Shown: positions 1 through 64,000 of the stretch, in pieces
Layout of the letters: every line of letters begins with the position of its first letter
How positions within the stretch are numbered: the stretch's first letter is position 1
Assembly: GCF_030116705.1 (NCBI RefSeq)
Contig: NZ_JAOTIK010000001.1
Span: 372,001 to 436,000, forward strand
Source of the DNA: Streptomyces sp. ML-6
GTDB taxonomy: Bacteria > Actinomycetota > Actinomycetes > Streptomycetales > Streptomycetaceae
Length of the DNA: 64,000 bases
Direction of reading: 5' to 3'
Notes under the pieces: model-generated
What the model was told of the DNA's origin: nothing
Database searches by the model: none
What the model saw: the letters and a program-made list of their open reading frames with translations, nothing else
Position numbers and translations under genes: made by a program

Positions 1-1352
1 ACCGCCTTGACCTCCTCGCCCCGGTCGGGGTGCGGGATGCCGAAGACGGCGGCGTCGGCGACGGCGGGGTGGCCGAGGAGGACGCCCTCGATCTCGGCGG
101 GGTAGATGTTGACCCCGCCGGAGATGATCATGTCGATCTTGCGGTCGCGGAGGAAGAGGTAGCCGTCCTCGTCGAGGACGCCGAGGTCGCCGACGGTGAA
201 GAAGTCGCCGACCCGGTTCTTCCGCGTCTTGCCCTCGTCCTTGTGGTAGCTGAAGCCGCCGGTGTTCATCTTCATGTAGACGGTGCCGAGCTCGCCCGGC
301 GGCAGCCGGTTGCCGTCGTCGTCGAGGACGGCGAGTTCGCTGATCGGCCAGGCCCTGCCGACGGTGCCCGGTTTCTTCAGCCAGTCCTCGGCGGTGGCGA
401 AGGCTCCGCCGCCCTCGCTGGCCGCGTAGTACTCCTCGACGCACCGCCCCCACCAGTCGATCATGGCCCGTTTGACGTGGCCGGGGCAGGGCGCGGCGCC
501 GTGGACGGCGTGGCGCATGGAGGTGACGTCGTAGCGGCGCCGGACCTCGTCGGGGAGGGCGAGGAGGCGGTGGAACTGAGTGGGGACCATGTGGGTGTGG
601 GTGCAGCGGTGGGTGTCGATGAGGCGCAGCATCTCCTCGGGGGTCCACCGGTCCATCAAGACCAGCGGGTGGCCGATGTGCAGGGAGGCACCCGCGAACT
701 GGAGGACGGCCGTGTGGTAGAGCGGCGAGCAGACCAGGTGCGTGTTGCCGTCGAACGGCCGGATGCCGAAGATGCCGAGGAATCCTCCGAGGTGGCTCTC
801 CTCGGGGAGCCTGCCGGACAGCGGGCGGCGGATGCCGCGCGGGCGGCCGGTGGTGCCGGAGGTGTAGTTCATGACCCAGCCGAGGGTGCGTTCCTCCGGC
901 GGCGTCCCGGGGCGGCCTTCGAGCAGGTCGGAGCAGGGGCGGAAGCCCTCGATGGTGCCGACGGCGTAGCGGTGGGTGGCGGGCGGGCCGGCCTCGGCGG
1001 CGGCCGCGGTCACGGCCGGGGCGAACCGTTCGTGGGCGATGAGCACCTTGGCGCCGGAGTCGGAGAGGATCCAGGCGATCTCGGGGCCGACGAAGTGGTG
1101 GTTGACGGGGACGAGGTAGAACCCGGCCTGCACGGCGGCGAGGTAGGCGATGAAGAACTCGGCGCCGTTGGGCAGGACGACCGCGAAGGCGTCGCCGCGC
1201 TCCAGTCCGGCCGCGCGCAGTCCGTGGACCATGCGGTTGGCCTCGGTGTGCAGCCGGCCGGCCGTCCAGTTCTCGCCGTCGGGGGCGATCAGGACCGTGC
1301 GGTCGGGGTCGGCGGTGGCCTGGGCCCAGAAGCCGTTGGGCGGCGGGGTCAT
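1..1352 (-). CDS. Acyl-CoA synthetase, AMP-binding family (C-terminus beyond window)
   Basis: Reads leftwards from an ATG at 1352 and is cut by the window edge after about 450 residues. It should activate a fatty, steroid-derived or other carboxylic acid to its CoA thioester through an acyl-adenylate. The adenylation signature YTSGTTGRPRG is at residues 163-173. The later segment GDLGVLDEDGYLFLRDRKIDMI is the usual hinge and ADP-loop region of ANL enzymes. The start overlaps the stop of the upstream nitronate-monooxygenase-type gene by four bases (ATGA), so the two are translationally coupled. The pairing suggests CoA-ester catabolism, but the substrate cannot be told from sequence. Confidence 0.9.
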   Translation of the reverse strand, partial: MTPPPNGFWAQATADPDRTVLIAPDGENWTAGRLHTEANRMVHGLRAAGLERGDAFAVVLPNGAEFFIAYLAAVQAGFYLVPVNHHFVGPEIAWILSDSGAKVLIAHERFAPAVTAAAAEAGPPATHRYAVGTIEGFRPCSDLLEGRPGTPPEERTLGWVMNYTSGTTGRPRGIRRPLSGRLPEESHLGGFLGIFGIRPFDGNTHLVCSPLYHTAVLQFAGASLHIGHPLVLMDRWTPEEMLRLIDTHRCTHTHMVPTQFHRLLALPDEVRRRYDVTSMRHAVHGAAPCPGHVKRAMIDWWGRCVEEYYAASEGGGAFATAEDWLKKPGTVGRAWPISELAVLDDDGNRLPPGELGTVYMKMNTGGFSYHKDEGKTRKNRVGDFFTVGDLGVLDEDGYLFLRDRKIDMIISGGVNIYPAEIEGVLLGHPAVADAAVFGIPHPDRGEEVKA

Positions 1353-2458
1353 GAGGTGCTCCGTCCGGCGATGCGGTTGATCCGGTCCACGGCGCGTTCG
1401 AAACCGCGGGTCAGGTCGTCGAAGACGGCCCGCACGCTGCGTTCGCTGTTCATCCGGCCGACGATCTGTCCGACGGGGGTGCCGAGCAGGGCGCCGGTCT
1501 CGTACTTCTGGATGCGGGAGACGGCCTCGGCGACCAGCAGCCCCTGGAGCGGCATGGGGAGCGGGTCGGGGCCGGCCGGGTCGTCCCAGGCGTCGGTCCA
1601 CCCGGTACGGAGCTGGCGGGCGGGTTTGCCGGTGAGGGCGCGGGAGCGGACGGTGTCGCCGGAGCCGGCGGCGAGGAGTTTGCGGGTCAGCGCGCGGGAG
1701 TGGAGGTCGGCCTCCTCGGTGGTCAGCCAGAGGGAGCCGAGCCAGACGCCCTGGGCGCCGAGGGCGAGCCCGGCGGCGATCTGCTCGCCGCTGCCGATGC
1801 CGCCGGCGGCGAGCACGGGCAGCGGTCCGACGGCGTCGACCACGTCGGGCACCAGGACCATGGAGGCGATCTCGCCGGTGTGGCCGCCCGCCTCGTACCC
1901 CTGGGCGACGACGATGTCGATGCCCGCGGCGGCGTGGCGGCGGGCGTGCTCGGCGCTTCCGGCGAGGGCGGCGACGAGCACGCCTTGGTCGTGGGCGCGC
2001 CGGACGACGTCGGCGGGCGGGGAGCCGAGGGCGTTGGCGAGGAGCTTGATGGGGTGGTCGAAGGCGACGTCGAGCTGGTTGCGGGCGACCTCCTCCATCC
2101 AGCCGGTGATGCGCCAGCCGGACGCCTCGCCCTCGTCGAGTTCCGGGACGCCGTGCTCGGCCAGGGTGTCCCGGACGAACTTCCGGTGCCCGGCCGGGAT
2201 CATCGCCTCGACGTCGGTCTCGGTGACCCCTTCCACCTTCTTGGCGGGCATGACGACGTCGAGGCCGTACGGCTTGCCGTCGGTGTGCTCCTGCATCCAG
2301 TCGAGGTCGCGTGCGAGGTCGTCGGGGGCGGTGTAACGGACCGCGCCGAGCACGCCCAGTCCTCCGGCCCGGGTGATGGCCGCGGCCACGGCGGGGAACG
2401 GCGTGAAGCCGAAGATGGCGTGCTCGACTCCCAGTTTCCTGCTCAGCTCCGTCTCCAT
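1349..2458 (-). CDS. Nitronate monooxygenase / 2-nitropropane dioxygenase family flavoprotein
   Basis: 369 residues with the FMN TIM-barrel pattern of this family. An N-terminal strand leads to FTPFPAVAAAITRAGGLGVLG, the middle has YEAGGHTGEIAS, and GGIGSGEQIAAGLALGAQGV is the FMN-phosphate loop. Members oxidise alkyl nitronates or act on CoA-ester intermediates. Coupling to an acyl-CoA synthetase favours a role in acid degradation over nitronate detoxification, which is inference. It is the first gene of a leftward operon, and its upstream region holds an inverted repeat at 2502-2518. Confidence 0.88.
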   Translation of the reverse strand: METELSRKLGVEHAIFGFTPFPAVAAAITRAGGLGVLGAVRYTAPDDLARDLDWMQEHTDGKPYGLDVVMPAKKVEGVTETDVEAMIPAGHRKFVRDTLAEHGVPELDEGEASGWRITGWMEEVARNQLDVAFDHPIKLLANALGSPPADVVRRAHDQGVLVAALAGSAEHARRHAAAGIDIVVAQGYEAGGHTGEIASMVLVPDVVDAVGPLPVLAAGGIGSGEQIAAGLALGAQGVWLGSLWLTTEEADLHSRALTRKLLAAGSGDTVRSRALTGKPARQLRTGWTDAWDDPAGPDPLPMPLQGLLVAEAVSRIQKYETGALLGTPVGQIVGRMNSERSVRAVFDDLTRGFERAVDRINRIAGRSTS

Positions 2459-2501
2459 GGGGCGCAGGATGCCGCAGTCCGTCGGCCGAGGGAAGAGAGT
2501 T

Positions 2502-2518
2502 TCTGATGCAACGTCAGA
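2502..2518. promoter_or_regulatory. Inverted repeat TCTGA-N7-TCAGA upstream of the leftward operon
   Basis: Perfect 5-bp arms around a 7-bp spacer, 44-60 bp upstream of the nitronate-monooxygenase start. Size and place suit a TetR- or MarR-type operator, but no cognate regulator is in the window. Confidence 0.35.
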
Positions 2519-2578
2519 TTCTTTGTGGCGCAGGGGACCTCCGTGGCGGCCGGGGCGGCAGTACTCTCTGCGTCGGCA

Positions 2579-2618
2579 GGAAGTTTCACTTCCGGAAGAG
2601 AGTTCGAAAGTTACTTTC
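2579..2618 (+). promoter_or_regulatory. Two tandem GAAAGT-type palindromes before the serine hydrolase
   Basis: GGAAGTTTCACTTCC (2579-2593) and GAAAGTTACTTTC (2606-2618) are both perfect palindromes with nearly the same half-site. Their centres are 26 bp apart, in the leader 22-62 bp before the ATG at 2641. Two copies of one palindrome on roughly the same helix face are what a dimeric repressor would use. The regulator is unknown. Confidence 0.5.
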
Positions 2619-2640
2619 AGGCGGTAGGAAGGGGTTCCGG

Positions 2641-4491
2641 ATGACCGAGGACGTGGCCGGCCGGGGAATCAGCCGACGGAGGCTGGGCGGTGGGATGCTG
2701 GCCCTGGGCGGAGCGCTCGCCCTGGCGCCGATTCCGTTCGCGGAACGGGCGTCGGCCATGGAGTCGGGGGCGAAGGCGTCGGACATGAACACGGGAACCG
2801 GGACGAGCGGGGCACCGGGGAACGGCCGCCCCACCCTGCGGCGCGGAACGGCCGAACGCGCCGGGCTGTTGCGAGAACCCCTGGACCAACTGGTCGCCGA
2901 CGCGGAGAAGTTCCTCGACGCCTCCCCGCAGCATCCCTGGTACGCGGGGGCGGTGCTGCTCGCCGGCCGGGGCGGCACGGTGGCCCTGCACCGGCCCATC
3001 GGCAAGGCCGTGCGCTACTCGGCGTACGACGAGAAGACCGACACCGGCGTGGAGTTCCCGCCCGACCGGCAGATCCCCATGGCCGAGGACACCGTCTTCG
3101 ACCTGGCCTCGGTGTCCAAGCTGTTCACCTCGATCCTGGCGGTGCAGCAGATCGAGCGCGGGACGCTGGCGCTGGAGGCGAAGGTCGCCTCGTACCTCCC
3201 CGACTTCGCCGGTGGCGGCAAGCAGGACATCACGATCCGTCAACTGCTCACCCACACCTCCGGTTTCCGCTCCTGGATCCCGCTGTACAAGGAGCCGACC
3301 CAGGAAGGGAAGCTGCGGCTCCTGTGGGACGAGGTGCCCGCCAATCCGCCGGGCACGGTGTACCTCTACTCCGACCTCAACCTGATCTCGCTACAACTGG
3401 TCCTGGAGAAGATCACCGGCCGCACCCAGGACTCCCTGCTCCGCGAGCAGATCACCGCTCCGCTCGGGATGCACCGCACCCGGTACAACCCGCCGGCCTC
3501 CTGGAAGCCGAAGATCGCCGCGACCGAGGACGCCCGGCTCCCCTGGTCCGGGCTGGAGCGCGGGCTGGTCTGGGGCGAGGTGCACGACGAGAACGCGTAC
3601 AGTCTGGGCGGGGTGGCGGGGCACGCCGGGGTCTTCTCCTGCGCCTGGGACCTCGCGATCCTCGCCCGCACGCTGCTCAACGGCGGGGTGTACGGCCGGG
3701 CCCGCATCCTCTCCCCCGCCTCGGTCGAGCTGCTGTTCACCGACTTCAACACCGCGTTCCCCGGTGACGCGCACGGGCTCGGTTTCGAGCTCTACCAGCA
3801 CTGGTACATGGGTGCGATGGCCACGCCCCGCACGGCCGGCCACACCGGTTTCACCGGCACCAGCCTCGTCCTGGACCCGACGACCGACTCGTTCCTGATC
3901 GTCCTCGGCAACTCGGTGCATCCCGTGCGCAGTTGGCGTTCGGGCAGCGCGCCGCGCGTGGCCACCGCCAACCGGATGGCGCGCGCGGTGGCGGTCCGCC
4001 CGGTCCGGGGGCGCACGGCGTGGTTCTCGGGCCAGGCCGGTGCCACCGAGGCAACGCTCACCCTGCCCCCGTTGCGGCTCTCCTCGGGCAGGGCCCGGCT
4101 GGACTCGGCGCTGTGGTGGGACACCGAGCCCGGGTCGGACTTCGTCTTCCTGGAGGCGTCGGCGGACGCCGGGGCGACCTGGCAGCCGGTGCCGTTCGCC
4201 ACCGTGCCGATGGCGCAGCGGCCCCGCCCGGAACCGGAGGCCCACCCCACCGGCTCCGTCTCCGGCTGGTCCGGCCGGGTGTGGCACCGCCTGGAGGCGG
4301 ACCTCGCCCCGTGGCGCGGCAAGGAGGTCCGCCTGCGCTGGCGGTACGCGACGGATCAGCTGTACGTCGGCCGCGGGGCGTACGTGGACGCCGTCCGCGT
4401 CGAGGACGGCGTCCGGACGGTCTTCGACGACAGCCGCCCGGGCGACGCGGCCCGGGTGGAGGCGCGGGGCTGGACGGCGTCGGCCGACTGA
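2641..4491 (+). CDS. Tat-exported serine hydrolase, beta-lactamase class C / DD-peptidase-like
   Basis: 616 residues from an ATG behind an AGGAAGGGG ribosome site; an upstream in-frame start lacks one. A twin-arginine signal (SRRRLGG, residues 11-17) precedes a hydrophobic stretch. Penicillin-recognising motifs are present: SVSK at 157-160 (catalytic Ser and Lys), YSD at 243-245, and HTG at 401-403. The enzyme should form an acyl-serine intermediate on a peptide, ester or lactam outside the membrane. After about residue 445 there is an extra beta-rich domain resembling a binding module, so the protein is longer than a plain 400-residue class C enzyme. Two tandem palindromes sit in its leader. 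Confidence 0.88.
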   Translation: MTEDVAGRGISRRRLGGGMLALGGALALAPIPFAERASAMESGAKASDMNTGTGTSGAPGNGRPTLRRGTAERAGLLREPLDQLVADAEKFLDASPQHPWYAGAVLLAGRGGTVALHRPIGKAVRYSAYDEKTDTGVEFPPDRQIPMAEDTVFDLASVSKLFTSILAVQQIERGTLALEAKVASYLPDFAGGGKQDITIRQLLTHTSGFRSWIPLYKEPTQEGKLRLLWDEVPANPPGTVYLYSDLNLISLQLVLEKITGRTQDSLLREQITAPLGMHRTRYNPPASWKPKIAATEDARLPWSGLERGLVWGEVHDENAYSLGGVAGHAGVFSCAWDLAILARTLLNGGVYGRARILSPASVELLFTDFNTAFPGDAHGLGFELYQHWYMGAMATPRTAGHTGFTGTSLVLDPTTDSFLIVLGNSVHPVRSWRSGSAPRVATANRMARAVAVRPVRGRTAWFSGQAGATEATLTLPPLRLSSGRARLDSALWWDTEPGSDFVFLEASADAGATWQPVPFATVPMAQRPRPEPEAHPTGSVSGWSGRVWHRLEADLAPWRGKEVRLRWRYATDQLYVGRGAYVDAVRVEDGVRTVFDDSRPGDAARVEARGWTASAD

Positions 4492-4607
4492 CCCGGTGCG
4501 GGAGGGCCACCGGTGCCGTCCGGCCCGGCGCCCCTCCCGCACCCGCGCCGGACCTGCCGGGCGGGGGAAGGGCCGCCTCCTCCCCCGGCCCGGCGGACAG
4601 GGCGGCC

Positions 4608-4631
4608 GGCATCGGCATCGGCATCGGCATC
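4608..4631. repeat. (GGCATC)4 hexamer repeat
   Basis: Four perfect tandem copies immediately ahead of the following gene. The last copy runs into a hairpin that includes that gene's start codon. Confidence 0.8.
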
Positions 4632-4647
4632 GGAGAATGCTCCGATG
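4628..4647 (+). promoter_or_regulatory. Hairpin enclosing ribosome site and start codon
   Basis: CATCGGAG (4628-4635) pairs perfectly with CTCCGATG (4640-4647) across the loop AATG. The left arm contains the only Shine-Dalgarno-like GGAG and the right arm ends in the ATG of the phosphotransferase gene. Folded, the mRNA would hide both. Confidence 0.55.
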
Positions 4648-5520
4648 ACCTCATCACCGCAGAACTGGACGCGTGCCGAACGCCTCGATCCCGACCGGCT
4701 GGTGGCCGCCGTGCACGCCCGGACGGGAGTACGGCTGGTGGTCGAGGGCCCCTGTCCGGGAGGCCAGGTGGGCGCCGCGTACGTCCGCTGGCCCGACGGC
4801 CACCGGTCCGTGCTGAAGTGGCGGCCGGGCACCCGGCTCGACGCGCTGCGGGCGGGCCCCCTGACGGTGTGCGAGGTGCTGCGCGACCGGGGGTACCCCT
4901 GCCCGGCGACGGAACTGGCGCTCCAGGTGGACGACGCGGTGGTACTGGTCCAGCAGCTCCTGCCGGGCACGCCGCCTGACCTGCTGGACCACCGCGGCCT
5001 GGACCGGGCCCTGGCCCTCAACGAGGCGCAGTCGGGGCTGCTCGCCGGGCACCGGAACGTCCCGCCGGTGAACCTGTACCTGCTCGACGACGGCCCCGGC
5101 TACTGCCTGCACGAACCGCTGCGCCGGCACGGCCGTCGCGGCGCCGCCCTGGAACGGCGGATCAGGTCGGTGGGCGCGGCGCACCCTCCCCTCCTGGCGG
5201 GGGACGACGTGGTGCACCAGGACTTCCACCACGGCAATCTGCTCGCCGTGGACGGTGCCGTCACCGGAGTCATCGACTGGGACGGCGCCGGCCGGGGCGA
5301 TCGCCGCTTCGACCTGATCACCCTGCGCTTCGGACTGCACGCGAGGAAACAGCAGCCCGGAGTCGTCCGACGCCTCGACGCCGTTCTGGACGCCCTGCCC
5401 GAGGACGTCCTGCGCCCCTGCTGGGCCCATATGAGCCTGCGCATGGCCGACTGGGCCGTCCGGCACTTCGCCCCGGACGAGGTGGAGCACTGGCTGGATC
5501 TGGCCGAACGGCGCCTGTGA
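4645..5520 (+). CDS. Aminoglycoside phosphotransferase-family kinase
   Basis: 291 residues if started at ATG 4645. The frame is open further upstream, but only through repetitive, non-protein-like sequence. The catalytic loop HQDFHHGN is at 191-198 (base D193, metal-binding N198), and IDWD at 210-213 supplies the second metal-binding Asp. These are the hallmarks of the APH/choline-kinase fold, which transfers ATP phosphate to a small-molecule hydroxyl. The substrate is unknown, and membership does not establish antibiotic resistance. The start codon lies inside a hairpin (4628-4647). The following MFS exporter is separate but on the same strand. Confidence 0.85.
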   Translation: MTSSPQNWTRAERLDPDRLVAAVHARTGVRLVVEGPCPGGQVGAAYVRWPDGHRSVLKWRPGTRLDALRAGPLTVCEVLRDRGYPCPATELALQVDDAVVLVQQLLPGTPPDLLDHRGLDRALALNEAQSGLLAGHRNVPPVNLYLLDDGPGYCLHEPLRRHGRRGAALERRIRSVGAAHPPLLAGDDVVHQDFHHGNLLAVDGAVTGVIDWDGAGRGDRRFDLITLRFGLHARKQQPGVVRRLDAVLDALPEDVLRPCWAHMSLRMADWAVRHFAPDEVEHWLDLAERRL

Positions 5521-5611
5521 GGGATCCGCACCGCCCGGACCGGGGGTAGGGTCCCGGACGACCTGACGGGCACGCCCGTCGCGGAAGGAACACACCGGTC
5601 ACGGAAGGACC

Positions 5612-6832
5612 ATGAAGGCCATCGCCGAAGCGCCCGCGCCCCCTCCGACACCCTTGCGGGTTCCGGCCTTCCGCCGGTTCGTACTCGCCAATCTCGTCTC
5701 GGCGACCGGCTCCGCGATGGCACCGGTCGCGCTCGCCTACGCGGTGATCGGACAGGGCGGCGGGACCGGCTCGCTCGGTGTCGTGCTGGCGACGAACGCG
5801 GTGCCGACGATCGTCCTCACCGTCGCGGGCGGCGTCCTCGCCGACCGGCTGTCGCGCAGCCGGATCCTGTTCCTGGGCAATCTCCTGGCCGCGGTCGCGC
5901 AGGGGGTGCTCGCGGCGCTCGTGGCCACCGGGCACGCGACGACCGCTTCGATCGCCGTGTGCGGCTTCGCCTCCGGAATCGCCACGGCCTTCACCGCCCC
6001 GGCCGCGACGGGCGTCGTGGCGCAGCTCGTCGCGGCGGAACACCTGCAGCGGGCCAACGCGCTGCTCCGGCTGCCGAGCAACGCCGTCAAGGTGCTCGGG
6101 CCCGTCGTCGGCGGAGTGGTCGTGGCGGTCGGCGGGCCGGCGTGGGCGCTGTCGTGGGACGCGCTCAGTTTCCTGGTCGCGGCGCTGCTGCTGCTCGGCC
6201 TGCGGCTGAGCGCACCGGTCACGACGAGCGGGGTCCTGGCCGATCTGCGCGTCGGCTGGTCCGGCTTCCGGCGCCGCACCTGGCTGTGGACGTACACCGC
6301 GGCCGGAACGGTGGTGGTCGCCGCGTGGCTGGCCGGTTTCCAGCTGCTCGGTCCCGTGGTCGCGGCCGAGCACTATGCGGGGGCCCGGTCCTGGGGGCTC
6401 GTGCAGGGCGCGTTCGCGTTCGGGCTGCTGGCGGGAACGGCGGTGTGTCTGCGGTGGAAGCCGTACCGGCTGCTGGCCGCGGCCGTCGTCACCGGCGCCG
6501 CACTCTGCCTGCCACCGGCGGCACTGGGCCTCGGCCTGTCCCTGCCCTGGGTGCTGCTCGCCGCCGTGCTCGCGGGCATCGGGGTGGACGTCGCCGTGGT
6601 GGCCTGGACCACCGCGCTCCAACAGCACGTGCCGCAGGAGGAGCTGGGCCGGATGAGCTCGTTCAACGGGGTCGGGGAGCGGATCGCCATCCCCCTCGGC
6701 TACCTCGTCACCGCCCTCGCCGCGCACGCCTGGGCCGACCGGACCGTGCTCCTGGTCTGTGCCGGTGCCATCGTGGTGGCCACTCTCCTCAACCTCTGCG
6801 TGCGGGACGTGTACCGCGTCAACCGCGTCTGA
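5612..6832 (+). CDS. MFS transporter (EntS/MFS_3-like exporter)
   Basis: 406 residues in about twelve hydrophobic segments, with a short cytoplasmic N-terminus rich in proline. The start at 5612 follows GGAAGG by seven bases. A loop between helices 2 and 3 has the GGVLADRLSRSR pattern of the MFS A-motif. Sequence character (FVLANLVSATGSAMAPVALAYAV) resembles the MFS_3 group that contains siderophore and drug exporters. The substrate is not predictable. It lies 91 bp after the APH-like gene and may be co-expressed with it. Confidence 0.87.
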   Translation: MKAIAEAPAPPPTPLRVPAFRRFVLANLVSATGSAMAPVALAYAVIGQGGGTGSLGVVLATNAVPTIVLTVAGGVLADRLSRSRILFLGNLLAAVAQGVLAALVATGHATTASIAVCGFASGIATAFTAPAATGVVAQLVAAEHLQRANALLRLPSNAVKVLGPVVGGVVVAVGGPAWALSWDALSFLVAALLLLGLRLSAPVTTSGVLADLRVGWSGFRRRTWLWTYTAAGTVVVAAWLAGFQLLGPVVAAEHYAGARSWGLVQGAFAFGLLAGTAVCLRWKPYRLLAAAVVTGAALCLPPAALGLGLSLPWVLLAAVLAGIGVDVAVVAWTTALQQHVPQEELGRMSSFNGVGERIAIPLGYLVTALAAHAWADRTVLLVCAGAIVVATLLNLCVRDVYRVNRV

Positions 6833-6858
6833 CCCCCCGACCGGGCGGGGCTTCCCAA

Positions 6859-7017
6859 GGACGCCTGGGTCCGGCTGCACTCCGGGCACAGTCCCCGGTA
6901 CGTGACCTCGGCCTCCGACACGGTGAAGCCGAACCGTTCGTCGTCCGGCCGCCCCGCCGGTGGGCCGCCTCTCGGGCGCACGTCGCGGATCGTGCCGCAG
7001 CCCGAGCGCACCGGGTG
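6859..7017 (-). pseudogene. Remnant of a Fur-family metalloregulator (C-terminal part)
   Basis: The minus-strand frame reads CGTIRDV, then a scrambled stretch, then RFGFTVSEAEVTYRGLCPEC. This matches the dimerisation and metal-binding end of actinobacterial Fur/CatR proteins, including the CxxC of GLCPEC. The N-terminal winged helix is absent, and the segment normally holding the second cysteine motif is corrupted. It lies just beyond the 3' end of the deiminase gene. No intact start is present, so it is a decayed fragment. Confidence 0.65.
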
Positions 7018-7046
7018 CCGGGGCGGGGCGGCATGCCCGGCATACG

Positions 7047-7070
7047 GCACCCGCACCCGCACCCGCACCC
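7047..7070. repeat. (GCACCC)4 hexamer repeat
   Basis: Four perfect tandem copies between the Fur remnant and the deiminase stop. It may mark the breakpoint that removed the Fur gene's 5' part. Confidence 0.75.
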
Positions 7071-7077
7071 GGTCGTG

Positions 7078-8883
7078 CTACCGGCCGATGTCGCGCAGCG
7101 CGTTCGTCGCGCAGTGCACCTCGCCGCCGCCGAGGTGGGACCAGGAGAAGTTCTCCACCCAGTGCACCCGTACGCCGTTCGCCGTCAGCCGCCGCTCGGC
7201 CTCCGCCCGGAACAGGTCGCGCCCGGCGAGCCGGGGGCCGTGCGGCGCGGGGGCCGCGAAGTCCTCGGCCGTCAGCGACAGGCCGTTGGCCAGGGCCGGA
7301 GAGAAGGCGATGTGGCGGCCCTCCGCCCCCGGGGTGTCGGTCACCCGGAAGTAGAGCACCGGCAGCCGCACCAGCTCGGTGGGCTTCAGTCCGGTCGCCC
7401 GCAGCAGCACCCGCACCTGTTCGTCGATGCGGCGCGCGGCGTCCTCGTTGTCGCCCCTGGCCGCGTCGTAACGCAGGAACTCGTCGACGGTGGGCTTGTC
7501 CTCCGCGTCGGTGTCGGCGAACAGCCGCTGCCCGCCCTCCCCCGCCTCTTGGACCTTCTTCAGCAGCCCGATCGCGAGCCGGGGGTCGGAGACGGCGAGG
7601 GTCCAGCCGCGCGCGTTGTCGGCGCGCACGACGTGCACGGTCTCGTCGGCGTGGCCGACCAGCAGCCACGAGGTGTCGATCACCACGGGCGGCTGCTCCC
7701 GCTGGTCGCGCAGCATCCGCACGAACGACGGATCGGGGCGGCGGTCCGCCGAACTCCCGTACACCACGCGGCCCTTCGGGTAGCCCCGGTACGGGGGCAG
7801 CGACTCGATGTTGCCGGTGAAGTTGAGGAGTTCGTCGACGTTGTCCGGGCGGTCGGTGGTGTACTGCTGGACGACGCCCACGCCCGGTCCGCGCAGGTCC
7901 TTGAAGAGGAGCCGCCCGGCCCGCCGCAGGCTCGCGCCCGTGCCGTCGGGGGACTTCCAGTAGTTCGGGGAGCGCAGCAGGATCCGCATCGTCTGCGGCC
8001 CGCCGGGGCCCGGCCTGGTCGCATAGGCCGGTTCGGCGATGTCCTGCCGCCAGATGTCCTTCCACCACTGGGGGCCGCCCGGCTGGAAGTTCAGTTCGCG
8101 GTCGGGGAGCCCCACGGCGCGGGTCGCGGCGCGCAGTGACCCGGCGAACTCCTTCCACCCGCCGGGCACCCGGGTGGCGGTCGGAACCTCCACGGGCTGT
8201 CCCGGCCCTTTTCCGGGGGCCGCGGCGAAGACGTGGCGGGCGCGCTGGAGGTCGTGCTGGAGGAGGACGGGGGCGACGCTCATCCCGAGCCGTGTGCTGC
8301 CAGTGCGTCCGCGGTCGGTGACGGTGAGGGTCACGAGGACCCGGCCGTCCCACCGGGTCCGGTCGCGGACGATGTCCCGCCCCTCGACGGCGAGCCGCAC
8401 GCCGCGGCGCAGGTCGCGCGCGCTCAGTGCCCCGTCGGCGCCGAGCGGGGTGTACCGGTCGCCCTCCCGTACGAAGATCCGGACGTACGGCCGTTGCGCG
8501 GCGGGCACCGCGAGCCTGCCGACGGCGTCCTCACCGACCGCCGTGGGCGGCACCAGGAGCGGGGTGAGGTCCTTGGCGTCCTCGGGACCGTTCACCATTT
8601 CGTCCGCGGCGTCGTGGCAGGCCGCGAGGCGTTCGTCCAGGGCCACGTCCAGCCGGTCGAGGTCGCCGGGGCGCAGTGTGCAGCGGCGCGAGTCGTCGTC
8701 GAGGTTGGGCAGGAACACCGTGCCGAGCGGTGCTTCGATCCGGGGTGCGGGGGTTTGGGCCGCGGAGCGCGGGACGGCGCCCGCGTCGACCGGGGCCATC
8801 ACGGACGCCGTCACCGCGGCGCAGCAGATACCGGTCGTCACGGCCCGCAGCGCGGGGCGGGGCCGGTCGGCGGAGAAGTGCAT
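7078..8883 (-). CDS. Secreted protein-arginine deiminase (PAD) family enzyme
   Basis: 601 residues from ATG 8883, which has GGAAGG seven bases upstream; an earlier in-frame GTG has none. Residues 1-40 form a signal peptide ending near AGA. The C-terminal two thirds match the PAD catalytic propeller. WRQD (D281) fits the WIQD of human PAD4, GHADE gives H411 and D413, and GEVHC gives the nucleophile C591. Spacing between these residues is close to that of animal PADs. PADs hydrolyse peptidyl-arginine to citrulline and ammonia. Whether this one needs calcium or acts on proteins outside the cell is inferred only from family and signal peptide. It is monocistronic. Confidence 0.85.
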   Translation of the reverse strand: MHFSADRPRPALRAVTTGICCAAVTASVMAPVDAGAVPRSAAQTPAPRIEAPLGTVFLPNLDDDSRRCTLRPGDLDRLDVALDERLAACHDAADEMVNGPEDAKDLTPLLVPPTAVGEDAVGRLAVPAAQRPYVRIFVREGDRYTPLGADGALSARDLRRGVRLAVEGRDIVRDRTRWDGRVLVTLTVTDRGRTGSTRLGMSVAPVLLQHDLQRARHVFAAAPGKGPGQPVEVPTATRVPGGWKEFAGSLRAATRAVGLPDRELNFQPGGPQWWKDIWRQDIAEPAYATRPGPGGPQTMRILLRSPNYWKSPDGTGASLRRAGRLLFKDLRGPGVGVVQQYTTDRPDNVDELLNFTGNIESLPPYRGYPKGRVVYGSSADRRPDPSFVRMLRDQREQPPVVIDTSWLLVGHADETVHVVRADNARGWTLAVSDPRLAIGLLKKVQEAGEGGQRLFADTDAEDKPTVDEFLRYDAARGDNEDAARRIDEQVRVLLRATGLKPTELVRLPVLYFRVTDTPGAEGRHIAFSPALANGLSLTAEDFAAPAPHGPRLAGRDLFRAEAERRLTANGVRVHWVENFSWSHLGGGEVHCATNALRDIGR

Positions 8884-9077
8884 GGAAGTGCCTTCCGAGG
8901 CAGTGCCGTCAGGGGAACCTGGATCGCGCTCCACTGTGCCGCCCGCCGCTCCCCCTTCACGTCCTGCGCGGGGGCGAGCCGGGAGTAAATCCTTCGATGC
9001 AGTGACCGCCATGGCGCCCCACCCACGGGTCGGGAGGCCGATGCACCCGGAGGCCGGCCGGTCCCGCTCGCCGGTGG

Positions 9078-9120
9078 CCTGAGCCGCGCCCCGGACGCCG
9101 CGTCCGGGGCGCGGCTCAGG
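9078..9120 (-). terminator. Strong hairpin terminator at the 3' end of lacI
   Basis: A perfect 19-bp stem (9078-9096 with 9102-9120) around a 5-nt GCCGC loop. The proximal arm includes the stop codon of the LacI-type gene. There is no T-tract, as is common in Streptomyces. Confidence 0.8.
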
Positions 9121-10222
9121 CCGGCTGCCCCTCCGTCGACCGCTTCGCCGCGGGCACCGTGGCCGGCATGCCGCTCCGTACCGGCGCCGGCGCCGTCGAC
9201 TCCCGCACGACCAGCCTCGGCCGGATGAGCAGGGAGCGGCCCGCCGCGGGGGCCGCGTCGATCCGGGCCCGCAGTTGCTGGAACGTCTCCGCGGCCATCT
9301 CCGGCAGCGGCTGGCGGACCGTGGTGAGCGGGGGTTCGAAGAGGTCGGCGAGGAGGATGTCGTCGAAGCCGACCACGGACACGTCCTGGCCCGCGCTGCG
9401 CCCGGCGTCCTTGGCCCCCCGGCAGATGCCGATCGCGCACATGTCGTTGATGGCGACGAACGCGGTGGGCGGGCGGGGGCCGCAGAGGAGTTCCCGGGCC
9501 GCGTTCCGGCCCAGTTCGGCCGCGTCCTTGTCGCCGAACTCGGCGGTGTCGGCGCCGGGCCAGACGATCGCGTCGGCCGGGTCGAGGCCGGCCGACTCCA
9601 GGGCCGTCCGGAAGCCGCGCAGTCGCTCGCGGCGGTTGACGCTGTGGACCGAACCGGAGACGAACGCCAGTCTCCGGTGGCCGAGTTCGATCAGATGGCG
9701 GGTGGCGAGCTCGGCGCCCATCGCGTTGTCGACGCTGATCGAGGCCAGGGACGGCGGGTCGCCCGCCTGTGCGGCGCGGTCGAAGGCGACCATCTTCAGA
9801 CCGCGGCTGAGCAGCGGCGTCACGTGTTCGAGCGAGGGCAGCGAGGAGCAGAGCACCACTCCGCTGACCCCGTCCGCGAGCAGTTCCTCGCCGTACTTGA
9901 GCTCGCGGGCCGGGTCGCGCTCGCTGTTGCAGAGCAGCACGTGGTACCCCTCGGCGAGCGCGATGGCCTCCAGCTCCCGGGCGAGCGCCCCCCAGAAGGG
10001 GTTGGCGACGGACGGCACGATGAGGCCGATGACCTTGATGCGTCCGGTGCGCAGCATTCGTGCCGCGCGGTTGGGCCGGTAGCCGAGCTGCTCGATCACC
10101 TGCTCCACGCGGGCCAGCGTCGCCGCCTGCATGCGGTTCGTCCGCCCGTTCAGGACGTTGGAGACCGTGCTCGCGGAGACCCCGGCGGCCTCCGCGACCT
10201 GATGGATCGTTACCCCGCTCAT
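9116..10222 (-). CDS. LacI-family transcriptional repressor of the polysaccharide locus
   Basis: 368 residues with a GGAGG ribosome site. The N-terminal helix-turn-helix and hinge (TIHQVAEAAGVSASTVSNVLNGR, then YRPNRAARML) are typical of LacI, followed by a periplasmic-binding-protein-like effector domain. It is transcribed away from the sugar ABC transporter and lyase genes, so it should repress that operon until an oligosaccharide or uronate binds. Two ATCGAT-centred sites in the shared promoter region are the likely operators. A strong hairpin terminates the gene. Confidence 0.93.
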   Translation of the reverse strand: MSGVTIHQVAEAAGVSASTVSNVLNGRTNRMQAATLARVEQVIEQLGYRPNRAARMLRTGRIKVIGLIVPSVANPFWGALARELEAIALAEGYHVLLCNSERDPARELKYGEELLADGVSGVVLCSSLPSLEHVTPLLSRGLKMVAFDRAAQAGDPPSLASISVDNAMGAELATRHLIELGHRRLAFVSGSVHSVNRRERLRGFRTALESAGLDPADAIVWPGADTAEFGDKDAAELGRNAARELLCGPRPPTAFVAINDMCAIGICRGAKDAGRSAGQDVSVVGFDDILLADLFEPPLTTVRQPLPEMAAETFQQLRARIDAAPAAGRSLLIRPRLVVRESTAPAPVRSGMPATVPAAKRSTEGQPA

Positions 10223-10258
10223 GCCACCTCCGGTTCGGAATCCGTCTGACCGTAGCAG

Positions 10259-10271
10259 TGTATCGATTTAC
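10259..10271. promoter_or_regulatory. Putative LacI operator O1 (TGTATCGATTTAC)
   Basis: One of two near-identical 13-mers built on palindromic ATCGAT; the other is at 10363-10375. This copy is 37 bp upstream of the lacI start and could give autoregulation. Confidence 0.65.
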
Positions 10272-10329
10272 TTAACAAGGTTCACCGGTTCACCAGTTAA
10301 CGCCCCCGAAAATTCATGTGCACCAGCTG

Positions 10330-10359
10330 TTGACGTCCCTCCGAGGGCGTTCCTAGCAT
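10330..10359 (+). promoter_or_regulatory. Candidate promoter of the polysaccharide operon
   Basis: TTGACG (10330-10335) and TAGCAT (10354-10359), separated by 18 bp, resemble a housekeeping sigma-factor promoter. The operator at 10363-10375 would cover the start of transcription. Confidence 0.55.
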
Positions 10360-10362
10360 CAC

Positions 10363-10375
10363 TGCATCGATTTAC
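10363..10375. promoter_or_regulatory. Putative LacI operator O2 (TGCATCGATTTAC)
   Basis: Differs from O1 by one base and starts four bases after the proposed -10 box, an ideal repression position. The two copies are 104 bp apart, compatible with looping. A further palindrome GGATCGATCC at 10411-10420 shares the ATCGAT core. Confidence 0.68.
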
Positions 10376-10448
10376 CAGCACTTCCCAGCCACTGTCGGGA
10401 TGTCATCGCTGGATCGATCCACAGCCTCCGCCTCAAAAGGGGTGTCCC

Positions 10449-11717
10449 ATGGAACTCAGAAGACGGTCGTTGCTTGCCGCCATCGGCGCGGGCACCGCTG
10501 CCGCAGCCCTCGGCGCGTGCGGAACGGGTACGTCGACGTCCGGCTCGGCCGACGGCCCCGCCGAAGGCGAGATCACGCTGCTCACCCCGATCTACGAGGG
10601 CGCCGACGGCAAGACGCTGCTGGAGAAGGAGATCCTCGGCGGCTTCCGGAAGAAGTACCCGGACGTCAAGGTGAACGTGGACTACACCACGTACGCGCAG
10701 CTCAACGAGAAGATCACCACCGGTCTCGCGGGCGGGCTGCTGCCCGACGTGCTGATGATGGGCGTGGGCTGGATCCCGCCGTTCGCCGCGAAGAAGGCGA
10801 TCGCCGAACTACCGGAGAAGCTCGCCACCGCGCACGACTACGAGGAGCGGGTGCTGGAGCCGTCCCGGTACGACGGCAAGCTGTACGCGCTGCCGGTCGT
10901 CCTCGACACCCGCATCGTCGTCTACCGCAAGGACCACTTCGCCGAGGCCGGCATCAAGAAGACCCCGGCGAACTGGGCCGAGCTGCGCGCCGTGGCCAAG
11001 CAGCTGACCAAGAACGGCAGGATCGGTTTCGACCCGTTCTCGATCGATCTGCGCCAGTGTTGGGAGACCTTCCTCTTCGCCAACGGCGGTCAGCTGTTCA
11101 GTGCCGACGGCAAGAAGGTGTTGTTCACCGATGCCCGGGGCGTCGAGGCCCTGCAGTTCTTCAAGGACCTCATCGCGGACGGCTCCGCCGACTACGCCAG
11201 GAAGACGGACGCCGGCGCCCCGTCCAACGTGCAGACCGGCAAGGCGTCGATGATGATGACGACCAGCGCGCTGTGGAAGCAGGCCGAGGAGCAGACGCCG
11301 GACCTGCTCAAGGACGACAAGCTCGGGGCGTTCATCCTCGCCAACCGCAAGCCCGCCATGCTCCAGGGCGGCACCCTCGTCACCCAGTCCGCCAGTTCCA
11401 AGCACCCGGCGGCGGCCCGCGCGCTCGTCGAGTACCTGGCCACGCCCGAGTCGATCATCGGCGCCGCCGAACAGCGTGGTTCGGTGCCCGGCCTGAAGGA
11501 CCTCAGCGACACCTCGTACGTGAAGGAGAACAAGTTCGTCGACCTCTCCCTGCGGAGCATGGGTGCCGCGTGCTCCGAGGGCGGCACCCCCGCCTGGATG
11601 GAGATCCGCGAGAAGATCAAGCCCACTCTGGAGCCCGCGATCGTGGGCAACCAGTCCGCGAAGGACGCCATCGCGGAACTCGGCCGGCTCGCCGAGGCCG
11701 CCATCGGCCGGATGTAA
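10449..11717 (+). CDS. Sugar ABC transporter substrate-binding lipoprotein
   Basis: 422 residues from ATG 10449. The leader MELRRRSLLAAIGAGTAAAALGAC ends in a lipobox, with lipidated Cys24 and basic residues that would allow Tat or Sec export. The mature part has the extracellular-binding-protein family 1 pattern (EITLLTPIYEGADGKTLLEKEIL, later PDVLMMGVGWIPPFAAK). It should capture oligosaccharides released by the lyases encoded downstream and hand them to the two permeases that follow. It is the first gene of the operon. No ATPase is encoded nearby, so a shared MsiK-type ATPase is likely; that is inference from Streptomyces biology. Confidence 0.92.
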   Translation: MELRRRSLLAAIGAGTAAAALGACGTGTSTSGSADGPAEGEITLLTPIYEGADGKTLLEKEILGGFRKKYPDVKVNVDYTTYAQLNEKITTGLAGGLLPDVLMMGVGWIPPFAAKKAIAELPEKLATAHDYEERVLEPSRYDGKLYALPVVLDTRIVVYRKDHFAEAGIKKTPANWAELRAVAKQLTKNGRIGFDPFSIDLRQCWETFLFANGGQLFSADGKKVLFTDARGVEALQFFKDLIADGSADYARKTDAGAPSNVQTGKASMMMTTSALWKQAEEQTPDLLKDDKLGAFILANRKPAMLQGGTLVTQSASSKHPAAARALVEYLATPESIIGAAEQRGSVPGLKDLSDTSYVKENKFVDLSLRSMGAACSEGGTPAWMEIREKIKPTLEPAIVGNQSAKDAIAELGRLAEAAIGRM

Positions 11718-11728
11718 GGACCCGTACC

Positions 11729-12697
11729 GTGGGAGCAACATCCGTACTCAAGGCCCGGCCCGCCCGGCCGCCCTCCCCCGCCGGGCGCCCGGTCGCGAAG
11801 AAGCGTCCCGGCCGCGCGCCGGTGGGACCGGGGCGCCGCAGGCAACGCGCCGGCATGCTCATGGTGGCGCCCGCGCTGCTGCACGCCTCGCTCTGGATCG
11901 GCCTGCCGGTCGTCGCCTCAGTGGTCCTGGCCTTCACCAAGTACGACGTGCTGACGCCGCCGCAGTTCGTGGGGCTGGACAACTTCCGGGACATGATGGG
12001 CGACGCGGTCTTCCGCAAGTCCATCGTCAACACCGTCGTCTACACCTTCTTCACCGTGCCGTTCGGCATGATGCTGGGGCTGCTCATGGCCCTGGCGCTG
12101 CACACCGGGCTGAAGGCGCGGGGCGTCTTCCGCACCGCGGTCTTCCTGCCGCAGGTGACGGCGACCGTCGCGATCGCGCTGGTCTGGCTGTGGATCTACA
12201 ACCCGGGCAACGGGCTGCTGAACACGCTCCTGTCGTTCCTCGGGATCGACGGACCGGCCTGGCTGTCCTCGACCTCGTGGGCGATGCCGTCGGTGATCCT
12301 GGTCGGCATCTGGCAGGGCATCGGCATGAAGATGCTCATCTACCTGGCCGCGTTGCAGTCCCTGCCCAAGGAGCTGTACGAGGCGGCCTCGGTGGACGGC
12401 GCCTCGAAGGTGCGGCAGTTCTTCTCGATCACACTGCCGCTGCTGAAGCCCGCGACGTTCTTCGTGCTCATCACGTCGATGATCAGCGCGTTCCAGTCCT
12501 TCGACCAGATCTACATCCTGACCGACGGCGGTCCCGCCAACAGCACCACCATGATGACGTACGAGATCTACAAGTCCGCCTTCCGGGAGTTCCGCGTCGG
12601 CTACGCCTGCGCGCAGTCACTGGTGCTGTTCGTGCTGCTGATGGGCTTCACCCTGGTCAACCGGCGGATCATGGGAGGCACCCGTGGCCACAACTGA
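11729..12697 (+). CDS. Sugar ABC transporter permease (MalF/UgpA type)
   Basis: 322 residues from GTG 11729, preceded by AAGGA overlapping the upstream stop. A basic 45-residue N-terminus rich in Arg and Pro precedes six membrane segments. The cytoplasmic EAA loop reads YEAASVDGASKVRQFFSITLPLL, the contact site for the ATPase. It forms a heterodimer with the next permease, whose start overlaps its end by 14 bases. Confidence 0.92.
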   Translation: MGATSVLKARPARPPSPAGRPVAKKRPGRAPVGPGRRRQRAGMLMVAPALLHASLWIGLPVVASVVLAFTKYDVLTPPQFVGLDNFRDMMGDAVFRKSIVNTVVYTFFTVPFGMMLGLLMALALHTGLKARGVFRTAVFLPQVTATVAIALVWLWIYNPGNGLLNTLLSFLGIDGPAWLSSTSWAMPSVILVGIWQGIGMKMLIYLAALQSLPKELYEAASVDGASKVRQFFSITLPLLKPATFFVLITSMISAFQSFDQIYILTDGGPANSTTMMTYEIYKSAFREFRVGYACAQSLVLFVLLMGFTLVNRRIMGGTRGHN

Positions 12698-13607
12698 GCT
12701 GCCCGCGCCGGGGGCCACGGGCAAGTCCCGGCCGGTGAAGAACGGCAAACCGCTCACCGTCGGCCGGATCGCGCTCTACGCGACCCTCACCGTCGTCTCC
12801 CTGCTCATGGTGGTGCCGTTCGTCTGGATGGTGCTCACCTCGCTCAAGACGCCGGTGGAGATCGCCTCGCAGGACGCCGGACTGCTGCCGGAGCACTGGG
12901 AGTTCGGGAACTACGTCGATGCGCTGAAGGCGGCGCCGTTCGCGACGTACGCGCGCAACAGCTTCATCATCGCGTTCAGCCACACCGTGATCAATGTGCT
13001 GCTCGCGTCGATGGCCGGGTACGCGCTGGCCCGGATCAGGTTCCGGGGCAGCGAGGTCATCTTCTACCTGTTCATCGCCGCCCTGATGATCCCGACCTAC
13101 ACCAAGGTCCTGCCCGAGTTCCTCATCGTCCGCTTCATGCCGCTGGCCGGCGGCAACGACATCTTCGGCCAGGGCGGCAGCGGCTGGCTGGACTCCTGGT
13201 GGGCGCTGATCATTCCCGGCGCCGTCACCCCGTTCGCGGTCTTCCTCTTCCGCCAGTTCTACCTGGACCTGCCGGTGGAGCTGGAGGAGGCGGCCAGGCT
13301 CGACGGTCTGGGCGAGTTCCGGATCTACGCCCGCATCATGACCCCGCAGGTCAAGCCCGCGCTCACCACCGTGGCACTGCTGACCTTCGAGTCGTCGTGG
13401 AACAACTTCCTGTGGCCGCTGCTGGTGACCCGTACGGACAGCCTGCGGGTGATCCAGGTGGGGCTCTCCGTCTTCAAGACGGAGAACGGCACCCAGTGGC
13501 ACTTCCTGATGGCCGGCACCACGCTGGCCACCCTGCCCATGGTCATTCTCTTCCTCATCGGCCAGCGCTACTTCGTGCAGGGCTTCGCAACCGCCGGTCT
13601 CAAGTGA
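12684..13607 (+). CDS. Sugar ABC transporter permease (MalG/UgpE type)
   Basis: 307 residues from GTG 12684, inside the previous gene's last codons. Six membrane segments follow a 30-residue cytoplasmic start. The EAA loop is LEEAARLDGLGEFRIYARIMTP, and the C-terminus FVQGFATAGLK is typical of MalG-like permeases. It is the second half of the transport channel for the locus. Confidence 0.92.
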   Translation: MATTELPAPGATGKSRPVKNGKPLTVGRIALYATLTVVSLLMVVPFVWMVLTSLKTPVEIASQDAGLLPEHWEFGNYVDALKAAPFATYARNSFIIAFSHTVINVLLASMAGYALARIRFRGSEVIFYLFIAALMIPTYTKVLPEFLIVRFMPLAGGNDIFGQGGSGWLDSWWALIIPGAVTPFAVFLFRQFYLDLPVELEEAARLDGLGEFRIYARIMTPQVKPALTTVALLTFESSWNNFLWPLLVTRTDSLRVIQVGLSVFKTENGTQWHFLMAGTTLATLPMVILFLIGQRYFVQGFATAGLK

Positions 13608-13651
13608 CCGGTTCCGGTCCGAGCGGCCGGTCCTCGAAAGGTACTCACCCC

Positions 13652-14416
13652 ATGTCTGCTGATCTCAACGGCTCCCGCGCACTGGTGACGGGGGCGGGCC
13701 ACGGAATCGGCCGTGCCATCGCCGTCGCGCTCGCCGAGGCCGGTGCCGATGTCGCCGTCCACTACCACTCCTCCGCCGACGAGGCCGCGAACACCGTCTC
13801 CGCGATCGAGGCACTGGGCCGCCGGGCGAAGGCGTTCCGGGCCGATGTCACGGTGACCGCCGAGGTGGACCGGCTCGTCGAGGAGGCGGCCGGCTTCCTC
13901 GGCGGCCTGGACGTCCTCGTCTGCAACGCGGGCCACCTGATCGGCCGGGCCACCGTCGCCGAGATGTCCGACGACCACTTCGACAAGGTCCTCTCCACCA
14001 ATCTGACGTCCACCTTCCGCACCGTGCGCGCCGCCCTGCCGCATCTCAGGAAATCCTCGGCCGGGCGCATCGTCACCATGTCCTCGCTGGCCGCGCACAA
14101 CGGCGGCGGCCCCGGTTCGGTGGCCTACGCGGCGGCCAAGGCCGGGGTCCGCGGGTTCACCAAGGGCCTGGCCAAGGAGCTCGGCGGCACCGGCATCACG
14201 GTCAACACCGTGGCCCCCGGCTTCATCAAGGGCACCGCCTTCCACGACACGTTCACCGCCCCCGAGGCACAGCAGGCGATGGAAGCGGGCATCCCGGTCG
14301 GCCGGGCCGGCACACCGGAGGACGTCGCCGCCGCGGTCGTGCACCTGGCCTCGCCCTCGTCCGGCTTCCTGACCGCCACCACGGTGGACATCGACGGTGG
14401 GGCGTGGCCGCGTTGA
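13652..14416 (+). CDS. Short-chain dehydrogenase/reductase
   Basis: 254 residues from ATG 13652 with GAAAGG upstream. The cofactor loop TGAGHGIG is at 13-20, NAG at 92-94, catalytic Ser near 144-145, and YAAAK gives Y159 and K163. It is a classical SDR of the 3-oxoacyl/gluconate-dehydrogenase type. Between a transporter and lyases it may reduce an unsaturated-uronate product such as DEH, or oxidise a deoxygluconate. That assignment is inference. The end overlaps the next start by 13 bases. Confidence 0.88.
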   Translation: MSADLNGSRALVTGAGHGIGRAIAVALAEAGADVAVHYHSSADEAANTVSAIEALGRRAKAFRADVTVTAEVDRLVEEAAGFLGGLDVLVCNAGHLIGRATVAEMSDDHFDKVLSTNLTSTFRTVRAALPHLRKSSAGRIVTMSSLAAHNGGGPGSVAYAAAKAGVRGFTKGLAKELGGTGITVNTVAPGFIKGTAFHDTFTAPEAQQAMEAGIPVGRAGTPEDVAAAVVHLASPSSGFLTATTVDIDGGAWPR

Positions 14417-16194
14417 GGCGGATCGCCCGGGAGCGGGGCGGCTGGTGGCACGCGTACGTCTGCCCGGCGCACGGCGTGGAGCTCGACCACGGTGATCTGC
14501 TGGCCGGGGTGTTCCCCGAGGGCGGTGCGCGCTGCGCGTACGGCTGCCGGGTGGACGACGAGGCGGTGCGCGGCGCCTGGCTGGTGCTGTCGCACCAGGC
14601 GTGGGCGCGGCACCTGCGGGTGCTCGCGCACCGCGGGGAGCGCGCCGAGGCGGTGGCGCGGCTGGTGGAGTACGCCGGGCTGTACGCGGAGCTGGCCACC
14701 GAACGGCACGGCGAGGCGCAGAGCTGGATGCTGCGCGGCCGGCTGTTCCACCAGGCGCTGACCGACGCCATCTGGGCGGTGAACATCGGGCACGCCGTGA
14801 GCACGCTCGCCGAGCACTCCACCGACGACCTGGCCGGGGTGCTGCCGCTGCTGGACTCGCTGGAGGAGGCCGCTCTCGGCGCCCGGGACCTGCTCACCGG
14901 CCAGGGCCATCTGGCCTCCAACTACACCGCGTGGCTCAACGCGGCCGGTGCGGCGGCGAGCCGGGCCGCGGCCGCGGCGCGCGGCCTGGAGTGGGACGGC
15001 GGGAAGCGGTGGCTGGAGGGCGAGCACGGGCTGTACGCGCATCTGCGGGTCGCGGTCGCCGACGACGGCTGGGAGTGGGAGGGCAGCACGTACTACCACG
15101 GGTTCGTGCTGCGGGCCGCGCTGCTGGCGCTGCGCGGCACCGACCCCGCCGCCCTGCCGTCCGACGTGGTGGACGTGCTGGCCGGGATGACGGACGTGCT
15201 GGTGGCGATCGCCACGCCGGGCGGCATCCTCCCGGCGCTGCACGACGGCCCGTACCTGCGCGGTCCGCTCGCCCTGGAGTGGCTCGAACTCGTGGCCCTG
15301 GCCCAGCAGTTGGTGCCTTCCCCCGTGCTGGACGCGGTGGCCGGGCGGGCCCGGGCCGAGCTCGGCGGGAGCGACGACGGGCTCGACGGCGAGCTGGGCG
15401 GCTGGTTCGCCGGGCCGCCGCTGGCCGAGCGCCCGGCACCCGGCCCGCTCACGGTGTTCCCGACGGCCGGGTACGCGGTGCTGCGCCACGCGGGCATCCA
15501 CGCGCTGCTGGACTTCGGTCCGCACGGGGGCTCGCACGGGCACCGCGACAAGCTGTCGCTGTATCTGTACGGGGACACCACCCCCTGGCAGCCCGACCCG
15601 GGTCAGGTGCCGTACGCGCACCTGGAGTTCCGCGACCTGTACGCCTCGACCGGGGCCCATCCCGCGTTCCGGGTGGGCGGTGCGGAGCAGGCCGAGTGCG
15701 CCGGCCGGCTGCTGGGCTCGGACGGTTCGTCCGTCACCGCCGAGGTGACGGCGGCGTACGAGGGGGTGCGGGCGGTGCGCCGGGTCGTGCTCGGCGACAG
15801 TTATCTGGTCGACCTGTTGACCGTGGACGCCGGGACCGAGCGGAGCCTGGCCGCGCAGCTGCGCCCCGGTGTCGCGCTGGACGTCCAGCTCCAGCCCTCG
15901 GGCGAGGTGCGCACCACCTGGTACGGCGACGAGACCCTGCACGGCTGGCACACCCACACCCCGGGCCGGACCGTGCGCCCGGTCGCCCGGCCGGGCACGG
16001 GCCCCGCGGACGATCCGCAACGAGTGCGCACCCGGGTCGACTTCACCACGCGGTCGGACCGGGTCACGTTCGCCTCGGTGTACCAGGCGGCGTCGGCCGG
16101 CCCCGCCGTGAGCGAGGTGCGGCTGGACGGCGACGGGGTGCTGACCGTGGCACTGACCGACGGAAGTTCCGCGCGGTTCCGGACGGAGGACTGA
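14404..16194 (+). CDS. Heparinase II/III-family polysaccharide lyase-like protein (1)
   Basis: 596 residues from GTG 14404, overlapping the SDR gene. An alpha-helical N-terminal toroid (to about residue 340) is followed by a beta-sheet domain. The latter carries GPHGGSHGHRDKLSLYLYGD, the region that holds the histidine and aspartate of heparinase II/III and alginate exolyases (PL12/15/17/21). No signal peptide is visible, so it probably works inside the cell on imported oligosaccharides. The start codon is chosen by overlap and family-like N-terminal sequence (ERGGWWHAYVCPAHG). Exact PL family is not assignable by eye. Confidence 0.82.
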   Translation: MAALRRIARERGGWWHAYVCPAHGVELDHGDLLAGVFPEGGARCAYGCRVDDEAVRGAWLVLSHQAWARHLRVLAHRGERAEAVARLVEYAGLYAELATERHGEAQSWMLRGRLFHQALTDAIWAVNIGHAVSTLAEHSTDDLAGVLPLLDSLEEAALGARDLLTGQGHLASNYTAWLNAAGAAASRAAAAARGLEWDGGKRWLEGEHGLYAHLRVAVADDGWEWEGSTYYHGFVLRAALLALRGTDPAALPSDVVDVLAGMTDVLVAIATPGGILPALHDGPYLRGPLALEWLELVALAQQLVPSPVLDAVAGRARAELGGSDDGLDGELGGWFAGPPLAERPAPGPLTVFPTAGYAVLRHAGIHALLDFGPHGGSHGHRDKLSLYLYGDTTPWQPDPGQVPYAHLEFRDLYASTGAHPAFRVGGAEQAECAGRLLGSDGSSVTAEVTAAYEGVRAVRRVVLGDSYLVDLLTVDAGTERSLAAQLRPGVALDVQLQPSGEVRTTWYGDETLHGWHTHTPGRTVRPVARPGTGPADDPQRVRTRVDFTTRSDRVTFASVYQAASAGPAVSEVRLDGDGVLTVALTDGSSARFRTED

Positions 16195-16197
16195 CTC

Positions 16198-18183
16198 TTG
16201 CTGCTCTCGGCGACCCCGCCGCCCGGCCCCCGCCCCGCCCAGGAGGCGCGGCTGTACGAGGAGGCCGTCCGCCACCGCGGGCTGACCCCGCCCCGTACCC
16301 ATCCCCTCGCCAGCATCACCTGGCTGGGGCCCGCCGCCTCCAACCCGGCGCTCGCGTACCGGGTCGGCGGCGATCCGGCCCATCTGGCGGAGAGCCGGCG
16401 CTGGATCGAGGCGGCGGTGCGGCTGCCGCACTGGGGCCGGGCGCACATGCCGGACCACGACCTGGACGCCGGCTGGCTGCTGCACCACCTCTCGCTCGCC
16501 CACCGGTGGATCGGCGACGAACTGCCGGAGGACGTGGCGGCGCTGCTGCGGTACAAGCTGCTGCTCCAGGGGCGGCGGATGTACGAGTTCGCGGTGGCGA
16601 GCGAGGGCGGCTGGTGGTCGTCCTCGTACTGGCAGAACCACAACTGGATCTGTTACGCGGGCCTGGCGACCGCCGGTTACGTGCTGGGCAAGGAGGAGTG
16701 GACCGAGCGCGCCAAGGAGAACCTCGGCACGGTCCTCGACCTGATGCCGGACGACGGTTCGCACGCCGAGGGGGTCGTGTACTGGCGCTACGGGGTGCCG
16801 TTCCTCGCCATCCACCTGGACCTCCTCCAGGAGGCGGAGGGCATCGACTGGTGGGAGCGGGGCGGGTTCCTCCGCAACACCTTCCGCTACCGGCTGCACC
16901 AGACGGCGCCCGGCTTCGCGTTCAACGTCGACCACGGCGACTGCCACGACCGGCGCAGCGGGCACAGTGCCGCCCTGTACTACCGTCTCGCGGCCCGGTA
17001 CGGCATCCCCGAGGCGCAGTGGATGGGCGATCTCGCCTCGGGCGAACTGCTGTGGCAGGAGGCGTCGGAGAGCGGGGTGCGGCCGGGCATCCTGCCGGAG
17101 GCGTACCTCGAACACCTCTGGTACGACCCGTCCGTGGCCGCCGCGCCGCCCACCGGGACGCGGGCGTTCTTCCCGGACCTCGGGCTGCTCTGCGCCCGTA
17201 CCGGATGGGACGACGACGCCACGCTCGTCTCGTTCAAGGCGAGCCCCGGCGGCGGCCACAAGGCGTGGGAGACCTCGGCGAAGCACCGGGCGGAGAAGGG
17301 CTGGGACACCCTCAACCAGGGTCACCACCACCCCGATTCGGGTTCGTTCGTGCTGGTCTCGCAGGGCGGGTTCCTCGCGGTCGACGAGGGCTACAGCAAC
17401 CGCAAGCGGGCCGCGCACCACAATCTGCTGCTGGTGGACGGGCAGGGGTACGCGGACGAGGACCGGTACCACGTGTACCGGGACATTCCCCACGAGCGGC
17501 AGGCCCGGCAGCGCGACGTGCTGGTCGCCGAGGACTGCGGCTGGGCGCACGCCACGGCGGAGATCGCCGCGATGTACGACCCGGCGCTCGGGGTGCGGCG
17601 GCTGGACCGGACGCTGGTGTTCACCCCGTCGGGGCGGCTCGTGCTGCTGGACCTCGCCGAGGCGGACACGGAGCGGGAATGGACGTTCCTGCTCCAGACC
17701 GACCGGCCGACCGAGCCGCTGCCGAACGGCGGCCGGCTGATCCGGTCCGGTGCGGCCTCGGCGCTGCTGCGGCAGTTCGCCCCGCTCGACGCCCGGGTCG
17801 TCTCCGAGGTCACCGAGGTCGAGGCCAATCCGACGTCCAGCACGCCGGAGCTGCGCCTCACCCGCACCTTGCACACCCTGCGTTCCACGACCGCGCGGGC
17901 GTCGAGCGGTCTCTTCCTCACCGTGATCGTGCCGGGCGCCGGGCCGGTCGACGCGCGGCGGGCCGCATGTGCGGAGGGCGAGGGCGTGGTCCTCGACGAG
18001 GAGACGGTGCTCCTCTCGCCCGTGGCCCGCCGCATCCGTACCGGAGCGGTGTCGGCCGACGCGGCGGCGGTGCTGCTCGACGGTGCCGGGCGCGCCCCGT
18101 ACGTGGTGGCGGCCACCAGGCTGGAGCTGGACGGCCGGGTGCTGCTCGACGTCCCGGAGCCGTACACCGGAAAGGTCGGCTGA
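16198..18183 (+). CDS. Heparinase II/III-family protein (2)
   Basis: 661 residues from a TTG three bases after the previous stop, with GGAGG upstream. The alpha-toroid contains SYWQNHNWICYAGLATAGY and a later DDGSHAEGVVYWRYG segment. The beta part contains GHHHPDSGSFVL, the lyase-family metal or catalytic region. It is only distantly similar to its neighbour, so the pair is not a recent duplication. No export signal is seen. It likely takes the products of the secreted lyase down to unsaturated mono- or disaccharides. Confidence 0.82.
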   Translation: MLLSATPPPGPRPAQEARLYEEAVRHRGLTPPRTHPLASITWLGPAASNPALAYRVGGDPAHLAESRRWIEAAVRLPHWGRAHMPDHDLDAGWLLHHLSLAHRWIGDELPEDVAALLRYKLLLQGRRMYEFAVASEGGWWSSSYWQNHNWICYAGLATAGYVLGKEEWTERAKENLGTVLDLMPDDGSHAEGVVYWRYGVPFLAIHLDLLQEAEGIDWWERGGFLRNTFRYRLHQTAPGFAFNVDHGDCHDRRSGHSAALYYRLAARYGIPEAQWMGDLASGELLWQEASESGVRPGILPEAYLEHLWYDPSVAAAPPTGTRAFFPDLGLLCARTGWDDDATLVSFKASPGGGHKAWETSAKHRAEKGWDTLNQGHHHPDSGSFVLVSQGGFLAVDEGYSNRKRAAHHNLLLVDGQGYADEDRYHVYRDIPHERQARQRDVLVAEDCGWAHATAEIAAMYDPALGVRRLDRTLVFTPSGRLVLLDLAEADTEREWTFLLQTDRPTEPLPNGGRLIRSGAASALLRQFAPLDARVVSEVTEVEANPTSSTPELRLTRTLHTLRSTTARASSGLFLTVIVPGAGPVDARRAACAEGEGVVLDEETVLLSPVARRIRTGAVSADAAAVLLDGAGRAPYVVAATRLELDGRVLLDVPEPYTGKVG

Positions 18184-18185
18184 TC

Positions 18186-18788
18186 ATGCAGGCAACCCTC
18201 TCGTCCGGCTGGCCGACGCTGCTGCGGCGGCTGGAGTTCATCGCCTACCCGGCCGCCGCCGGGGCCGCGTTCACCGTGCTGGCGCTCGGTGTCGTGACCT
18301 GGCTGCCCGCGCTCGCCGCGATGGGGTACGCCCTGCAGCGGTGGCGGGCGGAGGGCGACAGCCGTTGCTTCGTCCACACGTTCACCGCGTTCCCCCGGTA
18401 CTGGCGCGCCCTGTGGCGGCACTCGCTGGTGTCCACGGCCGCCGTGTTCGTCCTGATCGCCAACATCGTCCATCTGCTGGGCCGTTCGGAGCCGTGGACG
18501 TTCGTGCTGCTCGCCGCGCAGGTGGGCATCGCCGCCGCATTCACCATCCATCATGTGGCGCTCGCGGCGGAGGCGGGCCGTTCGCCGGACGGCACGGTCC
18601 GCACCTGGTCGCGCGGGGCGCTGGCCCTCGGTTTCGGGTCACCGGCCCGGGGCACCGCCCTGCTCGGCGCGGTGGTCTCCGCCGCGCTGCTCTCCCTCGT
18701 CGTACCGCTGGGCCCCCTGCTCCTCGGCCCCAGCATCCCCGTACTGCTCGCCCTGTCCTTCGCAGACCCCAGGAGGCACACCCCATGA
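18186..18788 (+). CDS. DUF624 / YesL-like membrane protein
   Basis: 200 residues with about five hydrophobic segments and the family pattern LRRLEFIAYPAAAGAAFTVLALGVVTWLPAL. YesL proteins are repeatedly encoded beside carbohydrate ABC transporters and polysaccharide lyases, though their exact job is not established. The start lies two bases after the previous stop, and the end overlaps the next start (ATGA). Confidence 0.75.
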   Translation: MQATLSSGWPTLLRRLEFIAYPAAAGAAFTVLALGVVTWLPALAAMGYALQRWRAEGDSRCFVHTFTAFPRYWRALWRHSLVSTAAVFVLIANIVHLLGRSEPWTFVLLAAQVGIAAAFTIHHVALAAEAGRSPDGTVRTWSRGALALGFGSPARGTALLGAVVSAALLSLVVPLGPLLLGPSIPVLLALSFADPRRHTP

Positions 18789-19864
18789 GCCGTGTCCTGC
18801 GCACCACCCTCGTCGCCGCGCTCGCCGCCGGCGCGCCGCTCGCCTTCCCCCCGCCGTCGGTGGCCGCCGAGGCCGCCACCGCGTACTACGTGTCGCCGTC
18901 CGGCAGCGACGCCAACTCCGGTACGTCGGCGGGCTCCCCGCTGGCCACGATCCAGAAGGCGGTCGATCTGGCGCCGACCGGCGCCACGGTGCACCTCGCC
19001 GCGGGGACGTACCGGCAGGACGTGGTGACCAAGCGTTCCGGGGTCACCCTCACCGGCCCGTCGAACGCCGTGGTGAAGGGGGCCGGTGACGCCCGCATCA
19101 TCCAGGTGCGGCACGACTCGACGACGCTCAGCGGTTTCACCGTGGACGGGCTGCACGGCTCGTCCTCCGACGTGTCGGGGTACCGCCTCAAACTCATCTA
19201 TGTCATGAGCACGACCCCCGGTAACGGGGTGGGTGCGCTGCGGATCACCGGGATGACGCTGAAGAACGCCGCCGACGAGTGCCTGCGGGTGCGCTATCTG
19301 GTGACCGGGGCGGACATCTCCGGGAACACCATCACCAACTGCGGGGTCGCCGACTTCAAGTTCGGCGGGGGCGGCAAGAACGGCGAGGGCATCTACCTCG
19401 GCACGGCCCCCGAGCAACAGGGCGCGAACGGCGCCCCGGACGCGGCCCCCGACATCAGCAGGAACAACCGCATCCATCACAACACCATCGCCACCCAGGG
19501 CAACGAGTGCGTGGACGTGAAGGAGAACTCGACCAACAACTACGTCGAGTACAACGACTGCAGCGGCCAGAAGGACCCCAGCTCCGGCGGACTGGACGCG
19601 CGCGGCAGCGGCAACATCTTCCGCTACAACACCGTTCACGACAACGTGGGCGCGGGCATCCGGCTCGGCGGTGACACCGCCACCGACGGCATCGACACCA
19701 GTGTTTACGGCAACACCATCACCGACAACGCGGGCGGCGGCATCAAGTTCATGCGCACCCCGCAGGGCCCGGTGTGCACCAACACCATGAGCGGCAACAC
19801 CGGCGGCGACGCGGTCGGCACCTACGGCGGCGAGTACGACCCGACGGGTGCGTGCCCCCGGTGA
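18785..19864 (+). CDS. Secreted right-handed parallel beta-helix protein (pectate-lyase-like)
   Basis: 359 residues. The signal peptide ends near AAEA (about residue 30). Then YYVSPSGSDANSGTSAGSPLATIQKAV is the DUF1565-type cap, and repeated N-I-S-G-N-T-I-type coils follow up to the C-terminus. The fold is shared by pectate, alginate and chondroitin-B lyases and by carbohydrate epimerases. No catalytic set could be identified by eye, so lyase activity is only likely. It is coupled by four-base overlaps to genes on both sides. Confidence 0.83.
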   Translation: MSRVLRTTLVAALAAGAPLAFPPPSVAAEAATAYYVSPSGSDANSGTSAGSPLATIQKAVDLAPTGATVHLAAGTYRQDVVTKRSGVTLTGPSNAVVKGAGDARIIQVRHDSTTLSGFTVDGLHGSSSDVSGYRLKLIYVMSTTPGNGVGALRITGMTLKNAADECLRVRYLVTGADISGNTITNCGVADFKFGGGGKNGEGIYLGTAPEQQGANGAPDAAPDISRNNRIHHNTIATQGNECVDVKENSTNNYVEYNDCSGQKDPSSGGLDARGSGNIFRYNTVHDNVGAGIRLGGDTATDGIDTSVYGNTITDNAGGGIKFMRTPQGPVCTNTMSGNTGGDAVGTYGGEYDPTGACPR

Positions 19865-21009
19865 CCGGGCGGGGACCCGCGAGACGCGGGGTACTGACGG
19901 CGGCGGCCTCCCTGGCGGCGGTCGCCGCCGCGGCGCCGGGGGCCCGGGCGGCCGAGCGGCCGGGCGGCGGGAACCGGTCGCGCTGGACGACGTCCTGGGC
20001 GACCGCGCAGACCGCGCCGACCGCCACCGACACGGTGGCGAGCACCGGCCTGACCGACGCCACCTTCACCGCGCACGTACGGCTGTCCGCGGGCGGGAAC
20101 GTGCGGCTGCGCTACGGGCACGCCTTCGGCACCGTCCCGGTCCTCGTCGGCCCGGTGACGGCGGGCGGCCGGCCGGTGACGTTCGGCGGGCGGCGCCAGG
20201 CGTGGCTCGCGGCCGGCGCCTCGCTGACCAGCGACCCGGTCGACGGCCTGCGGGCCGCCGAGGCGGCGCGGCTGACGGTGGAGACCCGGCTCCCCGGACC
20301 CACCGGGCCGCTGTCCTTCCACCGCAACACCCACGCCTCGCACTTCGTCGACGGCGAGCGCACCGCCTCGGTTTTCCTGCTGACGGGCGTCGAGGTGACG
20401 GGGGCGCACGGGCCGGTGGTCGCGGTGCTGGGCGACTCCATCACGGAGGGCGTGGGCACGCCGGACGACGCCGATCTGCGCTGGCCCGACCAGCTGGCCC
20501 GGCGCCTGCCCGGCTCCGCCGTCGCCAACCTCGGCGTCAGCGGCAACCGGATGCTGCTGGACGACGCCCGGTTCGGTCCCGGCGGCCAGGCCCGCTTCGA
20601 CCGCGACGTGCTGTCGCTGCCGGGGCTGCGGACCGTACTGGTCCACCTCGGCGTCAACGACCTCCAGCAGCCGCCGAGCCAGACCGATCCGGCGCGCGTC
20701 CTGGCCGGGTACCGGCAACTGGTGCTGCGCGCCCGCAACGCCGGACTGCGGGCGGTCGGCGCGACCATCACCCCGTTCGAGGGCTGGATCCGCTGGACGC
20801 CGGAGCTGGAAGAGGTCCGGCAGCGGATCAACGCCGCCGTACGGACCGGGCACGTCTTCGACGCCGTGGCCGACTTCGACGCGGCCCTGCGCGACCCGCA
20901 CCGCCCGTCGCGCATGGCGGCCGCGTACGACAGCGGCGACGGACTCCACCCCAACCCCGCCGGTCACGCCGCGCTCGCCGCGGCCGTCGACCGCCGACAC
21001 CTTCTGTGA
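19861..21009 (+). CDS. Secreted SGNH/GDSL esterase
   Basis: 382 residues from GTG 19861, overlapping the previous stop (GTGA). A Tat-like leader (ARRGVLTAAASLAAVAAAA) is followed by a beta-domain and then the SGNH core. GDSI gives S193, the GVND block gives N266, and DGLH gives D360 and H363. Such enzymes remove O-acetyl or other acyl groups from polysaccharides. Placed with a CE7 esterase and lyases, it probably deacetylates the substrate before or during cleavage. Confidence 0.87.
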   Translation: MTGRGPARRGVLTAAASLAAVAAAAPGARAAERPGGGNRSRWTTSWATAQTAPTATDTVASTGLTDATFTAHVRLSAGGNVRLRYGHAFGTVPVLVGPVTAGGRPVTFGGRRQAWLAAGASLTSDPVDGLRAAEAARLTVETRLPGPTGPLSFHRNTHASHFVDGERTASVFLLTGVEVTGAHGPVVAVLGDSITEGVGTPDDADLRWPDQLARRLPGSAVANLGVSGNRMLLDDARFGPGGQARFDRDVLSLPGLRTVLVHLGVNDLQQPPSQTDPARVLAGYRQLVLRARNAGLRAVGATITPFEGWIRWTPELEEVRQRINAAVRTGHVFDAVADFDAALRDPHRPSRMAAAYDSGDGLHPNPAGHAALAAAVDRRHLL

Positions 21010-21019
21010 GGGCCGCATC

Positions 21020-23431
21020 ATGAACCCAGGCAGCACCCGGGGCACCACCCGGCGCACCGTTCTCGCGGGGGCGGCGGCGCTCGGCGCGGCCGTCGCCCTG
21101 CCGCTGACGCCCGCCGCGTCGGGCACCGCACACGCGGCCGAGGACACCGCCGCCGCCCTGCGCACCCGCTGGCACACCCTGCTCACCGGCGGCCCCGGCC
21201 TCGACCCGGCCGACCCGCGGATCGCCGCGGCCGTGGCCCGGGTCGGCCGGGCCGCGACCACCGCGGCCAAGGGCCTCGACCCGACCCGTACCGACGGGCT
21301 GTTCCCCGACCTGACCAGCACCGCGCTCTCCAACCACGTCACCACCTCGTTCAAGCGGCTCGCCACGGTCGCCACCGCCTGGGCCGTCCCCGGCACCCCG
21401 CAGCACGGCGACACCGCGCTGCGCGATCTGCTGCTGGCCGGCCTCGACTGGATGCTGACCAACCGTTACGGCCCCGAGCACACCCGGTTCGACAACGACT
21501 GGGACTGGGAGATCGGCTCCGCGCTCGCCCTCAACGACGCGACCGTGCTGCTGTACGACGTGCTCGGGGCGGAGCGGCTGGCCCGGATCACCACGGCCGT
21601 GCGGCACTACACTCCCGACCCGAACCTCTGGCGGGCCGACCGGCAGATCGCGACCGGGGCCAACCGGGTGTGGATCTCCACCGTCGTCGCCGTCAACGCC
21701 GTGCTCCGCGACAGCGGGGACGACCTGGGCCGGGTCCGTGACGCGCTCTCGGACGTCGAGGGCTCGGGCGCCAACAGCGTCCTCGCCTTCAACGACGCGA
21801 GCGCCGCCGCGGCGGGCACCGGCGAGGGCTTCTACTCCGACGGTTCGTTCCTCCAGCACTACAAGCACCCCTACAACGGCGGGTACGGCAAGGAGCTGCT
21901 GAACAACCTGTCCCGGCTGCTGAACCTCCTGGCCGGCACGGCGTGGCGGGTCACCGACCCGGACCTCGACAACGTCCGCCGCTGGGTCGACGACGGCTTC
22001 GACCCGCTGCTGGTGCGCGGCGACGTGATGGCGTCGGTGTGCGGGCGCGAGATCGCCCGCCCCAGCAAGCAGGGACACGTCTCGGCGCAGACCGTCATCG
22101 AGGCGGTGATCCGGCTGATACCGACCTTCCCCGGCGAGGCCGCCGACCGGTTCACCGCCCTGGTCAAGCAGTGGATCACCGAGGACACCTACCGCGACTT
22201 CCTGGCCTTGACCGACCTCGCCTCGCTGGTCGCCGCCCAGCGGGTGCTGGCCTCCCCCGTCCCGGCGCGGGGGCCGCTGGTCGCGCACAAGCAGCACCCC
22301 CGGATGGACAAGGCGGCCCACCACCGGCCGTCCTTCGCCCTGGGCATCTCCGCGTACTCGTCCCGGATCTACAACTACGAGTCGATCCAGAACGAGAACC
22401 TGCACGCCTGGCACCTCTCCGACGGCATGGTCCTGCTGTACACCGACGACCTCGGGCACTACAGCGAGGACTACTGGCCGACCGTCGACCCGACGCGCCT
22501 TCCCGGCACCACCGTCGTCGCGGGCCGGCAGGCGGACGGGGCGGGACAGCGCACCACCAGCGCCGCCGACTGGGCCGGCGGGACCTCGCTGCCGGGCACG
22601 ACGCTCGGGGCGTACGGCATGGAGCTGCGCGCGTACGGGAGTTCGCTGCGCGGCCTGAAGAGCTGGTTCTGCCTGGACGACGTGATCGCCTGCGTCGGTT
22701 CGGGCATCACCGCCGACGCGGGCACCGTCGAGACGGTCGTGGAGAACCGCAAGCTCCGCGACCCGGGGGCGGCCCTGCTCGTCAACGGCACGGCGGTGCC
22801 CCCGGACGCCGGCTGGTCGGCCCGTCTCGACAAGGTCCGGTGGCTGCACGTGGCCGGAACCGGAGGCTACGTCTTCCCCGAGCCCGCCACGCTGAACGGT
22901 CTGCGCGAGGAGCGCACCGCGACCTGGCGCGAGATCAACCTCAAGTACGGCACGGACACCCCGGTCACCCGCCCGTACCTGACGCTGTGGCAGGACCACG
23001 GGGCGGCGCCGGACGGGGCGGACTACTACTGGCTCCAGGCCCCGGCCGCCTCCGCGGAACGCACCCGGCAGTGGGCGGCCGCTCCCCCGGTGAAGCCCGT
23101 CGCCCGCACCACCGCCGTGCACGCGGTGCGGCGCTGCGCGGACGGGCTGGTCGCGGCGAACTTCTGGACCGCGGGCACCGCGCAGGAGCTGTCCGCGGAC
23201 GGCCCGGCCTCGGTCCTCGTGCGGCCGGAGGGGAGGACGGTGAAGGTGGCGCTGTCCGACCCGACGCAGTCGCGCTCCTCGGTCGTGCTGGACCTGGCGC
23301 GGCGCGGCCTGGACGTCGCCTCCGCCGACCCGGGCGTGAGCGTCACCAGGACCGGCAGCGGCGTCCGGATCACCGCCGACACCGCCGGACGCCACGGCGC
23401 GACCCTCAACCTCACCCTGAAGAGGAGCTAG
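21020..23431 (+). CDS. Secreted polysaccharide lyase family 8 (hyaluronate/chondroitin/xanthan lyase)
   Basis: 803 residues with a Tat signal (TRRTVLAGAAALGA) and cleavage near AHA-AE at 39-41. The alpha/alpha-toroid carries the PL8 catalytic trio: N215 in TGANRVW, H280 in DGSFLQH and Y289 in GGYG. The His-to-Tyr spacing is nine, as in streptococcal hyaluronate lyase. The central beta domain has YNYESIQNENLHAWHLSDGM. It cleaves uronate-containing glycans by beta-elimination outside the cell. Hyaluronan, chondroitin and xanthan are all family substrates and cannot be separated from sequence alone. Confidence 0.9.
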   Translation: MNPGSTRGTTRRTVLAGAAALGAAVALPLTPAASGTAHAAEDTAAALRTRWHTLLTGGPGLDPADPRIAAAVARVGRAATTAAKGLDPTRTDGLFPDLTSTALSNHVTTSFKRLATVATAWAVPGTPQHGDTALRDLLLAGLDWMLTNRYGPEHTRFDNDWDWEIGSALALNDATVLLYDVLGAERLARITTAVRHYTPDPNLWRADRQIATGANRVWISTVVAVNAVLRDSGDDLGRVRDALSDVEGSGANSVLAFNDASAAAAGTGEGFYSDGSFLQHYKHPYNGGYGKELLNNLSRLLNLLAGTAWRVTDPDLDNVRRWVDDGFDPLLVRGDVMASVCGREIARPSKQGHVSAQTVIEAVIRLIPTFPGEAADRFTALVKQWITEDTYRDFLALTDLASLVAAQRVLASPVPARGPLVAHKQHPRMDKAAHHRPSFALGISAYSSRIYNYESIQNENLHAWHLSDGMVLLYTDDLGHYSEDYWPTVDPTRLPGTTVVAGRQADGAGQRTTSAADWAGGTSLPGTTLGAYGMELRAYGSSLRGLKSWFCLDDVIACVGSGITADAGTVETVVENRKLRDPGAALLVNGTAVPPDAGWSARLDKVRWLHVAGTGGYVFPEPATLNGLREERTATWREINLKYGTDTPVTRPYLTLWQDHGAAPDGADYYWLQAPAASAERTRQWAAAPPVKPVARTTAVHAVRRCADGLVAANFWTAGTAQELSADGPASVLVRPEGRTVKVALSDPTQSRSSVVLDLARRGLDVASADPGVSVTRTGSGVRITADTAGRHGATLNLTLKRS

Positions 23432-23435
23432 ACCC

Positions 23436-24410
23436 TTGCTGTTCGACATGGATCTCGACCGGTTGCGCGCGTACCGGCCGGAGCCGGAGGAACCGGCCGA
23501 CTTCGACGCCTTCTGGGAGAAGACCCTCGCCGAGACGGCCCGCCACGACCTGGACGCGCAATTCGTCCCGTACGACGCCGGGTTCGCGACCGTCGACGTG
23601 CTCGACGTGACGTTCCGGGGCTGGGGCGGACAGCCGGTGAAGGCGTGGCTGATGCTGCCGCGGACGCGTTCGGGCCCGCTGCCCGCCGTGGTGCAGTACA
23701 TCGGCTACAACGGCGGCCGGGGCATCCCGTACTCCTGGCTGACCTGGAGCGCGCTGGGGTACGCCCATCTGGTCATGGACAACCGGGGCCAGGGCGGCGG
23801 CGGCAAGAACACCGCGGACACCCCGGACATCGGCCCCGACGGGCACGGCTCCTCCTCCCCCGGCTTCCTGACCCGCGGCATCGAGGACCCCTCCCGTCAC
23901 TACTACCGGCGGCTGATCACGGACGCGGTGCGGGCGGTGGACGCGGCGAAGGCCCACGAGGCGGTGGACGCCGCCCGGGTGGCGGTGCTCGGGGGCAGCC
24001 AGGGCGGCGGGCTCGCGCTGGCCGTCGCCGGGCTGCGGGACGACGTCGCGGCGACCGTCGCCGACGTGCCGTTCCTCTGCCACTACCGGCGGGCCTCGCA
24101 GATCACCGACGCCGGGCCGTACGCGGAGATCGCCCGCTGGCTGTCCGGGCACCGCTTCCGGATCGACGAGGCGATGGAGACCCTCTCCTACTTCGACGGG
24201 GTCAACTTCGCGGCGCGGGCGAGTGCCCCGGCGTGGTTCTCCGTCGGCCTGATGGACCGGATCTGCCCGTCGTCCACGGTGTTCGCCGCGTACCACCGCT
24301 ACGCGGGACCGGCCGAGATCGAGGTGTTCACGTACAACGGGCACGAGGGCGGCGCGGAGTACGACCTGCCGCGCAAACTCGGCGCGCTGCGGGGCGTGTT
24401 CGGCCGGTAG
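23436..24410 (+). CDS. Acetyl esterase, CE7 (acetylxylan esterase / cephalosporin-C deacetylase) family
   Basis: 324 residues from TTG 23436, eight bases after AGAGGAG; an ATG at 23448 is the alternative. CE7 marks are RGQ (117-119), GGSQGG with nucleophile S188, then MDRICPSS with the catalytic Asp and NGHEGG with the His. No signal peptide is present, so it should deacetylate imported oligosaccharides in the cytoplasm. It is the last gene of the operon and is followed by a bidirectional hairpin terminator. Confidence 0.9.
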   Translation: MLFDMDLDRLRAYRPEPEEPADFDAFWEKTLAETARHDLDAQFVPYDAGFATVDVLDVTFRGWGGQPVKAWLMLPRTRSGPLPAVVQYIGYNGGRGIPYSWLTWSALGYAHLVMDNRGQGGGGKNTADTPDIGPDGHGSSSPGFLTRGIEDPSRHYYRRLITDAVRAVDAAKAHEAVDAARVAVLGGSQGGGLALAVAGLRDDVAATVADVPFLCHYRRASQITDAGPYAEIARWLSGHRFRIDEAMETLSYFDGVNFAARASAPAWFSVGLMDRICPSSTVFAAYHRYAGPAEIEVFTYNGHEGGAEYDLPRKLGALRGVFGR

Positions 24411-24431
24411 CCGGAGGGCGGGGCCGGGGCC

Positions 24432-24468
24432 GGCCGGTGACGGGCCGGCCCCCGGTCCGTCACCGGCC
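24432..24468. terminator. Bidirectional terminator hairpin
   Basis: GGCCGGTGACGG (24432-24443) pairs perfectly with CCGTCACCGGCC (24457-24468). It sits between the convergent esterase and oxidoreductase genes and overlaps the latter's stop codon. Confidence 0.75.
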
Positions 24469-26004
24469 CAGGGCCGCCATCGCGGCGTTGTGGCCGGGCA
24501 CCCCGCTGACCCCGCCGCCGCGCACGGCGCCCGCCCCGCACAGCAGCACGTTGGCGTGTGCGGTCTCCACGCCCCACCGCCCGGTCTCCTCGGTGGCGTA
24601 CGGGAAGGAGAGGTCCCGGTGGAAGATGTGGCCGCCCGGCAGCCGCAGTTCCCGTTCGAGGTCGAGCGGGGTCTTCGCCTCGATGCACGGCTCGCCGTTC
24701 CCGTCGAACGCCAGGCAGTCGGTGATCGGCTCGTCCAGGTGCGCGTCGAGGGCGGCGAGGGTGGCCGTGAGCAGTTCGGCGCGGGCCGCCTCGTTGTCGG
24801 CGGCGAAGAGCCGGGCCGGGGTGTGCAGGCCGAAGAGGGTCAGGGTCTGGTGGCCACTGGCGGCGAGCTCGGGGCCGAGGATCGACGGGTCGGTCAGCGA
24901 GTGGCAGTAGATCTCGGACGGCGGGGTGGTGGGCAGCCGCCCCGCGGCCGCCTCCCGGTGGGCGGCGGCGAGCTGCCCGTACCCCTCGGCGATGTGGAAC
25001 GTCCCGGCGAACGCCCGGCGCGGGTCGACGGAACGGTCACACAGCCGGGGCAGCCGGGTGAGCAGCATGTTCACCTTCAGCTGCGCACCTTCGGCCGGGG
25101 CGGGCGGCTCCTCGCCGAGAAGGGCGGCGAGGGTCTGCGGGGAGGCGTTGACCAGCACCCGGCGGGCGGCGACGACGTGTTCCGCCTCCGGTGAGCGGAC
25201 GGTGACCTCGGCCCGGGTCCCGTCGGTCTCGATCCGGGTCGCCTCATGGCTGACGCGGATCTCCGCCCCGGCCCCGCGGGCGGCCCGGGCCAGGGCGTCG
25301 GTGAGCGCGCCCATGCCGCCGACGGGGACGTCCCAGTCGCCCGTGCCGCCGCCGACGACGTGGTAGAGGAAGCAGCGGTTCTGGATCAGCGACGGGTCGT
25401 GCGCGTCGGCGAAGGTGCCGATCAGGGCGTCGGTGAGGACGACTCCGCGCACCAGGTCGTCGGTGAAGTTCTTCTCGACGGCAATGCCGATGGGTTCCTC
25501 GAAGAGCGTCCGCCAGGCCTCCTCGTCACCGATCCGCCCGCGCAGCCCGGCACGGTCCGGCAGGGGTTCGGTGAGCGTCGGGAAGACCCGTTCGGCGACC
25601 TGCCGCGTCATGCCGTGGAAGCGCTGCCACGCCCGGTACTCCCGGTCCGAGCCGGTGAGCGCGGCGAAGGAGTCCCGGGTGCTCTCCCCGCCGACGAGGA
25701 GCCCGGTGGCGCGGCCCTCGCGCACGGTGGGGGTGTAGGAGGACACGTTCCGCTTGCGTACGGCGAAGTCCAGTCCGAGGTCGCGGACGATCTTCGGCGG
25801 CAGCAGGGACACGAGGTACGAGTAGCGCGACAGGCGGGCGTCGACCCCGGCGAAGGGACGGGTGGAGACGGCTGCTCCCCCGGTGGTGGCCAGGCGTTCC
25901 AGGACGAGGACCGACTGTCCGGCACGGGCGAGGTAGGCGGCGGCGACCAGTCCGTTGTGGCCGCCGCCCACGATCACTGCGTCATAGCTGTCGGGTGCGG
26001 GCAT
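24460..26004 (-). CDS. FAD-dependent oxidoreductase, phytoene-desaturase/CrtI-like
   Basis: 514 residues from ATG 26004; an in-frame GTG at 26019 is the alternative. The Rossmann dinucleotide motif GGGHNGLVAAAYLARAG is near residues 12-28. The flavin-end motif in amine-oxidase/CrtI style (LCGAGAVRGGGVSGVPGHNAA) is at the C-terminus. Related Streptomyces proteins are annotated NAD(P)/FAD-dependent oxidoreductase. No carotenoid genes are nearby, so the substrate is open. It is convergent with the polysaccharide operon and separated by a terminator. Confidence 0.85.
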   Translation of the reverse strand: MPAPDSYDAVIVGGGHNGLVAAAYLARAGQSVLVLERLATTGGAAVSTRPFAGVDARLSRYSYLVSLLPPKIVRDLGLDFAVRKRNVSSYTPTVREGRATGLLVGGESTRDSFAALTGSDREYRAWQRFHGMTRQVAERVFPTLTEPLPDRAGLRGRIGDEEAWRTLFEEPIGIAVEKNFTDDLVRGVVLTDALIGTFADAHDPSLIQNRCFLYHVVGGGTGDWDVPVGGMGALTDALARAARGAGAEIRVSHEATRIETDGTRAEVTVRSPEAEHVVAARRVLVNASPQTLAALLGEEPPAPAEGAQLKVNMLLTRLPRLCDRSVDPRRAFAGTFHIAEGYGQLAAAHREAAAGRLPTTPPSEIYCHSLTDPSILGPELAASGHQTLTLFGLHTPARLFAADNEAARAELLTATLAALDAHLDEPITDCLAFDGNGEPCIEAKTPLDLERELRLPGGHIFHRDLSFPYATEETGRWGVETAHANVLLCGAGAVRGGGVSGVPGHNAAMAALGR

Positions 26005-26034
26005 GCCCCTTCGTAGCACGGCACGATCACGTCC

Positions 26035-26206
26035 GGGGCGTGTTTCGGAAGGAACGTCGTCCGCCCGGAGGGCGGGGCCGGGGGCGTCCGGTGCCTGCGA
26101 TCGCAGGGCGGAGGGAGAAGAGCGCAGCGGACTGCGCCGACGGCCGACAACGCGGCGAGCGTGTGTGCCGGGCGTTCCCGGCCGGGCGGGACTTTCCGAA
26201 TACGCC

Positions 26207-26208
<2 letters not shown>
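26035..26208. mobile_element. MITE-like element with terminal inverted repeats
   Basis: GGGGCGTGTTTCGGAA at the left end and TTCCGAATACGCCCTA at the right end form imperfect terminal inverted repeats. A second inner block (CCGCCCGG / CCGGGCGGG) is also mirrored. The element is about 174 bp, too short to encode a transposase. Its right end, CTAG, contributes the TAG stop codon of the adjacent kinase. Similar inverted repeats near other Streptomyces genes are recalled only loosely, so a genome search is needed. Confidence 0.5.
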
Positions 26209-28462
<2,254 letters not shown>

Positions 28463-28672
28463 CGCCTGCTGTCGCCCCCGTCGTTCCGCCTGCCGCCCGC
28501 TGCTGCGCCCTCCCCGGCCCGTCCAGTATGGCTGCCCGGCTGCTCGGTTTGTACGGGGTGGGGCCGTCGCCGGGGGCGAGTCGCGCGGTGACGCCGGGCG
28601 TGTCGGCGGGGCCGGGCCCGCCCGGGGAGGCTCCGTTGCGGGGCGCGCGCCGTTCCTCCTAGGGTTGCCATC

Positions 28673-29803
28673 ATGGCCGATACGACCGGATTAAACGCTT
28701 CCGCACCACTCGTGGGAGTGGAGGAGGAGTACTTCCTCGTCGACCCCGTCACCCGTGAAGTCGTCCCGTACGCGGCCGAGGTGGTAGGGAAGGCCGCGGA
28801 GGATTTGGGGGACCTGGTCTCCCGGGAACTGGGCCGGTGCCAGGTGGAGACGAAGACCCCGCCGTGCCGCACCTTCGGCGAACTGCACGGGGAACTGCGG
28901 CGCCTGAGGGAGGCCGTCGGGGACGCCGCCGAGGCCATGGGGGCCCGGGCGGTGCCGGTGGGCGCGGTCGTGCTCGGCTCCCCGGTCCCGATGCCGGTCA
29001 GCGAGGGGCCCCGCTGCGAGGAGCAGTTGCGGGACTACCGGGGCCTGGTCGACGAGCACCTCATCTGCGCGGCCCATGTGCACGTGGGCGTCCCGGACCG
29101 GGAGCGCGCCGTGCTCGTGAGCAACCACCTGCGTCCCTGGCTTCCGCTCCTGATCGCGCTGTCGGCGAACTCCCCGTTCTTCTGCGGGCGGGACACGGGT
29201 TATGCCAGCTGGCGCCACATGATGTGGCAGCGTTGGCCGGTTTCCGGGCCCCCGCCGTACTTCCATGACCACGACGAGTACGAGGCCCTCCTGGAGGGCC
29301 TGACCGCCGGCGGGACCCTGGCGGACCACCGCACGCTGTTCTGGGACGTCCGGCTCTCCTCCCGTTACCCGACCATCGAGGTGCGGGCCGCCGACGTCCC
29401 CGTGACGGCCGGGGAGAGCGCCCTGCTGGCCGTGCTGGTGCGGGCGCTGGCCATCACCGCCCTGCGGGACGTCGAGGCGGGACGCCCCTGCCCCCGGCCG
29501 CCCGCCGAGCTGCTGCGGGCCGCGTGCTGGCGGGCGGCCCGCGACGGCCTGCGCGGCCGGGACATGGACCCGCACACGGGACGGCTGTCGCCCGCCGGTG
29601 ACCGCCTGCCGTCCCTGCTGCGCCACATCGGCCCCGCGCTGGAGGAGACCGGTGACCGGGAGACCGTCACCACGCTGCTGGAACGGCTGACGGCCACCGG
29701 AACGGGCGCCGACCGCCAGCGCGCCGTCCACGCCCGCCGGGGTTCGCTCGTCGACGTCGTGGACGCCCTGGCGACGCGGGATCCGGCCGTCGAACCGCGC
29801 TGA
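28673..29803 (+). CDS. Carboxylate-amine ligase, YbdK / glutamate-cysteine ligase type 2 family
   Basis: 376 residues. The GCS2 N-terminal pattern GVEEEYFLVDPVTREVVPYA is at 15-34. HVHVGVPDRERAV and the RSSRYPTIEVRAADVP-like segment follow. The family ligates a carboxylate to an amine using ATP, with gamma-glutamylcysteine as the textbook product. In Streptomyces several paralogues exist and mycothiol is the main thiol, so the substrate is uncertain. It is divergent from the kinase gene across a 210-bp gap. Confidence 0.85.
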   Translation: MADTTGLNASAPLVGVEEEYFLVDPVTREVVPYAAEVVGKAAEDLGDLVSRELGRCQVETKTPPCRTFGELHGELRRLREAVGDAAEAMGARAVPVGAVVLGSPVPMPVSEGPRCEEQLRDYRGLVDEHLICAAHVHVGVPDRERAVLVSNHLRPWLPLLIALSANSPFFCGRDTGYASWRHMMWQRWPVSGPPPYFHDHDEYEALLEGLTAGGTLADHRTLFWDVRLSSRYPTIEVRAADVPVTAGESALLAVLVRALAITALRDVEAGRPCPRPPAELLRAACWRAARDGLRGRDMDPHTGRLSPAGDRLPSLLRHIGPALEETGDRETVTTLLERLTATGTGADRQRAVHARRGSLVDVVDALATRDPAVEPR

Positions 29804-29810
29804 CCGGGAC

Positions 29811-30270
29811 GGGGCCGGCCCCGGTAGTGGCAGAGCGCGTCGCAGCCGCTTCCCCAGGACGCGGTTGTCGGCGGAGAGCCCGCACGTGGTGGAACTTGTT
29901 GACGCGGTCCGAGAGGCCCTGGCGGTTTCGCCGGCCCACGGCGGCCGGTTGCTCCTCGGTGAGCGGCTCGGTCAGCGGCGCGTAGTCGTACAGGGGGGCG
30001 GTGTACGGGCGGTGGCGCCGGAGCGGGGAGGGATACGCGTGGGTGGCGAGCGCGACCCTGCTGGCGGTGACGCGGCCGCAGGGGGCGCGGACAGCGATCA
30101 CCGCACCGTGCTCGTCGAGCTCGGTGGCAGGCGTGTGCCCGTAGACCCGGACGTCGAGGTCGAGTCGGGCCCGCCTCAGCCCCCGGGCGAGCCGGGCGGG
30201 GTCGGCGGTCCCCCGCCGGACGTGGGCTTGAGCGCCGCCATCCGCCTTCGGGAACCACCCGGTCCGCCAT
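29811..30270 (-). pseudogene. Decayed FAD-dependent amino-acid-oxidase-like (DAO) gene
   Basis: One minus-strand frame (about 30230 to 29870) reads ARLARGLRRARLDLDVRVYGHTPATEL, then VTASRVALATHAYPSPLRRHRP, then TEPLTEEQPAAVGRRNRQGLSD and NKFHHVR. This is the middle of a DAO-superfamily oxidoreductase. The expected continuation (WGSGCDALCHYRGR) appears in another frame after a frameshift. Both the FAD-binding start and the C-terminus are missing. It is a remnant with at least one frameshift and large deletions. Confidence 0.6.
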
Positions 30271-30499
30271 GCCCCGACCTTAGTAGGCGGGGTGTCACTG
30301 CGTGGTGACCCCCGCCCCCAGTCGGGGCCACCATGTTGGCTTTGCAGGGTTCCATCCGGTGCTGGGGCAGTTCCGCTTCCGGGATGGGCAGCGGAGCGTG
30401 GTCGGTGAAGACAGACATGCCAGGTTCGACCAGTTGGGGTGGCCTGTCGGCCGGGGCACGACTGAGGCTGTCGAGCTTGGCGGTGGCGGCGTCGAGGCC

Positions 30500-30900
30500 C
30501 ACCGCTTCTTCATCGCCCGCCGCAGGGCCACCCGACCCGGCGATGAGTATCGAACACCCATCGAGGAGGAATGGGGCGATTTCCCGGCGCACTTCGAAAA
30601 GCACAAAGTGTCCATCGGCACCTGTGCTCACGCCTTTTCGAGCCCTTGTGTTCATGAACACGCTTGCATTCGTTGCTCGCTCCTCCGGCCGGGCCCGGCG
30701 CGGCCGGTGGGAGGAGATCCGCGACAACCTCGTCGCCCGCATCGCTGCGGCCGAGCGTGAGGGCTGCCTCGGCGAAGCCGAAGGATTGAAAGTCGGCCTC
30801 GCCGATGCCGAGGACAAGCTCGCCCAGAGGGACGCCATCACAACCCGCACGGCCGCGGCGGTCGATCTCGGGATGCGCCTGGCTTCACGTCGACCGCTGG
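30500..30900 (+). mobile_element. Remnant of a site-specific integrase/recombinase C-terminus
   Basis: The first frame reads HRFFIARRRATRPGDEYRTPIEEEW, then FPAHFEKHKVSIGTC and CVHEHACIRCSLLRP, a cysteine/histidine motif common at the C-terminus of large actinobacterial integrases. After a frameshift near 30690 it continues as RWEEIRDNLVARIAAAEREG and AEGLKVGLADAEDKLAQ. The catalytic domain is gone. It probably marks an old integration event at the edge of the accessory genes that follow. Confidence 0.6.
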
Positions 30901-30971
30901 ACGCTCCAGCGACGCGTGACGCCGGATATGCTTCGGTGGCTCGGTGGATTGGGGCGCAAATCGGGGGTGCC

Positions 30972-31526
30972 ATGAGTCGGCCGTTGCTGTTCCTCGACGT
31001 CGACGGGCCCCTGAATCCGTATGCGGCGAAGCCCGAGAAGCGCCCCGAGGGTTACACCACCCTTCGTGTCCCCCAGGAGAGCGGGGCAGCTGGGAGGCAC
31101 GGAATGCTGCGGACCCGCATGAGGCCACTACGGGTATGGCTCAGCCCTGATCACGGGCCGGCGCTGCTGGCTCTCGGATACGAGATCTGCTGGGCCACCA
31201 CCTGGATGAGCGACGCGAACAAGTGGATCGGACCTACGCTCGGGCTGCCTGAGCTGCCGTTCGTGGACTTCGGTGATGCCCTGCTCAACGAGCGCCCCGA
31301 TGGCGTTCATTGGAAGGTGGAGCCATTGGTGGAGTACGCCAACGGCCGACCGTTCGCTTGGGTGGACGACGAACAGAGCAAAGCGGATCATGCACACGTG
31401 GCTGCCCATCACCACGCAGCCGCCTTGCTCCACCACGTCAATCCACGGATTGGCCTGCGGAACGACGACTTCACTGCCCTCGCGGCCTTCGCAGCATCCG
31501 TCGACACGTCGATGGGCGCTCCCTGA
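30972..31526 (+). CDS. HAD-like hydrolase domain protein
   Basis: 184 residues from ATG 30972 with GGGGG upstream. The start LLFLDVDGPLNPYA carries the HAD motif I aspartates (DVDG). A later WVDDEQSK may be motif IV. Proteins of this type are common, poorly characterised Streptomyces HAD proteins. The frame stays open upstream into the integrase remnant, but that part is not related. Function and substrate are unknown. Confidence 0.68.
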   Translation: MSRPLLFLDVDGPLNPYAAKPEKRPEGYTTLRVPQESGAAGRHGMLRTRMRPLRVWLSPDHGPALLALGYEICWATTWMSDANKWIGPTLGLPELPFVDFGDALLNERPDGVHWKVEPLVEYANGRPFAWVDDEQSKADHAHVAAHHHAAALLHHVNPRIGLRNDDFTALAAFAASVDTSMGAP

Positions 31527-31890
31527 GCTTCGAGCGCCCAAGCCCAGTGCCGTATCAGGCAACTTTTGCCTTGTCGTGATGCGATGCCTCGCCGCGCACC
31601 GGTCAAGCCGTCGCAGTCACGGAGCGTCGGAGCGGCTTGCCGAACTGGAAACGGGCATCGACGGCCGCAGCCCTCGGTCATCACGCCCGGCCCCGACCGC
31701 GGCTCCCGACCGCGTTTCCACCTCGAGTCCGGCAGCTACGACACCGCCGCACCGGCCTGACCGTCCACCCACCCCACCCACCGAACTTACGAAAAGATCA
31801 GTAAGTGAGGCGCGTTGTCGACGATCGGCTTGCTGAGCAACCGGAGTATGGTGCCGCCGGCCTGTCAGTGAGCGGCCGTACGCTCGGCCC
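31527..31890. other. Intergenic, no intact gene recognised
   Basis: 364 bases with no credible open frame. A plus-strand stretch near 31640-31760 has protein-like composition (RLAELETGID in one frame) but breaks frame. It may be another unidentifiable remnant. Confidence 0.4.
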
Positions 31891-33216
31891 GTGAATATTG
31901 ATGATCTTGAGTGGCAGTCACGGGGTCTCGGTGGATACCCGCCCGTGTTGGTCGATCTACTGATGGAGCAGGGGGACGTAGAGCTGCTGGTCCGGGCGGC
32001 TTCAAGAGGAGCGTGGTCCTGCGCGAGGGCGGCCGCGCGCCAGCTGTGCAAGACAGCGGAGTTCGAGCGGGCTCTGGGCGTACTGGAGCCGTTTGTCGAG
32101 CTTGGCTGGGAGCCGGCACGCTGGGCGGCTGCCGACATCGTGCTGCAGTCGGGACGGGTGCAGCAGGCGCTGGAGCGGGTCCGCCCGGACGATGTGGGGT
32201 CGGCGTCGGAGCACGTGTGCCGCGACTTCGCGGAGCTGCTGGTCAAGGCGGGGCAGGTGGATGAGGCGATCACCGTCCTCACACCGCACCTGGACCGGGG
32301 GTGGCTACTGTCCGTCCTGGTCGAGCTGACCGAGGGACAGAACCGGGACGAGCGGGTCCTGGAACTGCTCGCACCGAAGGCCGAGCGGGCCCGTAACGCT
32401 CGCGGGGAAGAACGATGGAACCTCGAGGCCAGTAACGCGCAGGACCTTCAGGCCCAGGTTCTGGAGCGCGCGGGCCTCGTAGACGAGGCCGTCCGGGTAC
32501 TCGGTGCAGACATAGCCGCCGACCGCTTCCTGGTCCAGAACACACTCACCGCCTATGCCGAACTCCTCCAGCGCAACGATCGTATGGAAGAACTGCGCGA
32601 ACTGGGCACCGGGGAGCACGCGCATGTCGGGTTGCCGTACTACGCCAGGGCCCTCGAAGACCGCGGTCGGACCGATGAGGCCGAGACCGTCCTGCGACGC
32701 TTCATCGCGGCCGACGAGTGGGGCCGCTTCCGCTGGCCATTGATCGAACTGCTGGGGCGCCAGGGCCGGCTCGAGGAAGCCGTCGAGGTGGGACGACCAA
32801 CGTTCGACCACCACGACGCCTGCCTTCTCGAAAGCGTCATCCACCTTCTTGCCGAGGCCGGATGTTTCGACGAGGCCCTGACCATTCTCGACGAGCGCGA
32901 TGCCGATTTCATCGACGAGCACCCATCCTGGTTCCACACGAACCGGATAGGACTACTGGGCGAGGCAGGTCGGTACGAGGAAGCCCTCGCCCACGCCAAG
33001 ACCCTGCCGACGGACCTGTACGGACTGACATCCAGCACCGCGTGGATCCTGGAGCAGTCGGGACGCGTCGAAGAGGCTCTCGACCTGCTCCGGGCAGATG
33101 CCGACGTGGAGGCGTGGGAGGCGGCCGCGCTCCTCGTCAGGCACGGACGTGCAGACGAAGCGATTGACAGCATGCCCTCCATCGCCGATCTGCGCGCAGC
33201 CAGCCGGTGGGGGTAG
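31891..33216 (+). CDS. Tetratricopeptide-repeat protein of unknown function
   Basis: 441 residues from GTG 31891 (NIDDLEWQSRGLGGYPPVLVDLL). The whole protein is helical repeats of the kind LLxxAGxxDEAIxxL, for example AELLVKAGQVDEAITVL and GEAGRYEEALAHA. No catalytic domain, signal peptide or membrane segment is seen. GC content and codon use appear slightly less extreme than in flanking blocks, and it lies between an integrase remnant and an IS630 remnant, so acquisition by transfer is plausible. A scaffold or sensor role is only a guess. Confidence 0.78.
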   Translation: MNIDDLEWQSRGLGGYPPVLVDLLMEQGDVELLVRAASRGAWSCARAAARQLCKTAEFERALGVLEPFVELGWEPARWAAADIVLQSGRVQQALERVRPDDVGSASEHVCRDFAELLVKAGQVDEAITVLTPHLDRGWLLSVLVELTEGQNRDERVLELLAPKAERARNARGEERWNLEASNAQDLQAQVLERAGLVDEAVRVLGADIAADRFLVQNTLTAYAELLQRNDRMEELRELGTGEHAHVGLPYYARALEDRGRTDEAETVLRRFIAADEWGRFRWPLIELLGRQGRLEEAVEVGRPTFDHHDACLLESVIHLLAEAGCFDEALTILDERDADFIDEHPSWFHTNRIGLLGEAGRYEEALAHAKTLPTDLYGLTSSTAWILEQSGRVEEALDLLRADADVEAWEAAALLVRHGRADEAIDSMPSIADLRAASRWG

Positions 33217-33477
33217 CGCCGATCATGCAAATTTTCGATGAGACAACCCGTCCCCGTACGGTCCGGGCCGTCGACACCGCTCAGCTCTTGGACCTGGCAC
33301 ATATGAGGCCGCGATGCACGGCCTCCGCCGGCGTCTCCGGTGCCGTACCGGGCAACGCTCGCCCCCTCGACCGAGCCACGAGGAACCGGAGACACCCATC
33401 CCCGGGCAGGCGTTGTCGGTGACCGATGCGATGCTGGCGCCGACCACTCCGCTCGCAGTGATCAACCGGAGGTCTCG

Positions 33478-34188
33478 ATGAGTGAACAGCCAGGCTCCCT
33501 CCTGCCTCCGTCCGGCTTCGACGCCGCTTGGTGCGCCACTGACCTCGGCAAGTACCGTGCCTGCCGATACACCTACGAGTACTACTCCCTCGAGAGCCTG
33601 CCGCCGCTGGACTCCAGCCAGTTCACGGGTGTCTTTCGATGGCTCGGGGACGCCGGCGCCCCCATCCCGCGGCAGGTCAGGAAGCTCAACGGCCTGGCAA
33701 GGGACCTGGCTGCCAGGGGCCTCACCTTGCCTCGGGATTTCGTCACGTTCCAGACCACCGAGAATCTGTACGGCTCGCTGGACGAGGTTTCGGTGACTGG
33801 GTGCTGGACGAGCATTTCGGACCCGCTGCCCAGTCCGGTCGAGCCTGGTGCCTTCCTGGTGCGGTTTTTCCGGGATCAGCAGGACTGCGTCATCTGGTAC
33901 CTCTACCTCCGCCCGATGAGCGAGGTGTTCGTGGTGTACTCCCATCTCGACTACGAGTTTGAGTACGAGGCATGGCGTGAGGGGGAAGAGACACAGACCG
34001 ATCTCGGGGATGCGGAGGAGCAGAGGGCCGCGATCCTGTGGTGTGCGCCGTCGTTCGAGGAGTTTGCCCATCGGTTCTGGATCGAGAACCGCCTCTGGCA
34101 TGCGGTCGACGACCGTGAACTGCCATTGCTCGAGCCGCGGCTGCAGGATTACTTGAATCACTACGCACCGCCTGGGGCTCCCGTGTGA
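33478..34188 (+). CDS. SUKH (SMI1/KNR4)-like protein of unknown function
   Basis: 236 residues from ATG 33478, six bases after GGAGG. The C-terminal part SFEEFAHRFWIENRLWHAVD resembles the end of SUKH-fold immunity proteins. The rest is acidic with many aromatics, also typical of them. No toxin gene is adjacent. It is followed directly by a broken IS630 transposase, so it may be an orphan immunity gene left by rearrangement. The fold call is tentative. Confidence 0.5.
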   Translation: MSEQPGSLLPPSGFDAAWCATDLGKYRACRYTYEYYSLESLPPLDSSQFTGVFRWLGDAGAPIPRQVRKLNGLARDLAARGLTLPRDFVTFQTTENLYGSLDEVSVTGCWTSISDPLPSPVEPGAFLVRFFRDQQDCVIWYLYLRPMSEVFVVYSHLDYEFEYEAWREGEETQTDLGDAEEQRAAILWCAPSFEEFAHRFWIENRLWHAVDDRELPLLEPRLQDYLNHYAPPGAPV

Positions 34189-34204
34189 TCGCGCCTTGAG
34201 CGGG

Positions 34205-34905
34205 ATCCTATGCGGATGCCAGGGCGTGTACGGGTTCGCGAAATCAATGACGCCGAGGACAGGTGGCTGCTGCGAACCGTCCGCCGCGGCACCGGTTCGG
34301 TAGTGAACTGGCAGGCGGGCCCAGCTGGTACTGCTGCCCGCTCAGGGCATGGGTGTGACAAAGATTGCCGAGGTCACCTTCACAAGCGCAGACCGGGGCC
34401 GAGACGTGATCCACCCCTTCAACGTCGGCGGCTTCGGCTCGCTGTATCCGAAGTACTCCGGCAGCCGCACGAGGACACGTTCACGCCGACCGGGCAGCGC
34501 GAGATCAAGAAGATCGCCAAGTCGAAGCCGACCGAGCACGAGCTGCCGTTCTCGACCTGAAGTCCGACCAAGCCGACGGACTTCCTGATCGCCGAGAGGG
34601 TGGGCGACGACGTCAGCCACGAGGGCCTGCGCATCCTGCTTCGCGAGGAAGGCATCTCCTTCAACGACTGAAGACGTGGGAGACCTCCCAGGATCCGGAC
34701 TACACGGCCAAAAGGCCCCGTCGAGCACCTCTACGCGATCGCCGACGGAGAGGTCATACCCGAAGAGGGCGAGCCCGAAGTCATCTTCTGCATGAACGGG
34801 TGTGGCCTCCTCGGTCTGATGCCGCCCCCCGGGCCGGCCGTGGGCCGAACGCGAAGGCAAGCACAGGGGCTCCGACCGTGAACCACCTCGGCGGCGCCGG
34901 GCGGT
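34205..34905 (+). mobile_element. Broken IS630-family transposase gene
   Basis: Fragments in three frames give an IS630 transposase in the correct order: WLLRTVRRGTGSVVNWQ, AQGMGVTKIAEVTFTSADR, FGSLYPKYSG, REIKKIAKSKPTEHELPFST, SHEGLRILLREEGISF, VEHLYAIADGEV and PRRRRA. Several stops and frameshifts interrupt it. The catalytic CxDEFGPL block has become CMNGCGLLGL, losing its aspartate. The remaining DDE domain is deleted. No clear terminal inverted repeats remain. Confidence 0.75.
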
Positions 34906-35323
34906 AGCTGAATGGTTCGGGAATCACGGAACTGCTCGTTCACTTACGTTGCGCTCCTTCTCCGATCGGGTGCGCGACGTCTGGCGACTACGCCAACCAG
35001 GGGATACGCCCCGTCCCCGCGTGCCTCCCGTAGTCCGGTCACCGGCTCCGTACCGACCGCCGCCCCACCCGTTCCGGAGCAGCCCATGACCGCAGCCGAG
35101 GAGACCGCCGTACTGGCGCGGTACGGCGACGGTTCCGCCGCGGGCCACCGCGCCGACGAACCGGGACGAGCGGCTGGCCCGTGCCCGGCGTTCCGTCCCG
35201 CGGCGCGGATGGGACGCCTCCCTCGTGGCGTCGGGGCACCGATCGCCGCGGCGGCCCCGGTCACCGCCCCCTCGGGCGGGGCGCCCGCGCCGGACGGCGG
35301 TCCGGGCCCGGTTCCCACGAGAA
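34906..35323. other. Intergenic, no gene recognised
   Basis: About 420 bases between the IS630 remnant and the first island promoter. No frame has family-like sequence or a good ribosome site. The right edge holds a GC-rich block with the first candidate regulator box. Confidence 0.4.
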
Positions 35324-35338
35324 GGGACCGTCCGGCCC
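35324..35338. promoter_or_regulatory. Candidate OsdR/DevR-type box upstream of CBS-BON gene 1
   Basis: GGGACCGTCCGGCCC, 56 bp before the start at 35394. It matches the island palindrome GGRCCGTTCGGCCC with one centre difference. Confidence 0.55.
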
Positions 35339-35393
35339 TCCCCCGCCGCCGCGCCCGGGGCGAGAGTGGGAACTGCGGAAGAGGAGGTCCCCG

Positions 35394-36041
35394 ATGTCTT
35401 CCCTGCCTGGCGCCCCTCGCACCGTCAGCGACGTCATGAGCCATACCCCCGTCGCGGTCGGCCATGACGCGTCCTACAAGGAGATCGTCACCCTCATGGA
35501 CGAATGGAAGGTGAGCGCCCTGCCCGTCCTCGAAGGAGAAGGACGTGTGATCGGAGTCGTGTCCGAGGCCGATCTCCTGCCCAAGGAGGAGTTCCGGCAC
35601 GACGATCCCCACTCCGGCCGGTTCGCGCGCGAGGCCAAGGCCCGGGCCCTGCGGGCCGGGGAACTCATGTCGAGTCCGGCCGTGACCGTCCATCCGGACG
35701 CCACCCTCGCCGAGGCGGCACGGATCATGGCCACGCGGAAGGTGAAGCGCCTGCCCGTGGTGAACGGTGTCGGCATGTTGGAGGGGGTCGTCAGCCGGAG
35801 CGACCTGCTCAAGGTCTTTCTGCGCACGGACGGCGAGATCGAGGAGGAGATCCGCCGCTGCGTGCTCGGCGGACCCACTGCCGCGGCGGGGCTGGACGTC
35901 TCCGTGCGGGAAGGGGTCGCCACCCTGCGGGGAACGCTCGCCGACCGTTCGCTGGTGCCGCTCCTGGCCCGCGCCGTGCGGGCCGTGGAGGGGGTCGTGG
36001 ACGCCCGGATGGAACTCGGTGCCCATGAGGACGCCCCATGA
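35394..36041 (+). CDS. CBS-domain pair with C-terminal BON domain (1)
   Basis: 215 residues from ATG 35394 behind GAGGAGG. Two CBS motifs (about 10-75 and 85-150) carry [27 protein letters not shown], then MSSPAVTVHPDATLAEAARIM and RKVKRLPVV. A BON domain (about 160-210) reads LDVSVREGVATLRGTL. CBS pairs bind adenosine nucleotides, and BON domains are associated with membranes or lipids. Mycobacterium Hrp1, in the DosR regulon, is a CBS-only relative. It is the first gene of the island and lies 51 bp before the response regulator. Confidence 0.88.
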   Translation: MSSLPGAPRTVSDVMSHTPVAVGHDASYKEIVTLMDEWKVSALPVLEGEGRVIGVVSEADLLPKEEFRHDDPHSGRFAREAKARALRAGELMSSPAVTVHPDATLAEAARIMATRKVKRLPVVNGVGMLEGVVSRSDLLKVFLRTDGEIEEEIRRCVLGGPTAAAGLDVSVREGVATLRGTLADRSLVPLLARAVRAVEGVVDARMELGAHEDAP

Positions 36042-36092
36042 CGGACAATCCTTGTGGGGGCGGTTACGTGCCCATCGACCGCAGGGACCGCC

Positions 36093-36842
36093 ATGACCGA
36101 TCTGACGGCAGCCGATACTCCCACCCGGGTCTTTCTCGTGGACGACCACGAAGTGGTGCGGCGGGGTCTCCGGGACCTGATCGACGACGAGCCCGACATG
36201 CGGGTGGCGGGCGAGGCCTCCACGGCGGCCCAGGCCCTGGCCAGGGGGCCTGCCCTGCGGCCGGACGTGGCCGTCCTCGACGTGCGGCTGCCCGACGGCG
36301 ACGGGATCACCGTGTGCCGGGAGCTGCGCTCACGGATGCCCTGCCTGGCGTGCCTGATGCTGACCTCGTTCGACGACGAGGACGCGCTCCTGGACGCGAT
36401 CATGGCGGGGGCGGCGGGCTACGTCCTCAAGCAGATCAAGGGCTCCGACCTCGTCTCGGCGGTGCGCACCGTGGCGACCGGGCAGTCGATGCTCGATCCG
36501 GCCACCACCGCCCGGCTCATGCGCTCCCTGCGGGAGCCCGAAGCGGCGAAGCCCCCGGAGGACGAACGCCTCGCCGCGCTGTCCGAGCGCGAGCGTTCGG
36601 TCCTGGAGCTCATCGGCGAGGGGCTCACCAACCGGCAGATCGCCAAGCGGCTCTACCTGTCGGAGAAGACGGTCAAGAACCACATCTCGCGGCTGCTCGG
36701 GAAGCTGGGGGTGGAACGGCGGGTGCAGGCGGCCGTGATCGCGGCACAGGCCCATGGACACGAGGCCCATGCGCACGACGGCCATGAGCACGACGCCGAG
36801 GAAGGCCGACGAGAGGTGGCGGGAGGTGACGGGAGGACCTAG
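36093..36842 (+). CDS. osdR: OsdR/DevR-like NarL-family response regulator with His-rich tail
   Basis: 249 residues from ATG 36093 (AGGGA upstream). The receiver domain (10-130) has acidic pair D17-D18 and phospho-acceptor D63 in VLDVRLPDGDG. The LuxR-type helix-turn-helix (about 165-225) has LSERERSVLELIGEGLTNRQIAKRLYLSEKTVKNH. The sequence and gene partners match DevR/DosR of mycobacteria and OsdR of S. coelicolor. After the DNA-binding domain there is an extra tail with AHGHEAHAHDGHEHDAEEG, unlike the short end of DevR. The 3' end meets the sensor kinase gene tail to tail, sharing CTAG. Confidence 0.85.
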   Translation: MTDLTAADTPTRVFLVDDHEVVRRGLRDLIDDEPDMRVAGEASTAAQALARGPALRPDVAVLDVRLPDGDGITVCRELRSRMPCLACLMLTSFDDEDALLDAIMAGAAGYVLKQIKGSDLVSAVRTVATGQSMLDPATTARLMRSLREPEAAKPPEDERLAALSERERSVLELIGEGLTNRQIAKRLYLSEKTVKNHISRLLGKLGVERRVQAAVIAAQAHGHEAHAHDGHEHDAEEGRREVAGGDGRT

Positions 36843-38584
36843 CGTCCTTCCTTCCGGTCCGGCGGCAGGGGGACGTGCCATTCGAGCAGGGTGCCGCCGG
36901 GGGGTTCCGTCCGGGGGAGGACGGACAGCGAACCGCCCAGTCGCCCGGCCCGCTCGGAGAGGTTGCGCAGACCTCGGTCCGTCCGGTCCTGCGGGATGCC
37001 CACTCCGTTGTCGCCCACCGTCACGACCAGGCTCCCCTCCCCGGCGAGGACGGTGACCTCGGCCGCGCACGCACCGGCGTGCCGGGCCACATTGGTGAGC
37101 GCCTCACCGATCACCGCGACGACGTCATCGGCCACCTCGACCGGCACGTCCGTGTCCAGCAGCCCCTCCATGCGCAGGGCCGGGGCGAACCCGAGGACCG
37201 GTGCGGCCGAATCGACCGCCGAGACGATGCGGCTCCTGAGTTTCGGCGCGGTGCCGGGCTCGTCGTGTTCCCGGAGGCCGAAGATGGTCGACCGGATGAT
37301 CTTGATGGTGGCGTCCAGGTCGTCGATCGCCCGGGTCAGCCGGCCCCTCGCCTCCGGATGCTTGACGAACCGCCGGGCACTTTGCAGGTTCATGCCGGTG
37401 GCGAAGAGTCGCTGGATCGCCAGGTCGTGCAGGTCGCGGGCGATCCGGTCGTGGTCCTCCAGGATGGTCGCCCGTTCGGCGTCACGGCGGCGGGCGGCCA
37501 GTTCGAGGGCCAGGGCCGCCTGTCCCGCGAATCCGGGAAGGGCGGCGGTCTCGGCCTCCGTGAAGGGCGCCCGTCCACCGCGCCGGGCGAGGACCAGCAC
37601 ACCGCTCAGCCGTTCCTCGGTGGCCACCGTGACCGCCACCACCGGCCCGAAGCCCTTCCAGCGGTCCGGCCGTGCCGTCACCCGCTCGTCGCTCCCGACG
37701 TCCGCCACCGTGACCAGTCCCTCCCCCTGCGCCAGGACGACGGCCGCCAGGGTGCCCTCGCCGCCCGGCAGGGCGAGGCCCCGGTGGACGTCGGCGCCCT
37801 CGCCCCGGGCCAGCGCGCCCCGCAACTCGCCGTCCGCGCCCACCGGGTAGAAGATCCCCGTGTCGGCGCCGAGGATGTCCACCGCCCGCTCCAGCATCCC
37901 GTCCAGGGCCTCTGTCTCCTCCGTGCCGGAGAGCAGGGCGCTGGTGAAGTCGGAGCTCGCGGCGAGCCATCGCTGTCGGCGTCGGCCCTTCTCGTACAGC
38001 CGTGCGTTCTCGATCGCGATACCGGCGGCACCGGCCAGGGTGGTCACGACGGCCTCGTCCTCGGTGTCGAATTCGGCTCCTCCGCGTTTCTCCGTGAGGT
38101 AGAGGTTGCCGAAGACCTCGTCGCGGACCCGGATGGGGACGCCGAGGAACGAATGCATCGGCGGGTGGTGGGCCGGGAAGCCGTACGAGGCGGGGTGTTC
38201 GGACAGCTCGGCCAGGCGCAGCGGCTCCGGGTTGCGGATCAGCTCGCCGAGGATGCCGTGTCCCGAGGGCAGGTCTCCGATCTGCCGTCGCAGGTCGTCG
38301 TCGATGCCGACGGGAAGGAATTCGGAGAGCTTCCGGTCCTCGCCGATGACGCCCAGCGCCCCGTACTCGGCATCGACGAGGGACACCGCGGCCTGGACGA
38401 TGCTGTGCAGCACCTGCGGCAGGTCGAGTTCACGGCCGACGGACATGACGGCCGCGAACAGTCCGTTGAGGCGGTCCCTGGTGCCCCTCGCCTCGTCGAT
38501 GCGGACCTGGAGCTCGTCGAGCAGTTCGTCGAGCCGGAGTCGCGGCAGCCGTGGGTCCGCGGATCCGGCTCTTTCCCGACCCAT
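36839..38584 (-). CDS. osdK: OsdK/DevS-like histidine kinase (GAF-GAF-HisKA_3-HATPase)
   Basis: 581 residues from ATG 38584, six bases after GGAGG; an ATG six codons earlier lacks one. Two GAF domains (about 50-200 and 220-365) precede the dimerisation helix with phospho-acceptor H386 in ARDLHDLAIQRLF. The ATPase has EALTNVARHA, DNGVGI and GLRNLSERAGRLGG. There are no membrane helices. This is the architecture of DevS/DosS and DosT, whose first GAF binds haem and senses O2, NO or CO. Here H144 in HPPMHSFLG is a candidate haem ligand. It should phosphorylate the convergent regulator. Confidence 0.87.
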   Translation of the reverse strand: MGRERAGSADPRLPRLRLDELLDELQVRIDEARGTRDRLNGLFAAVMSVGRELDLPQVLHSIVQAAVSLVDAEYGALGVIGEDRKLSEFLPVGIDDDLRRQIGDLPSGHGILGELIRNPEPLRLAELSEHPASYGFPAHHPPMHSFLGVPIRVRDEVFGNLYLTEKRGGAEFDTEDEAVVTTLAGAAGIAIENARLYEKGRRRQRWLAASSDFTSALLSGTEETEALDGMLERAVDILGADTGIFYPVGADGELRGALARGEGADVHRGLALPGGEGTLAAVVLAQGEGLVTVADVGSDERVTARPDRWKGFGPVVAVTVATEERLSGVLVLARRGGRAPFTEAETAALPGFAGQAALALELAARRRDAERATILEDHDRIARDLHDLAIQRLFATGMNLQSARRFVKHPEARGRLTRAIDDLDATIKIIRSTIFGLREHDEPGTAPKLRSRIVSAVDSAAPVLGFAPALRMEGLLDTDVPVEVADDVVAVIGEALTNVARHAGACAAEVTVLAGEGSLVVTVGDNGVGIPQDRTDRGLRNLSERAGRLGGSLSVLPRTEPPGGTLLEWHVPLPPDRKEGR

Positions 38585-38633
38585 CAAAACCTCCGGTCGC
38601 ATCCGGCACGCGCAGCATCTGCCGCACCCGGTT

Positions 38634-38834
38634 TCACGGTAGTCCGGATGCCCCGGCCGTTCCTGCCGGACCCGTCCGCCGGAACGCGGTCCGGACGAGT
38701 CGCGCCGCGCCCGCGCGTGCGGCGCGACTCAGGGCCGATCGGGTGGTGACGGCGTCGTCCGCGTGGATCTCCTGCGCCACGCCGACGGCCATGTTCACGG
38801 CGGCGGTCGTGCTCACAGCGACGGTCGTGTTCAC
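38634..38834 (-). CDS. Possible small TTVAV-repeat protein
   Basis: A 66-residue frame from GTG 38834 starts MNTTVAVSTTAAVNMAVGV and continues EIHADDAVTTRSALSRAARAGAARLVR, which looks protein-like. Its beginning lies inside the 18-bp tandem repeat, which encodes TTVAAN in this frame. It is downstream of a universal stress gene on the same strand. No ribosome site is evident, so the start and reality are uncertain. Confidence 0.33.
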   Translation of the reverse strand: MNTTVAVSTTAAVNMAVGVAQEIHADDAVTTRSALSRAARAGAARLVRTAFRRTGPAGTAGASGLP

Positions 38835-38880
38835 GCCGACGGTCGTGTTCGCGGCGACGGTCGTGTTCGCGGCGACGACC
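38793..38880. repeat. 18-bp tandem repeat, about five copies
   Basis: Unit GTTCACGGCGACGGTCGT, with copies at 38793, 38811, 38829, 38847 and 38865 (last partial). The length is a multiple of three, so the repeat keeps any frame open. It lies in the 328-bp gap between sensor kinase and universal stress protein genes. Confidence 0.85.
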
Positions 38881-38912
38881 GGGGAGAGGGCGAGGGCGTC
38901 GGTGTCGCGCTC

Positions 38913-39785
38913 TCAGCCGGTGGGAGAAGGAACGGTGATCACGGGACAGCGGGCGCGGTGCAGCAGCCCGTGGACGACGGAACCGACCCGCATCCCGGTG
39001 TAGCCGCCCCGGCCCCGACGCCCGACGACGACGGCCAGGGCGTGCTCGGCGGCTTCCGCGAGCGTCTCGACGGGCGAGCCGACGAGCACTTCGTGGGTGA
39101 GCCGGACGTCGGGGTACTTCCCCGCCCATCCGGCGGTGGTCTCCGCGAGCAGGCGGCGCTCGGCGTGGAACAGCGTGTCGCTCCTGTGCGGGGAGAACAC
39201 GGGCGGCTGCCAGACCGCGACGGCACGCAACGCGCAGTGTCTGAGGTCCGCCTCCTCGAAGGCCAGGGCCAGGGCTGCCCGGGAGGACTCGCTGCCGTCG
39301 ACGCCGACGACGAGGTGTGACGGATCCTGTGTGCTGTGTTCCGCGTCGCCCACCACGACGACGGGGCACCGTGCCTGTGCGGTGACGGGGACGACCAGGG
39401 AGCCGGCGCTCAGGAACTCCTCGGTGCGGCTGAGGTGGCGGGAACCGAGGACGACCATGGCGGCCTCCTGTGACAGTCCGGCCATCACGGGGGCCGGGAA
39501 GCCGCTGCGGAGCACGGCCTCGACGTCCACAGCCGGTTGCCGGGCCCGTGCCCAGTCGGCCGCGGCCCGCAACGCGTCCTTCCCCGCCTGTGTCCGGGCC
39601 CGGTGCCCGGGGGTTTCGCCCTCACGCCGGGTTTCGTGCGGCGGCGGTGGTGGTACGGCGACGACGAGCCGGAGCGCCAGTCGGCGCCGGTGGGCCTCGT
39701 CGGCCGCCCAGGCCAGGGGGAGGTGCCCGGCACGGACGGGGTCGATGCCCACGACGATGTCTCGGCGTTCCGTGCCGGAGGTCAT
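38913..39785 (-). CDS. Tandem universal stress protein (USP 1)
   Basis: 290 residues in two UspA domains (about 8-145 and 155-288). The second has a complete ATP-binding pattern G-x2-G-x9-GS (GRRGRGGYTGMRVGS), while the first is degenerate. Tandem USPs of this kind are the most abundant members of the mycobacterial DosR regulon; Rv2623 binds ATP and slows growth. A candidate regulator box lies about 97 bp upstream at 39882-39895. Confidence 0.9.
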   Translation of the reverse strand: MTSGTERRDIVVGIDPVRAGHLPLAWAADEAHRRRLALRLVVAVPPPPPHETRREGETPGHRARTQAGKDALRAAADWARARQPAVDVEAVLRSGFPAPVMAGLSQEAAMVVLGSRHLSRTEEFLSAGSLVVPVTAQARCPVVVVGDAEHSTQDPSHLVVGVDGSESSRAALALAFEEADLRHCALRAVAVWQPPVFSPHRSDTLFHAERRLLAETTAGWAGKYPDVRLTHEVLVGSPVETLAEAAEHALAVVVGRRGRGGYTGMRVGSVVHGLLHRARCPVITVPSPTG

Positions 39786-40104
39786 GAGGTGCTCCCTTCT
39801 CCGGGTCCGTGCCCGGGAACGGGCTCCACCGGGCGGTGGGCGTGCCGCAGGTCCGGCCGGGTGCCGGTCCTAGGCGTCCGAGGACCCGTCGGCCGACCAC
39901 GCTCGTGCTGCTCGCGACGGTGCTCCGTCCGCACCGGCAAAGCCCGTTCCGGTGCCTCGGCCGCCGTGGATTCCGGCCGGGGTTCCCCCGTCGGTCCGCC
40001 GGGGCTGTTTCCACCCTCGGTTTCCACCCTCGCACCCGGCCGCCCGGGGTCCGGAGGTCCGCTGGGGGCACAGGTGGGGCCAAAGGTCCCAGGGGGACGG
40101 CCGG
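39786..40104. other. Regulatory gap with candidate boxes and a 13-bp direct repeat
   Basis: 319 bases without a gene. It holds a candidate regulator box at 39882-39895 (GGACCCGTCGGCCG) and a DevR-like palindrome GGGGCCAAAGGTCCC at 40076-40090. A tandem direct repeat of GTTTCCACCCTCG lies at 40007-40032. Confidence 0.5.
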
Positions 40105-42495
40105 TCACAGCCGGAACCACCGCTCCTCCCCCGGTGCGACGGTGGTCCGCCGTCCTTCCGGCAGCACGACGGCGAGCGGCCCCCTCGACGAGGCGGGGAC
40201 CCGTATCCCCAGCCGGCCGGGCAGCATCCGCAGACGTACACCGCGGTGACCGCCGCAGCAGAGGGTGAAGGCGAACCCGGGGAGCTGGCGCAACGCCACC
40301 GGTGCCACCCGCAACCCGTCCGGTCCCGCCTCCAGGCCGGTGATCCCGCGCTCGACCAGGTCGACCGTGCCGGCCATGGCCCCGAGGTGGATGCCCTCGC
40401 CCGTCGTGCCGCCCTGGACGTCCGCCACGTCGGTGACCAGCGCTTCCTCGCAGTACCGCCAGGCGTCGGGACCCTTCTGCCGGGTCAGCACCCAGCCGTG
40501 GACGAGGCTGCTGAGGGTCGAACCGTGGCTGGTGCGCCGCAGGTGGTGGGCGATGGTGGCCCGCCAGATCTCGTCGTCCAGCCGGTATCCGAGCCGGGTG
40601 AACAGTTCGGACAGTTCCTCGGGCCGGAAGAGGTGGCCGAGCATGAGGGTGTCGGCCTGCTTCGACGCCTGGTAGCGGTTGACGGTGTCGCCCTCGGCCT
40701 CCAGGATGCGGTCGAGCCGGCGGATGTCCCCGTAACGGGCCCGGTACGCCTCCCAGTCGAGTTCCGCCAGTTCTCCGTAGCCCTCGAACTGGCTCACGAG
40801 ACCTTGGTGGAACGGCACATGGAGGCGGCGGGACACCTCGTCCCAGCGGTCGAGTTCCCCGTCGTCGAGCAGGAGTCGCTCGCGCAGCTCCGCCCGCCGT
40901 GCGACGGGCAGTTCGTCCAGCAGGTCGAGGCCGCGGGCGAGCACCCAGGCGGCGGTCACGTTCGTGTAGGCGTTGTCGTCGATGCCCGGAACCGTGGCGT
41001 CCGGATAGGCGTCGTGGTACTCGTCGGGTCCCACCACCCCACGGATGCGGTAGCGGCCCGAGGCCGGGTCGAGGGTGGCGGAACCGGCCCAGTAGCGGGC
41101 GATCTCCAGCAGGATCTCGGCGCCCTCGGCATGCAGGAAACCCTGGTCCCCGGTGGCCTGCACGTACTTCCAGACGTTGTACGCGACGGCCGAGCCGACA
41201 TGCCGCTGGAGCCGGGAGCGGTCGGGCAGCCAGCGTCCGGACCGCGGGTTGAGGTGGAGCTCCGGCGTCTCCTCCCTCCCCGAACTCCCGCTCTGCCAGG
41301 GGTACATGGCGCCCTGCTGACCGGCGCGACGGGCCGCCGCGCGGGCGGCCGGCAGTCTGCGGTGGCGGTACACGAGCAGAGCCCTGGCCACCTCGGGAAA
41401 GTGGAGGTCGAGGTAGGGCAGGACGAAGAGTTCGTCCCAGAAGACGTGGCCCCGGTACGCCTCCCCGTGCAGGCCGCGGGCGGGAACGCCCACGTCGAGC
41501 TCCGCCGTGTGCGGGGAGAGCGTCTGCAGCAGATGGAACAGGTGCAGCCGCAGGATGTGGCCCGCTTCTCCCGGTACGTACAGTTCGCCCTCCTCCCAGA
41601 GCCGTTGCCAGGCGGCCCGGTGCGTGGCGAGCAGCGAAGGGAAGGCCGGTGCGCGGGTGACGGCCCCGACGGCCTCGGTGAGGGGGTCGCCCGGGGGGCG
41701 GTCCAGCGAGGTGCGCAGGGCCACGGTCTTCTCCACACTCGCCGAACGGCCCCTGCCCAGGGGCAGGCGGTACGTCTGGACGGTGCCGGTCGGTGTGGTG
41801 ATCGCCCGGACCGGGCGCTCGGGACAGGTTTCCGTGCGTACGGCCAGGGCGATCAGGTGGCCCGGGTCGCTGGTGCGGCAGGACAGGAAGGCGGTCCCGT
41901 CGGGCTCGAAACCACTGCGATGGCCGAGGAGGTGGCGGCTCTCCAGGTGGCGGTAGCGCTCGACGCCGGCATTGGTGACGGCGCCGTCCAGGGCTGCCTC
42001 GACCTCGACGGCACCGGTCCAGCCGTACGCGTGGAAGGTGGTGAGCTGGGCCGCGAGCCCGGAGTCTCCCATGTGCACGATCCGCAGGTGGCCGACCCGC
42101 AGAGCGCGCCCCCGGACGTCCTGGAAGAAGAGGCGCCGGGTGAGGACTCCCCGGCCCGGATCGAGCTGGACGTCGTAGTGGCGCAGTTGTGCGGAGTCGG
42201 GGGTGAGCCAGTCTCCCGGAGGGCTGTCGTCGGGGAGGCAGCGATAGCGCAACAGGGTCCAGTTCGGCAGGTTGACGAGATCCTCGTTCTCGACCTGCTC
42301 GCCGGCGACGAGCGAGGTGCGCCGGTCGTAGCAGCCGGCGAGGTAGGTGCCCGGGTAGTGGAACGCGTCGGCGGTGCACTCCGGGGCGGAGCCGCGGGTG
42401 GCGAATCTGCCGTTGCCGAGCGTGCAGAGCGCTTCCACCAGCCGTTCCCGCGCCGGATCGTATGTGTCGTACCGCCAGATCCGTGCCGTGGTCAT
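40105..42495 (-). CDS. Glycoside hydrolase family 65 disaccharide phosphorylase
   Basis: 796 residues from ATG 42495, seven bases after GGAG. The N-terminal beta-sandwich (to about 260) is followed by an (alpha/alpha)6 barrel. General acid E492 sits in VVGPDEYHDAY, and the phosphate loop reads QGGTTGEGIHLGAMAGT. GH65 enzymes split maltose, trehalose, kojibiose or nigerose with phosphate to give beta-glucose-1-phosphate. The start overlaps the stop of the beta-phosphoglucomutase-like gene by four bases, which would convert that product to glucose-6-phosphate. Mycobacterial OtsB1 in the DosR regulon also combines HAD and GH65-like parts. Confidence 0.88.
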   Translation of the reverse strand: MTTARIWRYDTYDPARERLVEALCTLGNGRFATRGSAPECTADAFHYPGTYLAGCYDRRTSLVAGEQVENEDLVNLPNWTLLRYRCLPDDSPPGDWLTPDSAQLRHYDVQLDPGRGVLTRRLFFQDVRGRALRVGHLRIVHMGDSGLAAQLTTFHAYGWTGAVEVEAALDGAVTNAGVERYRHLESRHLLGHRSGFEPDGTAFLSCRTSDPGHLIALAVRTETCPERPVRAITTPTGTVQTYRLPLGRGRSASVEKTVALRTSLDRPPGDPLTEAVGAVTRAPAFPSLLATHRAAWQRLWEEGELYVPGEAGHILRLHLFHLLQTLSPHTAELDVGVPARGLHGEAYRGHVFWDELFVLPYLDLHFPEVARALLVYRHRRLPAARAAARRAGQQGAMYPWQSGSSGREETPELHLNPRSGRWLPDRSRLQRHVGSAVAYNVWKYVQATGDQGFLHAEGAEILLEIARYWAGSATLDPASGRYRIRGVVGPDEYHDAYPDATVPGIDDNAYTNVTAAWVLARGLDLLDELPVARRAELRERLLLDDGELDRWDEVSRRLHVPFHQGLVSQFEGYGELAELDWEAYRARYGDIRRLDRILEAEGDTVNRYQASKQADTLMLGHLFRPEELSELFTRLGYRLDDEIWRATIAHHLRRTSHGSTLSSLVHGWVLTRQKGPDAWRYCEEALVTDVADVQGGTTGEGIHLGAMAGTVDLVERGITGLEAGPDGLRVAPVALRQLPGFAFTLCCGGHRGVRLRMLPGRLGIRVPASSRGPLAVVLPEGRRTTVAPGEERWFRL

Positions 42496-43262
42496 GGCAG
42501 CACTCCCCACACGGTCCCCAGCAGTTCCGCGAGGTCGGCGACGACGAGGTCGGCGCCCTGTTCGCGCAGTGCTGCGGTGTGGTGCCGGTCGGGGGTGCGG
42601 TCGAGGCCGACGACGAGCCCGAAGCGGCCGGCGCGGGCCGCCGAGACTCCGGCGAGCGCGTCCTCGACGACCGCGCCGTCCTCGGGACGGGTGCCGAGGA
42701 GACCGGCGGCGTGCAGGAAGAGGGCGGGGTCCGGTTTGCCGGCGAGGCCCAGCCGGGCGATGTCCTCGCCATCGACGACAACGGTGAGGAGCCGGTCGAG
42801 TCCGGCGGTGGTGAGCAGGGCCCGGGCGTGCCGGGACGCCGAGACCGCCGCGCACGGCACGCCGAGGGAGCGCAGGGCGGTGAGCGCCCGCCCGGCGTCC
42901 TCGAAGGGGACGACCGGGTTCCTGCGCAGGGCGTCCTGGAACGCCTGTTCCTTGAGCGCTGCCACGGCCCGGACCGTGTCGCAGCCAGGAGGGTCATCGC
43001 GTGCACCGGGGGAAAGGCGGATGCCCCGGGCCGTCAGGAACGCCTCGGCCCCGTCGTAGCGGGACCTGCCATCGACGAACCGGCGGTAGTCGGCGTCGGC
43101 GTCGAACGGCTTCCGGCCCCGCTCCCCGGGTGTCCACTCCGCGAGGCAGGCGTCGAACGCGGTCTTCCACGCCGCCGCGTGGACGGTGGCGGAGGCGAGC
43201 AGCACGCCGTCGGTGTCGAGGACGACGCCCCGCGGCGGCGGGGAGCCGGGGCGGCCGTTCAT
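42492..43262 (-). CDS. HAD hydrolase, beta-phosphoglucomutase-like
   Basis: 256 residues. Motif I reads [10 protein letters not shown] (nucleophile Asp, then Asp two residues on). The helical cap (about 25-110) has [14 protein letters not shown], the substrate loop region of beta-PGMs. Motif II is AVSASRHA, motif [12 protein letters not shown] and motif [11 protein letters not shown]. Coupling to the GH65 gene by a four-base overlap supports a beta-phosphoglucomutase role. Its own start overlaps the stop of a truncated alcohol dehydrogenase remnant, so a third gene once headed this operon. Confidence 0.87.
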
Positions 43263-43425
43263 CCGGCCCCCGCGAAGTGCGCGGCCTCGACGGCCGTGGG
43301 CTGCGGACCGCCGAGCGCGACCTTGATCGTCCCGGTCCCCGCGGCGCGGCCGAAGACGTCGTACGCCTCCTCCATCTGCCCGGGTTCGAACCGGTGGGTG
43401 ACCGGTTCCGCGGCCGGGGGCCGGC
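43259..43425 (-). pseudogene. C-terminal stub of a zinc-type alcohol dehydrogenase
   Basis: The last ~50 codons read [33 protein letters not shown], the usual C-terminus of MDR alcohol dehydrogenases. The catalytic and NAD-binding parts are missing. The stop overlaps the HAD start (ATGA), showing it was the operon's upstream gene. The break falls within about 25 bp of the plus-strand MBL remnant. Confidence 0.65.
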
Positions 43426-43447
43426 CGGTCTCAGAGGAGGGCCGGCC

Positions 43448-43960
43448 GTGTCCGGGACGGTCCCGGGCCCGGCGGCCGCCGTACCTCTTCCTGCCCTGCT
43501 CGGCTTCCTGGGCGGGGCGGGAACGGTCACCGGCAGCACGTTCCTGGGCAAGAGCGGCCACGTGCGACTCCTTCTCGACTGTGGTCCCTTCCAGGGTTTC
43601 GCGAACCCGCGCCGACGCAACTGGGAACCCCTGGCCCGTGACGCCGCCGATGTCCGCGCCGCGGTCGTCCCGCACGAACTGACGGGGCTGCGCGAGGGCG
43701 GCGTGCCGTCCTGGTCGGTGCCCGGGTACGCCGAAGACGTCCGGCGAGTACGTGCCCGTACGGGCCGAAGTCACCGGCATATCGCACTTCTGCGCCCGTG
43801 CCGAGGCGGGACAGGTCGTCGACTGGTTCCGAGGCGCCCGGCCCCCGCCCATCGCCCCACGTGTCTCGTGCCTCGTGCACGGCGAACCGGCCGCGTCCGA
43901 GGCCCCGCACGACCGTATCGATCACGAACGGGGCCGGGCGGCCGTCGTGCCCGCTCGGGT
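43448..43960 (+). pseudogene. Internally deleted MBL-fold/beta-CASP RNA-processing protein
   Basis: The first part reads [32 protein letters not shown] and [14 protein letters not shown], the start of an MBL-fold RNA-metabolising hydrolase. The metal motif HAHxDH is already spoiled (PHELTG). In another frame from about 43752, [26 protein letters not shown] and [20 protein letters not shown] match the family's C-terminal domain. About 300 residues in between, including the beta-CASP domain, are gone. Not functional. Confidence 0.65.
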
Positions 43961-43983
43961 GAGCCGTTCTGGTCCGTCGACCC

Positions 43984-43997
43984 GGGCCCTTCGGCCC
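43984..43997. promoter_or_regulatory. Candidate OsdR/DevR-type box upstream of CBS-BON gene 2
   Basis: GGGCCCTTCGGCCC, one mismatch from the palindrome, 117 bp before the start at 44114. Confidence 0.5.
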
Positions 43998-44113
43998 CTC
44001 GGTGTGACCTGCGCGGCCCTCCCCGGCTCCGCACCTCCCACGAGAGCCTGGGGGGAGAAGGACCGGCCGGGCGTCGGCCCGGAACCCGGCTCGTGCCGTC
44101 GAAGGAGACCGCC

Positions 44114-44767
44114 ATGACCCCCCGGCCGTTCACCGTCGCCGACGTCATGACCAAGAAGGTCGTCGCCGTCCGGCCCGGCGCGGAATTCAAGGAGATCGCC
44201 GCCGCCATGGAACGGTGGAAGGTGACCGCGCTCCCCGCGGTCGAGGGGGAGGGTCGGGTCGTCGGAGTCGTTTCCGAGGCCGATCTGATCCTCAAGGAGG
44301 AGTTCCACGACCACCGCCTCGGCCTCATCGAGCAGCTGCGGAGGCCCGACGCCACCACGAAGGCCGGTTCCGCCCGGGCCGAGGACCTGATGGCCTCGCC
44401 CGCCGTCACCGTCGGTCCCGGCGCCCCGCTGCCGCAGGCCGCCCGGCTGATGGCCACCCGACGCGTCAAACGGCTGCCGGTCGTCGACACCCACGGCACG
44501 CTCCAGGGCATCGTGAGCCGTGCCGACCTGCTCAAGGTCTTCCTCCGTCCGGACGAGGAACTCGCCGCCGAGGTCCGGAACGATGTCGTCGCACCCCTGT
44601 TCCCTCTGTCGCGCGACCAGGTCGACGTCCGCGCCGAGGCCGGTGTCATCACGCTGACCGGCACCGTGTGCGACAGCACGCCCGTCCCGGTCGCGGACCG
44701 GCCGGCACGAGCTGTCGAAGGGGTGGTGGACGTACGATGCGAGCTCACCGCGGACGCCGACGCGTAG
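44114..44767 (+). CDS. CBS-domain pair with C-terminal BON domain (2)
   Basis: 217 residues from ATG 44114 (AAGGAG upstream). CBS1 has [22 protein letters not shown] and [19 protein letters not shown]2 has [12 protein letters not shown] and [13 protein letters not shown]. The BON part begins [16 protein letters not shown]. It is closest to copy 1, sharing the KEEF insertion after the first CBS, so the two look like duplicates. The nicotinate phosphoribosyltransferase follows 53 bp later and may be cotranscribed. Confidence 0.88.
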
Positions 44768-44820
44768 CCGGGGCGCGCCGTCCCCGTACGGAACGCGGGG
44801 CGGCCACGCGTCCCCGGGGC

Positions 44821-46155
44821 GTGCCCGAAGTGACGTCCACCGACCTGTACCAGGTCACCATGGCGCTCTCGTACCTGCGGGAGGACATGCGGGCGCCGGC
44901 CACGTTCAGCCTTTTCGTGCGCGCCCTGCCCCCGAGGCGGGGGTTCCTGGTCGCCGCTGGGCTGGAACCGGCGCTCGACTTCCTCTCCCGCTTCCGAGTG
45001 GGCCGTTCGGACGCGGAGCAGTTCGCGGAGGCGATGCGGCGCCCCGTGGCGGACCTCGCGCCGTTGCGCGGCCTCTCCTTCGAGGGTCGGGTCCGGGCCG
45101 TGCCGGAGGGCCGGATCGTCCTCCCCGGTGAACCGCTGCTGGAGGTCACCGCCCCGCTGCCGCAGGCCCAGCTGGTGGAGACGTACCTGCTGTCCCTGCT
45201 GTGCCATCAGACGGCGGTCGCCTCCAAGGCGGCCCGGTGCGTGCTCGCCGCCGCCGGACGGCCCCTGGTGGACTTCTCGCTGCGCCGGACCCACGGTCCC
45301 GAGGCGGGCATGCAGGCGGCACGGCTGTGCGCCCTGGTCGGGTTCGCGGGCAGCAGCAACGTCGCCGCCGCGTGCCGGTACGGCATTCCCGCCGTCGGCA
45401 CGATGGCCCACTCGTACATCGAGAGCTTCCCCTCGGAGGAGGAGGCGTTCCGTGCCTTCTCCCGCACCCATCCGGGTCCGGTGACCTTCCTGGTCGACAC
45501 GTACGACACGGAGCGCGGAGTGGCCACGGCCGCGCGCGTGTTCACGGACCTCGGACTCGGGGCGGGGTGCGCGATCCGGCTCGACAGCGGTGATCTGGGC
45601 GTACTGGCCCGCCGGGCCCGTACCGCACTCGACGCGGCCGGGCTGGCCGATGTCCGCATCATCGCGAGCGGCGGCCTGGACGAGTACGGCGTCGACCGGT
45701 TCGTGAGGGAGGGCGCGCCGATCGACGTCTACGCCGTCGGTACGAAGGTCGGCACGGCGGCCGACGCCCCCTACCTGGACGCGGCGTACAAACTCGTCGA
45801 ATACGACGGCCAACCCGTCATGAAGCTCTCGTCCGCCAAGGTCACCGCACCGGGGCCGAAGCAGGTCTTCCGCGGCCCGGGGTTCCGGGACGTGATCGGC
45901 CTGGCCGACGAGGCGCCGCCCGAGGGCACGGAGCCGCTGCTGCGGACCGTGATGCGCGACGGATCGCGGACGGAGCCCCCCGACACCCCGACGGCCGCCC
46001 GGGGCCGCTTCGAGGCCGATCTCTCGGCCCTGCCGGAGGAAGCACGGCGCATCGCGGCCCCGGTGGCACCCGTACCCTCGGTGTCGGCCCGGCTGACCGC
46101 CCTGACGGCCACCGTCCGGCGCCGGATCGCCGAAAGGACCGGGACCGCACCGTAG
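44821..46155 (+). CDS. pncB: Nicotinate phosphoribosyltransferase
   Basis: 444 residues from GTG 44821; a GTG nine bases on and an ATG at 44736 are alternatives. TSTDLYQVTMALSYL is the family start. FSLRRTHGPEAGMQAARL carries the conserved active-site RRxHGP block, and IRLDSGDLG and IIASGGLDEYGV are phosphate-binding strands. It makes nicotinate mononucleotide from nicotinate and PRPP for NAD salvage. A second nicotinate phosphoribosyltransferase, PncB2, belongs to the mycobacterial DosR regulon, so its presence here strengthens the comparison. Confidence 0.87.
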   Translation: MPEVTSTDLYQVTMALSYLREDMRAPATFSLFVRALPPRRGFLVAAGLEPALDFLSRFRVGRSDAEQFAEAMRRPVADLAPLRGLSFEGRVRAVPEGRIVLPGEPLLEVTAPLPQAQLVETYLLSLLCHQTAVASKAARCVLAAAGRPLVDFSLRRTHGPEAGMQAARLCALVGFAGSSNVAAACRYGIPAVGTMAHSYIESFPSEEEAFRAFSRTHPGPVTFLVDTYDTERGVATAARVFTDLGLGAGCAIRLDSGDLGVLARRARTALDAAGLADVRIIASGGLDEYGVDRFVREGAPIDVYAVGTKVGTAADAPYLDAAYKLVEYDGQPVMKLSSAKVTAPGPKQVFRGPGFRDVIGLADEAPPEGTEPLLRTVMRDGSRTEPPDTPTAARGRFEADLSALPEEARRIAAPVAPVPSVSARLTALTATVRRRIAERTGTAP

Positions 46156-46175
46156 AACGGCGACGGTGTCCCCGA

Positions 46176-46189
46176 GGGCCGGTCGGCCC
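46176..46189. promoter_or_regulatory. Candidate OsdR/DevR-type box upstream of CBS-BON gene 3
   Basis: GGGCCGGTCGGCCC, with perfect palindromic arms, 74 bp before the start at 46263. Confidence 0.6.
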
Positions 46190-46262
46190 TCCCCCGGCCT
46201 CCGGGGGCGGGCGATCATGAGAGAGGGAAGCCGGCGGACCGAGGCATGGGAAAGGGACCGGG

Positions 46263-46880
46263 ATGAGGCATCGAAGTGTCGCCGAGTTGATGACGCCCAC
46301 GGCCGTCAGTGTCGTGCCGGGCACCCCCTTCAAGGAGATCGCCCGGCTCCTGGACGAGTTCGACATCACCGCCGTCTGCGTGGTGGACGAGACGGACCGG
46401 CCGCTCGGCGTCGTCTCCGAAGCCGATCTCGTACGCCCCCGCGCCGTCGGCTCCGGGCTCCACACGGCGGGAGCGCTCATGTCGAGCCCCGCCGTGGTCG
46501 CCCGGCCCGAATGGAGCGTGGTGCGAGCCGCCCGCGTGATGGACCGGTCCCGGGTGAAGCGCCTGCCCGTGGTCGACGACGAGGGGCGGCTCGTGGGTGT
46601 ACTGAGCCGAAGCGACCTCATCCAGCTGTTCCTCCGCAGGGACCGGGCGATCCAGGAGGAGATCGTCGAGGACGTGGTGACCCGCACCCTCGGACTGAAC
46701 CCGTCGGACCTCTCGGTGGACGTCCAGGACGGCCGGGTCACCCTCAGCGGCACGGTACGGCGCGCCGGACTCGTGCCCGTCCTCCTCAGGCTCTGCAACA
46801 GTGTCGATGGTGTCGTGGGAGTCGTCGACCGGCTCCATCACGAGAACGACGCCACCGACGACGCCACCACCGGGAAGTGA
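46263..46880 (+). CDS. CBS-domain pair with C-terminal BON domain (3)
   Basis: 205 residues, the shortest of the five copies. CBS1 has VAELMTPTAVSVVPGTPFKEIA and [12 protein letters not shown] without the KEEF insertion; CBS2 has LMSSPAVVARPEW and [13 protein letters not shown]. The BON part is LSVDVQDGRVTLSGTV. The start ATG follows a weak ribosome site (GGGACCGGG). A palindromic box is 74 bp upstream. Confidence 0.86.
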   Translation: MRHRSVAELMTPTAVSVVPGTPFKEIARLLDEFDITAVCVVDETDRPLGVVSEADLVRPRAVGSGLHTAGALMSSPAVVARPEWSVVRAARVMDRSRVKRLPVVDDEGRLVGVLSRSDLIQLFLRRDRAIQEEIVEDVVTRTLGLNPSDLSVDVQDGRVTLSGTVRRAGLVPVLLRLCNSVDGVVGVVDRLHHENDATDDATTGK

Positions 46881-47505
46881 CACTCACCGCAGGCTCTCCC
46901 GAGGCACCGCCCGCACGGGCCCGGTGACGGGCGGGGCCGTCGGCGGCGCCGGGCGCGCCGCAGCTCGTCCGGGCTGTCCGTCCGGATCGGTGGCGCGTCC
47001 GCGGCGGAGTCGGGGCAGGGGTTTCGTGGCGGCGGCCCTGTCCCCGCCGTCCGGGGCATCAGAGAAAGGCGGCGGAAACCCGGACGGTGTGCACTGGGCG
47101 CCGAGGCCGTCCGGTCGTCGTCGGGCCATGCGGCAGGGGTCGGTTCGCCATGGGTGGCACATCGCTCGCGGTGTCCCGGCGCTCGAGCCGAAACGGCCTC
47201 GGTTCGTGGGCGGGGCGGCGTCGTGTCCTGCGGGGCATGGTCATCCCTCTTCTCCGGTGTTCGCGTCGAGGACCGCCCCCGCCCCGGCCACGTGCCGCTC
47301 GACCGCGGCGAAGCCGTCCGGTCCCCGGTTCAGTACGGCAGGGGGCGGCCGGACGGGGTGCGCAGGTCGAGCGGGGGCCGCTCACGGGGTCGGCCGGGTC
47401 TGGTACTGATCCGGATGCGCTCCATGGTGCTCACCTCTCCGGGGCGGTGGGAAACGTCTCCTCGCGCGCGTCCTCCCGGCGCCGGGCGGATCAACGCGGC
47501 GGGGG
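46881..47505. other. 625-bp gap with only short candidate frames
   Basis: No family-like coding sequence apart from the 31-codon minus-strand frame at 47330-47425. A second minus-strand frame, 61 codons from about 47241, has GGAGAAGAGG upstream but an Arg/Pro-rich, unconvincing product. Confidence 0.4.
47330..47425 (-). CDS. Candidate 31-residue microprotein
   Basis: ATG 47425 lies after GGAGAGG with good spacing. The product starts MERIRISTRPGRPRERPPLD and ends RTPSGRPLPY. It is basic, with no known domain. It is too short for confidence, but the ribosome site is better than that of many real genes here. It sits downstream of the USP 2/3 genes on the same strand, so it could be their last cistron. 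Confidence 0.38.
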   Translation of the reverse strand: MERIRISTRPGRPRERPPLDLRTPSGRPLPY

Positions 47506-48426
47506 TCAGCGCGACAGGGGTCGGCCGGTCGTGCGGAGGCGGGGCCTTCGGGCCCGTGCGGGGGTGCCGTTTCGCCCCTCCCGTCCGGCGGAGGGGACGG
47601 TGATCACCGGGCAGTCGGCGTGGTGCAGCAGACCGTGGACCGTCGAGCCGAGGCGCATGCCCGTGTAACCGCCCCGCCCCGTGCGTCCGACGACGAGGGC
47701 GAGGGAGGACTGCGCGGCCAGGGCGAGTTGTTCGACCGGGTGTCCCCGGCAGACCTCTGCGGAGACGTCCACGTCCGGGTACCGCTCCGCCCAGCCGGCC
47801 AAGGACTCGGCGAGCAGGCGCCGCCGCTCGGACAGCCCCTCCTCGGTGTCGTCGTGCGCGAGGACCGGGCGGGGCCAGACCCAGACCGCCCGCAGTCGTG
47901 CCTCGCGCAGGCTCGCCTCCTCGAGGGCGAACCCGATGGCCTCCCGGCTCGACCCGCTGCCGTCCACGCCGACGACGAGGGTCGGTGGATGCACCGCGGT
48001 GTGTTCCGGGGCGCGGACCACGACGACGGGGCAGGGGGCACGCGCGGTGAGCGGGACGGCCACCGAACCTTCACCGAGCAGCTCGGCGGCCCTGCCGAGA
48101 CCGCGTGACCCCACGACGACCAGGTCGGCATCGGCCGCCCGGTCGAGCAGCACCGTGGCCGGCGCCCCGTCCATGAGTTCCGCCGAGGTCCTCACGTCGC
48201 TGTGCAGTTCCCGTACGAGGTCCTCCGCGTTGGCGAGCGCCGACTCCGCCCGGAGCCGCAGGGCGCTCCCGTGGCCGACGGCGTCGTACCACAGCCGGTC
48301 GTGGACGGGGGGCAACGCGACCACGAGGCACAGCCGCAGTCGTCTGCGGTCGGCCTCGGCGGCGGCCCAGGCGATGGCCGGGACGGCCGGTCCCTTCGGG
48401 TCGACACCGAACAGGAGGTCGTTCAT
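47506..48426 (-). CDS. Tandem universal stress protein (USP 2)
   Basis: 306 residues, two UspA domains. The first starts DLLFGVDPKGPAVPAIAWAAAEADRR. The second has a complete ATP motif (GRTGRGGYTGMRLGS). Its C-terminal domain is very similar to that of USP 1, suggesting duplication within the island. The start overlaps the USP 3 stop by four bases (ATGA), so it is the second gene of a two-gene operon. A basic tail of about 20 residues follows the fold. Confidence 0.9.
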   Translation of the reverse strand: MNDLLFGVDPKGPAVPAIAWAAAEADRRRLRLCLVVALPPVHDRLWYDAVGHGSALRLRAESALANAEDLVRELHSDVRTSAELMDGAPATVLLDRAADADLVVVGSRGLGRAAELLGEGSVAVPLTARAPCPVVVVRAPEHTAVHPPTLVVGVDGSGSSREAIGFALEEASLREARLRAVWVWPRPVLAHDDTEEGLSERRRLLAESLAGWAERYPDVDVSAEVCRGHPVEQLALAAQSSLALVVGRTGRGGYTGMRLGSTVHGLLHHADCPVITVPSAGREGRNGTPARARRPRLRTTGRPLSR

Positions 48427-49328
48427 GTCGTGCCGTCCCCGCTCGCGAAGCCCGGCGGAACGATCTCCACGGGGCAGTGTGCGTGGTGGAGGAGGGCATG
48501 GGCGACCCGTCCGAGGGACGGTCCCACCCCCAGCGGGTGGCGGCCCCGGCCCATCACGAGCAGGTCGGTGTGGGCACTCGCCTCGATCAGGATTCCGGGG
48601 GTGCTCGTTCCGGTCTCCACATGATGTCCGACGATCAGGTCGGGATACCGCTCGCGGACGCGGTCGGCGAGCGCCTTCATGTCCTGCACCCGCCGCTGGG
48701 CGATCTCGTCGAGGTCGTCGAGCATGGTCGCGACGGTACCGACGTGGGTGAGCACGTTCCATACGCTCACGATGCGCAGTGCCGCCTTGCGGGCGTCCGC
48801 CTCCGCGGCGGCCAGGAGCAGCCACCCCAGGTCCGTGGAGTCGTGCACGGCCGCGGTGACCGAGCCCGACTCGGGGCGCTCCGCCTCCCCCCGTACGACG
48901 ATCACGGGCACCTCGGCACGGGCCGCCACTCCCAGTCCCACGGAGCCGAGCAGGAGGGAGGAGAAACCTCCGAGCCCTCTGCTGCCGACCACGATCGTTC
49001 CCCGGCCGCCGGCGGCGGCCAGGAGTCCGGCGACCGGTTCCTGGCGGCCGAGCTCCTTGGTGATGGTGAGACCCGGGAATCGCTCCCGGACGGCGTCCGC
49101 GGTCTCGATCAGCAGATCGCGGCCGGCTTCCCGCACCGCCTGGATCGTCTCCGCGTCGCTCCAGTAGGCGCGCCGGTCGGTGTCGGCGGCGTGGACGAGG
49201 TGCAGGGGTCGGGACCGCCGGTCCGCCTCCGCCGCGGCCCAGAGCGCGGCCGTCCGCGCGGAAGGTGATCCGTCGATCCCCACGACGACGGTGGCGAGCT
49301 CGGGCCGGACGGGGATCTCGCTGCTCAT
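48423..49328 (-). CDS. Tandem universal stress protein (USP 3)
   Basis: 301 residues from ATG 49328, behind AAGGAGG; an upstream in-frame start lacks one. The first UspA domain keeps the ATP pattern (GSRGLGGFSSLLLGS). The second is degenerate (GRGRHPLGVGPSLGR), the reverse of USP 1 and 2. It heads the leftward USP operon and shares a 186-bp divergent promoter region with USP 4, in which a perfect palindrome sits at 49416-49429. Confidence 0.9.
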   Translation of the reverse strand: MSSEIPVRPELATVVVGIDGSPSARTAALWAAAEADRRSRPLHLVHAADTDRRAYWSDAETIQAVREAGRDLLIETADAVRERFPGLTITKELGRQEPVAGLLAAAGGRGTIVVGSRGLGGFSSLLLGSVGLGVAARAEVPVIVVRGEAERPESGSVTAAVHDSTDLGWLLLAAAEADARKAALRIVSVWNVLTHVGTVATMLDDLDEIAQRRVQDMKALADRVRERYPDLIVGHHVETGTSTPGILIEASAHTDLLVMGRGRHPLGVGPSLGRVAHALLHHAHCPVEIVPPGFASGDGTT

Positions 49329-49415
49329 GGTTCCTCCTTCGGTCCGCCCGGGGTCCGCGCACGTCCCCGAGGACGACACTCCTCACGCTCGCACCCCTGC
49401 GGGCCCCACCGGCAT

Positions 49416-49429
49416 GGGCCGTTCGGCCC
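49416..49429. promoter_or_regulatory. Candidate OsdR/DevR-type box between divergent USP genes
   Basis: GGGCCGTTCGGCCC, a perfect palindrome apart from the TT centre. It is 86 bp from the USP 4 start and 88 bp from the USP 3 start, nearly central. A weaker match, GGGCCCCACCGGCAT, begins at 49401. Confidence 0.65.
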
Positions 49430-49514
49430 CGATCGAGACCTGCCCGGCCCTCTCTCCCCGGGAAGGCCCGGTACGAGCCTGGAGCCGTGGACCGGCACGG
49501 CCGAGGAGGCAGTG

Positions 49515-50432
49515 ATGACAGCCCAGGTCACCGTGGGTCTGGACGGCTCGGACGAAAGCCTCGCCGCGGCTCGTTGGGCGGCGGGGGAAGCGGTGCTGCG
49601 CGAGGTCCCGCTCCGGCTGGTGCACGTGGAGGAATGGCCGAACACGCCCGAGGTGCCGCTTCCGTACGCCCGGACTCTCGCCGAACGGGCCGAGGAACTG
49701 TTGCGGGACGAGTCGGACCGTCTGCGGAAGGAGCATCCCGGCCTGGAAGTGTTCACCGGGCGAACGTGCGGCCGGGCGGCGGACGTGCTGACGGCCGCGG
49801 CGGACGAGGCCGATCTGATGGTGCTCGGGTCACGGGGTCTCGGCGGCGTCCTCGGCTTCGTCGTCGGCTCGGTCTCCCTCCCCGTCGTCGGCTCGGCACG
49901 TAAGCCGGTCGTCCTCGTGCGTGCGGAGGGGGCGGGGCGGCATGCGGGGCCGACGGCCCCCCGCGACGGGATCGTGGTGGGCGTCGACGTCCACCACCCG
50001 TGCGAATCCCTGCTGGCGTTCTCGTTCGCGGAGGCGGCGCGGCGGCGGGTACCTCTCCGATTCCTGCACAGTTGGACGCTGCCCGCCTCCTACGGCTACG
50101 CGTCCGTCGTGGACCCGGGGCTCGGCGAAGAGCTCGGGGCCGACCTGCTCGGCGACCTCGAGGACCTGCTGGAGCCCTGGCGCGGGCGATTCCCGGGGGT
50201 GGAGGCCACGGCCAGGGCGATCCCGGGCTCCGCCGCCCACCAGATGGTGCAGGCGTCACAGGACGCGGAGCTCGTGATCGTGGGACGCCGGACGCCCCGG
50301 CTGCCCGTCGGGACGCGTCTCGGCCACGTGGCCCACGCGGTCCTCCACCACAGCCCCGCTCCGGTCGCGGTGGTTCCCCTGAGCGAGCCCACGGGGGCGG
50401 TTCCCCCGAGTGAGCCGACCGGGGCGGGATGA
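49515..50432 (+). CDS. Tandem universal stress protein (USP 4)
   Basis: 305 residues from ATG 49515 (GAGGAGG upstream; a GTG one codon earlier is possible). The first domain has GSRGLGGVLGFVVGS, a full ATP motif. The second lacks it (GRRTPRLPVGTRLG). The C-terminus ends in a duplicated SEPTGA-type tail encoded by a degenerate DNA repeat at 50387-50470 that continues past the stop. Confidence 0.9.
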   Translation: MTAQVTVGLDGSDESLAAARWAAGEAVLREVPLRLVHVEEWPNTPEVPLPYARTLAERAEELLRDESDRLRKEHPGLEVFTGRTCGRAADVLTAAADEADLMVLGSRGLGGVLGFVVGSVSLPVVGSARKPVVLVRAEGAGRHAGPTAPRDGIVVGVDVHHPCESLLAFSFAEAARRRVPLRFLHSWTLPASYGYASVVDPGLGEELGADLLGDLEDLLEPWRGRFPGVEATARAIPGSAAHQMVQASQDAELVIVGRRTPRLPVGTRLGHVAHAVLHHSPAPVAVVPLSEPTGAVPPSEPTGAG

Positions 50433-50470
50433 GCCGGAACCGGGGCGGGATGAACCGAATGAGCCGGATG
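50387..50470. repeat. Degenerate tandem repeats at the 3' end of USP 4
   Basis: GAGC(C/G)C(A)CGGGGGCGG-like and CCGGGGCGGGATGA-like units recur several times across the stop codon. They look like replication-slippage products. Confidence 0.55.
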
Positions 50471-50529
50471 AACCGGCAGACGGGTGTGGTGCCAGGACTC
50501 CCGGGCCCGGATGGACCGGCACCCGGATG

Positions 50530-51234
50530 TCAGGGCTCCCGCCCGTCGGACCCGTCGGCGGTGCCGGGCGCGCCCGGCACCAGGATCCGCCGCCCCGTCA
50601 CGCGGTGCGGCGAGAGCAGCACGGCCGTGTCCCGTCCGTCCCCGGCCCACGGCTGCGAGTGCGCGGCGTCCCGGAGGGCCTGTGCCTCGACGGGGTCGGA
50701 CACCGTGCGCACCGGGCCGACGAGGAGCACGCTCCAGCCCTGGCGGAATGCCTCGTCCAGGTGGTCCTCCTCGAAGGCGATCTCGGCCCCGGCCGCCGCT
50801 GCGAGCGCGAGCGCGGACGTGGACGTGGTGGTGAAGAGCACTTTCCCGTCGAGGATCTGATAGTTGACGGGGAAGACGTCCAGCCCGTCCGCGGCCTCCA
50901 CGGCGACCCGGCCCACGCCGTGGTCGTCGAGCAGCGCCCAGCACTCCTTCTCGTCGAGCGCCTCCGGCCTCGGCCGGTTCCCCGCCGGCCCCTCGCCCTG
51001 CGGGGAACCGGCCGTGAGACCCGTCAGGTCCTGGACCGTCGTCTCCAGGGCGTTCGCGAGCCGGACCAGGAACTCGATCCCGGGGGCGGGCAGCCGCTCC
51101 TCCACGTAGGCGATGTAGCCGGGGGTGGAGCCGGCCCGGGCCGCCACGTCCTCCCGGGAGAGGCCGAGCTGCCGGCGCCTCGTCGCGACGCGGCGGCCGA
51201 GATCGCTCCGGTGGTGTCCGTCTGCGGTGTTCAT
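50530..51234 (-). CDS. HTH (XRE)-PPOX fusion protein
   Basis: 234 residues. A helix-turn-helix of the Cro/CI type (about 10-70: LGRRVATRRRQLGLSREDVAARAG, then GIEFLVRLANAL) is joined to a pyridoxamine-5'-phosphate-oxidase-like split barrel (about 90-225: LDEKECWALLDDHGVGRVAV, FPVNYQILDGKVLF). Such barrels bind FMN or F420. The fusion suggests a redox- or flavin-responsive DNA-binding protein. PPOX-like proteins also occur in the mycobacterial DosR regulon. It is convergent with USP 4. Confidence 0.85.
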   Translation of the reverse strand: MNTADGHHRSDLGRRVATRRRQLGLSREDVAARAGSTPGYIAYVEERLPAPGIEFLVRLANALETTVQDLTGLTAGSPQGEGPAGNRPRPEALDEKECWALLDDHGVGRVAVEAADGLDVFPVNYQILDGKVLFTTTSTSALALAAAAGAEIAFEEDHLDEAFRQGWSVLLVGPVRTVSDPVEAQALRDAAHSQPWAGDGRDTAVLLSPHRVTGRRILVPGAPGTADGSDGREP

Positions 51235-51621
51235 CAGGTTTCTCCCTCGACGGTCACTCGGTGCTGCGGCCCGACGGCGACGGGACACGCGGCGTGGTGC
51301 GGGGCACGGTGGGCCGCCCTGCCGCGTTACAGGCCGACGGCGGCGTGCCCCGCCGACCAACGGACCGGCGGCGGGGCGCTCGGTCGGTACCCTGCGCGCG
51401 GACCCCTCGCCGCCCCGGCCCTCGTCCCCGAGGGTGGCCTCACCCACGATCAGCCGATCGCCCTGCCGGGCCCCCAGGCCGGCACGCGGTTCCCCCGGGC
51501 CGTGCCGGGTCCCGGTCCCAGTCATGGCCTTCTCCCGATCGCCGCGGGTCGCCGGGCCGTCGCGTTCTCGGGCGGCCCGTGCTCCCGAACCCACCCTGCG
51601 CCCGGTCGGCTTCCCCTCATA

Positions 51622-51656
51622 GGGGCCATCGGTCCCGGAAGGGGACCGTTCGGCAC
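51622..51656. promoter_or_regulatory. Two candidate OsdR/DevR-type boxes in tandem
   Basis: GGGGCCATCGGTCCC (51622-51636) and GGGACCGTTCGGCAC (51642-51656) have centres 20 bp apart, two helical turns. They end 72 bp before the start at 51728. Paired boxes at about this spacing are typical of DevR-activated promoters. Confidence 0.65.
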
Positions 51657-51727
51657 TGCCCGCCCGCTGCACCGGCGCAGCAGGGTGGAGCCTGCCGGGA
51701 CCCCGCACCCCCGTGAGGAGGACCGTC

Positions 51728-52405
51728 ATGCAGCATCGAACGGTTTTCGAAGTGATGACGCACGACGTCGTCACCGCGGCTCCCTCGGCCTCGTTCAAGG
51801 AGATCGCCCGTCTCTTCGCCGAGAACGACATCTCGGCGGTCCCCGTCGTGGACGAGGACCGACGCCTGCTGGGTGTGGTCTCGGAGGCCGACCTGTTGCG
51901 GGCCACCGCCGGACTCCCCGACCTGGAGGGGCGCTGGGCGGGCGTCCAGGTCCTGTCCCAGGAGCACGGACTGCCCGACGCCGAGACGGCGGCCGAGCTG
52001 ATGGCCTCCCCGGCCGTCACGGCGCAGCCGGGGTGGAATCTCGTCGAGACGGCCCGGACGATGCACCACAAGGGAGTGAAGCGGCTTCCCGTGACCGACG
52101 AGACCGGTCGGCTCGTCGGGATCGTCAGCCGCAGCGATCTGCTGCGCCCGTTCCTCCGCAGCGACTCCGCGATCCGTGCCGAGATCGAGCACGACGTCCT
52201 GGCCGGCGCCCTGGGGCTCGCCCCCGACACGCTCCGCGTCGCTGTCGCCGAGGGGGTCGTGACCTTGACGGGCCGTGTCGAGGAGCGCGCCGACATTCCC
52301 GTGATCGTGCGGTTGTGCCGTTCCGTCGATGGGGTCGTCGCCCTGCACGAGTCCCTCGACTACGCCTACGACAACCTCGCCCTCGACGTGGAGCCGCCGC
52401 GATGA
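51728..52405 (+). CDS. CBS-domain pair with C-terminal BON domain (4)
   Basis: 225 residues from ATG 51728 behind GAGGAGG. CBS1 has VFEVMTHDVVTAAPSASFKEIA and [14 protein letters not shown], then a longer linker (to about 95). CBS2 has [13 protein letters not shown] and KGVKRLPVTDETG. The BON part is LRVAVAEGVVTLTGRV. The double box upstream is the best-organised candidate regulatory region in the island. A second CBS-BON gene follows 221 bp later. Confidence 0.88.
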   Translation: MQHRTVFEVMTHDVVTAAPSASFKEIARLFAENDISAVPVVDEDRRLLGVVSEADLLRATAGLPDLEGRWAGVQVLSQEHGLPDAETAAELMASPAVTAQPGWNLVETARTMHHKGVKRLPVTDETGRLVGIVSRSDLLRPFLRSDSAIRAEIEHDVLAGALGLAPDTLRVAVAEGVVTLTGRVEERADIPVIVRLCRSVDGVVALHESLDYAYDNLALDVEPPR

Positions 52406-52501
52406 ACGCCCTGTGGGTGGCCCCGTCGGGCCCGGCCGTGCCGACGCCCGGGCCGCGTTCTCCCTACGGCGCGGGCGTTCCCGGCCCGCCGGCCCGCCGG
52501 G

Positions 52502-52533
52502 CTGCCGGGCTGCCGGGCTGCCGGGCTGCCGGG
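52502..52533. repeat. (CTGCCGGG)4 tandem repeat
   Basis: Four perfect 8-bp copies in the gap between CBS-BON genes 4 and 5. No function is evident. Confidence 0.8.
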
Positions 52534-52625
52534 CGGGACGGCTGCACGGCCCTCGACACCTGGCACGGCTGCGTCGCCCGCCTGCTGACCTCGGCGGAGA
52601 CACCCGCACGCGGAGGAAGGAATGG

Positions 52626-53291
52626 ATGATGCGTCACAGCCGGATCGCGGAGTTGATGACCCATGACGTGGTGAGCGTCCATGGCGACGTCCCGTTCAAG
52701 GAGATCGCGCGGGTGCTCGCACGGCACCGGTTGACCGCGGTGCCCGTGGTGGACGGCGAGGGCCGGGTGCTCGGCGTGGTCTCCGAAGGGGACCTGCTGC
52801 GCAAGGCCGCCGACCGGGCCGCCACTCCGGGCGGGCCGCCCCCCGTGCCCGGACTGAAAGCGTGGGAGCTGGCGAAGGCCGAGGGAACTCGCGCCGAGGA
52901 ACTGATGTCGGCTCCCGCCGTGTGCGCCCGCCCCGAGTGGACGGTGGCGGAGGCGGCCCGGCTGATGGAGGTCCAGGGCATCAAACGCCTCGTCGTGGTC
53001 GACGCCGAGGACCGGCTCCTGGGAATCGTCAGCCGCCGGGATCTGATGCGGATCTTTCTCCGTGAGGACGAGGACATCCGCCGCGAGATCATCGACGACG
53101 TAATCGTCGGCGCCCTGCGCCTCGACCCGGCCCTGCTCACCGTCGAGGTGCGCGGGGGCCGGGTCGAGCTCGGCGGGAAGTTGCCGTCCCGCGGCATGAT
53201 CCCGGCCATCGAGCGCATGTGCGCGACGGTCGACGGAGTGGTCTCGGTCTCCTCGGTCCGTCTTGCCCCGGCCACCGATGACACGGCCTGA
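52626..53291 (+). CDS. CBS-domain pair with C-terminal BON domain (5)
   Basis: 221 residues from ATG 52626 (GGAGG upstream; the next codon is also ATG). CBS1 has IAELMTHDVVSVHGDVPFKEIA and LGVVSEGDLLRKAA, with Gly replacing the Ala of the other copies. CBS2 has LMSAPAVCARPEW and GIKRLVVVDAED. The BON part is LTVEVRGGRVELGGKL. It is closest to copy 4, so the pair probably arose by tandem duplication. No good palindromic box lies just upstream; readthrough from copy 4 is possible. Confidence 0.87.
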   Translation: MMRHSRIAELMTHDVVSVHGDVPFKEIARVLARHRLTAVPVVDGEGRVLGVVSEGDLLRKAADRAATPGGPPPVPGLKAWELAKAEGTRAEELMSAPAVCARPEWTVAEAARLMEVQGIKRLVVVDAEDRLLGIVSRRDLMRIFLREDEDIRREIIDDVIVGALRLDPALLTVEVRGGRVELGGKLPSRGMIPAIERMCATVDGVVSVSSVRLAPATDDTA

Positions 53292-53484
53292 ACCCCGTGG
53301 CCGCGAAGGTTCGCCGGGCCGACCGATCGGACCGTGGGAGGGGGTCTGGCCGGTCAGCCCGGTGAAGCCCCTTCCCGGTACGGATACGAGCGTGTTCACG
53401 GCGCCAGAACGGCGCCCCGGCCTCGTTGTCGGCGTCGGTGGGCGGCCGGACCTCGGACCGGCTTGCCCGGACGGAGCGCTTCGC

Positions 53485-54039
53485 TCACGGCTCCCAGGGC
53501 GCGGAAAGCAGATCGGCGATGCTGCGCCGGTCGCGAGTCGCCGGCAGTTCTCCGGCGGCCTTTCCCAACGCGATCATGGAGACGATCGCCCATCCCGGAT
53601 TGGGGCGCAGTTCTTCGGTGAGGCCCTCCAGGTCGAAGGCCCTGAACTGGTGGGAAGCCAGTCCCATCGCCTCGGCCTGGACGGTCATGTGGGCGATGGC
53701 CTGGCCGAGGTCGTAGTCCGCGAACTCGGAGTAGAGCAGCTCCGTGCCGTCCACGTGACGGCGCGCCGACGTGACGACGAGCAACCCGGCGTCCGTCGCC
53801 CACCGGGCCGAGCTGGGCGCGAGGTGGCGGACCACCCGCTCGTGCTCCGGTTCACCCGGACGACTCGTGAAGAAGCCCCAGGGCTGGGAGTTCCCGGCGG
53901 ACGGTGCCCACCGCGCGGCTTCCAGCAGCAGGCCCAGGGAGTGGTCGTCCACGGTGGCCGACGGGTCGAACCGGTAGGGGCTGAACCGTCCGGCCAACAG
54001 GGGGTGAATGCCGCCGAGCAGCTTCTGGTCACATCGCAT
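53485..54039 (-). CDS. Nitroreductase-family protein (Acg-like), short form
   Basis: 184 residues if started at ATG 54039. The FMN-binding pattern LEAARWAPSAGNSQPWGFF is present, with a middle segment EFADYDLGQAIAHMTVQAEAMGL. Mycobacterial Acg and Rv3131, nitroreductase-like members of the DosR regulon, are about 330 residues, so this is a compact nitroreductase. The frame stays open upstream but runs into an IS3 remnant, so the promoter and possibly the first codons were rearranged. Confidence 0.78.
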   Translation of the reverse strand: MRCDQKLLGGIHPLLAGRFSPYRFDPSATVDDHSLGLLLEAARWAPSAGNSQPWGFFTSRPGEPEHERVVRHLAPSSARWATDAGLLVVTSARRHVDGTELLYSEFADYDLGQAIAHMTVQAEAMGLASHQFRAFDLEGLTEELRPNPGWAIVSMIALGKAAGELPATRDRRSIADLLSAPWEP

Positions 54040-54084
54040 GCCCTGGTGCAACTGGCCGCCGCGCAAGGGTATTCCGTCCGGGTC

Positions 54085-54250
54085 CGCGATCGAGCTCGTG
54101 AGGGCATCCGGGCGGACGGTAACCGAGGTTGCCCGGGAGCCCGGCATCAGCTCGGAGTGGCGGCGGGGCCGGGTAAAGAGGGCCCGCGCCGCCCAGGACG
54201 CCGTATCGGGCCCGGCCGGGCAGAGGGCCGCCGACCTGGATACCGTCGCG
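54085..54250 (+). mobile_element. IS3-family transposase OrfA remnant
   Basis: The frame reads IELVRASGRTVTEVAREPGISSE then RGRVKRARA, the helix-turn-helix of IS3 OrfA. It lacks its start and the leucine-zipper part. No OrfB is present. It occupies most of the 455-bp gap upstream of the nitroreductase; the rest of that gap (to 54495) holds nothing recognisable. Confidence 0.6.
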
Positions 54251-54495
54251 CTCAAGCGGGCAGCCCCTCTCGGTCTCAGTCGGACCACCGCCCTGCTCGT
54301 ACCTCACCACGCAAGTCGTACAGCTCACAGGACTCAACGCTCAGCCGAACTCCCCGACGTCACCCCATCAATTCCAGTACGCAGCCGAGTTGCGCCGTCG
54401 TTTGGCCATGAGAGCGGGAGGCACCTCGAGAGCCACGAATTCGGTGTTCATGACTTCGGGTTCTGGCTTACTTTCCGTGGAGTGGTTACGGAGAA

Positions 54496-55083
54496 TCAGA
54501 TTTTCGGGGCCATGCGATAGCGGTCTGGATGGGCACGAAGCCGGGGTGAGGTGAGCTCCAGGGCCCGGTTGTCACATCCGGCGCTCATGTGGTTGAGCCA
54601 GCGTTCGTACCAGCCGAGGAAGTCGGTGGCGGAGGAAACGTTGGGGCCCCAAAACCCGTCGCTGTTGCCGATGAGGACGCGGCCGGTGAGGGGACCGGTC
54701 ACCCCCATGACGCATACGTCGGTGCAGCCCATTTCGATGACGTGGAGGAAGAGGTCGCGTTCGTGGGTCCCGGATCCTGTGCCGTTGAAGCCGCGAGGTG
54801 TCCCTGGTTCCCCGCGCGAATCCATGACCAGCAGGGAACACCGCTCCAGCGGCATGAGGCCGTAAAACGGCGCCGCGCCTGAGCCGCCGATGTGCGTGAG
54901 GAACTGTCGATAGGCATCAGGCAGAGCGATGTCGTGCTCGGCCTCAAACGCAGCGACGCGTGCTTCCGTCAGCTTCGGACCAAGGCGAAACTCGTGTTGC
55001 TCTTCCCCGAAGGAGTGGCTGCGCAGTGGTTGGAACGGGATCGCGGCCAGCTTGCGGCGCAAGCGGGGTATGCGGGGATCCAT
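54496..55083 (-). CDS. SUKH (SMI1/KNR4) family protein
   Basis: 195 residues. LTEARVAAFEAEHDIALPDAYRQFLTHIGGSGAAPFYGLMPL is the classical SUKH N-terminal signature, and TDFLGWYERWLNHM is near the C-terminus. Many SUKH proteins are immunity partners of polymorphic toxins. No toxin is adjacent, and the gene lies between IS3 and ISL3 remnants, so it is probably an orphan from a lost toxin locus. The start at 55083 has AGAGG upstream. Confidence 0.82.
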   Translation of the reverse strand: MDPRIPRLRRKLAAIPFQPLRSHSFGEEQHEFRLGPKLTEARVAAFEAEHDIALPDAYRQFLTHIGGSGAAPFYGLMPLERCSLLVMDSRGEPGTPRGFNGTGSGTHERDLFLHVIEMGCTDVCVMGVTGPLTGRVLIGNSDGFWGPNVSSATDFLGWYERWLNHMSAGCDNRALELTSPRLRAHPDRYRMAPKI

Positions 55084-55159
55084 TGTGCCTCTTCTCTTGC
55101 CCCCATCACCCTATGGGTGGCTGGGGTCAGCCGGCCAGAAGAACCCTCTTCCGCAGGAA

Positions 55160-55454
55160 AGTGAAGCCGGCGCGGCCGAATTTCTCCGCCGAAGGCGCCA
55201 CGCGCGGGGCCCGCCGGCAATCCAGATCGCCGCCCGGTGGCATCTCTGGCACAACCTGGGAGAGGCCGCCGAGAAGTGCGTCCATCGTCACCGTCCACGC
55301 GCTCCTCGCTGCCGGTCACCTCGCCGCCGCCCTCGCACAACCCTGGAACTCGGGGGCCGTCGAGGGACACGTCGACCGCATCAAGATGCTCAATCGTCAA
55401 ATGTCCGGTCGCGCCGGCTTCGCCCTGTTGAAGAGGAGAGCCCTGCTGTCGTGA
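55160..55454 (+). mobile_element. ISL3-family transposase remnant
   Basis: One frame gives IQIAARWHLWHNLGEAAEKCV, the conserved DDE-region segment. Another gives the true C-terminus PWNSGAVEGHVDRIKMLNRQ, MSGRAGFALLKRRALLS and a stop. The sequence between them and the whole N-terminus are missing. The element is dead. Confidence 0.7.
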
Positions 55455-55467
55455 CTCACATGGAACA

Positions 55468-55974
55468 TCAACAAACAAGCAACTTGGCGGGACGGTCCAC
55501 GGCATACACCGTGACTGGACGGCCCTTCAGATGGTCCTCTCGACGCGGCGCGAACCCCAGGCGCTCGGCCACCCTCACTGACGCCTCGTTGCCCGGCCGC
55601 ATGAGAGCCGTGAAGTAGTCGTCGTCAAGCGTGGCAAATCCCCAGTCCAGGCATGCTTGAGCAGCCTCGGTCGCGTACCCGCGCCCCCAATGCTCTGCTC
55701 GGAGGGTCCATCCCAGTTCCACCTCGTCGAATTGCTCCCAGTACTGCAAACCGCTTCGCCCGATGAACTCCCCGCTCGGCTTCAGCTCGATCGCGCACAG
55801 ACCATGGCCTCGCTCGGCCCACTGTCGCTCGATCGCGGTGAGGCGTTCCCGTGCTTGTTGCCGTGAGAAGGACCCCACGAAGCTGTTGACCTTCGGATCG
55901 GCATGGAGCTCGACGAAAGCGTCGACGTCGGACACACGCAGAGGTCGCAGGAGCAGCCGCTCGGTCTCGATCAT
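55468..55974 (-). CDS. GNAT-family N-acetyltransferase
   Basis: 168 residues from ATG 55974; an ATG four codons earlier is possible. MIETERLLLRPLRVSDVDAF is the RimJ/RimL-like start. The acetyl-CoA loop region reads EHWGRGYATEAAQACLDWGF, and the C-terminus has ASVRVAERLGF. It should transfer an acetyl group to an amine; the substrate could be a ribosomal protein N-terminus or a small molecule. It is convergent with the ISL3 remnant. Confidence 0.87.
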   Translation of the reverse strand: MIETERLLLRPLRVSDVDAFVELHADPKVNSFVGSFSRQQARERLTAIERQWAERGHGLCAIELKPSGEFIGRSGLQYWEQFDEVELGWTLRAEHWGRGYATEAAQACLDWGFATLDDDYFTALMRPGNEASVRVAERLGFAPRREDHLKGRPVTVYAVDRPAKLLVC

Positions 55975-56174
55975 GCGTCCGAGCATAAATCTCGCCGCCG
56001 ACCGAGCCGGGTAGTCCGTGCAACGTCTCCCCACGTTGCGTACACCGCAGGAAGCGGACCAGAACCCGTTCTCGCTCGCGTACACAGCCAGTCGCGCCTG
56101 CCCCGCCCGAAGATTCTTCACGGGACAGCCCACACTCCCGGTATTCGGTAATAGAAATCTGTGGTCGCACGCGC

Positions 56175-57353
56175 TCAGCGTCGGACCCGCGGCATCCCCA
56201 GGCCGATCCACGAGATGATCTCCCGCTGGATCTCGTTGTTACCGCCGCCGAAGGTGAAGATGACGGCGGAGCGGTATCCGCGTTCGAGTTCGCCGTGCAG
56301 CACGGCGCCCGCCGAGCCCTCCTTGAGGGGGGCCGCCGAGCCGACGATCTCCATGAGCCAGGCGTAGGCGTCGCGGCGGGCCTCGGAGCCGTAGACCTTG
56401 ACGGCGGAGGCGTCCTGCGGGGTGAGGGTGCCGTCCTGAACTGCGGAGACCATGCGCCAGTTGAGCAGTTTCATGGCGTCGAGCCTGGCGTGGGTGCGGG
56501 CCAGGAGGGTGCGGACCCAGCCGAGGTCGGCGACCCGGCGGCCGTCGGCGAGGCGGGTGTCCACCGCCCAGCGCTGGACGTCGTGGAGGGCGCGGATGGC
56601 CATGGTGCCGTGGGCGGCGAGGGTGACGCGTTCGTGGTTGAGCTGGTTGGTGATGAGCCGCCAGCCCCGGTTCTCCTCGCCGACTCGGTGCGTGACGGGG
56701 ACGCGGACGTTCTCGTAGTGGCTGGCGGTGGTGTCGTGCGAGGCGAGGGTGTTGATCAGGGTGCAGGAGTAGCCGGGGTCGGTGGTCGGGACGAGCAGCA
56801 TGGTGATGCCCTTGTGCGGCGGCGCGTCCGGGTCGGTGCGGACGGCGAGCCAGACCCAGTCGGCGGTGTCGCCGTTGGTCGTCCAGATCTTCTGCCCGTT
56901 GACGACGTAGTCGTCGCCGTCGCGCACGGCCCGGGTCCTGAGGGCGGCGAGGTCGGTGCCCGCCTCCGGTTCGCTGTAGCCGATGGCGAAGTCGATCTCG
57001 CCGCTGAGGATCCTCGGCAGGAAGTACGCCTTCTGCTCGTCGGTGCCGTACCGCATGATCGTCGGCCCCACGGTGTTGAGGGCCATCAGCGGCAGCGGCA
57101 CGCCGGCCTGGGCCGCCTCGTCGAAGAAGATGAATTGCTCCATCGCGGACAGCCCCTGTCCGCCGTACTCCGTCGGCCACCCGACGCCGAGCCGGCCGTC
57201 GGTGCCGAGGCGGCGGATCGTCTCCCGGTAGAAGCGCTTCTGTTCCTCGGGGGCGGCATGGCGCGTGTGGGCGTCGGGGGGCACCAGGTCGGCGAAGTAG
57301 GTACGCAGTTCGGCGCGCAACTGCTGCTGTTCAGGCGTGTATTCGAGGTGCAC
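56175..57353 (-). CDS. Acyl-CoA dehydrogenase
   Basis: 392 residues from GTG 57353, just after GGAGGGG. Conserved blocks are FAIGYSEPEAGTDLAAL, DDYVVNGQKIWTTNGDTADW (FAD site) and FGGGNNEIQREIISWIGLGMPR at the end. It introduces the alpha-beta double bond into an acyl-CoA using FAD. The sequence style resembles FadE subunits of actinobacterial branched or steroid catabolism, some of which work as heterodimers. No partner FadE is adjacent. Confidence 0.9.
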   Translation of the reverse strand: MHLEYTPEQQQLRAELRTYFADLVPPDAHTRHAAPEEQKRFYRETIRRLGTDGRLGVGWPTEYGGQGLSAMEQFIFFDEAAQAGVPLPLMALNTVGPTIMRYGTDEQKAYFLPRILSGEIDFAIGYSEPEAGTDLAALRTRAVRDGDDYVVNGQKIWTTNGDTADWVWLAVRTDPDAPPHKGITMLLVPTTDPGYSCTLINTLASHDTTASHYENVRVPVTHRVGEENRGWRLITNQLNHERVTLAAHGTMAIRALHDVQRWAVDTRLADGRRVADLGWVRTLLARTHARLDAMKLLNWRMVSAVQDGTLTPQDASAVKVYGSEARRDAYAWLMEIVGSAAPLKEGSAGAVLHGELERGYRSAVIFTFGGGNNEIQREIISWIGLGMPRVRR

Positions 57354-57528
57354 GGCCCCTCCAGGAGTCTCGCGTTCGCGTCGCCCGTGTGCGGCGGCGC
57401 ACACAGTAGAACGTGTTGCAGGAATCCGGAAGGGCCGGTGCCCTCGTGCGGGTGGGCGTGTGATCCCGGCGGCCGGCCGGGGGCCGCGGCAGACCGGGGT
57501 CGCGGCAGGCCGGCGCCTCTCGTACGGG

Positions 57529-58686
57529 TCAGCGCTTGACGGCGCGCAGGACGACGAACTTCGGGTTGCCCGCGACCGTGGCGCAGTTGCCGAAGATGCG
57601 GCGGAGTTGGGTGTGGTAGCCGAGGTGCCGGTTGCCGACGACCCAGAGTTCGCCGCCGGACCGCAGCGCGGCACGGGCCCCGTGGAACATGGTGCGGGCC
57701 GTCGCGTCCGTGGTGGCCTGGTGGGAGTGGAACGGCGGGTTGTTGAGCACCAGGTCCACGCTGGCGGGCGGTGCGTCCGCCAGCCCGTCGCCGACCCTGA
57801 ACTCGGCCTCGGCGTCCGGGCCGGCGTTGGCCCGGAAGGTCTCCTCGGCGGAGGCGACCGCCTGGTACGACTCGTCGATGAAGGTGACCGACGCCTCGGG
57901 GTTGGCGAGCGCCGCGGCGAGACCGACGACGCCGTTCCCGCAGCCGAGGTCGACGACCCGGTCGGGACCGCTGCGTGCGGGGAGGTGGCCGAGGAAGAAG
58001 CGGGTGCCGATGTCGAGGCGGTCGGCGCAGAAGATGCCCGCGTGGTTGACGACGGTCCGGCCGGAGACCGGGCCGACGCCTTCGGGCAGTTCGTAGCGGT
58101 GGGGCCAGGGGCTGGGCGTCCGGGCCAGGCCGGGATCGGGGGTGGAGAAGATGAGCCGGGCCTTTCGCACCGCGAGGGAGGTGCGGGTCGGGCCGATGAT
58201 CCGCTCGAAGAGTTCGAGGGTGGAGGTGTGGATCTCGCGGACCATGCCGGTGCCGATCACGACGGTGCCCGCGTGGACGGCCGGCGCGAGCCGGTGCAGT
58301 TGGTCCTCCAACAGCGCGAGGCTCTTCGGCACGCGTACCAGCAGGACGTCGATGCGGTCCGGCGGGGTGTCCCTGGCCGACAGCAGGCGTACGGCGTCCG
58401 CGTCCGCGCCGTTGCGGGCCAGGTTCGCCAGGGTGGCGCGCCGGGCCAGGTAGGAGTCGGTGATCTGCACGGGCCGGTGGCCGGCCAGTACGGTGCTCAG
58501 GGCGCCCCAGCGGTCGCCCACCACGACCACGGTGCCGGACAGGTCGACGGGTTCCGCCCCGTCCTCCCCCTCCAGCCTCCGCAGCAGGTACTCGTCGGCG
58601 GCATCCCAGGCGCGGAACGGGTCGCGCGGGTTCTCGGGGAAGCGGGCCAGTTCGTACCCGGCCCCTGACGTCGTCAAACGGTTCAT
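57529..58686 (-). CDS. rlmG: RsmC/RlmG-type rRNA (guanine-N2) methyltransferase
   Basis: 385 residues. An N-terminal pseudo-methyltransferase domain (about 1-200) is followed by a catalytic Rossmann domain. That domain has VVDLGCGNGVVGLAAA (SAM binding, near 245-260) and NPPF at 316-319 (target-base motif). This two-domain plan is that of RlmG, which methylates a 23S rRNA guanine in E. coli. The rRNA position here is inferred from family only. Confidence 0.82.
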   Translation of the reverse strand: MNRLTTSGAGYELARFPENPRDPFRAWDAADEYLLRRLEGEDGAEPVDLSGTVVVVGDRWGALSTVLAGHRPVQITDSYLARRATLANLARNGADADAVRLLSARDTPPDRIDVLLVRVPKSLALLEDQLHRLAPAVHAGTVVIGTGMVREIHTSTLELFERIIGPTRTSLAVRKARLIFSTPDPGLARTPSPWPHRYELPEGVGPVSGRTVVNHAGIFCADRLDIGTRFFLGHLPARSGPDRVVDLGCGNGVVGLAAALANPEASVTFIDESYQAVASAEETFRANAGPDAEAEFRVGDGLADAPPASVDLVLNNPPFHSHQATTDATARTMFHGARAALRSGGELWVVGNRHLGYHTQLRRIFGNCATVAGNPKFVVLRAVKR

Positions 58687-58763
58687 TGTGCACCCAGGCT
58701 AGCCGAGCCGCGGGGAGTGCCCACAACACTTCCCGCGGCCCGGCCTCCGGGCGGACGCGCCCG

Positions 58764-58964
58764 CTACGGCAGCGCCTTGTCGATCGCCGACCGGCCCTCC
58801 CGGGCGAGCCTGCGCTCCGCCCACTGGAGGTTCTCCGGGGTGAGGTCCCGCCCGGAGGCGAGCACCAGGTCCTCCGCCGACGGATGGTCGCTGCCACCCG
58901 TGTGCAAGAGGCTGTCGGGGGTCACTCCCCGAGTTGCGGATACGGATTCGGGCTCGTCGCTCAT
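58764..58964 (-). CDS. Small conserved-type hypothetical protein
   Basis: 66 residues from ATG 58964, with GGAGG at ideal spacing. The product is acidic at the start (MSDEPESVSATRG) and has DLTPENLQWAERRLAREG near the end. No signal, membrane segment or known domain. The good ribosome site supports it being real. Confidence 0.6.
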   Translation of the reverse strand: MSDEPESVSATRGVTPDSLLHTGGSDHPSAEDLVLASGRDLTPENLQWAERRLAREGRSAIDKALP

Positions 58965-59148
58965 GCCGCCTCCTCGTCCCTTTCGGACATTCTCGCCCCG
59001 CACCCGACGCGCCGCATCCGAGACCCATGCACCCTTTTCCGACACGGAGGCCGGATCATCACTTGACCTGCACATGATAGGTACGGAGCGTTCACTCCCT
59101 GGTCACGGTGCGTGTGGCACGCTCCCGCTTACCACATAGCACACGATC

Positions 59149-59190
59149 GCCGCGGCGCCACCCCACCACGTGGTGGTGTCGCGGCGCACG
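59149..59190. promoter_or_regulatory. Large inverted repeat upstream of the endonuclease gene
   Basis: CGCCGCG...CACC pairs with GGTG...CGCGGCG around a core perfect palindrome CCACCACGTGGTGG (59163-59176). It ends about 25 bp before the start at 59214. It may be an operator (CACGTG core) or an mRNA hairpin just ahead of the ribosome site. Confidence 0.5.
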
Positions 59191-59213
59191 TATTTCCGGA
59201 GAGGACACCCCAC

Positions 59214-60038
59214 ATGTCCCGTCGTCACCCTCGCCACCGGCGCCCGCTGCTGGCGACCCTCGCCGCCTTCGCGGTACTCGGCGGCACCGCGGCCGCCGCA
59301 CCGGCCGCCACACCCCAGGACGCGCCGACCGCCACGACCCCGCTCCGGGTACTCGACGACACCTACTACCAGGACGCCCTCGGCAAGAGCGGGTCCCAGC
59401 TGAAGAGCGCGCTGCACGACATCATCAGCGACCAGACCAAGCTCTCCTACAGCCGGGTCTGGGAAGCCCTCAAGGACACCGACGAGGACCCCTCCAACAG
59501 CTCGAACGTGATCGAGCTCTACACCGGCCGTTCCATCTCCAAGAACTCCAACGGCGGCTCGGTCGGGGACTGGAACCGTGAGCACGTCTGGGCCAAGTCC
59601 CACGGCGACTTCGGCACCGCCACCGGCCCCGGCACCGACATCCACCACCTGCGCCCGGAGGACGTCGTCGTCAACTCGATCCGCGGCAACAAGGACTTCG
59701 ACAACGGCGGCAGCTCGGTCAGCGGCGCCCCGGGCAACTACACCGACAGCGACTCCTTCGAGCCGCGCGACGCGGTCAAGGGCGATGTGGCCCGCATGAT
59801 CCTCTACATGGCCGTGCGCTACGAGGGCACCGACGGCTTCCCCGACCTGGAGCCCAACGAGCGGGTGTCCAACGGCTCGGCCCCGTACATCGGCCGGCTG
59901 TCGGTGCTGAAGGCGTGGAGCCAGGAGGACCCGCCGGACAGCTTCGAGAAGCGTCGCAACGACGTCATATTCGACCAGTACCAGCACAACCGGAACCCGT
60001 TCATCGACCACCCCGAGTGGGTCGAGTCCATCTGGTAG
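59214..60038 (+). CDS. Secreted endonuclease I family nuclease
   Basis: 274 residues from ATG 59214, behind GGAGAGG. The signal peptide spans residues 1-31 (RRPLLATLAAFAVLGG, cleavage near APA-A). The catalytic region reads NREHVWAKSHG, then DIHHLRPEDVVVNSIRGNKDF, the beta-beta-alpha-metal motif of endonuclease I (PF04231). NPFIDHPEWVESIW at the C-terminus is the usual family ending. It should cut DNA or RNA outside the cell. Confidence 0.9.
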   Translation: MSRRHPRHRRPLLATLAAFAVLGGTAAAAPAATPQDAPTATTPLRVLDDTYYQDALGKSGSQLKSALHDIISDQTKLSYSRVWEALKDTDEDPSNSSNVIELYTGRSISKNSNGGSVGDWNREHVWAKSHGDFGTATGPGTDIHHLRPEDVVVNSIRGNKDFDNGGSSVSGAPGNYTDSDSFEPRDAVKGDVARMILYMAVRYEGTDGFPDLEPNERVSNGSAPYIGRLSVLKAWSQEDPPDSFEKRRNDVIFDQYQHNRNPFIDHPEWVESIW

Positions 60039-60196
60039 CCGGTGGCGCACCGGGGCGCCGCACGGCGTCCCGGTGCCGCCCGGCACGGTGCGTGACAGGA
60101 GTGCGGGCCCCCTCGGGCGCTGGGACACTGGAAAGGGTCCCGGCCGGACCCCGTGCCGACCCGGGGGCGGGTGCCGGGGAGAGGGGTGACCGCACC

Positions 60197-60664
60197 ATGT
60201 CGCATGGATCCGGCGCCGAACGGCATCGGCAGTACGAGCACATCAAGGAGAGCGCGCAGGAGCGCGGGGTCGGCGAGGAGCGGGCCGAGGGGATCGCGGC
60301 CCGCACGGCCGGCGGGGACCACTTCCGTACGGGCACGGCGAGGGCCGCGCGCCGCACGTCCACTGCGGACCCGCCGTCCGCACGCCGCGCATCCGCCACG
60401 GACCCCTCGTCCGCACGCCGCACATCCGTCACAGACCCGTCGTCCGCACGCCGCACGTCCACCACGGACCCCTCGTCCACTTGCCGCGCGTCCGCCACGG
60501 ACCCCTCGTCCGCGCGGCACGGCGGGGCCGGGGCCCCGGACCGCGGCCGGCTCCCCGCCACGGGCCCGACCCGCGACCAGCTCTACGAGGAGGCGCGGCG
60601 GAAGAACGTCCACGGACGGTCGACCATGACCAAGGCCGAGCTGGCCCGGGCGGTCGGCCGCTGA
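60197..60664 (+). CDS. Plasmid-stabilisation-like small protein with 11-residue repeats
   Basis: 155 residues from ATG 60197. The N-terminus (RQYEHIKESAQERGVGEERAEGIAARTA) and C-terminus (TRDQLYEEARRKNVHGRSTMTKAELARAVG, a SAP/Rho-N-like helix pair) match short Streptomyces proteins often labelled plasmid stabilisation. Between them lie five copies of an 11-residue unit (RRTSTADPPSA, RRASATDPSSA and so on) encoded by a 33-bp minisatellite at 60350-60514. Its function is not established. Confidence 0.75.
   Translation: MSHGSGAERHRQYEHIKESAQERGVGEERAEGIAARTAGGDHFRTGTARAARRTSTADPPSARRASATDPSSARRTSVTDPSSARRTSTTDPSSTCRASATDPSSARHGGAGAPDRGRLPATGPTRDQLYEEARRKNVHGRSTMTKAELARAVGR
60350..60514. repeat. 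33-bp coding minisatellite, five copies
   Basis: Five adjacent 33-bp units keep the frame and encode R-(R/A)-(T/A)-S-x-x-D-P-S-S-A peptides. Copies differ at a few bases only, implying recent expansion. Confidence 0.85.
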
Positions 60665-60683
60665 ACGTCCTTCGCGCGGGGCC

Positions 60684-60703
60684 GGGACGGGGCCAGCCGT
60701 CCC
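60684..60703. terminator. Short hairpin between convergent genes
   Basis: GGGACGG (60684-60690) and CCGTCCC (60697-60703) pair across a 6-base loop, between the small repeat protein and the phosphoketolase gene. It is a plausible bidirectional terminator. Confidence 0.5.
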
Positions 60704-60711
60704 AGTTCCGG

Positions 60712-63099
60712 TCAGCCGCCCCAGGTCCAGTCGGCCACCTCGGGCAGGTCCGTGCCGTGTTCCCGGATCCAGGCGTGGTGGCGGGTGCGGACGTCCGCCA
60801 TCGCCTGGCGCACGGCCGCGGCGCGGACCCCGAGGCCGGGCACCCGGTCGATGACGTCCATGACCAGCCGGTAGCGGTCCAGGTCGTTGCGGACCACCAT
60901 GTCGAAGGGCGTCGTGGTGGTGCCCTCCTCCTTGTAGCCCCGCACGTGCAGGTGGGCGTGGCCGGCGCGGCGGTAGGCGAGGCGGTGGATCAGCCACGGG
61001 TAGCCGTGGTAGGCGAAGACCACCGGGGTGTTCCGGGTGAACAGGGCGTCGTACTCGGCGTCCGGCATGCCGTGCGGGTGCTCCTCGTGGGGCATCAGCC
61101 GCGTCATGTCGACGACGTTGACCACCCGCACGGCCAGCTCCGGCAGATGCCCGCGCAGCAGGTCCGCCGCGGCCAGGGTCTCCAGGGTGGGCACGTCGCC
61201 GGCGCAGGCGAGCACCACGTCGGGCTCGCGGCTGCCGTCCTCCGTCCCGGCCCACTCCCACACCCCGGCGCCGCGGGCGCAGTGCGCGCGGGCCCGGTCC
61301 ATCGTGAGCCAGTCGAAGGCCGGCTGCTTGCCGGCCACGATCACATTGACGTAGTCACGACTGCGCAGCGCGTGGTCGGCGACCGAGAGCAGGGTGTTGG
61401 CGTCCGGGGGCAGGTAGACCCGCACGACTTCGGGGCTCTTGTTGAGGACGTGGTCGACGAAGCCCGGGTCCTGGTGGGAGAAGCCGTTGTGGTCCTGTCG
61501 CCAGACGTGGGAGGTGAGCAGGTAGTTGAGCGAGGCGACGGGGCGGCGCCAGGCCAGTGCGCGGGAGGCCTTGAGCCATTTGATGTGCTGGTTGACCATC
61601 GAGTCGACGATGTGGGCGAACGCCTCGTAGCAGGAGAAGAGGCCGTGCCGGCCGGTGAGGAGGTAACCCTCCAGCCAGCCCTGGCACAGGTGCTCGGAGA
61701 GCACCTCCATGACGCGTCCGTCGTGGGAGAGGTTCTCGTCGGTGGGCAGGATGCGTTCCTGCCAGCTCTTGGCGGTGGCCCCGTAGAGGGCGCCGAGCCG
61801 GTTCGAGGCGGTTTCGTCGGGGCCGAAGACCCGGAAGTCGCGGCGTTCGGCGGTGGCGGCCGTGACGGCCTCCAGCAGACCGCCGAGCACCCGGGTCGGC
61901 TCGTGGAGCGCGGTGCCCGGGGCCCGGACCTCGACGGCGTGGTCGTCCAGCGGCGGGAGGGGCAGCTCCCGCAGCAGCAGGCCGCCGTTGGCGTACGGGG
62001 TCGAGCCGAGCCGGGCATCGCCCTCGGGCACGCAGTCGAGCACCCGGGGGCGGGGCCGTCCGGACGCGTCGAAGAGTTCCTCGGGCCGGTAGGAGCGCAG
62101 CCACTCCTCCAGTTGCCGCAGGTGGTCGGGGTCGTCCCGGACTCCGGAGAGCGGGACCTGGTGGGAACGCCAGGTGCCTTCGACGGGCACCCCGTCGACC
62201 TCGGCCGGGCCGGTCCAGCCCTTGGGGGTGCGCAGCACGATCATCGGCCAGTGCGGGCGCCGGGTGTCGCCGCCGCCTCGGGCGGCGGCCTGGATCTCCC
62301 GGATGCGGTCGACGGCCCGGTCCGTCGCGGCGGCCATCGCCCGGTGGACGTTGAGCGGTTCGTCGCCGCCGACGTACAGGGGGTCGTGCCCGTAGCCGCG
62401 CAGCAGCGCGTCGAGTTCGGTCTCCGGGAGGCGGGCGAGCAGGGTCGGGTTGGCGATCTTGTAGCCGTTGAGGTGGAGGATCGGGAGGACCGCCCCGTCG
62501 TGCACCGGGTCGAGGAACTTGTTGGAGTGCCAGGACGCGGCGAGCGGCCCGGTCTCGGCCTCGCCGTCGCCGACGACGCAGGCGACGAGCAGGTCCGGGT
62601 GGTCGAGGGCGGCGCCGTAGGCGTGGGTGAGGGCGTAGCCGAGTTCGCCGCCCTCGTGGATGGAGCCGGGGGTCTCCGGTGCCACGTGGCTGGGCACGCC
62701 GCCGGGGAAGGAGAACTGCCGGAACAGCCGCCGCATGCCTTCGGCGTCGCGCCCGATGTCGGGGTACGTCTGCGAATAGCTGTCCTCCAGCCAGGAGTTG
62801 GCCAGGACGGCGGGGCCGCCGTGGCCGGGCCCCCAGACGCAGAGGCAGTGCAGGCCGCGGGACTTGATGGCGCGGTTGAGGTGGGTGTGGACCAGGTTCA
62901 GTCCGGGTGAGGTGCCCCAGTGCCCGAGCAGCCGCGGCTTGATGTGTTCCGGGGCGAGCGGCCGGGTGAGGAGCGGGTTGTCCATCAGGTAGATCTGGCC
63001 GACGGTCAGGTAGTTGGCGGCCCGCCAGTGCGCGTCGAGTGCCGCGATCTCCTCGTCGGACGGGCCCGGTACGTGGGCCGGGCCGGCGCCGTCGTTCAT
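60712..63099 (-). CDS. xfp: Phosphoketolase (xylulose-5-phosphate/fructose-6-phosphate)
   Basis: 795 residues, the usual family length. Thiamine-diphosphate binding is shown by [42 protein letters not shown] and [21 protein letters not shown] are family signature regions, and [24 protein letters not shown] is near the end. It splits xylulose-5-P or fructose-6-P with phosphate to acetyl-phosphate plus a sugar phosphate. It bypasses part of glycolysis and lets ATP form without respiration via acetate kinase. The start overlaps the upstream aldehyde dehydrogenase stop by four bases. Confidence 0.94.
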
Positions 63100-64000
63100 G
63101 CGGTCTCCCGGAACGTGGGGCCGACGGGGTCGGGGCCGTACCAGACCGTGGTGGCGTTGCAGAATTCACGGATGCCGTGACCGGCGAGTTCCCGCCCGTA
63201 GCCGGAGTGCTTGACGCCGCCGAAGGGCAGGGCGGGGTGGGACGCCGTCATGCCGTTGAAGAAGACCCCGCCCGCCTGCAGGTCGCGCACGCAGCGGCCG
63301 GCCTCGTCCGGGTCCCTGGTCCATACGTTGGAGCTGAGGCCGAAGGGGGTGTCGTTGGCGAGGTCCACGGCCTCGTCGAGCCCTTCGACGCGGTAGAGCG
63401 TGGCGACGGGGCCGAAGGTCTCCTCGCGGTGGATGCGCATGGCGGGGGTGATGTCGGTGAGGACGGTGGGGGCGTAGAACCAGCCGCCCCTCAGTTCCGG
63501 GTCCAGGCGTTCGGGGCGGCCCCCGCCGCACAGCACGTCCGCGCCCTGCCGTACCGCGTCGTCCACCAGTTCCTCCAGGTCGGCGCGGCCCTGCCGGGAG
63601 GCCAGGGGGCCGATGTCGGTGGACTCGTGGAGCGGGTCGCCGACCGTCAGGTCGCGCATGCCGACGGTGAACCGCTCGGCGAACTCCTCGTACACGTCCG
63701 CGTGCACGATGAAGCGTTTGGCGGCGATGCAGGACTGTCCGTTGTTCTGCGCCCTGGCGGTCACGGCGGTGCGGGCGGCCCGGACGACGTCCGCGGACGG
63801 CATGACGAGGTACGGGTCGCTGCCGCCCAGTTCCAGGACGGTCCGTTTCACCGCGTCGCCGGCGATCGAGGCGACCGAGCGGCCGGCCGGTTCGCTGCCG
63901 GTGAGGGTGGCGGCGGCGACCCGGGGGTCGCGCAGGATCGACTCGACCGCGGCGGACCCCACGAGGAGGGTCTGGAAGCAGCCCTCGGGGAATCCCGCCC
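63096..64000 (-). CDS. Aldehyde dehydrogenase, succinate-semialdehyde type (N-terminus beyond window)
   Basis: About 300 C-terminal residues lie in the window and the gene continues past 64000. [12 protein letters not shown] carries the catalytic Glu and [12 protein letters not shown] the nucleophilic Cys. [24 protein letters not shown] is the ALDH C-terminal signature. The gene resembles NAD(P)-dependent succinate-semialdehyde dehydrogenases, but the aldehyde is not certain. Translational coupling to phosphoketolase (ATGA) is unusual and suggests shared regulation. Confidence 0.9.

Follow-up and report, generated by a model that had tools for sequence, protein, structure and literature searches.

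The palindromes that recur upstream of genes in one island of the 64,000-nucleotide stretch of Streptomyces sp. ML-6 analysed here (the window) are not chance repeats, and match the 16-bp OsdR (SCO0204) box of Streptomyces coelicolor, AGGGCCGATCGGCCCT, for which a consensus and gel shifts have been published (PMC5069765). Five intergenic sites score highly against a matrix built from the 25 distinct OsdR sites in Table 1 of PMC5069765, which is independent of the window, and all five lie at promoter distance and are linked to genes for a DevR-like response regulator and a DosT/DevS-like sensor kinase. It is very probable that these palindromes are operators, as predicted from sequence, to which a response regulator of the OsdR/DevR family binds; the best candidate is the product of the gene at 36054-36842. 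OsdR, a relative of the dormancy regulator DevR of the tuberculosis bacterium, responds to stress and gases. The box itself is already in the literature, and the island adds one more case to a known type of regulon (PMC5069765). The initial annotation had proposed that a shared DevR-type palindrome marks the island promoters, and the published matrix, related genomes and the linked DevR/DevS-like genes bear this out.

Near-matches had been listed at six positions, of which 35324, 43984, 46176, 49416 and 51642 stand, and 39882 is rejected as a site with a matrix score of -13.7. Distances from box centres refer to gene starts called by codon score in the present analysis. The box at 35324..35339 (GGGACCGTCCGGCCCT, score 14.4) lies 63 bp upstream of CBS1 (35394..36041, + strand; Pfam CBS 1.4e-30 and BON 6.6e-07 on the longer ORF 35181-36041; codon-score start), a CBS-BON gene located ahead of the response regulator gene and probably the first of its operon. 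The box at 43983..43998 (CGGGCCCTTCGGCCCC, score 13.1), with a second weak box at 43930 (score 8.5), lies 124 bp upstream of the CBS-BON gene CBS2 (44114..44767, + strand; CBS 1.5e-28, BON 1.4e-06), with which the nicotinate phosphoribosyltransferase (NAPRT) gene at 44821..46155 (+ strand; NCBIfam NF009131, E 7.1e-183) is perhaps co-transcribed. The highest score, 20.6 of a possible 22.4, belongs to the box at 46175..46190 (AGGGCCGGTCGGCCCT) upstream of the CBS-BON gene CBS3 (46263..46880, + strand; CBS 2.1e-27, BON 6.9e-11), at a distance of 108 bp, or 81 bp if the start is the ATG at 46263. As had been claimed, the box at 49415..49430 (TGGGCCGTTCGGCCCC, score 16.5) sits midway between divergent universal stress protein (USP) operons, 94 and 93 bp from their starts: USP2 (47506-48426) and USP3 (48423-49328), both on the - strand with Pfam Usp matches and codon-score starts, probably form one operon, and USP4 (49512..50432; Usp 8.2e-42) is encoded on the + strand. 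Finally, the box at 51642..51657 (GGGACCGTTCGGCACT, score 12.2), the main member of a tandem pair, lies 79 bp upstream of the CBS-BON gene CBS4 (51728..52405, + strand; CBS 7.5e-34 and BON 3e-10 on ORF 51713-52405; codon-score start), whose transcript perhaps includes the CBS-BON gene CBS5 (52626..53291, + strand; CBS 1.5e-31 on ORF 52329-53291; codon-score start).

The island also encodes, all on the - strand, USP1 (38913..39785; Usp 3.3e-36), a glycoside hydrolase family 65 (GH65) protein (40105..42495; 4.9e-132 on ORF 40105-42855; codon-score start), a HAD-family hydrolase (42492..43262; Hydrolase 1e-19) and an HTH and pyridoxamine-phosphate-oxidase-like protein (50530..51234; Pyridox_ox_2 8.6e-22, HTH_31 5.7e-10). 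The matrix scan found no strong box upstream of USP1; a doubtful one at 40076..40091 (GGGGCCAAAGGTCCCA), 298 bp from its start, scores 7.7, and 220 sites score at least 6.5 in 400 kb of background. A separate DevR-like sequence, GGGGCCNNNGGTCCC, had been noted at 40076 and 51622. These are indeed its two exact matches in the window, but the first is marginal, the second is better read as the box in a weak form, and GGGGCCNNNGGTCCC is not enriched in the window at up to two mismatches (49 matches against a shuffle mean of 59.5). As a separate motif it is rejected; the strong and weak motifs are two forms of one box.

The response regulator (36054..36842, + strand; Pfam Response_reg and GerE) combines a NarL-type receiver with a LuxR-type DNA-binding domain, and its closest solved structure is DevR (3c3w, E 1.2e-72). 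Its recognition helix, EKTVKN, falls in a segment (SEKTVKN) that aligns to AEKTVKN of DevR and keeps the DNA-contact residues, which we take to be K179, K182 and N183 in DevR. The kinase gene (36839..38602, - strand) is convergent with that of the regulator, with which its reading frame shares 4 bp. Its product has a GAF-GAF-HisKA_3-HATPase architecture in Pfam and matches the GAF domain of DevS (2y8h, E 2.5e-48) and the ATPase domain of DosT (3zxq, E 4.4e-14), with E-values of 9.1e-54 to 3.2e-47 against solved DevS-type GAF domains. The aligned GAF region contains H146 and Y168, and H146, a predicted haem ligand, aligns with the haem-ligand histidine of the first GAF domain of DevS, presumably H149.

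The genome encodes two further DevR-like regulators, 64% (C1:6630211) and 60% (C1:3829058) identical to that of the island, and it is possible, if rather unlikely, that one of these mainly reads the boxes, or that all three do so together. The DevR-type EKT[VI]KN helix is common to the three and is found in none of the next seven best-scoring regulators of the 38 listed, so that any of them might bind the boxes. A second DevRS-like locus has boxes of its own, including a perfect AGGGCCGATCGGCCCT, near flavohaemoglobin-like, VKOR and COX1 genes. In S. coelicolor, kinase SCO0203 is described as also serving the orphan regulator SCO3818 (PMC5069765); we would guess that SCO3818 corresponds to the C1:3829058 regulator, next to which no DevS-like kinase match lies. 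Against these alternatives, the gene of the island regulator lies in the midst of the boxes, and the one at 35324 belongs to its probable operon.

That GC palindromes would arise by chance in a window of 72% GC, and be chosen post hoc, is very improbable as an account of the boxes, in keeping with the earlier claim. Within DNA 30-150 bp upstream of island genes, five sites score at least 12 in 1,399 bp, against three in 42,043 bp sampled elsewhere in the genome (Fisher 1.8e-6), and all five island hits fall in this zone. Counting all DNA, five such sites occur in the 19.5-kb island and 13 in 400 kb (Poisson 7e-4, with one pseudo-count). The background comprised 20 stretches of 20 kb from the same genome (400 kb of 9.13 Mb); of 33 distinct stretches taken, the 13 chosen around hits or paralogues were excluded. 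On the side of chance, pattern and positions were picked from the same sequence. The pattern GGRCCGTTCGGCCC occurs at 49416 without mismatch and at 35325, 43984, 46176 and 51643 with one mismatch each, and nowhere else in the window at this threshold. Genome-wide it yields 113 matches in 9,126,325 bases at up to one mismatch, against 50 for the reversed control, a non-independent test of a pattern fitted to the island sites. A loose consensus gives many matches, 331 against 235 for its reversed control, and this mere 1.4-fold excess counts against the regulon reading. When 5-bp gapped palindromes were counted without guidance in the intergenic DNA of the island, GCCGG-N5 and similar GC dyads came first and the box was not recovered, so that the window alone would not have proved the motif. 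What speaks against chance is the independent matrix, the upstream enrichment and conservation against diverged flanks. A widening of the matrix to 22 bp added little information outside the 16 bp.

Conservation was assessed in one close relative, G004, where one alignment's G004 row was set aside as evidently non-homologous and another alignment was used. The 49415 box is identical there at 16/16 positions within a region of 72% identity, the 51642 box at 15/16, and the counterpart of the 46175 box at 13/16 with a score of 14.4. Neither the 35324 box nor the 43983 box is conserved in place in G004 (the latter aligns with a score of 4.3), and the weak 43930 box is retained there (8.6). Chance is refuted for 46175, 49415 and 51642; it is a possible origin of the 40076 site and, with lower likelihood, of those at 35324 and 43983.

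Across related loci (the best 80 of at least 562 confirmed for one regulator, 74 of them named Streptomyces, so that counts are non-independent), 296 of 333 hits scoring at least 12 are intergenic and 241 of those lie 30-150 bp upstream of a start, and a box of at least 9 lies within 400 bp of 66 of 78 related regulator units. Among the same best 80 of at least 562 loci, counting operon-internal genes, a box of at least 11 stands directly upstream of 19/70 CBS-type, 54/118 USP, 0/12 GH65 and 0/4 NAPRT genes; these low shares count against the operator reading. Intrinsic terminators or other intergenic RNA hairpins are an exceedingly improbable reading, and as a general explanation are refuted: the boxes are GC-rich dyads and that at 46175 starts 20 bp past the end of the upstream gene (46155), but boxes of at least 12 avoid convergent intergenic regions of 100-400 bp (3/57, against 69/161 divergent ones, in the best 80 of at least 562 loci). 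The whole window has no Rfam match at gathering score.

The tandem pair had been described as a double box with 20-bp spacing, and this reading holds. The weaker member (51621..51637, AGGGGCCATCGGTCCCG) has two possible registers, scoring 7.1 and 6.3, which place it 20-21 bp from the main box; weak when taken alone, it draws support from its phasing and from its conservation in G004, where the 20-21 bp pairing is kept. Within the island only this one of the five strong boxes has a secondary box at 20-23 bp. Such partners are frequent in relatives, accompanying 93/296 intergenic boxes against 1/37 coding hits in the best 80 of at least 562 loci. In 258 of 261 segments kept after near-duplicate removal (same best 80 of at least 562), 47 upstream and 42 downstream pairs at 19-23 bp were counted, against shuffle means of 1.75 and 1.73 (maximum 6). 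In Mycobacterium tuberculosis, DevR is described as binding primary and weaker secondary sites cooperatively (PMC3029386).

The island resembles the OsdR/OsdK (SCO0204/SCO0203) system of S. coelicolor in type of regulator and kinase, in its 16-bp box and USP genes, in the PNPOx-like and nitroreductase genes that surround the regulator, and in the box that precedes it (PMC5069765). It differs in that kinase and regulator genes are convergent, whereas S. coelicolor has an osdR-osdK operon; that the first gene behind a strong box encodes a CBS-BON protein in four of five cases, whereas CBS goes unmentioned in the main text of that paper; and that it has one paired box, whereas no discussion of tandem or helical spacing was found in that paper (PMC5069765). 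The same kinase-regulator pair type forms the DevSR nitric-oxide loop of S. coelicolor (SCO0203-0204), in which DevR binds upstream of narG2 (PMC4766573). Unlike that loop, the island shows no nitrate reductase gene among its Pfam-scanned genes, and a flavohaemoglobin-like gene sits at the second DevRS-like locus. The DosT/DevS-DevR (DosR) dormancy regulon of M. tuberculosis shares the DevR-type DNA-binding helix, and the DevR box dyad, GGGNC-N4-GNCCC, resembles the island box; the latter is GC-richer, the target set is rich in CBS-BON genes and haem sensing is here a prediction.

In the proposed mechanism, the kinase would bind haem through its first GAF domain, sense O2, NO or redox state and phosphorylate the regulator, whose dimer would bind the box and activate the USP and CBS-BON genes and, through co-transcription, the nicotinate phosphoribosyltransferase gene. 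The regulator would also activate its own CBS1-regulator operon in a positive feedback. Where a strong and a degenerate box are spaced 20-23 bp, or about two helical turns, as at 51622/51642, binding is probably cooperative, with two dimers on the same DNA face. More tentatively, and with somewhat less than even confidence, we suggest that OsdR/DevR promoters of Streptomyces generally follow a rule in which a strong and a degenerate box lie 20-23 bp apart on one helix face. In this genome such pairs would integrate the combined signal of three DevR-like regulators, themselves supplied by several kinases that carry a DevS-like GAF histidine region, and would set a threshold that responds cooperatively to hypoxia, NO or stress. 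We found no earlier description of the paired-box rule.

These results extend the OsdR/DevR dormancy-type regulon to an island rich in CBS-BON and USP genes, and the presence in a single genome of three regulators that share a recognition helix makes cross-talk a testable question. Paired boxes at two helical turns offer a simple, testable rule that would let weak Streptomyces operators be recognised and would connect Streptomyces with the cooperative logic of DevR promoters in mycobacteria.

The genome (five contigs, 9.13 Mb, completeness 99.99), of which the window spans C1:372001-436000, harbors an island, at about 35-54 kb of the window, encoding five CBS-BON proteins, four universal stress proteins (USP), an HTH-PNPOx-like protein, a response regulator, a sensor kinase and several enzymes (a GH65 enzyme, a HAD hydrolase, a nicotinate phosphoribosyltransferase and a nitroreductase-type protein). 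The promoters of this island carry OsdR/DevR boxes. The shared palindrome that the initial annotation had placed before island genes was recovered as GGRCCGTTCGGCCC, with zero or one mismatch, five times, at 35325, 43984, 46176, 49416 and 51643. All five matches are intergenic, 63-124 bp from called starts, and the window contains none outside the island; genome-wide, the pattern yielded 113 matches versus 50 for its reversed control. Because GGRCCGTTCGGCCC had been fitted to island sites, an independent yardstick was sought. PMC5069765 gives the Streptomyces coelicolor OsdR box as AGGGCCGATCGGCCCT and tabulates predicted OsdR sites (25 distinct sequences), with gel shifts for several. A symmetrised matrix built from these 25 sites (maximum possible score 22.4) assigned the island sites, in window order, scores of 14.4, 13.1, 20.6, 16.5 and 12.2, and detected a single match of at least 12 in the remainder of the window, in coding DNA. 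Some results count against the claim: a weak site proposed at 39882 was discarded (score -13.7), and the DevR-like sites reported at 40076 and 51622 scored low (7.7 at 40076; 7.1/6.3 at 51621/51622). When palindromes in the island alone were counted without guidance, the box was not recovered either.

Boxes scoring at least 12 were denser before island genes than in upstream DNA sampled elsewhere in the genome, with five in 1,399 bp versus three in 42,043 bp (30-150 bp before starts; background of 20 sampled genome stretches; Fisher 1.8e-6). Over all DNA, five were found in 19.5 kb of island versus 13 in 400 kb of sampled genome (Poisson 7e-4, one pseudo-count). The looser pattern RGGGCCGWTCGGCCCY, with up to two mismatches, matched the whole genome 331 times versus 235 for its reversed control, and loose matches are therefore mostly chance.

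Among the best 80 of at least 562 confirmed related loci, 333 boxes of at least 12 were identified, 241 of them 30-150 bp upstream of starts; the 300 kb of intergenic DNA held 296 and the 1,258 kb of coding DNA 37. Terminators were ruled out as a general explanation by the distribution of these boxes over intergenic regions of 100-400 bp in the same 80 loci, since they occurred in 69 of 161 divergent and 89 of 274 co-directional regions, but in only 3 of 57 convergent ones. An intergenic box of at least 9 was present within 400 bp in 66 of the 78 regulator units judged, and five of six divergent USP-USP pairs had a box of at least 9. Boxes of at least 11 located 25-220 bp upstream, tallied by class in these 80 loci with operon-internal genes included, preceded 64/83 regulator, 54/118 USP, 12/30 PNPOx-type, 19/70 CBS-type and 11/57 kinase genes, 0/12 GH65 and 0/4 NAPRT genes, and 157/885 genes without a match to the island queries. 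In 16 loci a CBS gene stands immediately before that of the regulator: in three of them a box of at least 11 lies no more than 250 bp from the start of CBS, in seven a box of at least 15 lies between the two genes (one locus presents both arrangements), and the other seven have more distant boxes only, or none. The arrangement at 35324 is thus one of several.

In a close relative (G004), whose regulator is 89% identical to that of the island, the box between the divergent USP operons, noted earlier at 49416, is conserved at 16/16 positions within a region of 72% identity; the aligned stretch in another relative (G025), GGGGCCGATCGGTCCC, is 13/16 identical. The G004 CBS3 box is 13/16 identical (score 14.4), and the CBS4 double box is kept, spacing included, at 14/16 and 15/16 identity, with lower scores of 2.7 (same register) or 6.6 (next), and 8.3. 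In G004 the box at 43983 is not conserved (aligned score 4.3), nor is the one at 35324 conserved in place (-1.4); instead of the latter, G004 carries, some 550 bp before CBS1, a box scoring 14.4, and two related loci (L031 and L033) have boxes at 574 and 606 bp. Between the HAD gene and CBS2, two stretches at 43435-44013 match both ends of an intact 475-aa G004 gene, whose start resembles, by eye, a metallo-beta-lactamase/beta-CASP type protein; with the middle of that gene absent from the window, the stretches look like what a deletion left behind.

A partner of at least 5 at 20-23 bp accompanied 93 of the 296 intergenic boxes in the best 80 related loci versus 1 of the 37 coding ones, and the 20-bp double box first described at 51622/51642 therefore points to a general feature; in the island itself, 51642 is the one box so paired out of five strong ones. 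The same procedure in these loci gave 86 distinct pairs at 20-23 bp, in 52 loci, versus 2 at 16-19, 8 at 24-27, 13 at 28-31, 21 at 32-35, 4 at 36-39, 10 at 40-43, 11 at 44-47, 10 at 48-51, 17 at 52-55 and 9 at 56-59 bp; weaker secondary peaks at 32-35 and 52-55 bp lie near three and five helical turns. Partners of at least 5 in the 19-23 bp zone numbered 47 upstream and 42 downstream across 258 oriented segments, against means of 1.75 and 1.73 (maximum 6) in 60 shuffles and averages of 7.5 and 3.4 per 5 bp in real flanks at 24-90 bp. The accessible text of PMC5069765 makes no mention of tandem boxes, box spacing or helical phasing, and Streptomyces box pairing was not found in the largely open-access literature covered. 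Mycobacterium tuberculosis DevR, according to PMC3029386, has primary and secondary sites that act cooperatively; the paired boxes here are candidates for such binding.

The best solved relative of the regulator (36054-36842, forward strand) is DevR (3c3w, 1.2e-72), and the five best named regulator loci among the matches listed, at 81-87% identity, come from Streptomyces. For the kinase (36839-38602, reverse strand), the best solved relatives are GAF domains, headed by 2vzw (9.1e-54; listed as a probable histidine kinase response regulator), which we take to be DosT. The kinase also matches the GAF domains of DevS 2y8h, 2y79, 2w3d and 4ynr (2.5e-48 to 3.2e-47), and its ATPase domain matches that of DosT 3zxq (4.4e-14). 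Its residues H146 and Y168 align with H149 and Y171 of DevS. The kinase and regulator genes are convergent, their reading frames sharing 4 bp, and no box above 5.3 lies between kinase and USP1. The genome encodes two further DevR-like regulators (64% and 60% identity; next matches at most 44%) and four further kinase matches at E <= 1e-40, one partial; EKT[VI]KN occurs only in the three DevR-like regulators among the ten best-scoring of the 38 listed.

Boxes were also observed beyond the island. A second DevRS-like locus of this genome (C1:6625001-6635000) contains a perfect OsdR consensus, and its boxes lie near VKOR, globin/FAD (flavohaemoglobin-like) and COX1 genes. At C1:2910125, a near-perfect box, GGGGCCGATCGGCCCT, lies between pyridine-nucleotide oxidoreductase and Phd/YefM antitoxin genes, 268 and 331 bp from their respective called starts, and is a possible distant regulon member. 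At L153:9972 a box (score 20.0) precedes a gene for an FGGY sugar kinase by 103 bp, and at L156:10462 another (score 20.6) precedes one for a class-V aminotransferase by 94 bp.

Homology suggests that the regulator would bind these boxes and activate transcription, and that the kinase may sense gases. The regulon type, OsdR/DevR, is already known, and the island adds a further example of it; the parts most worth testing are the paired boxes and the presence of several DevR-like regulators in one genome.
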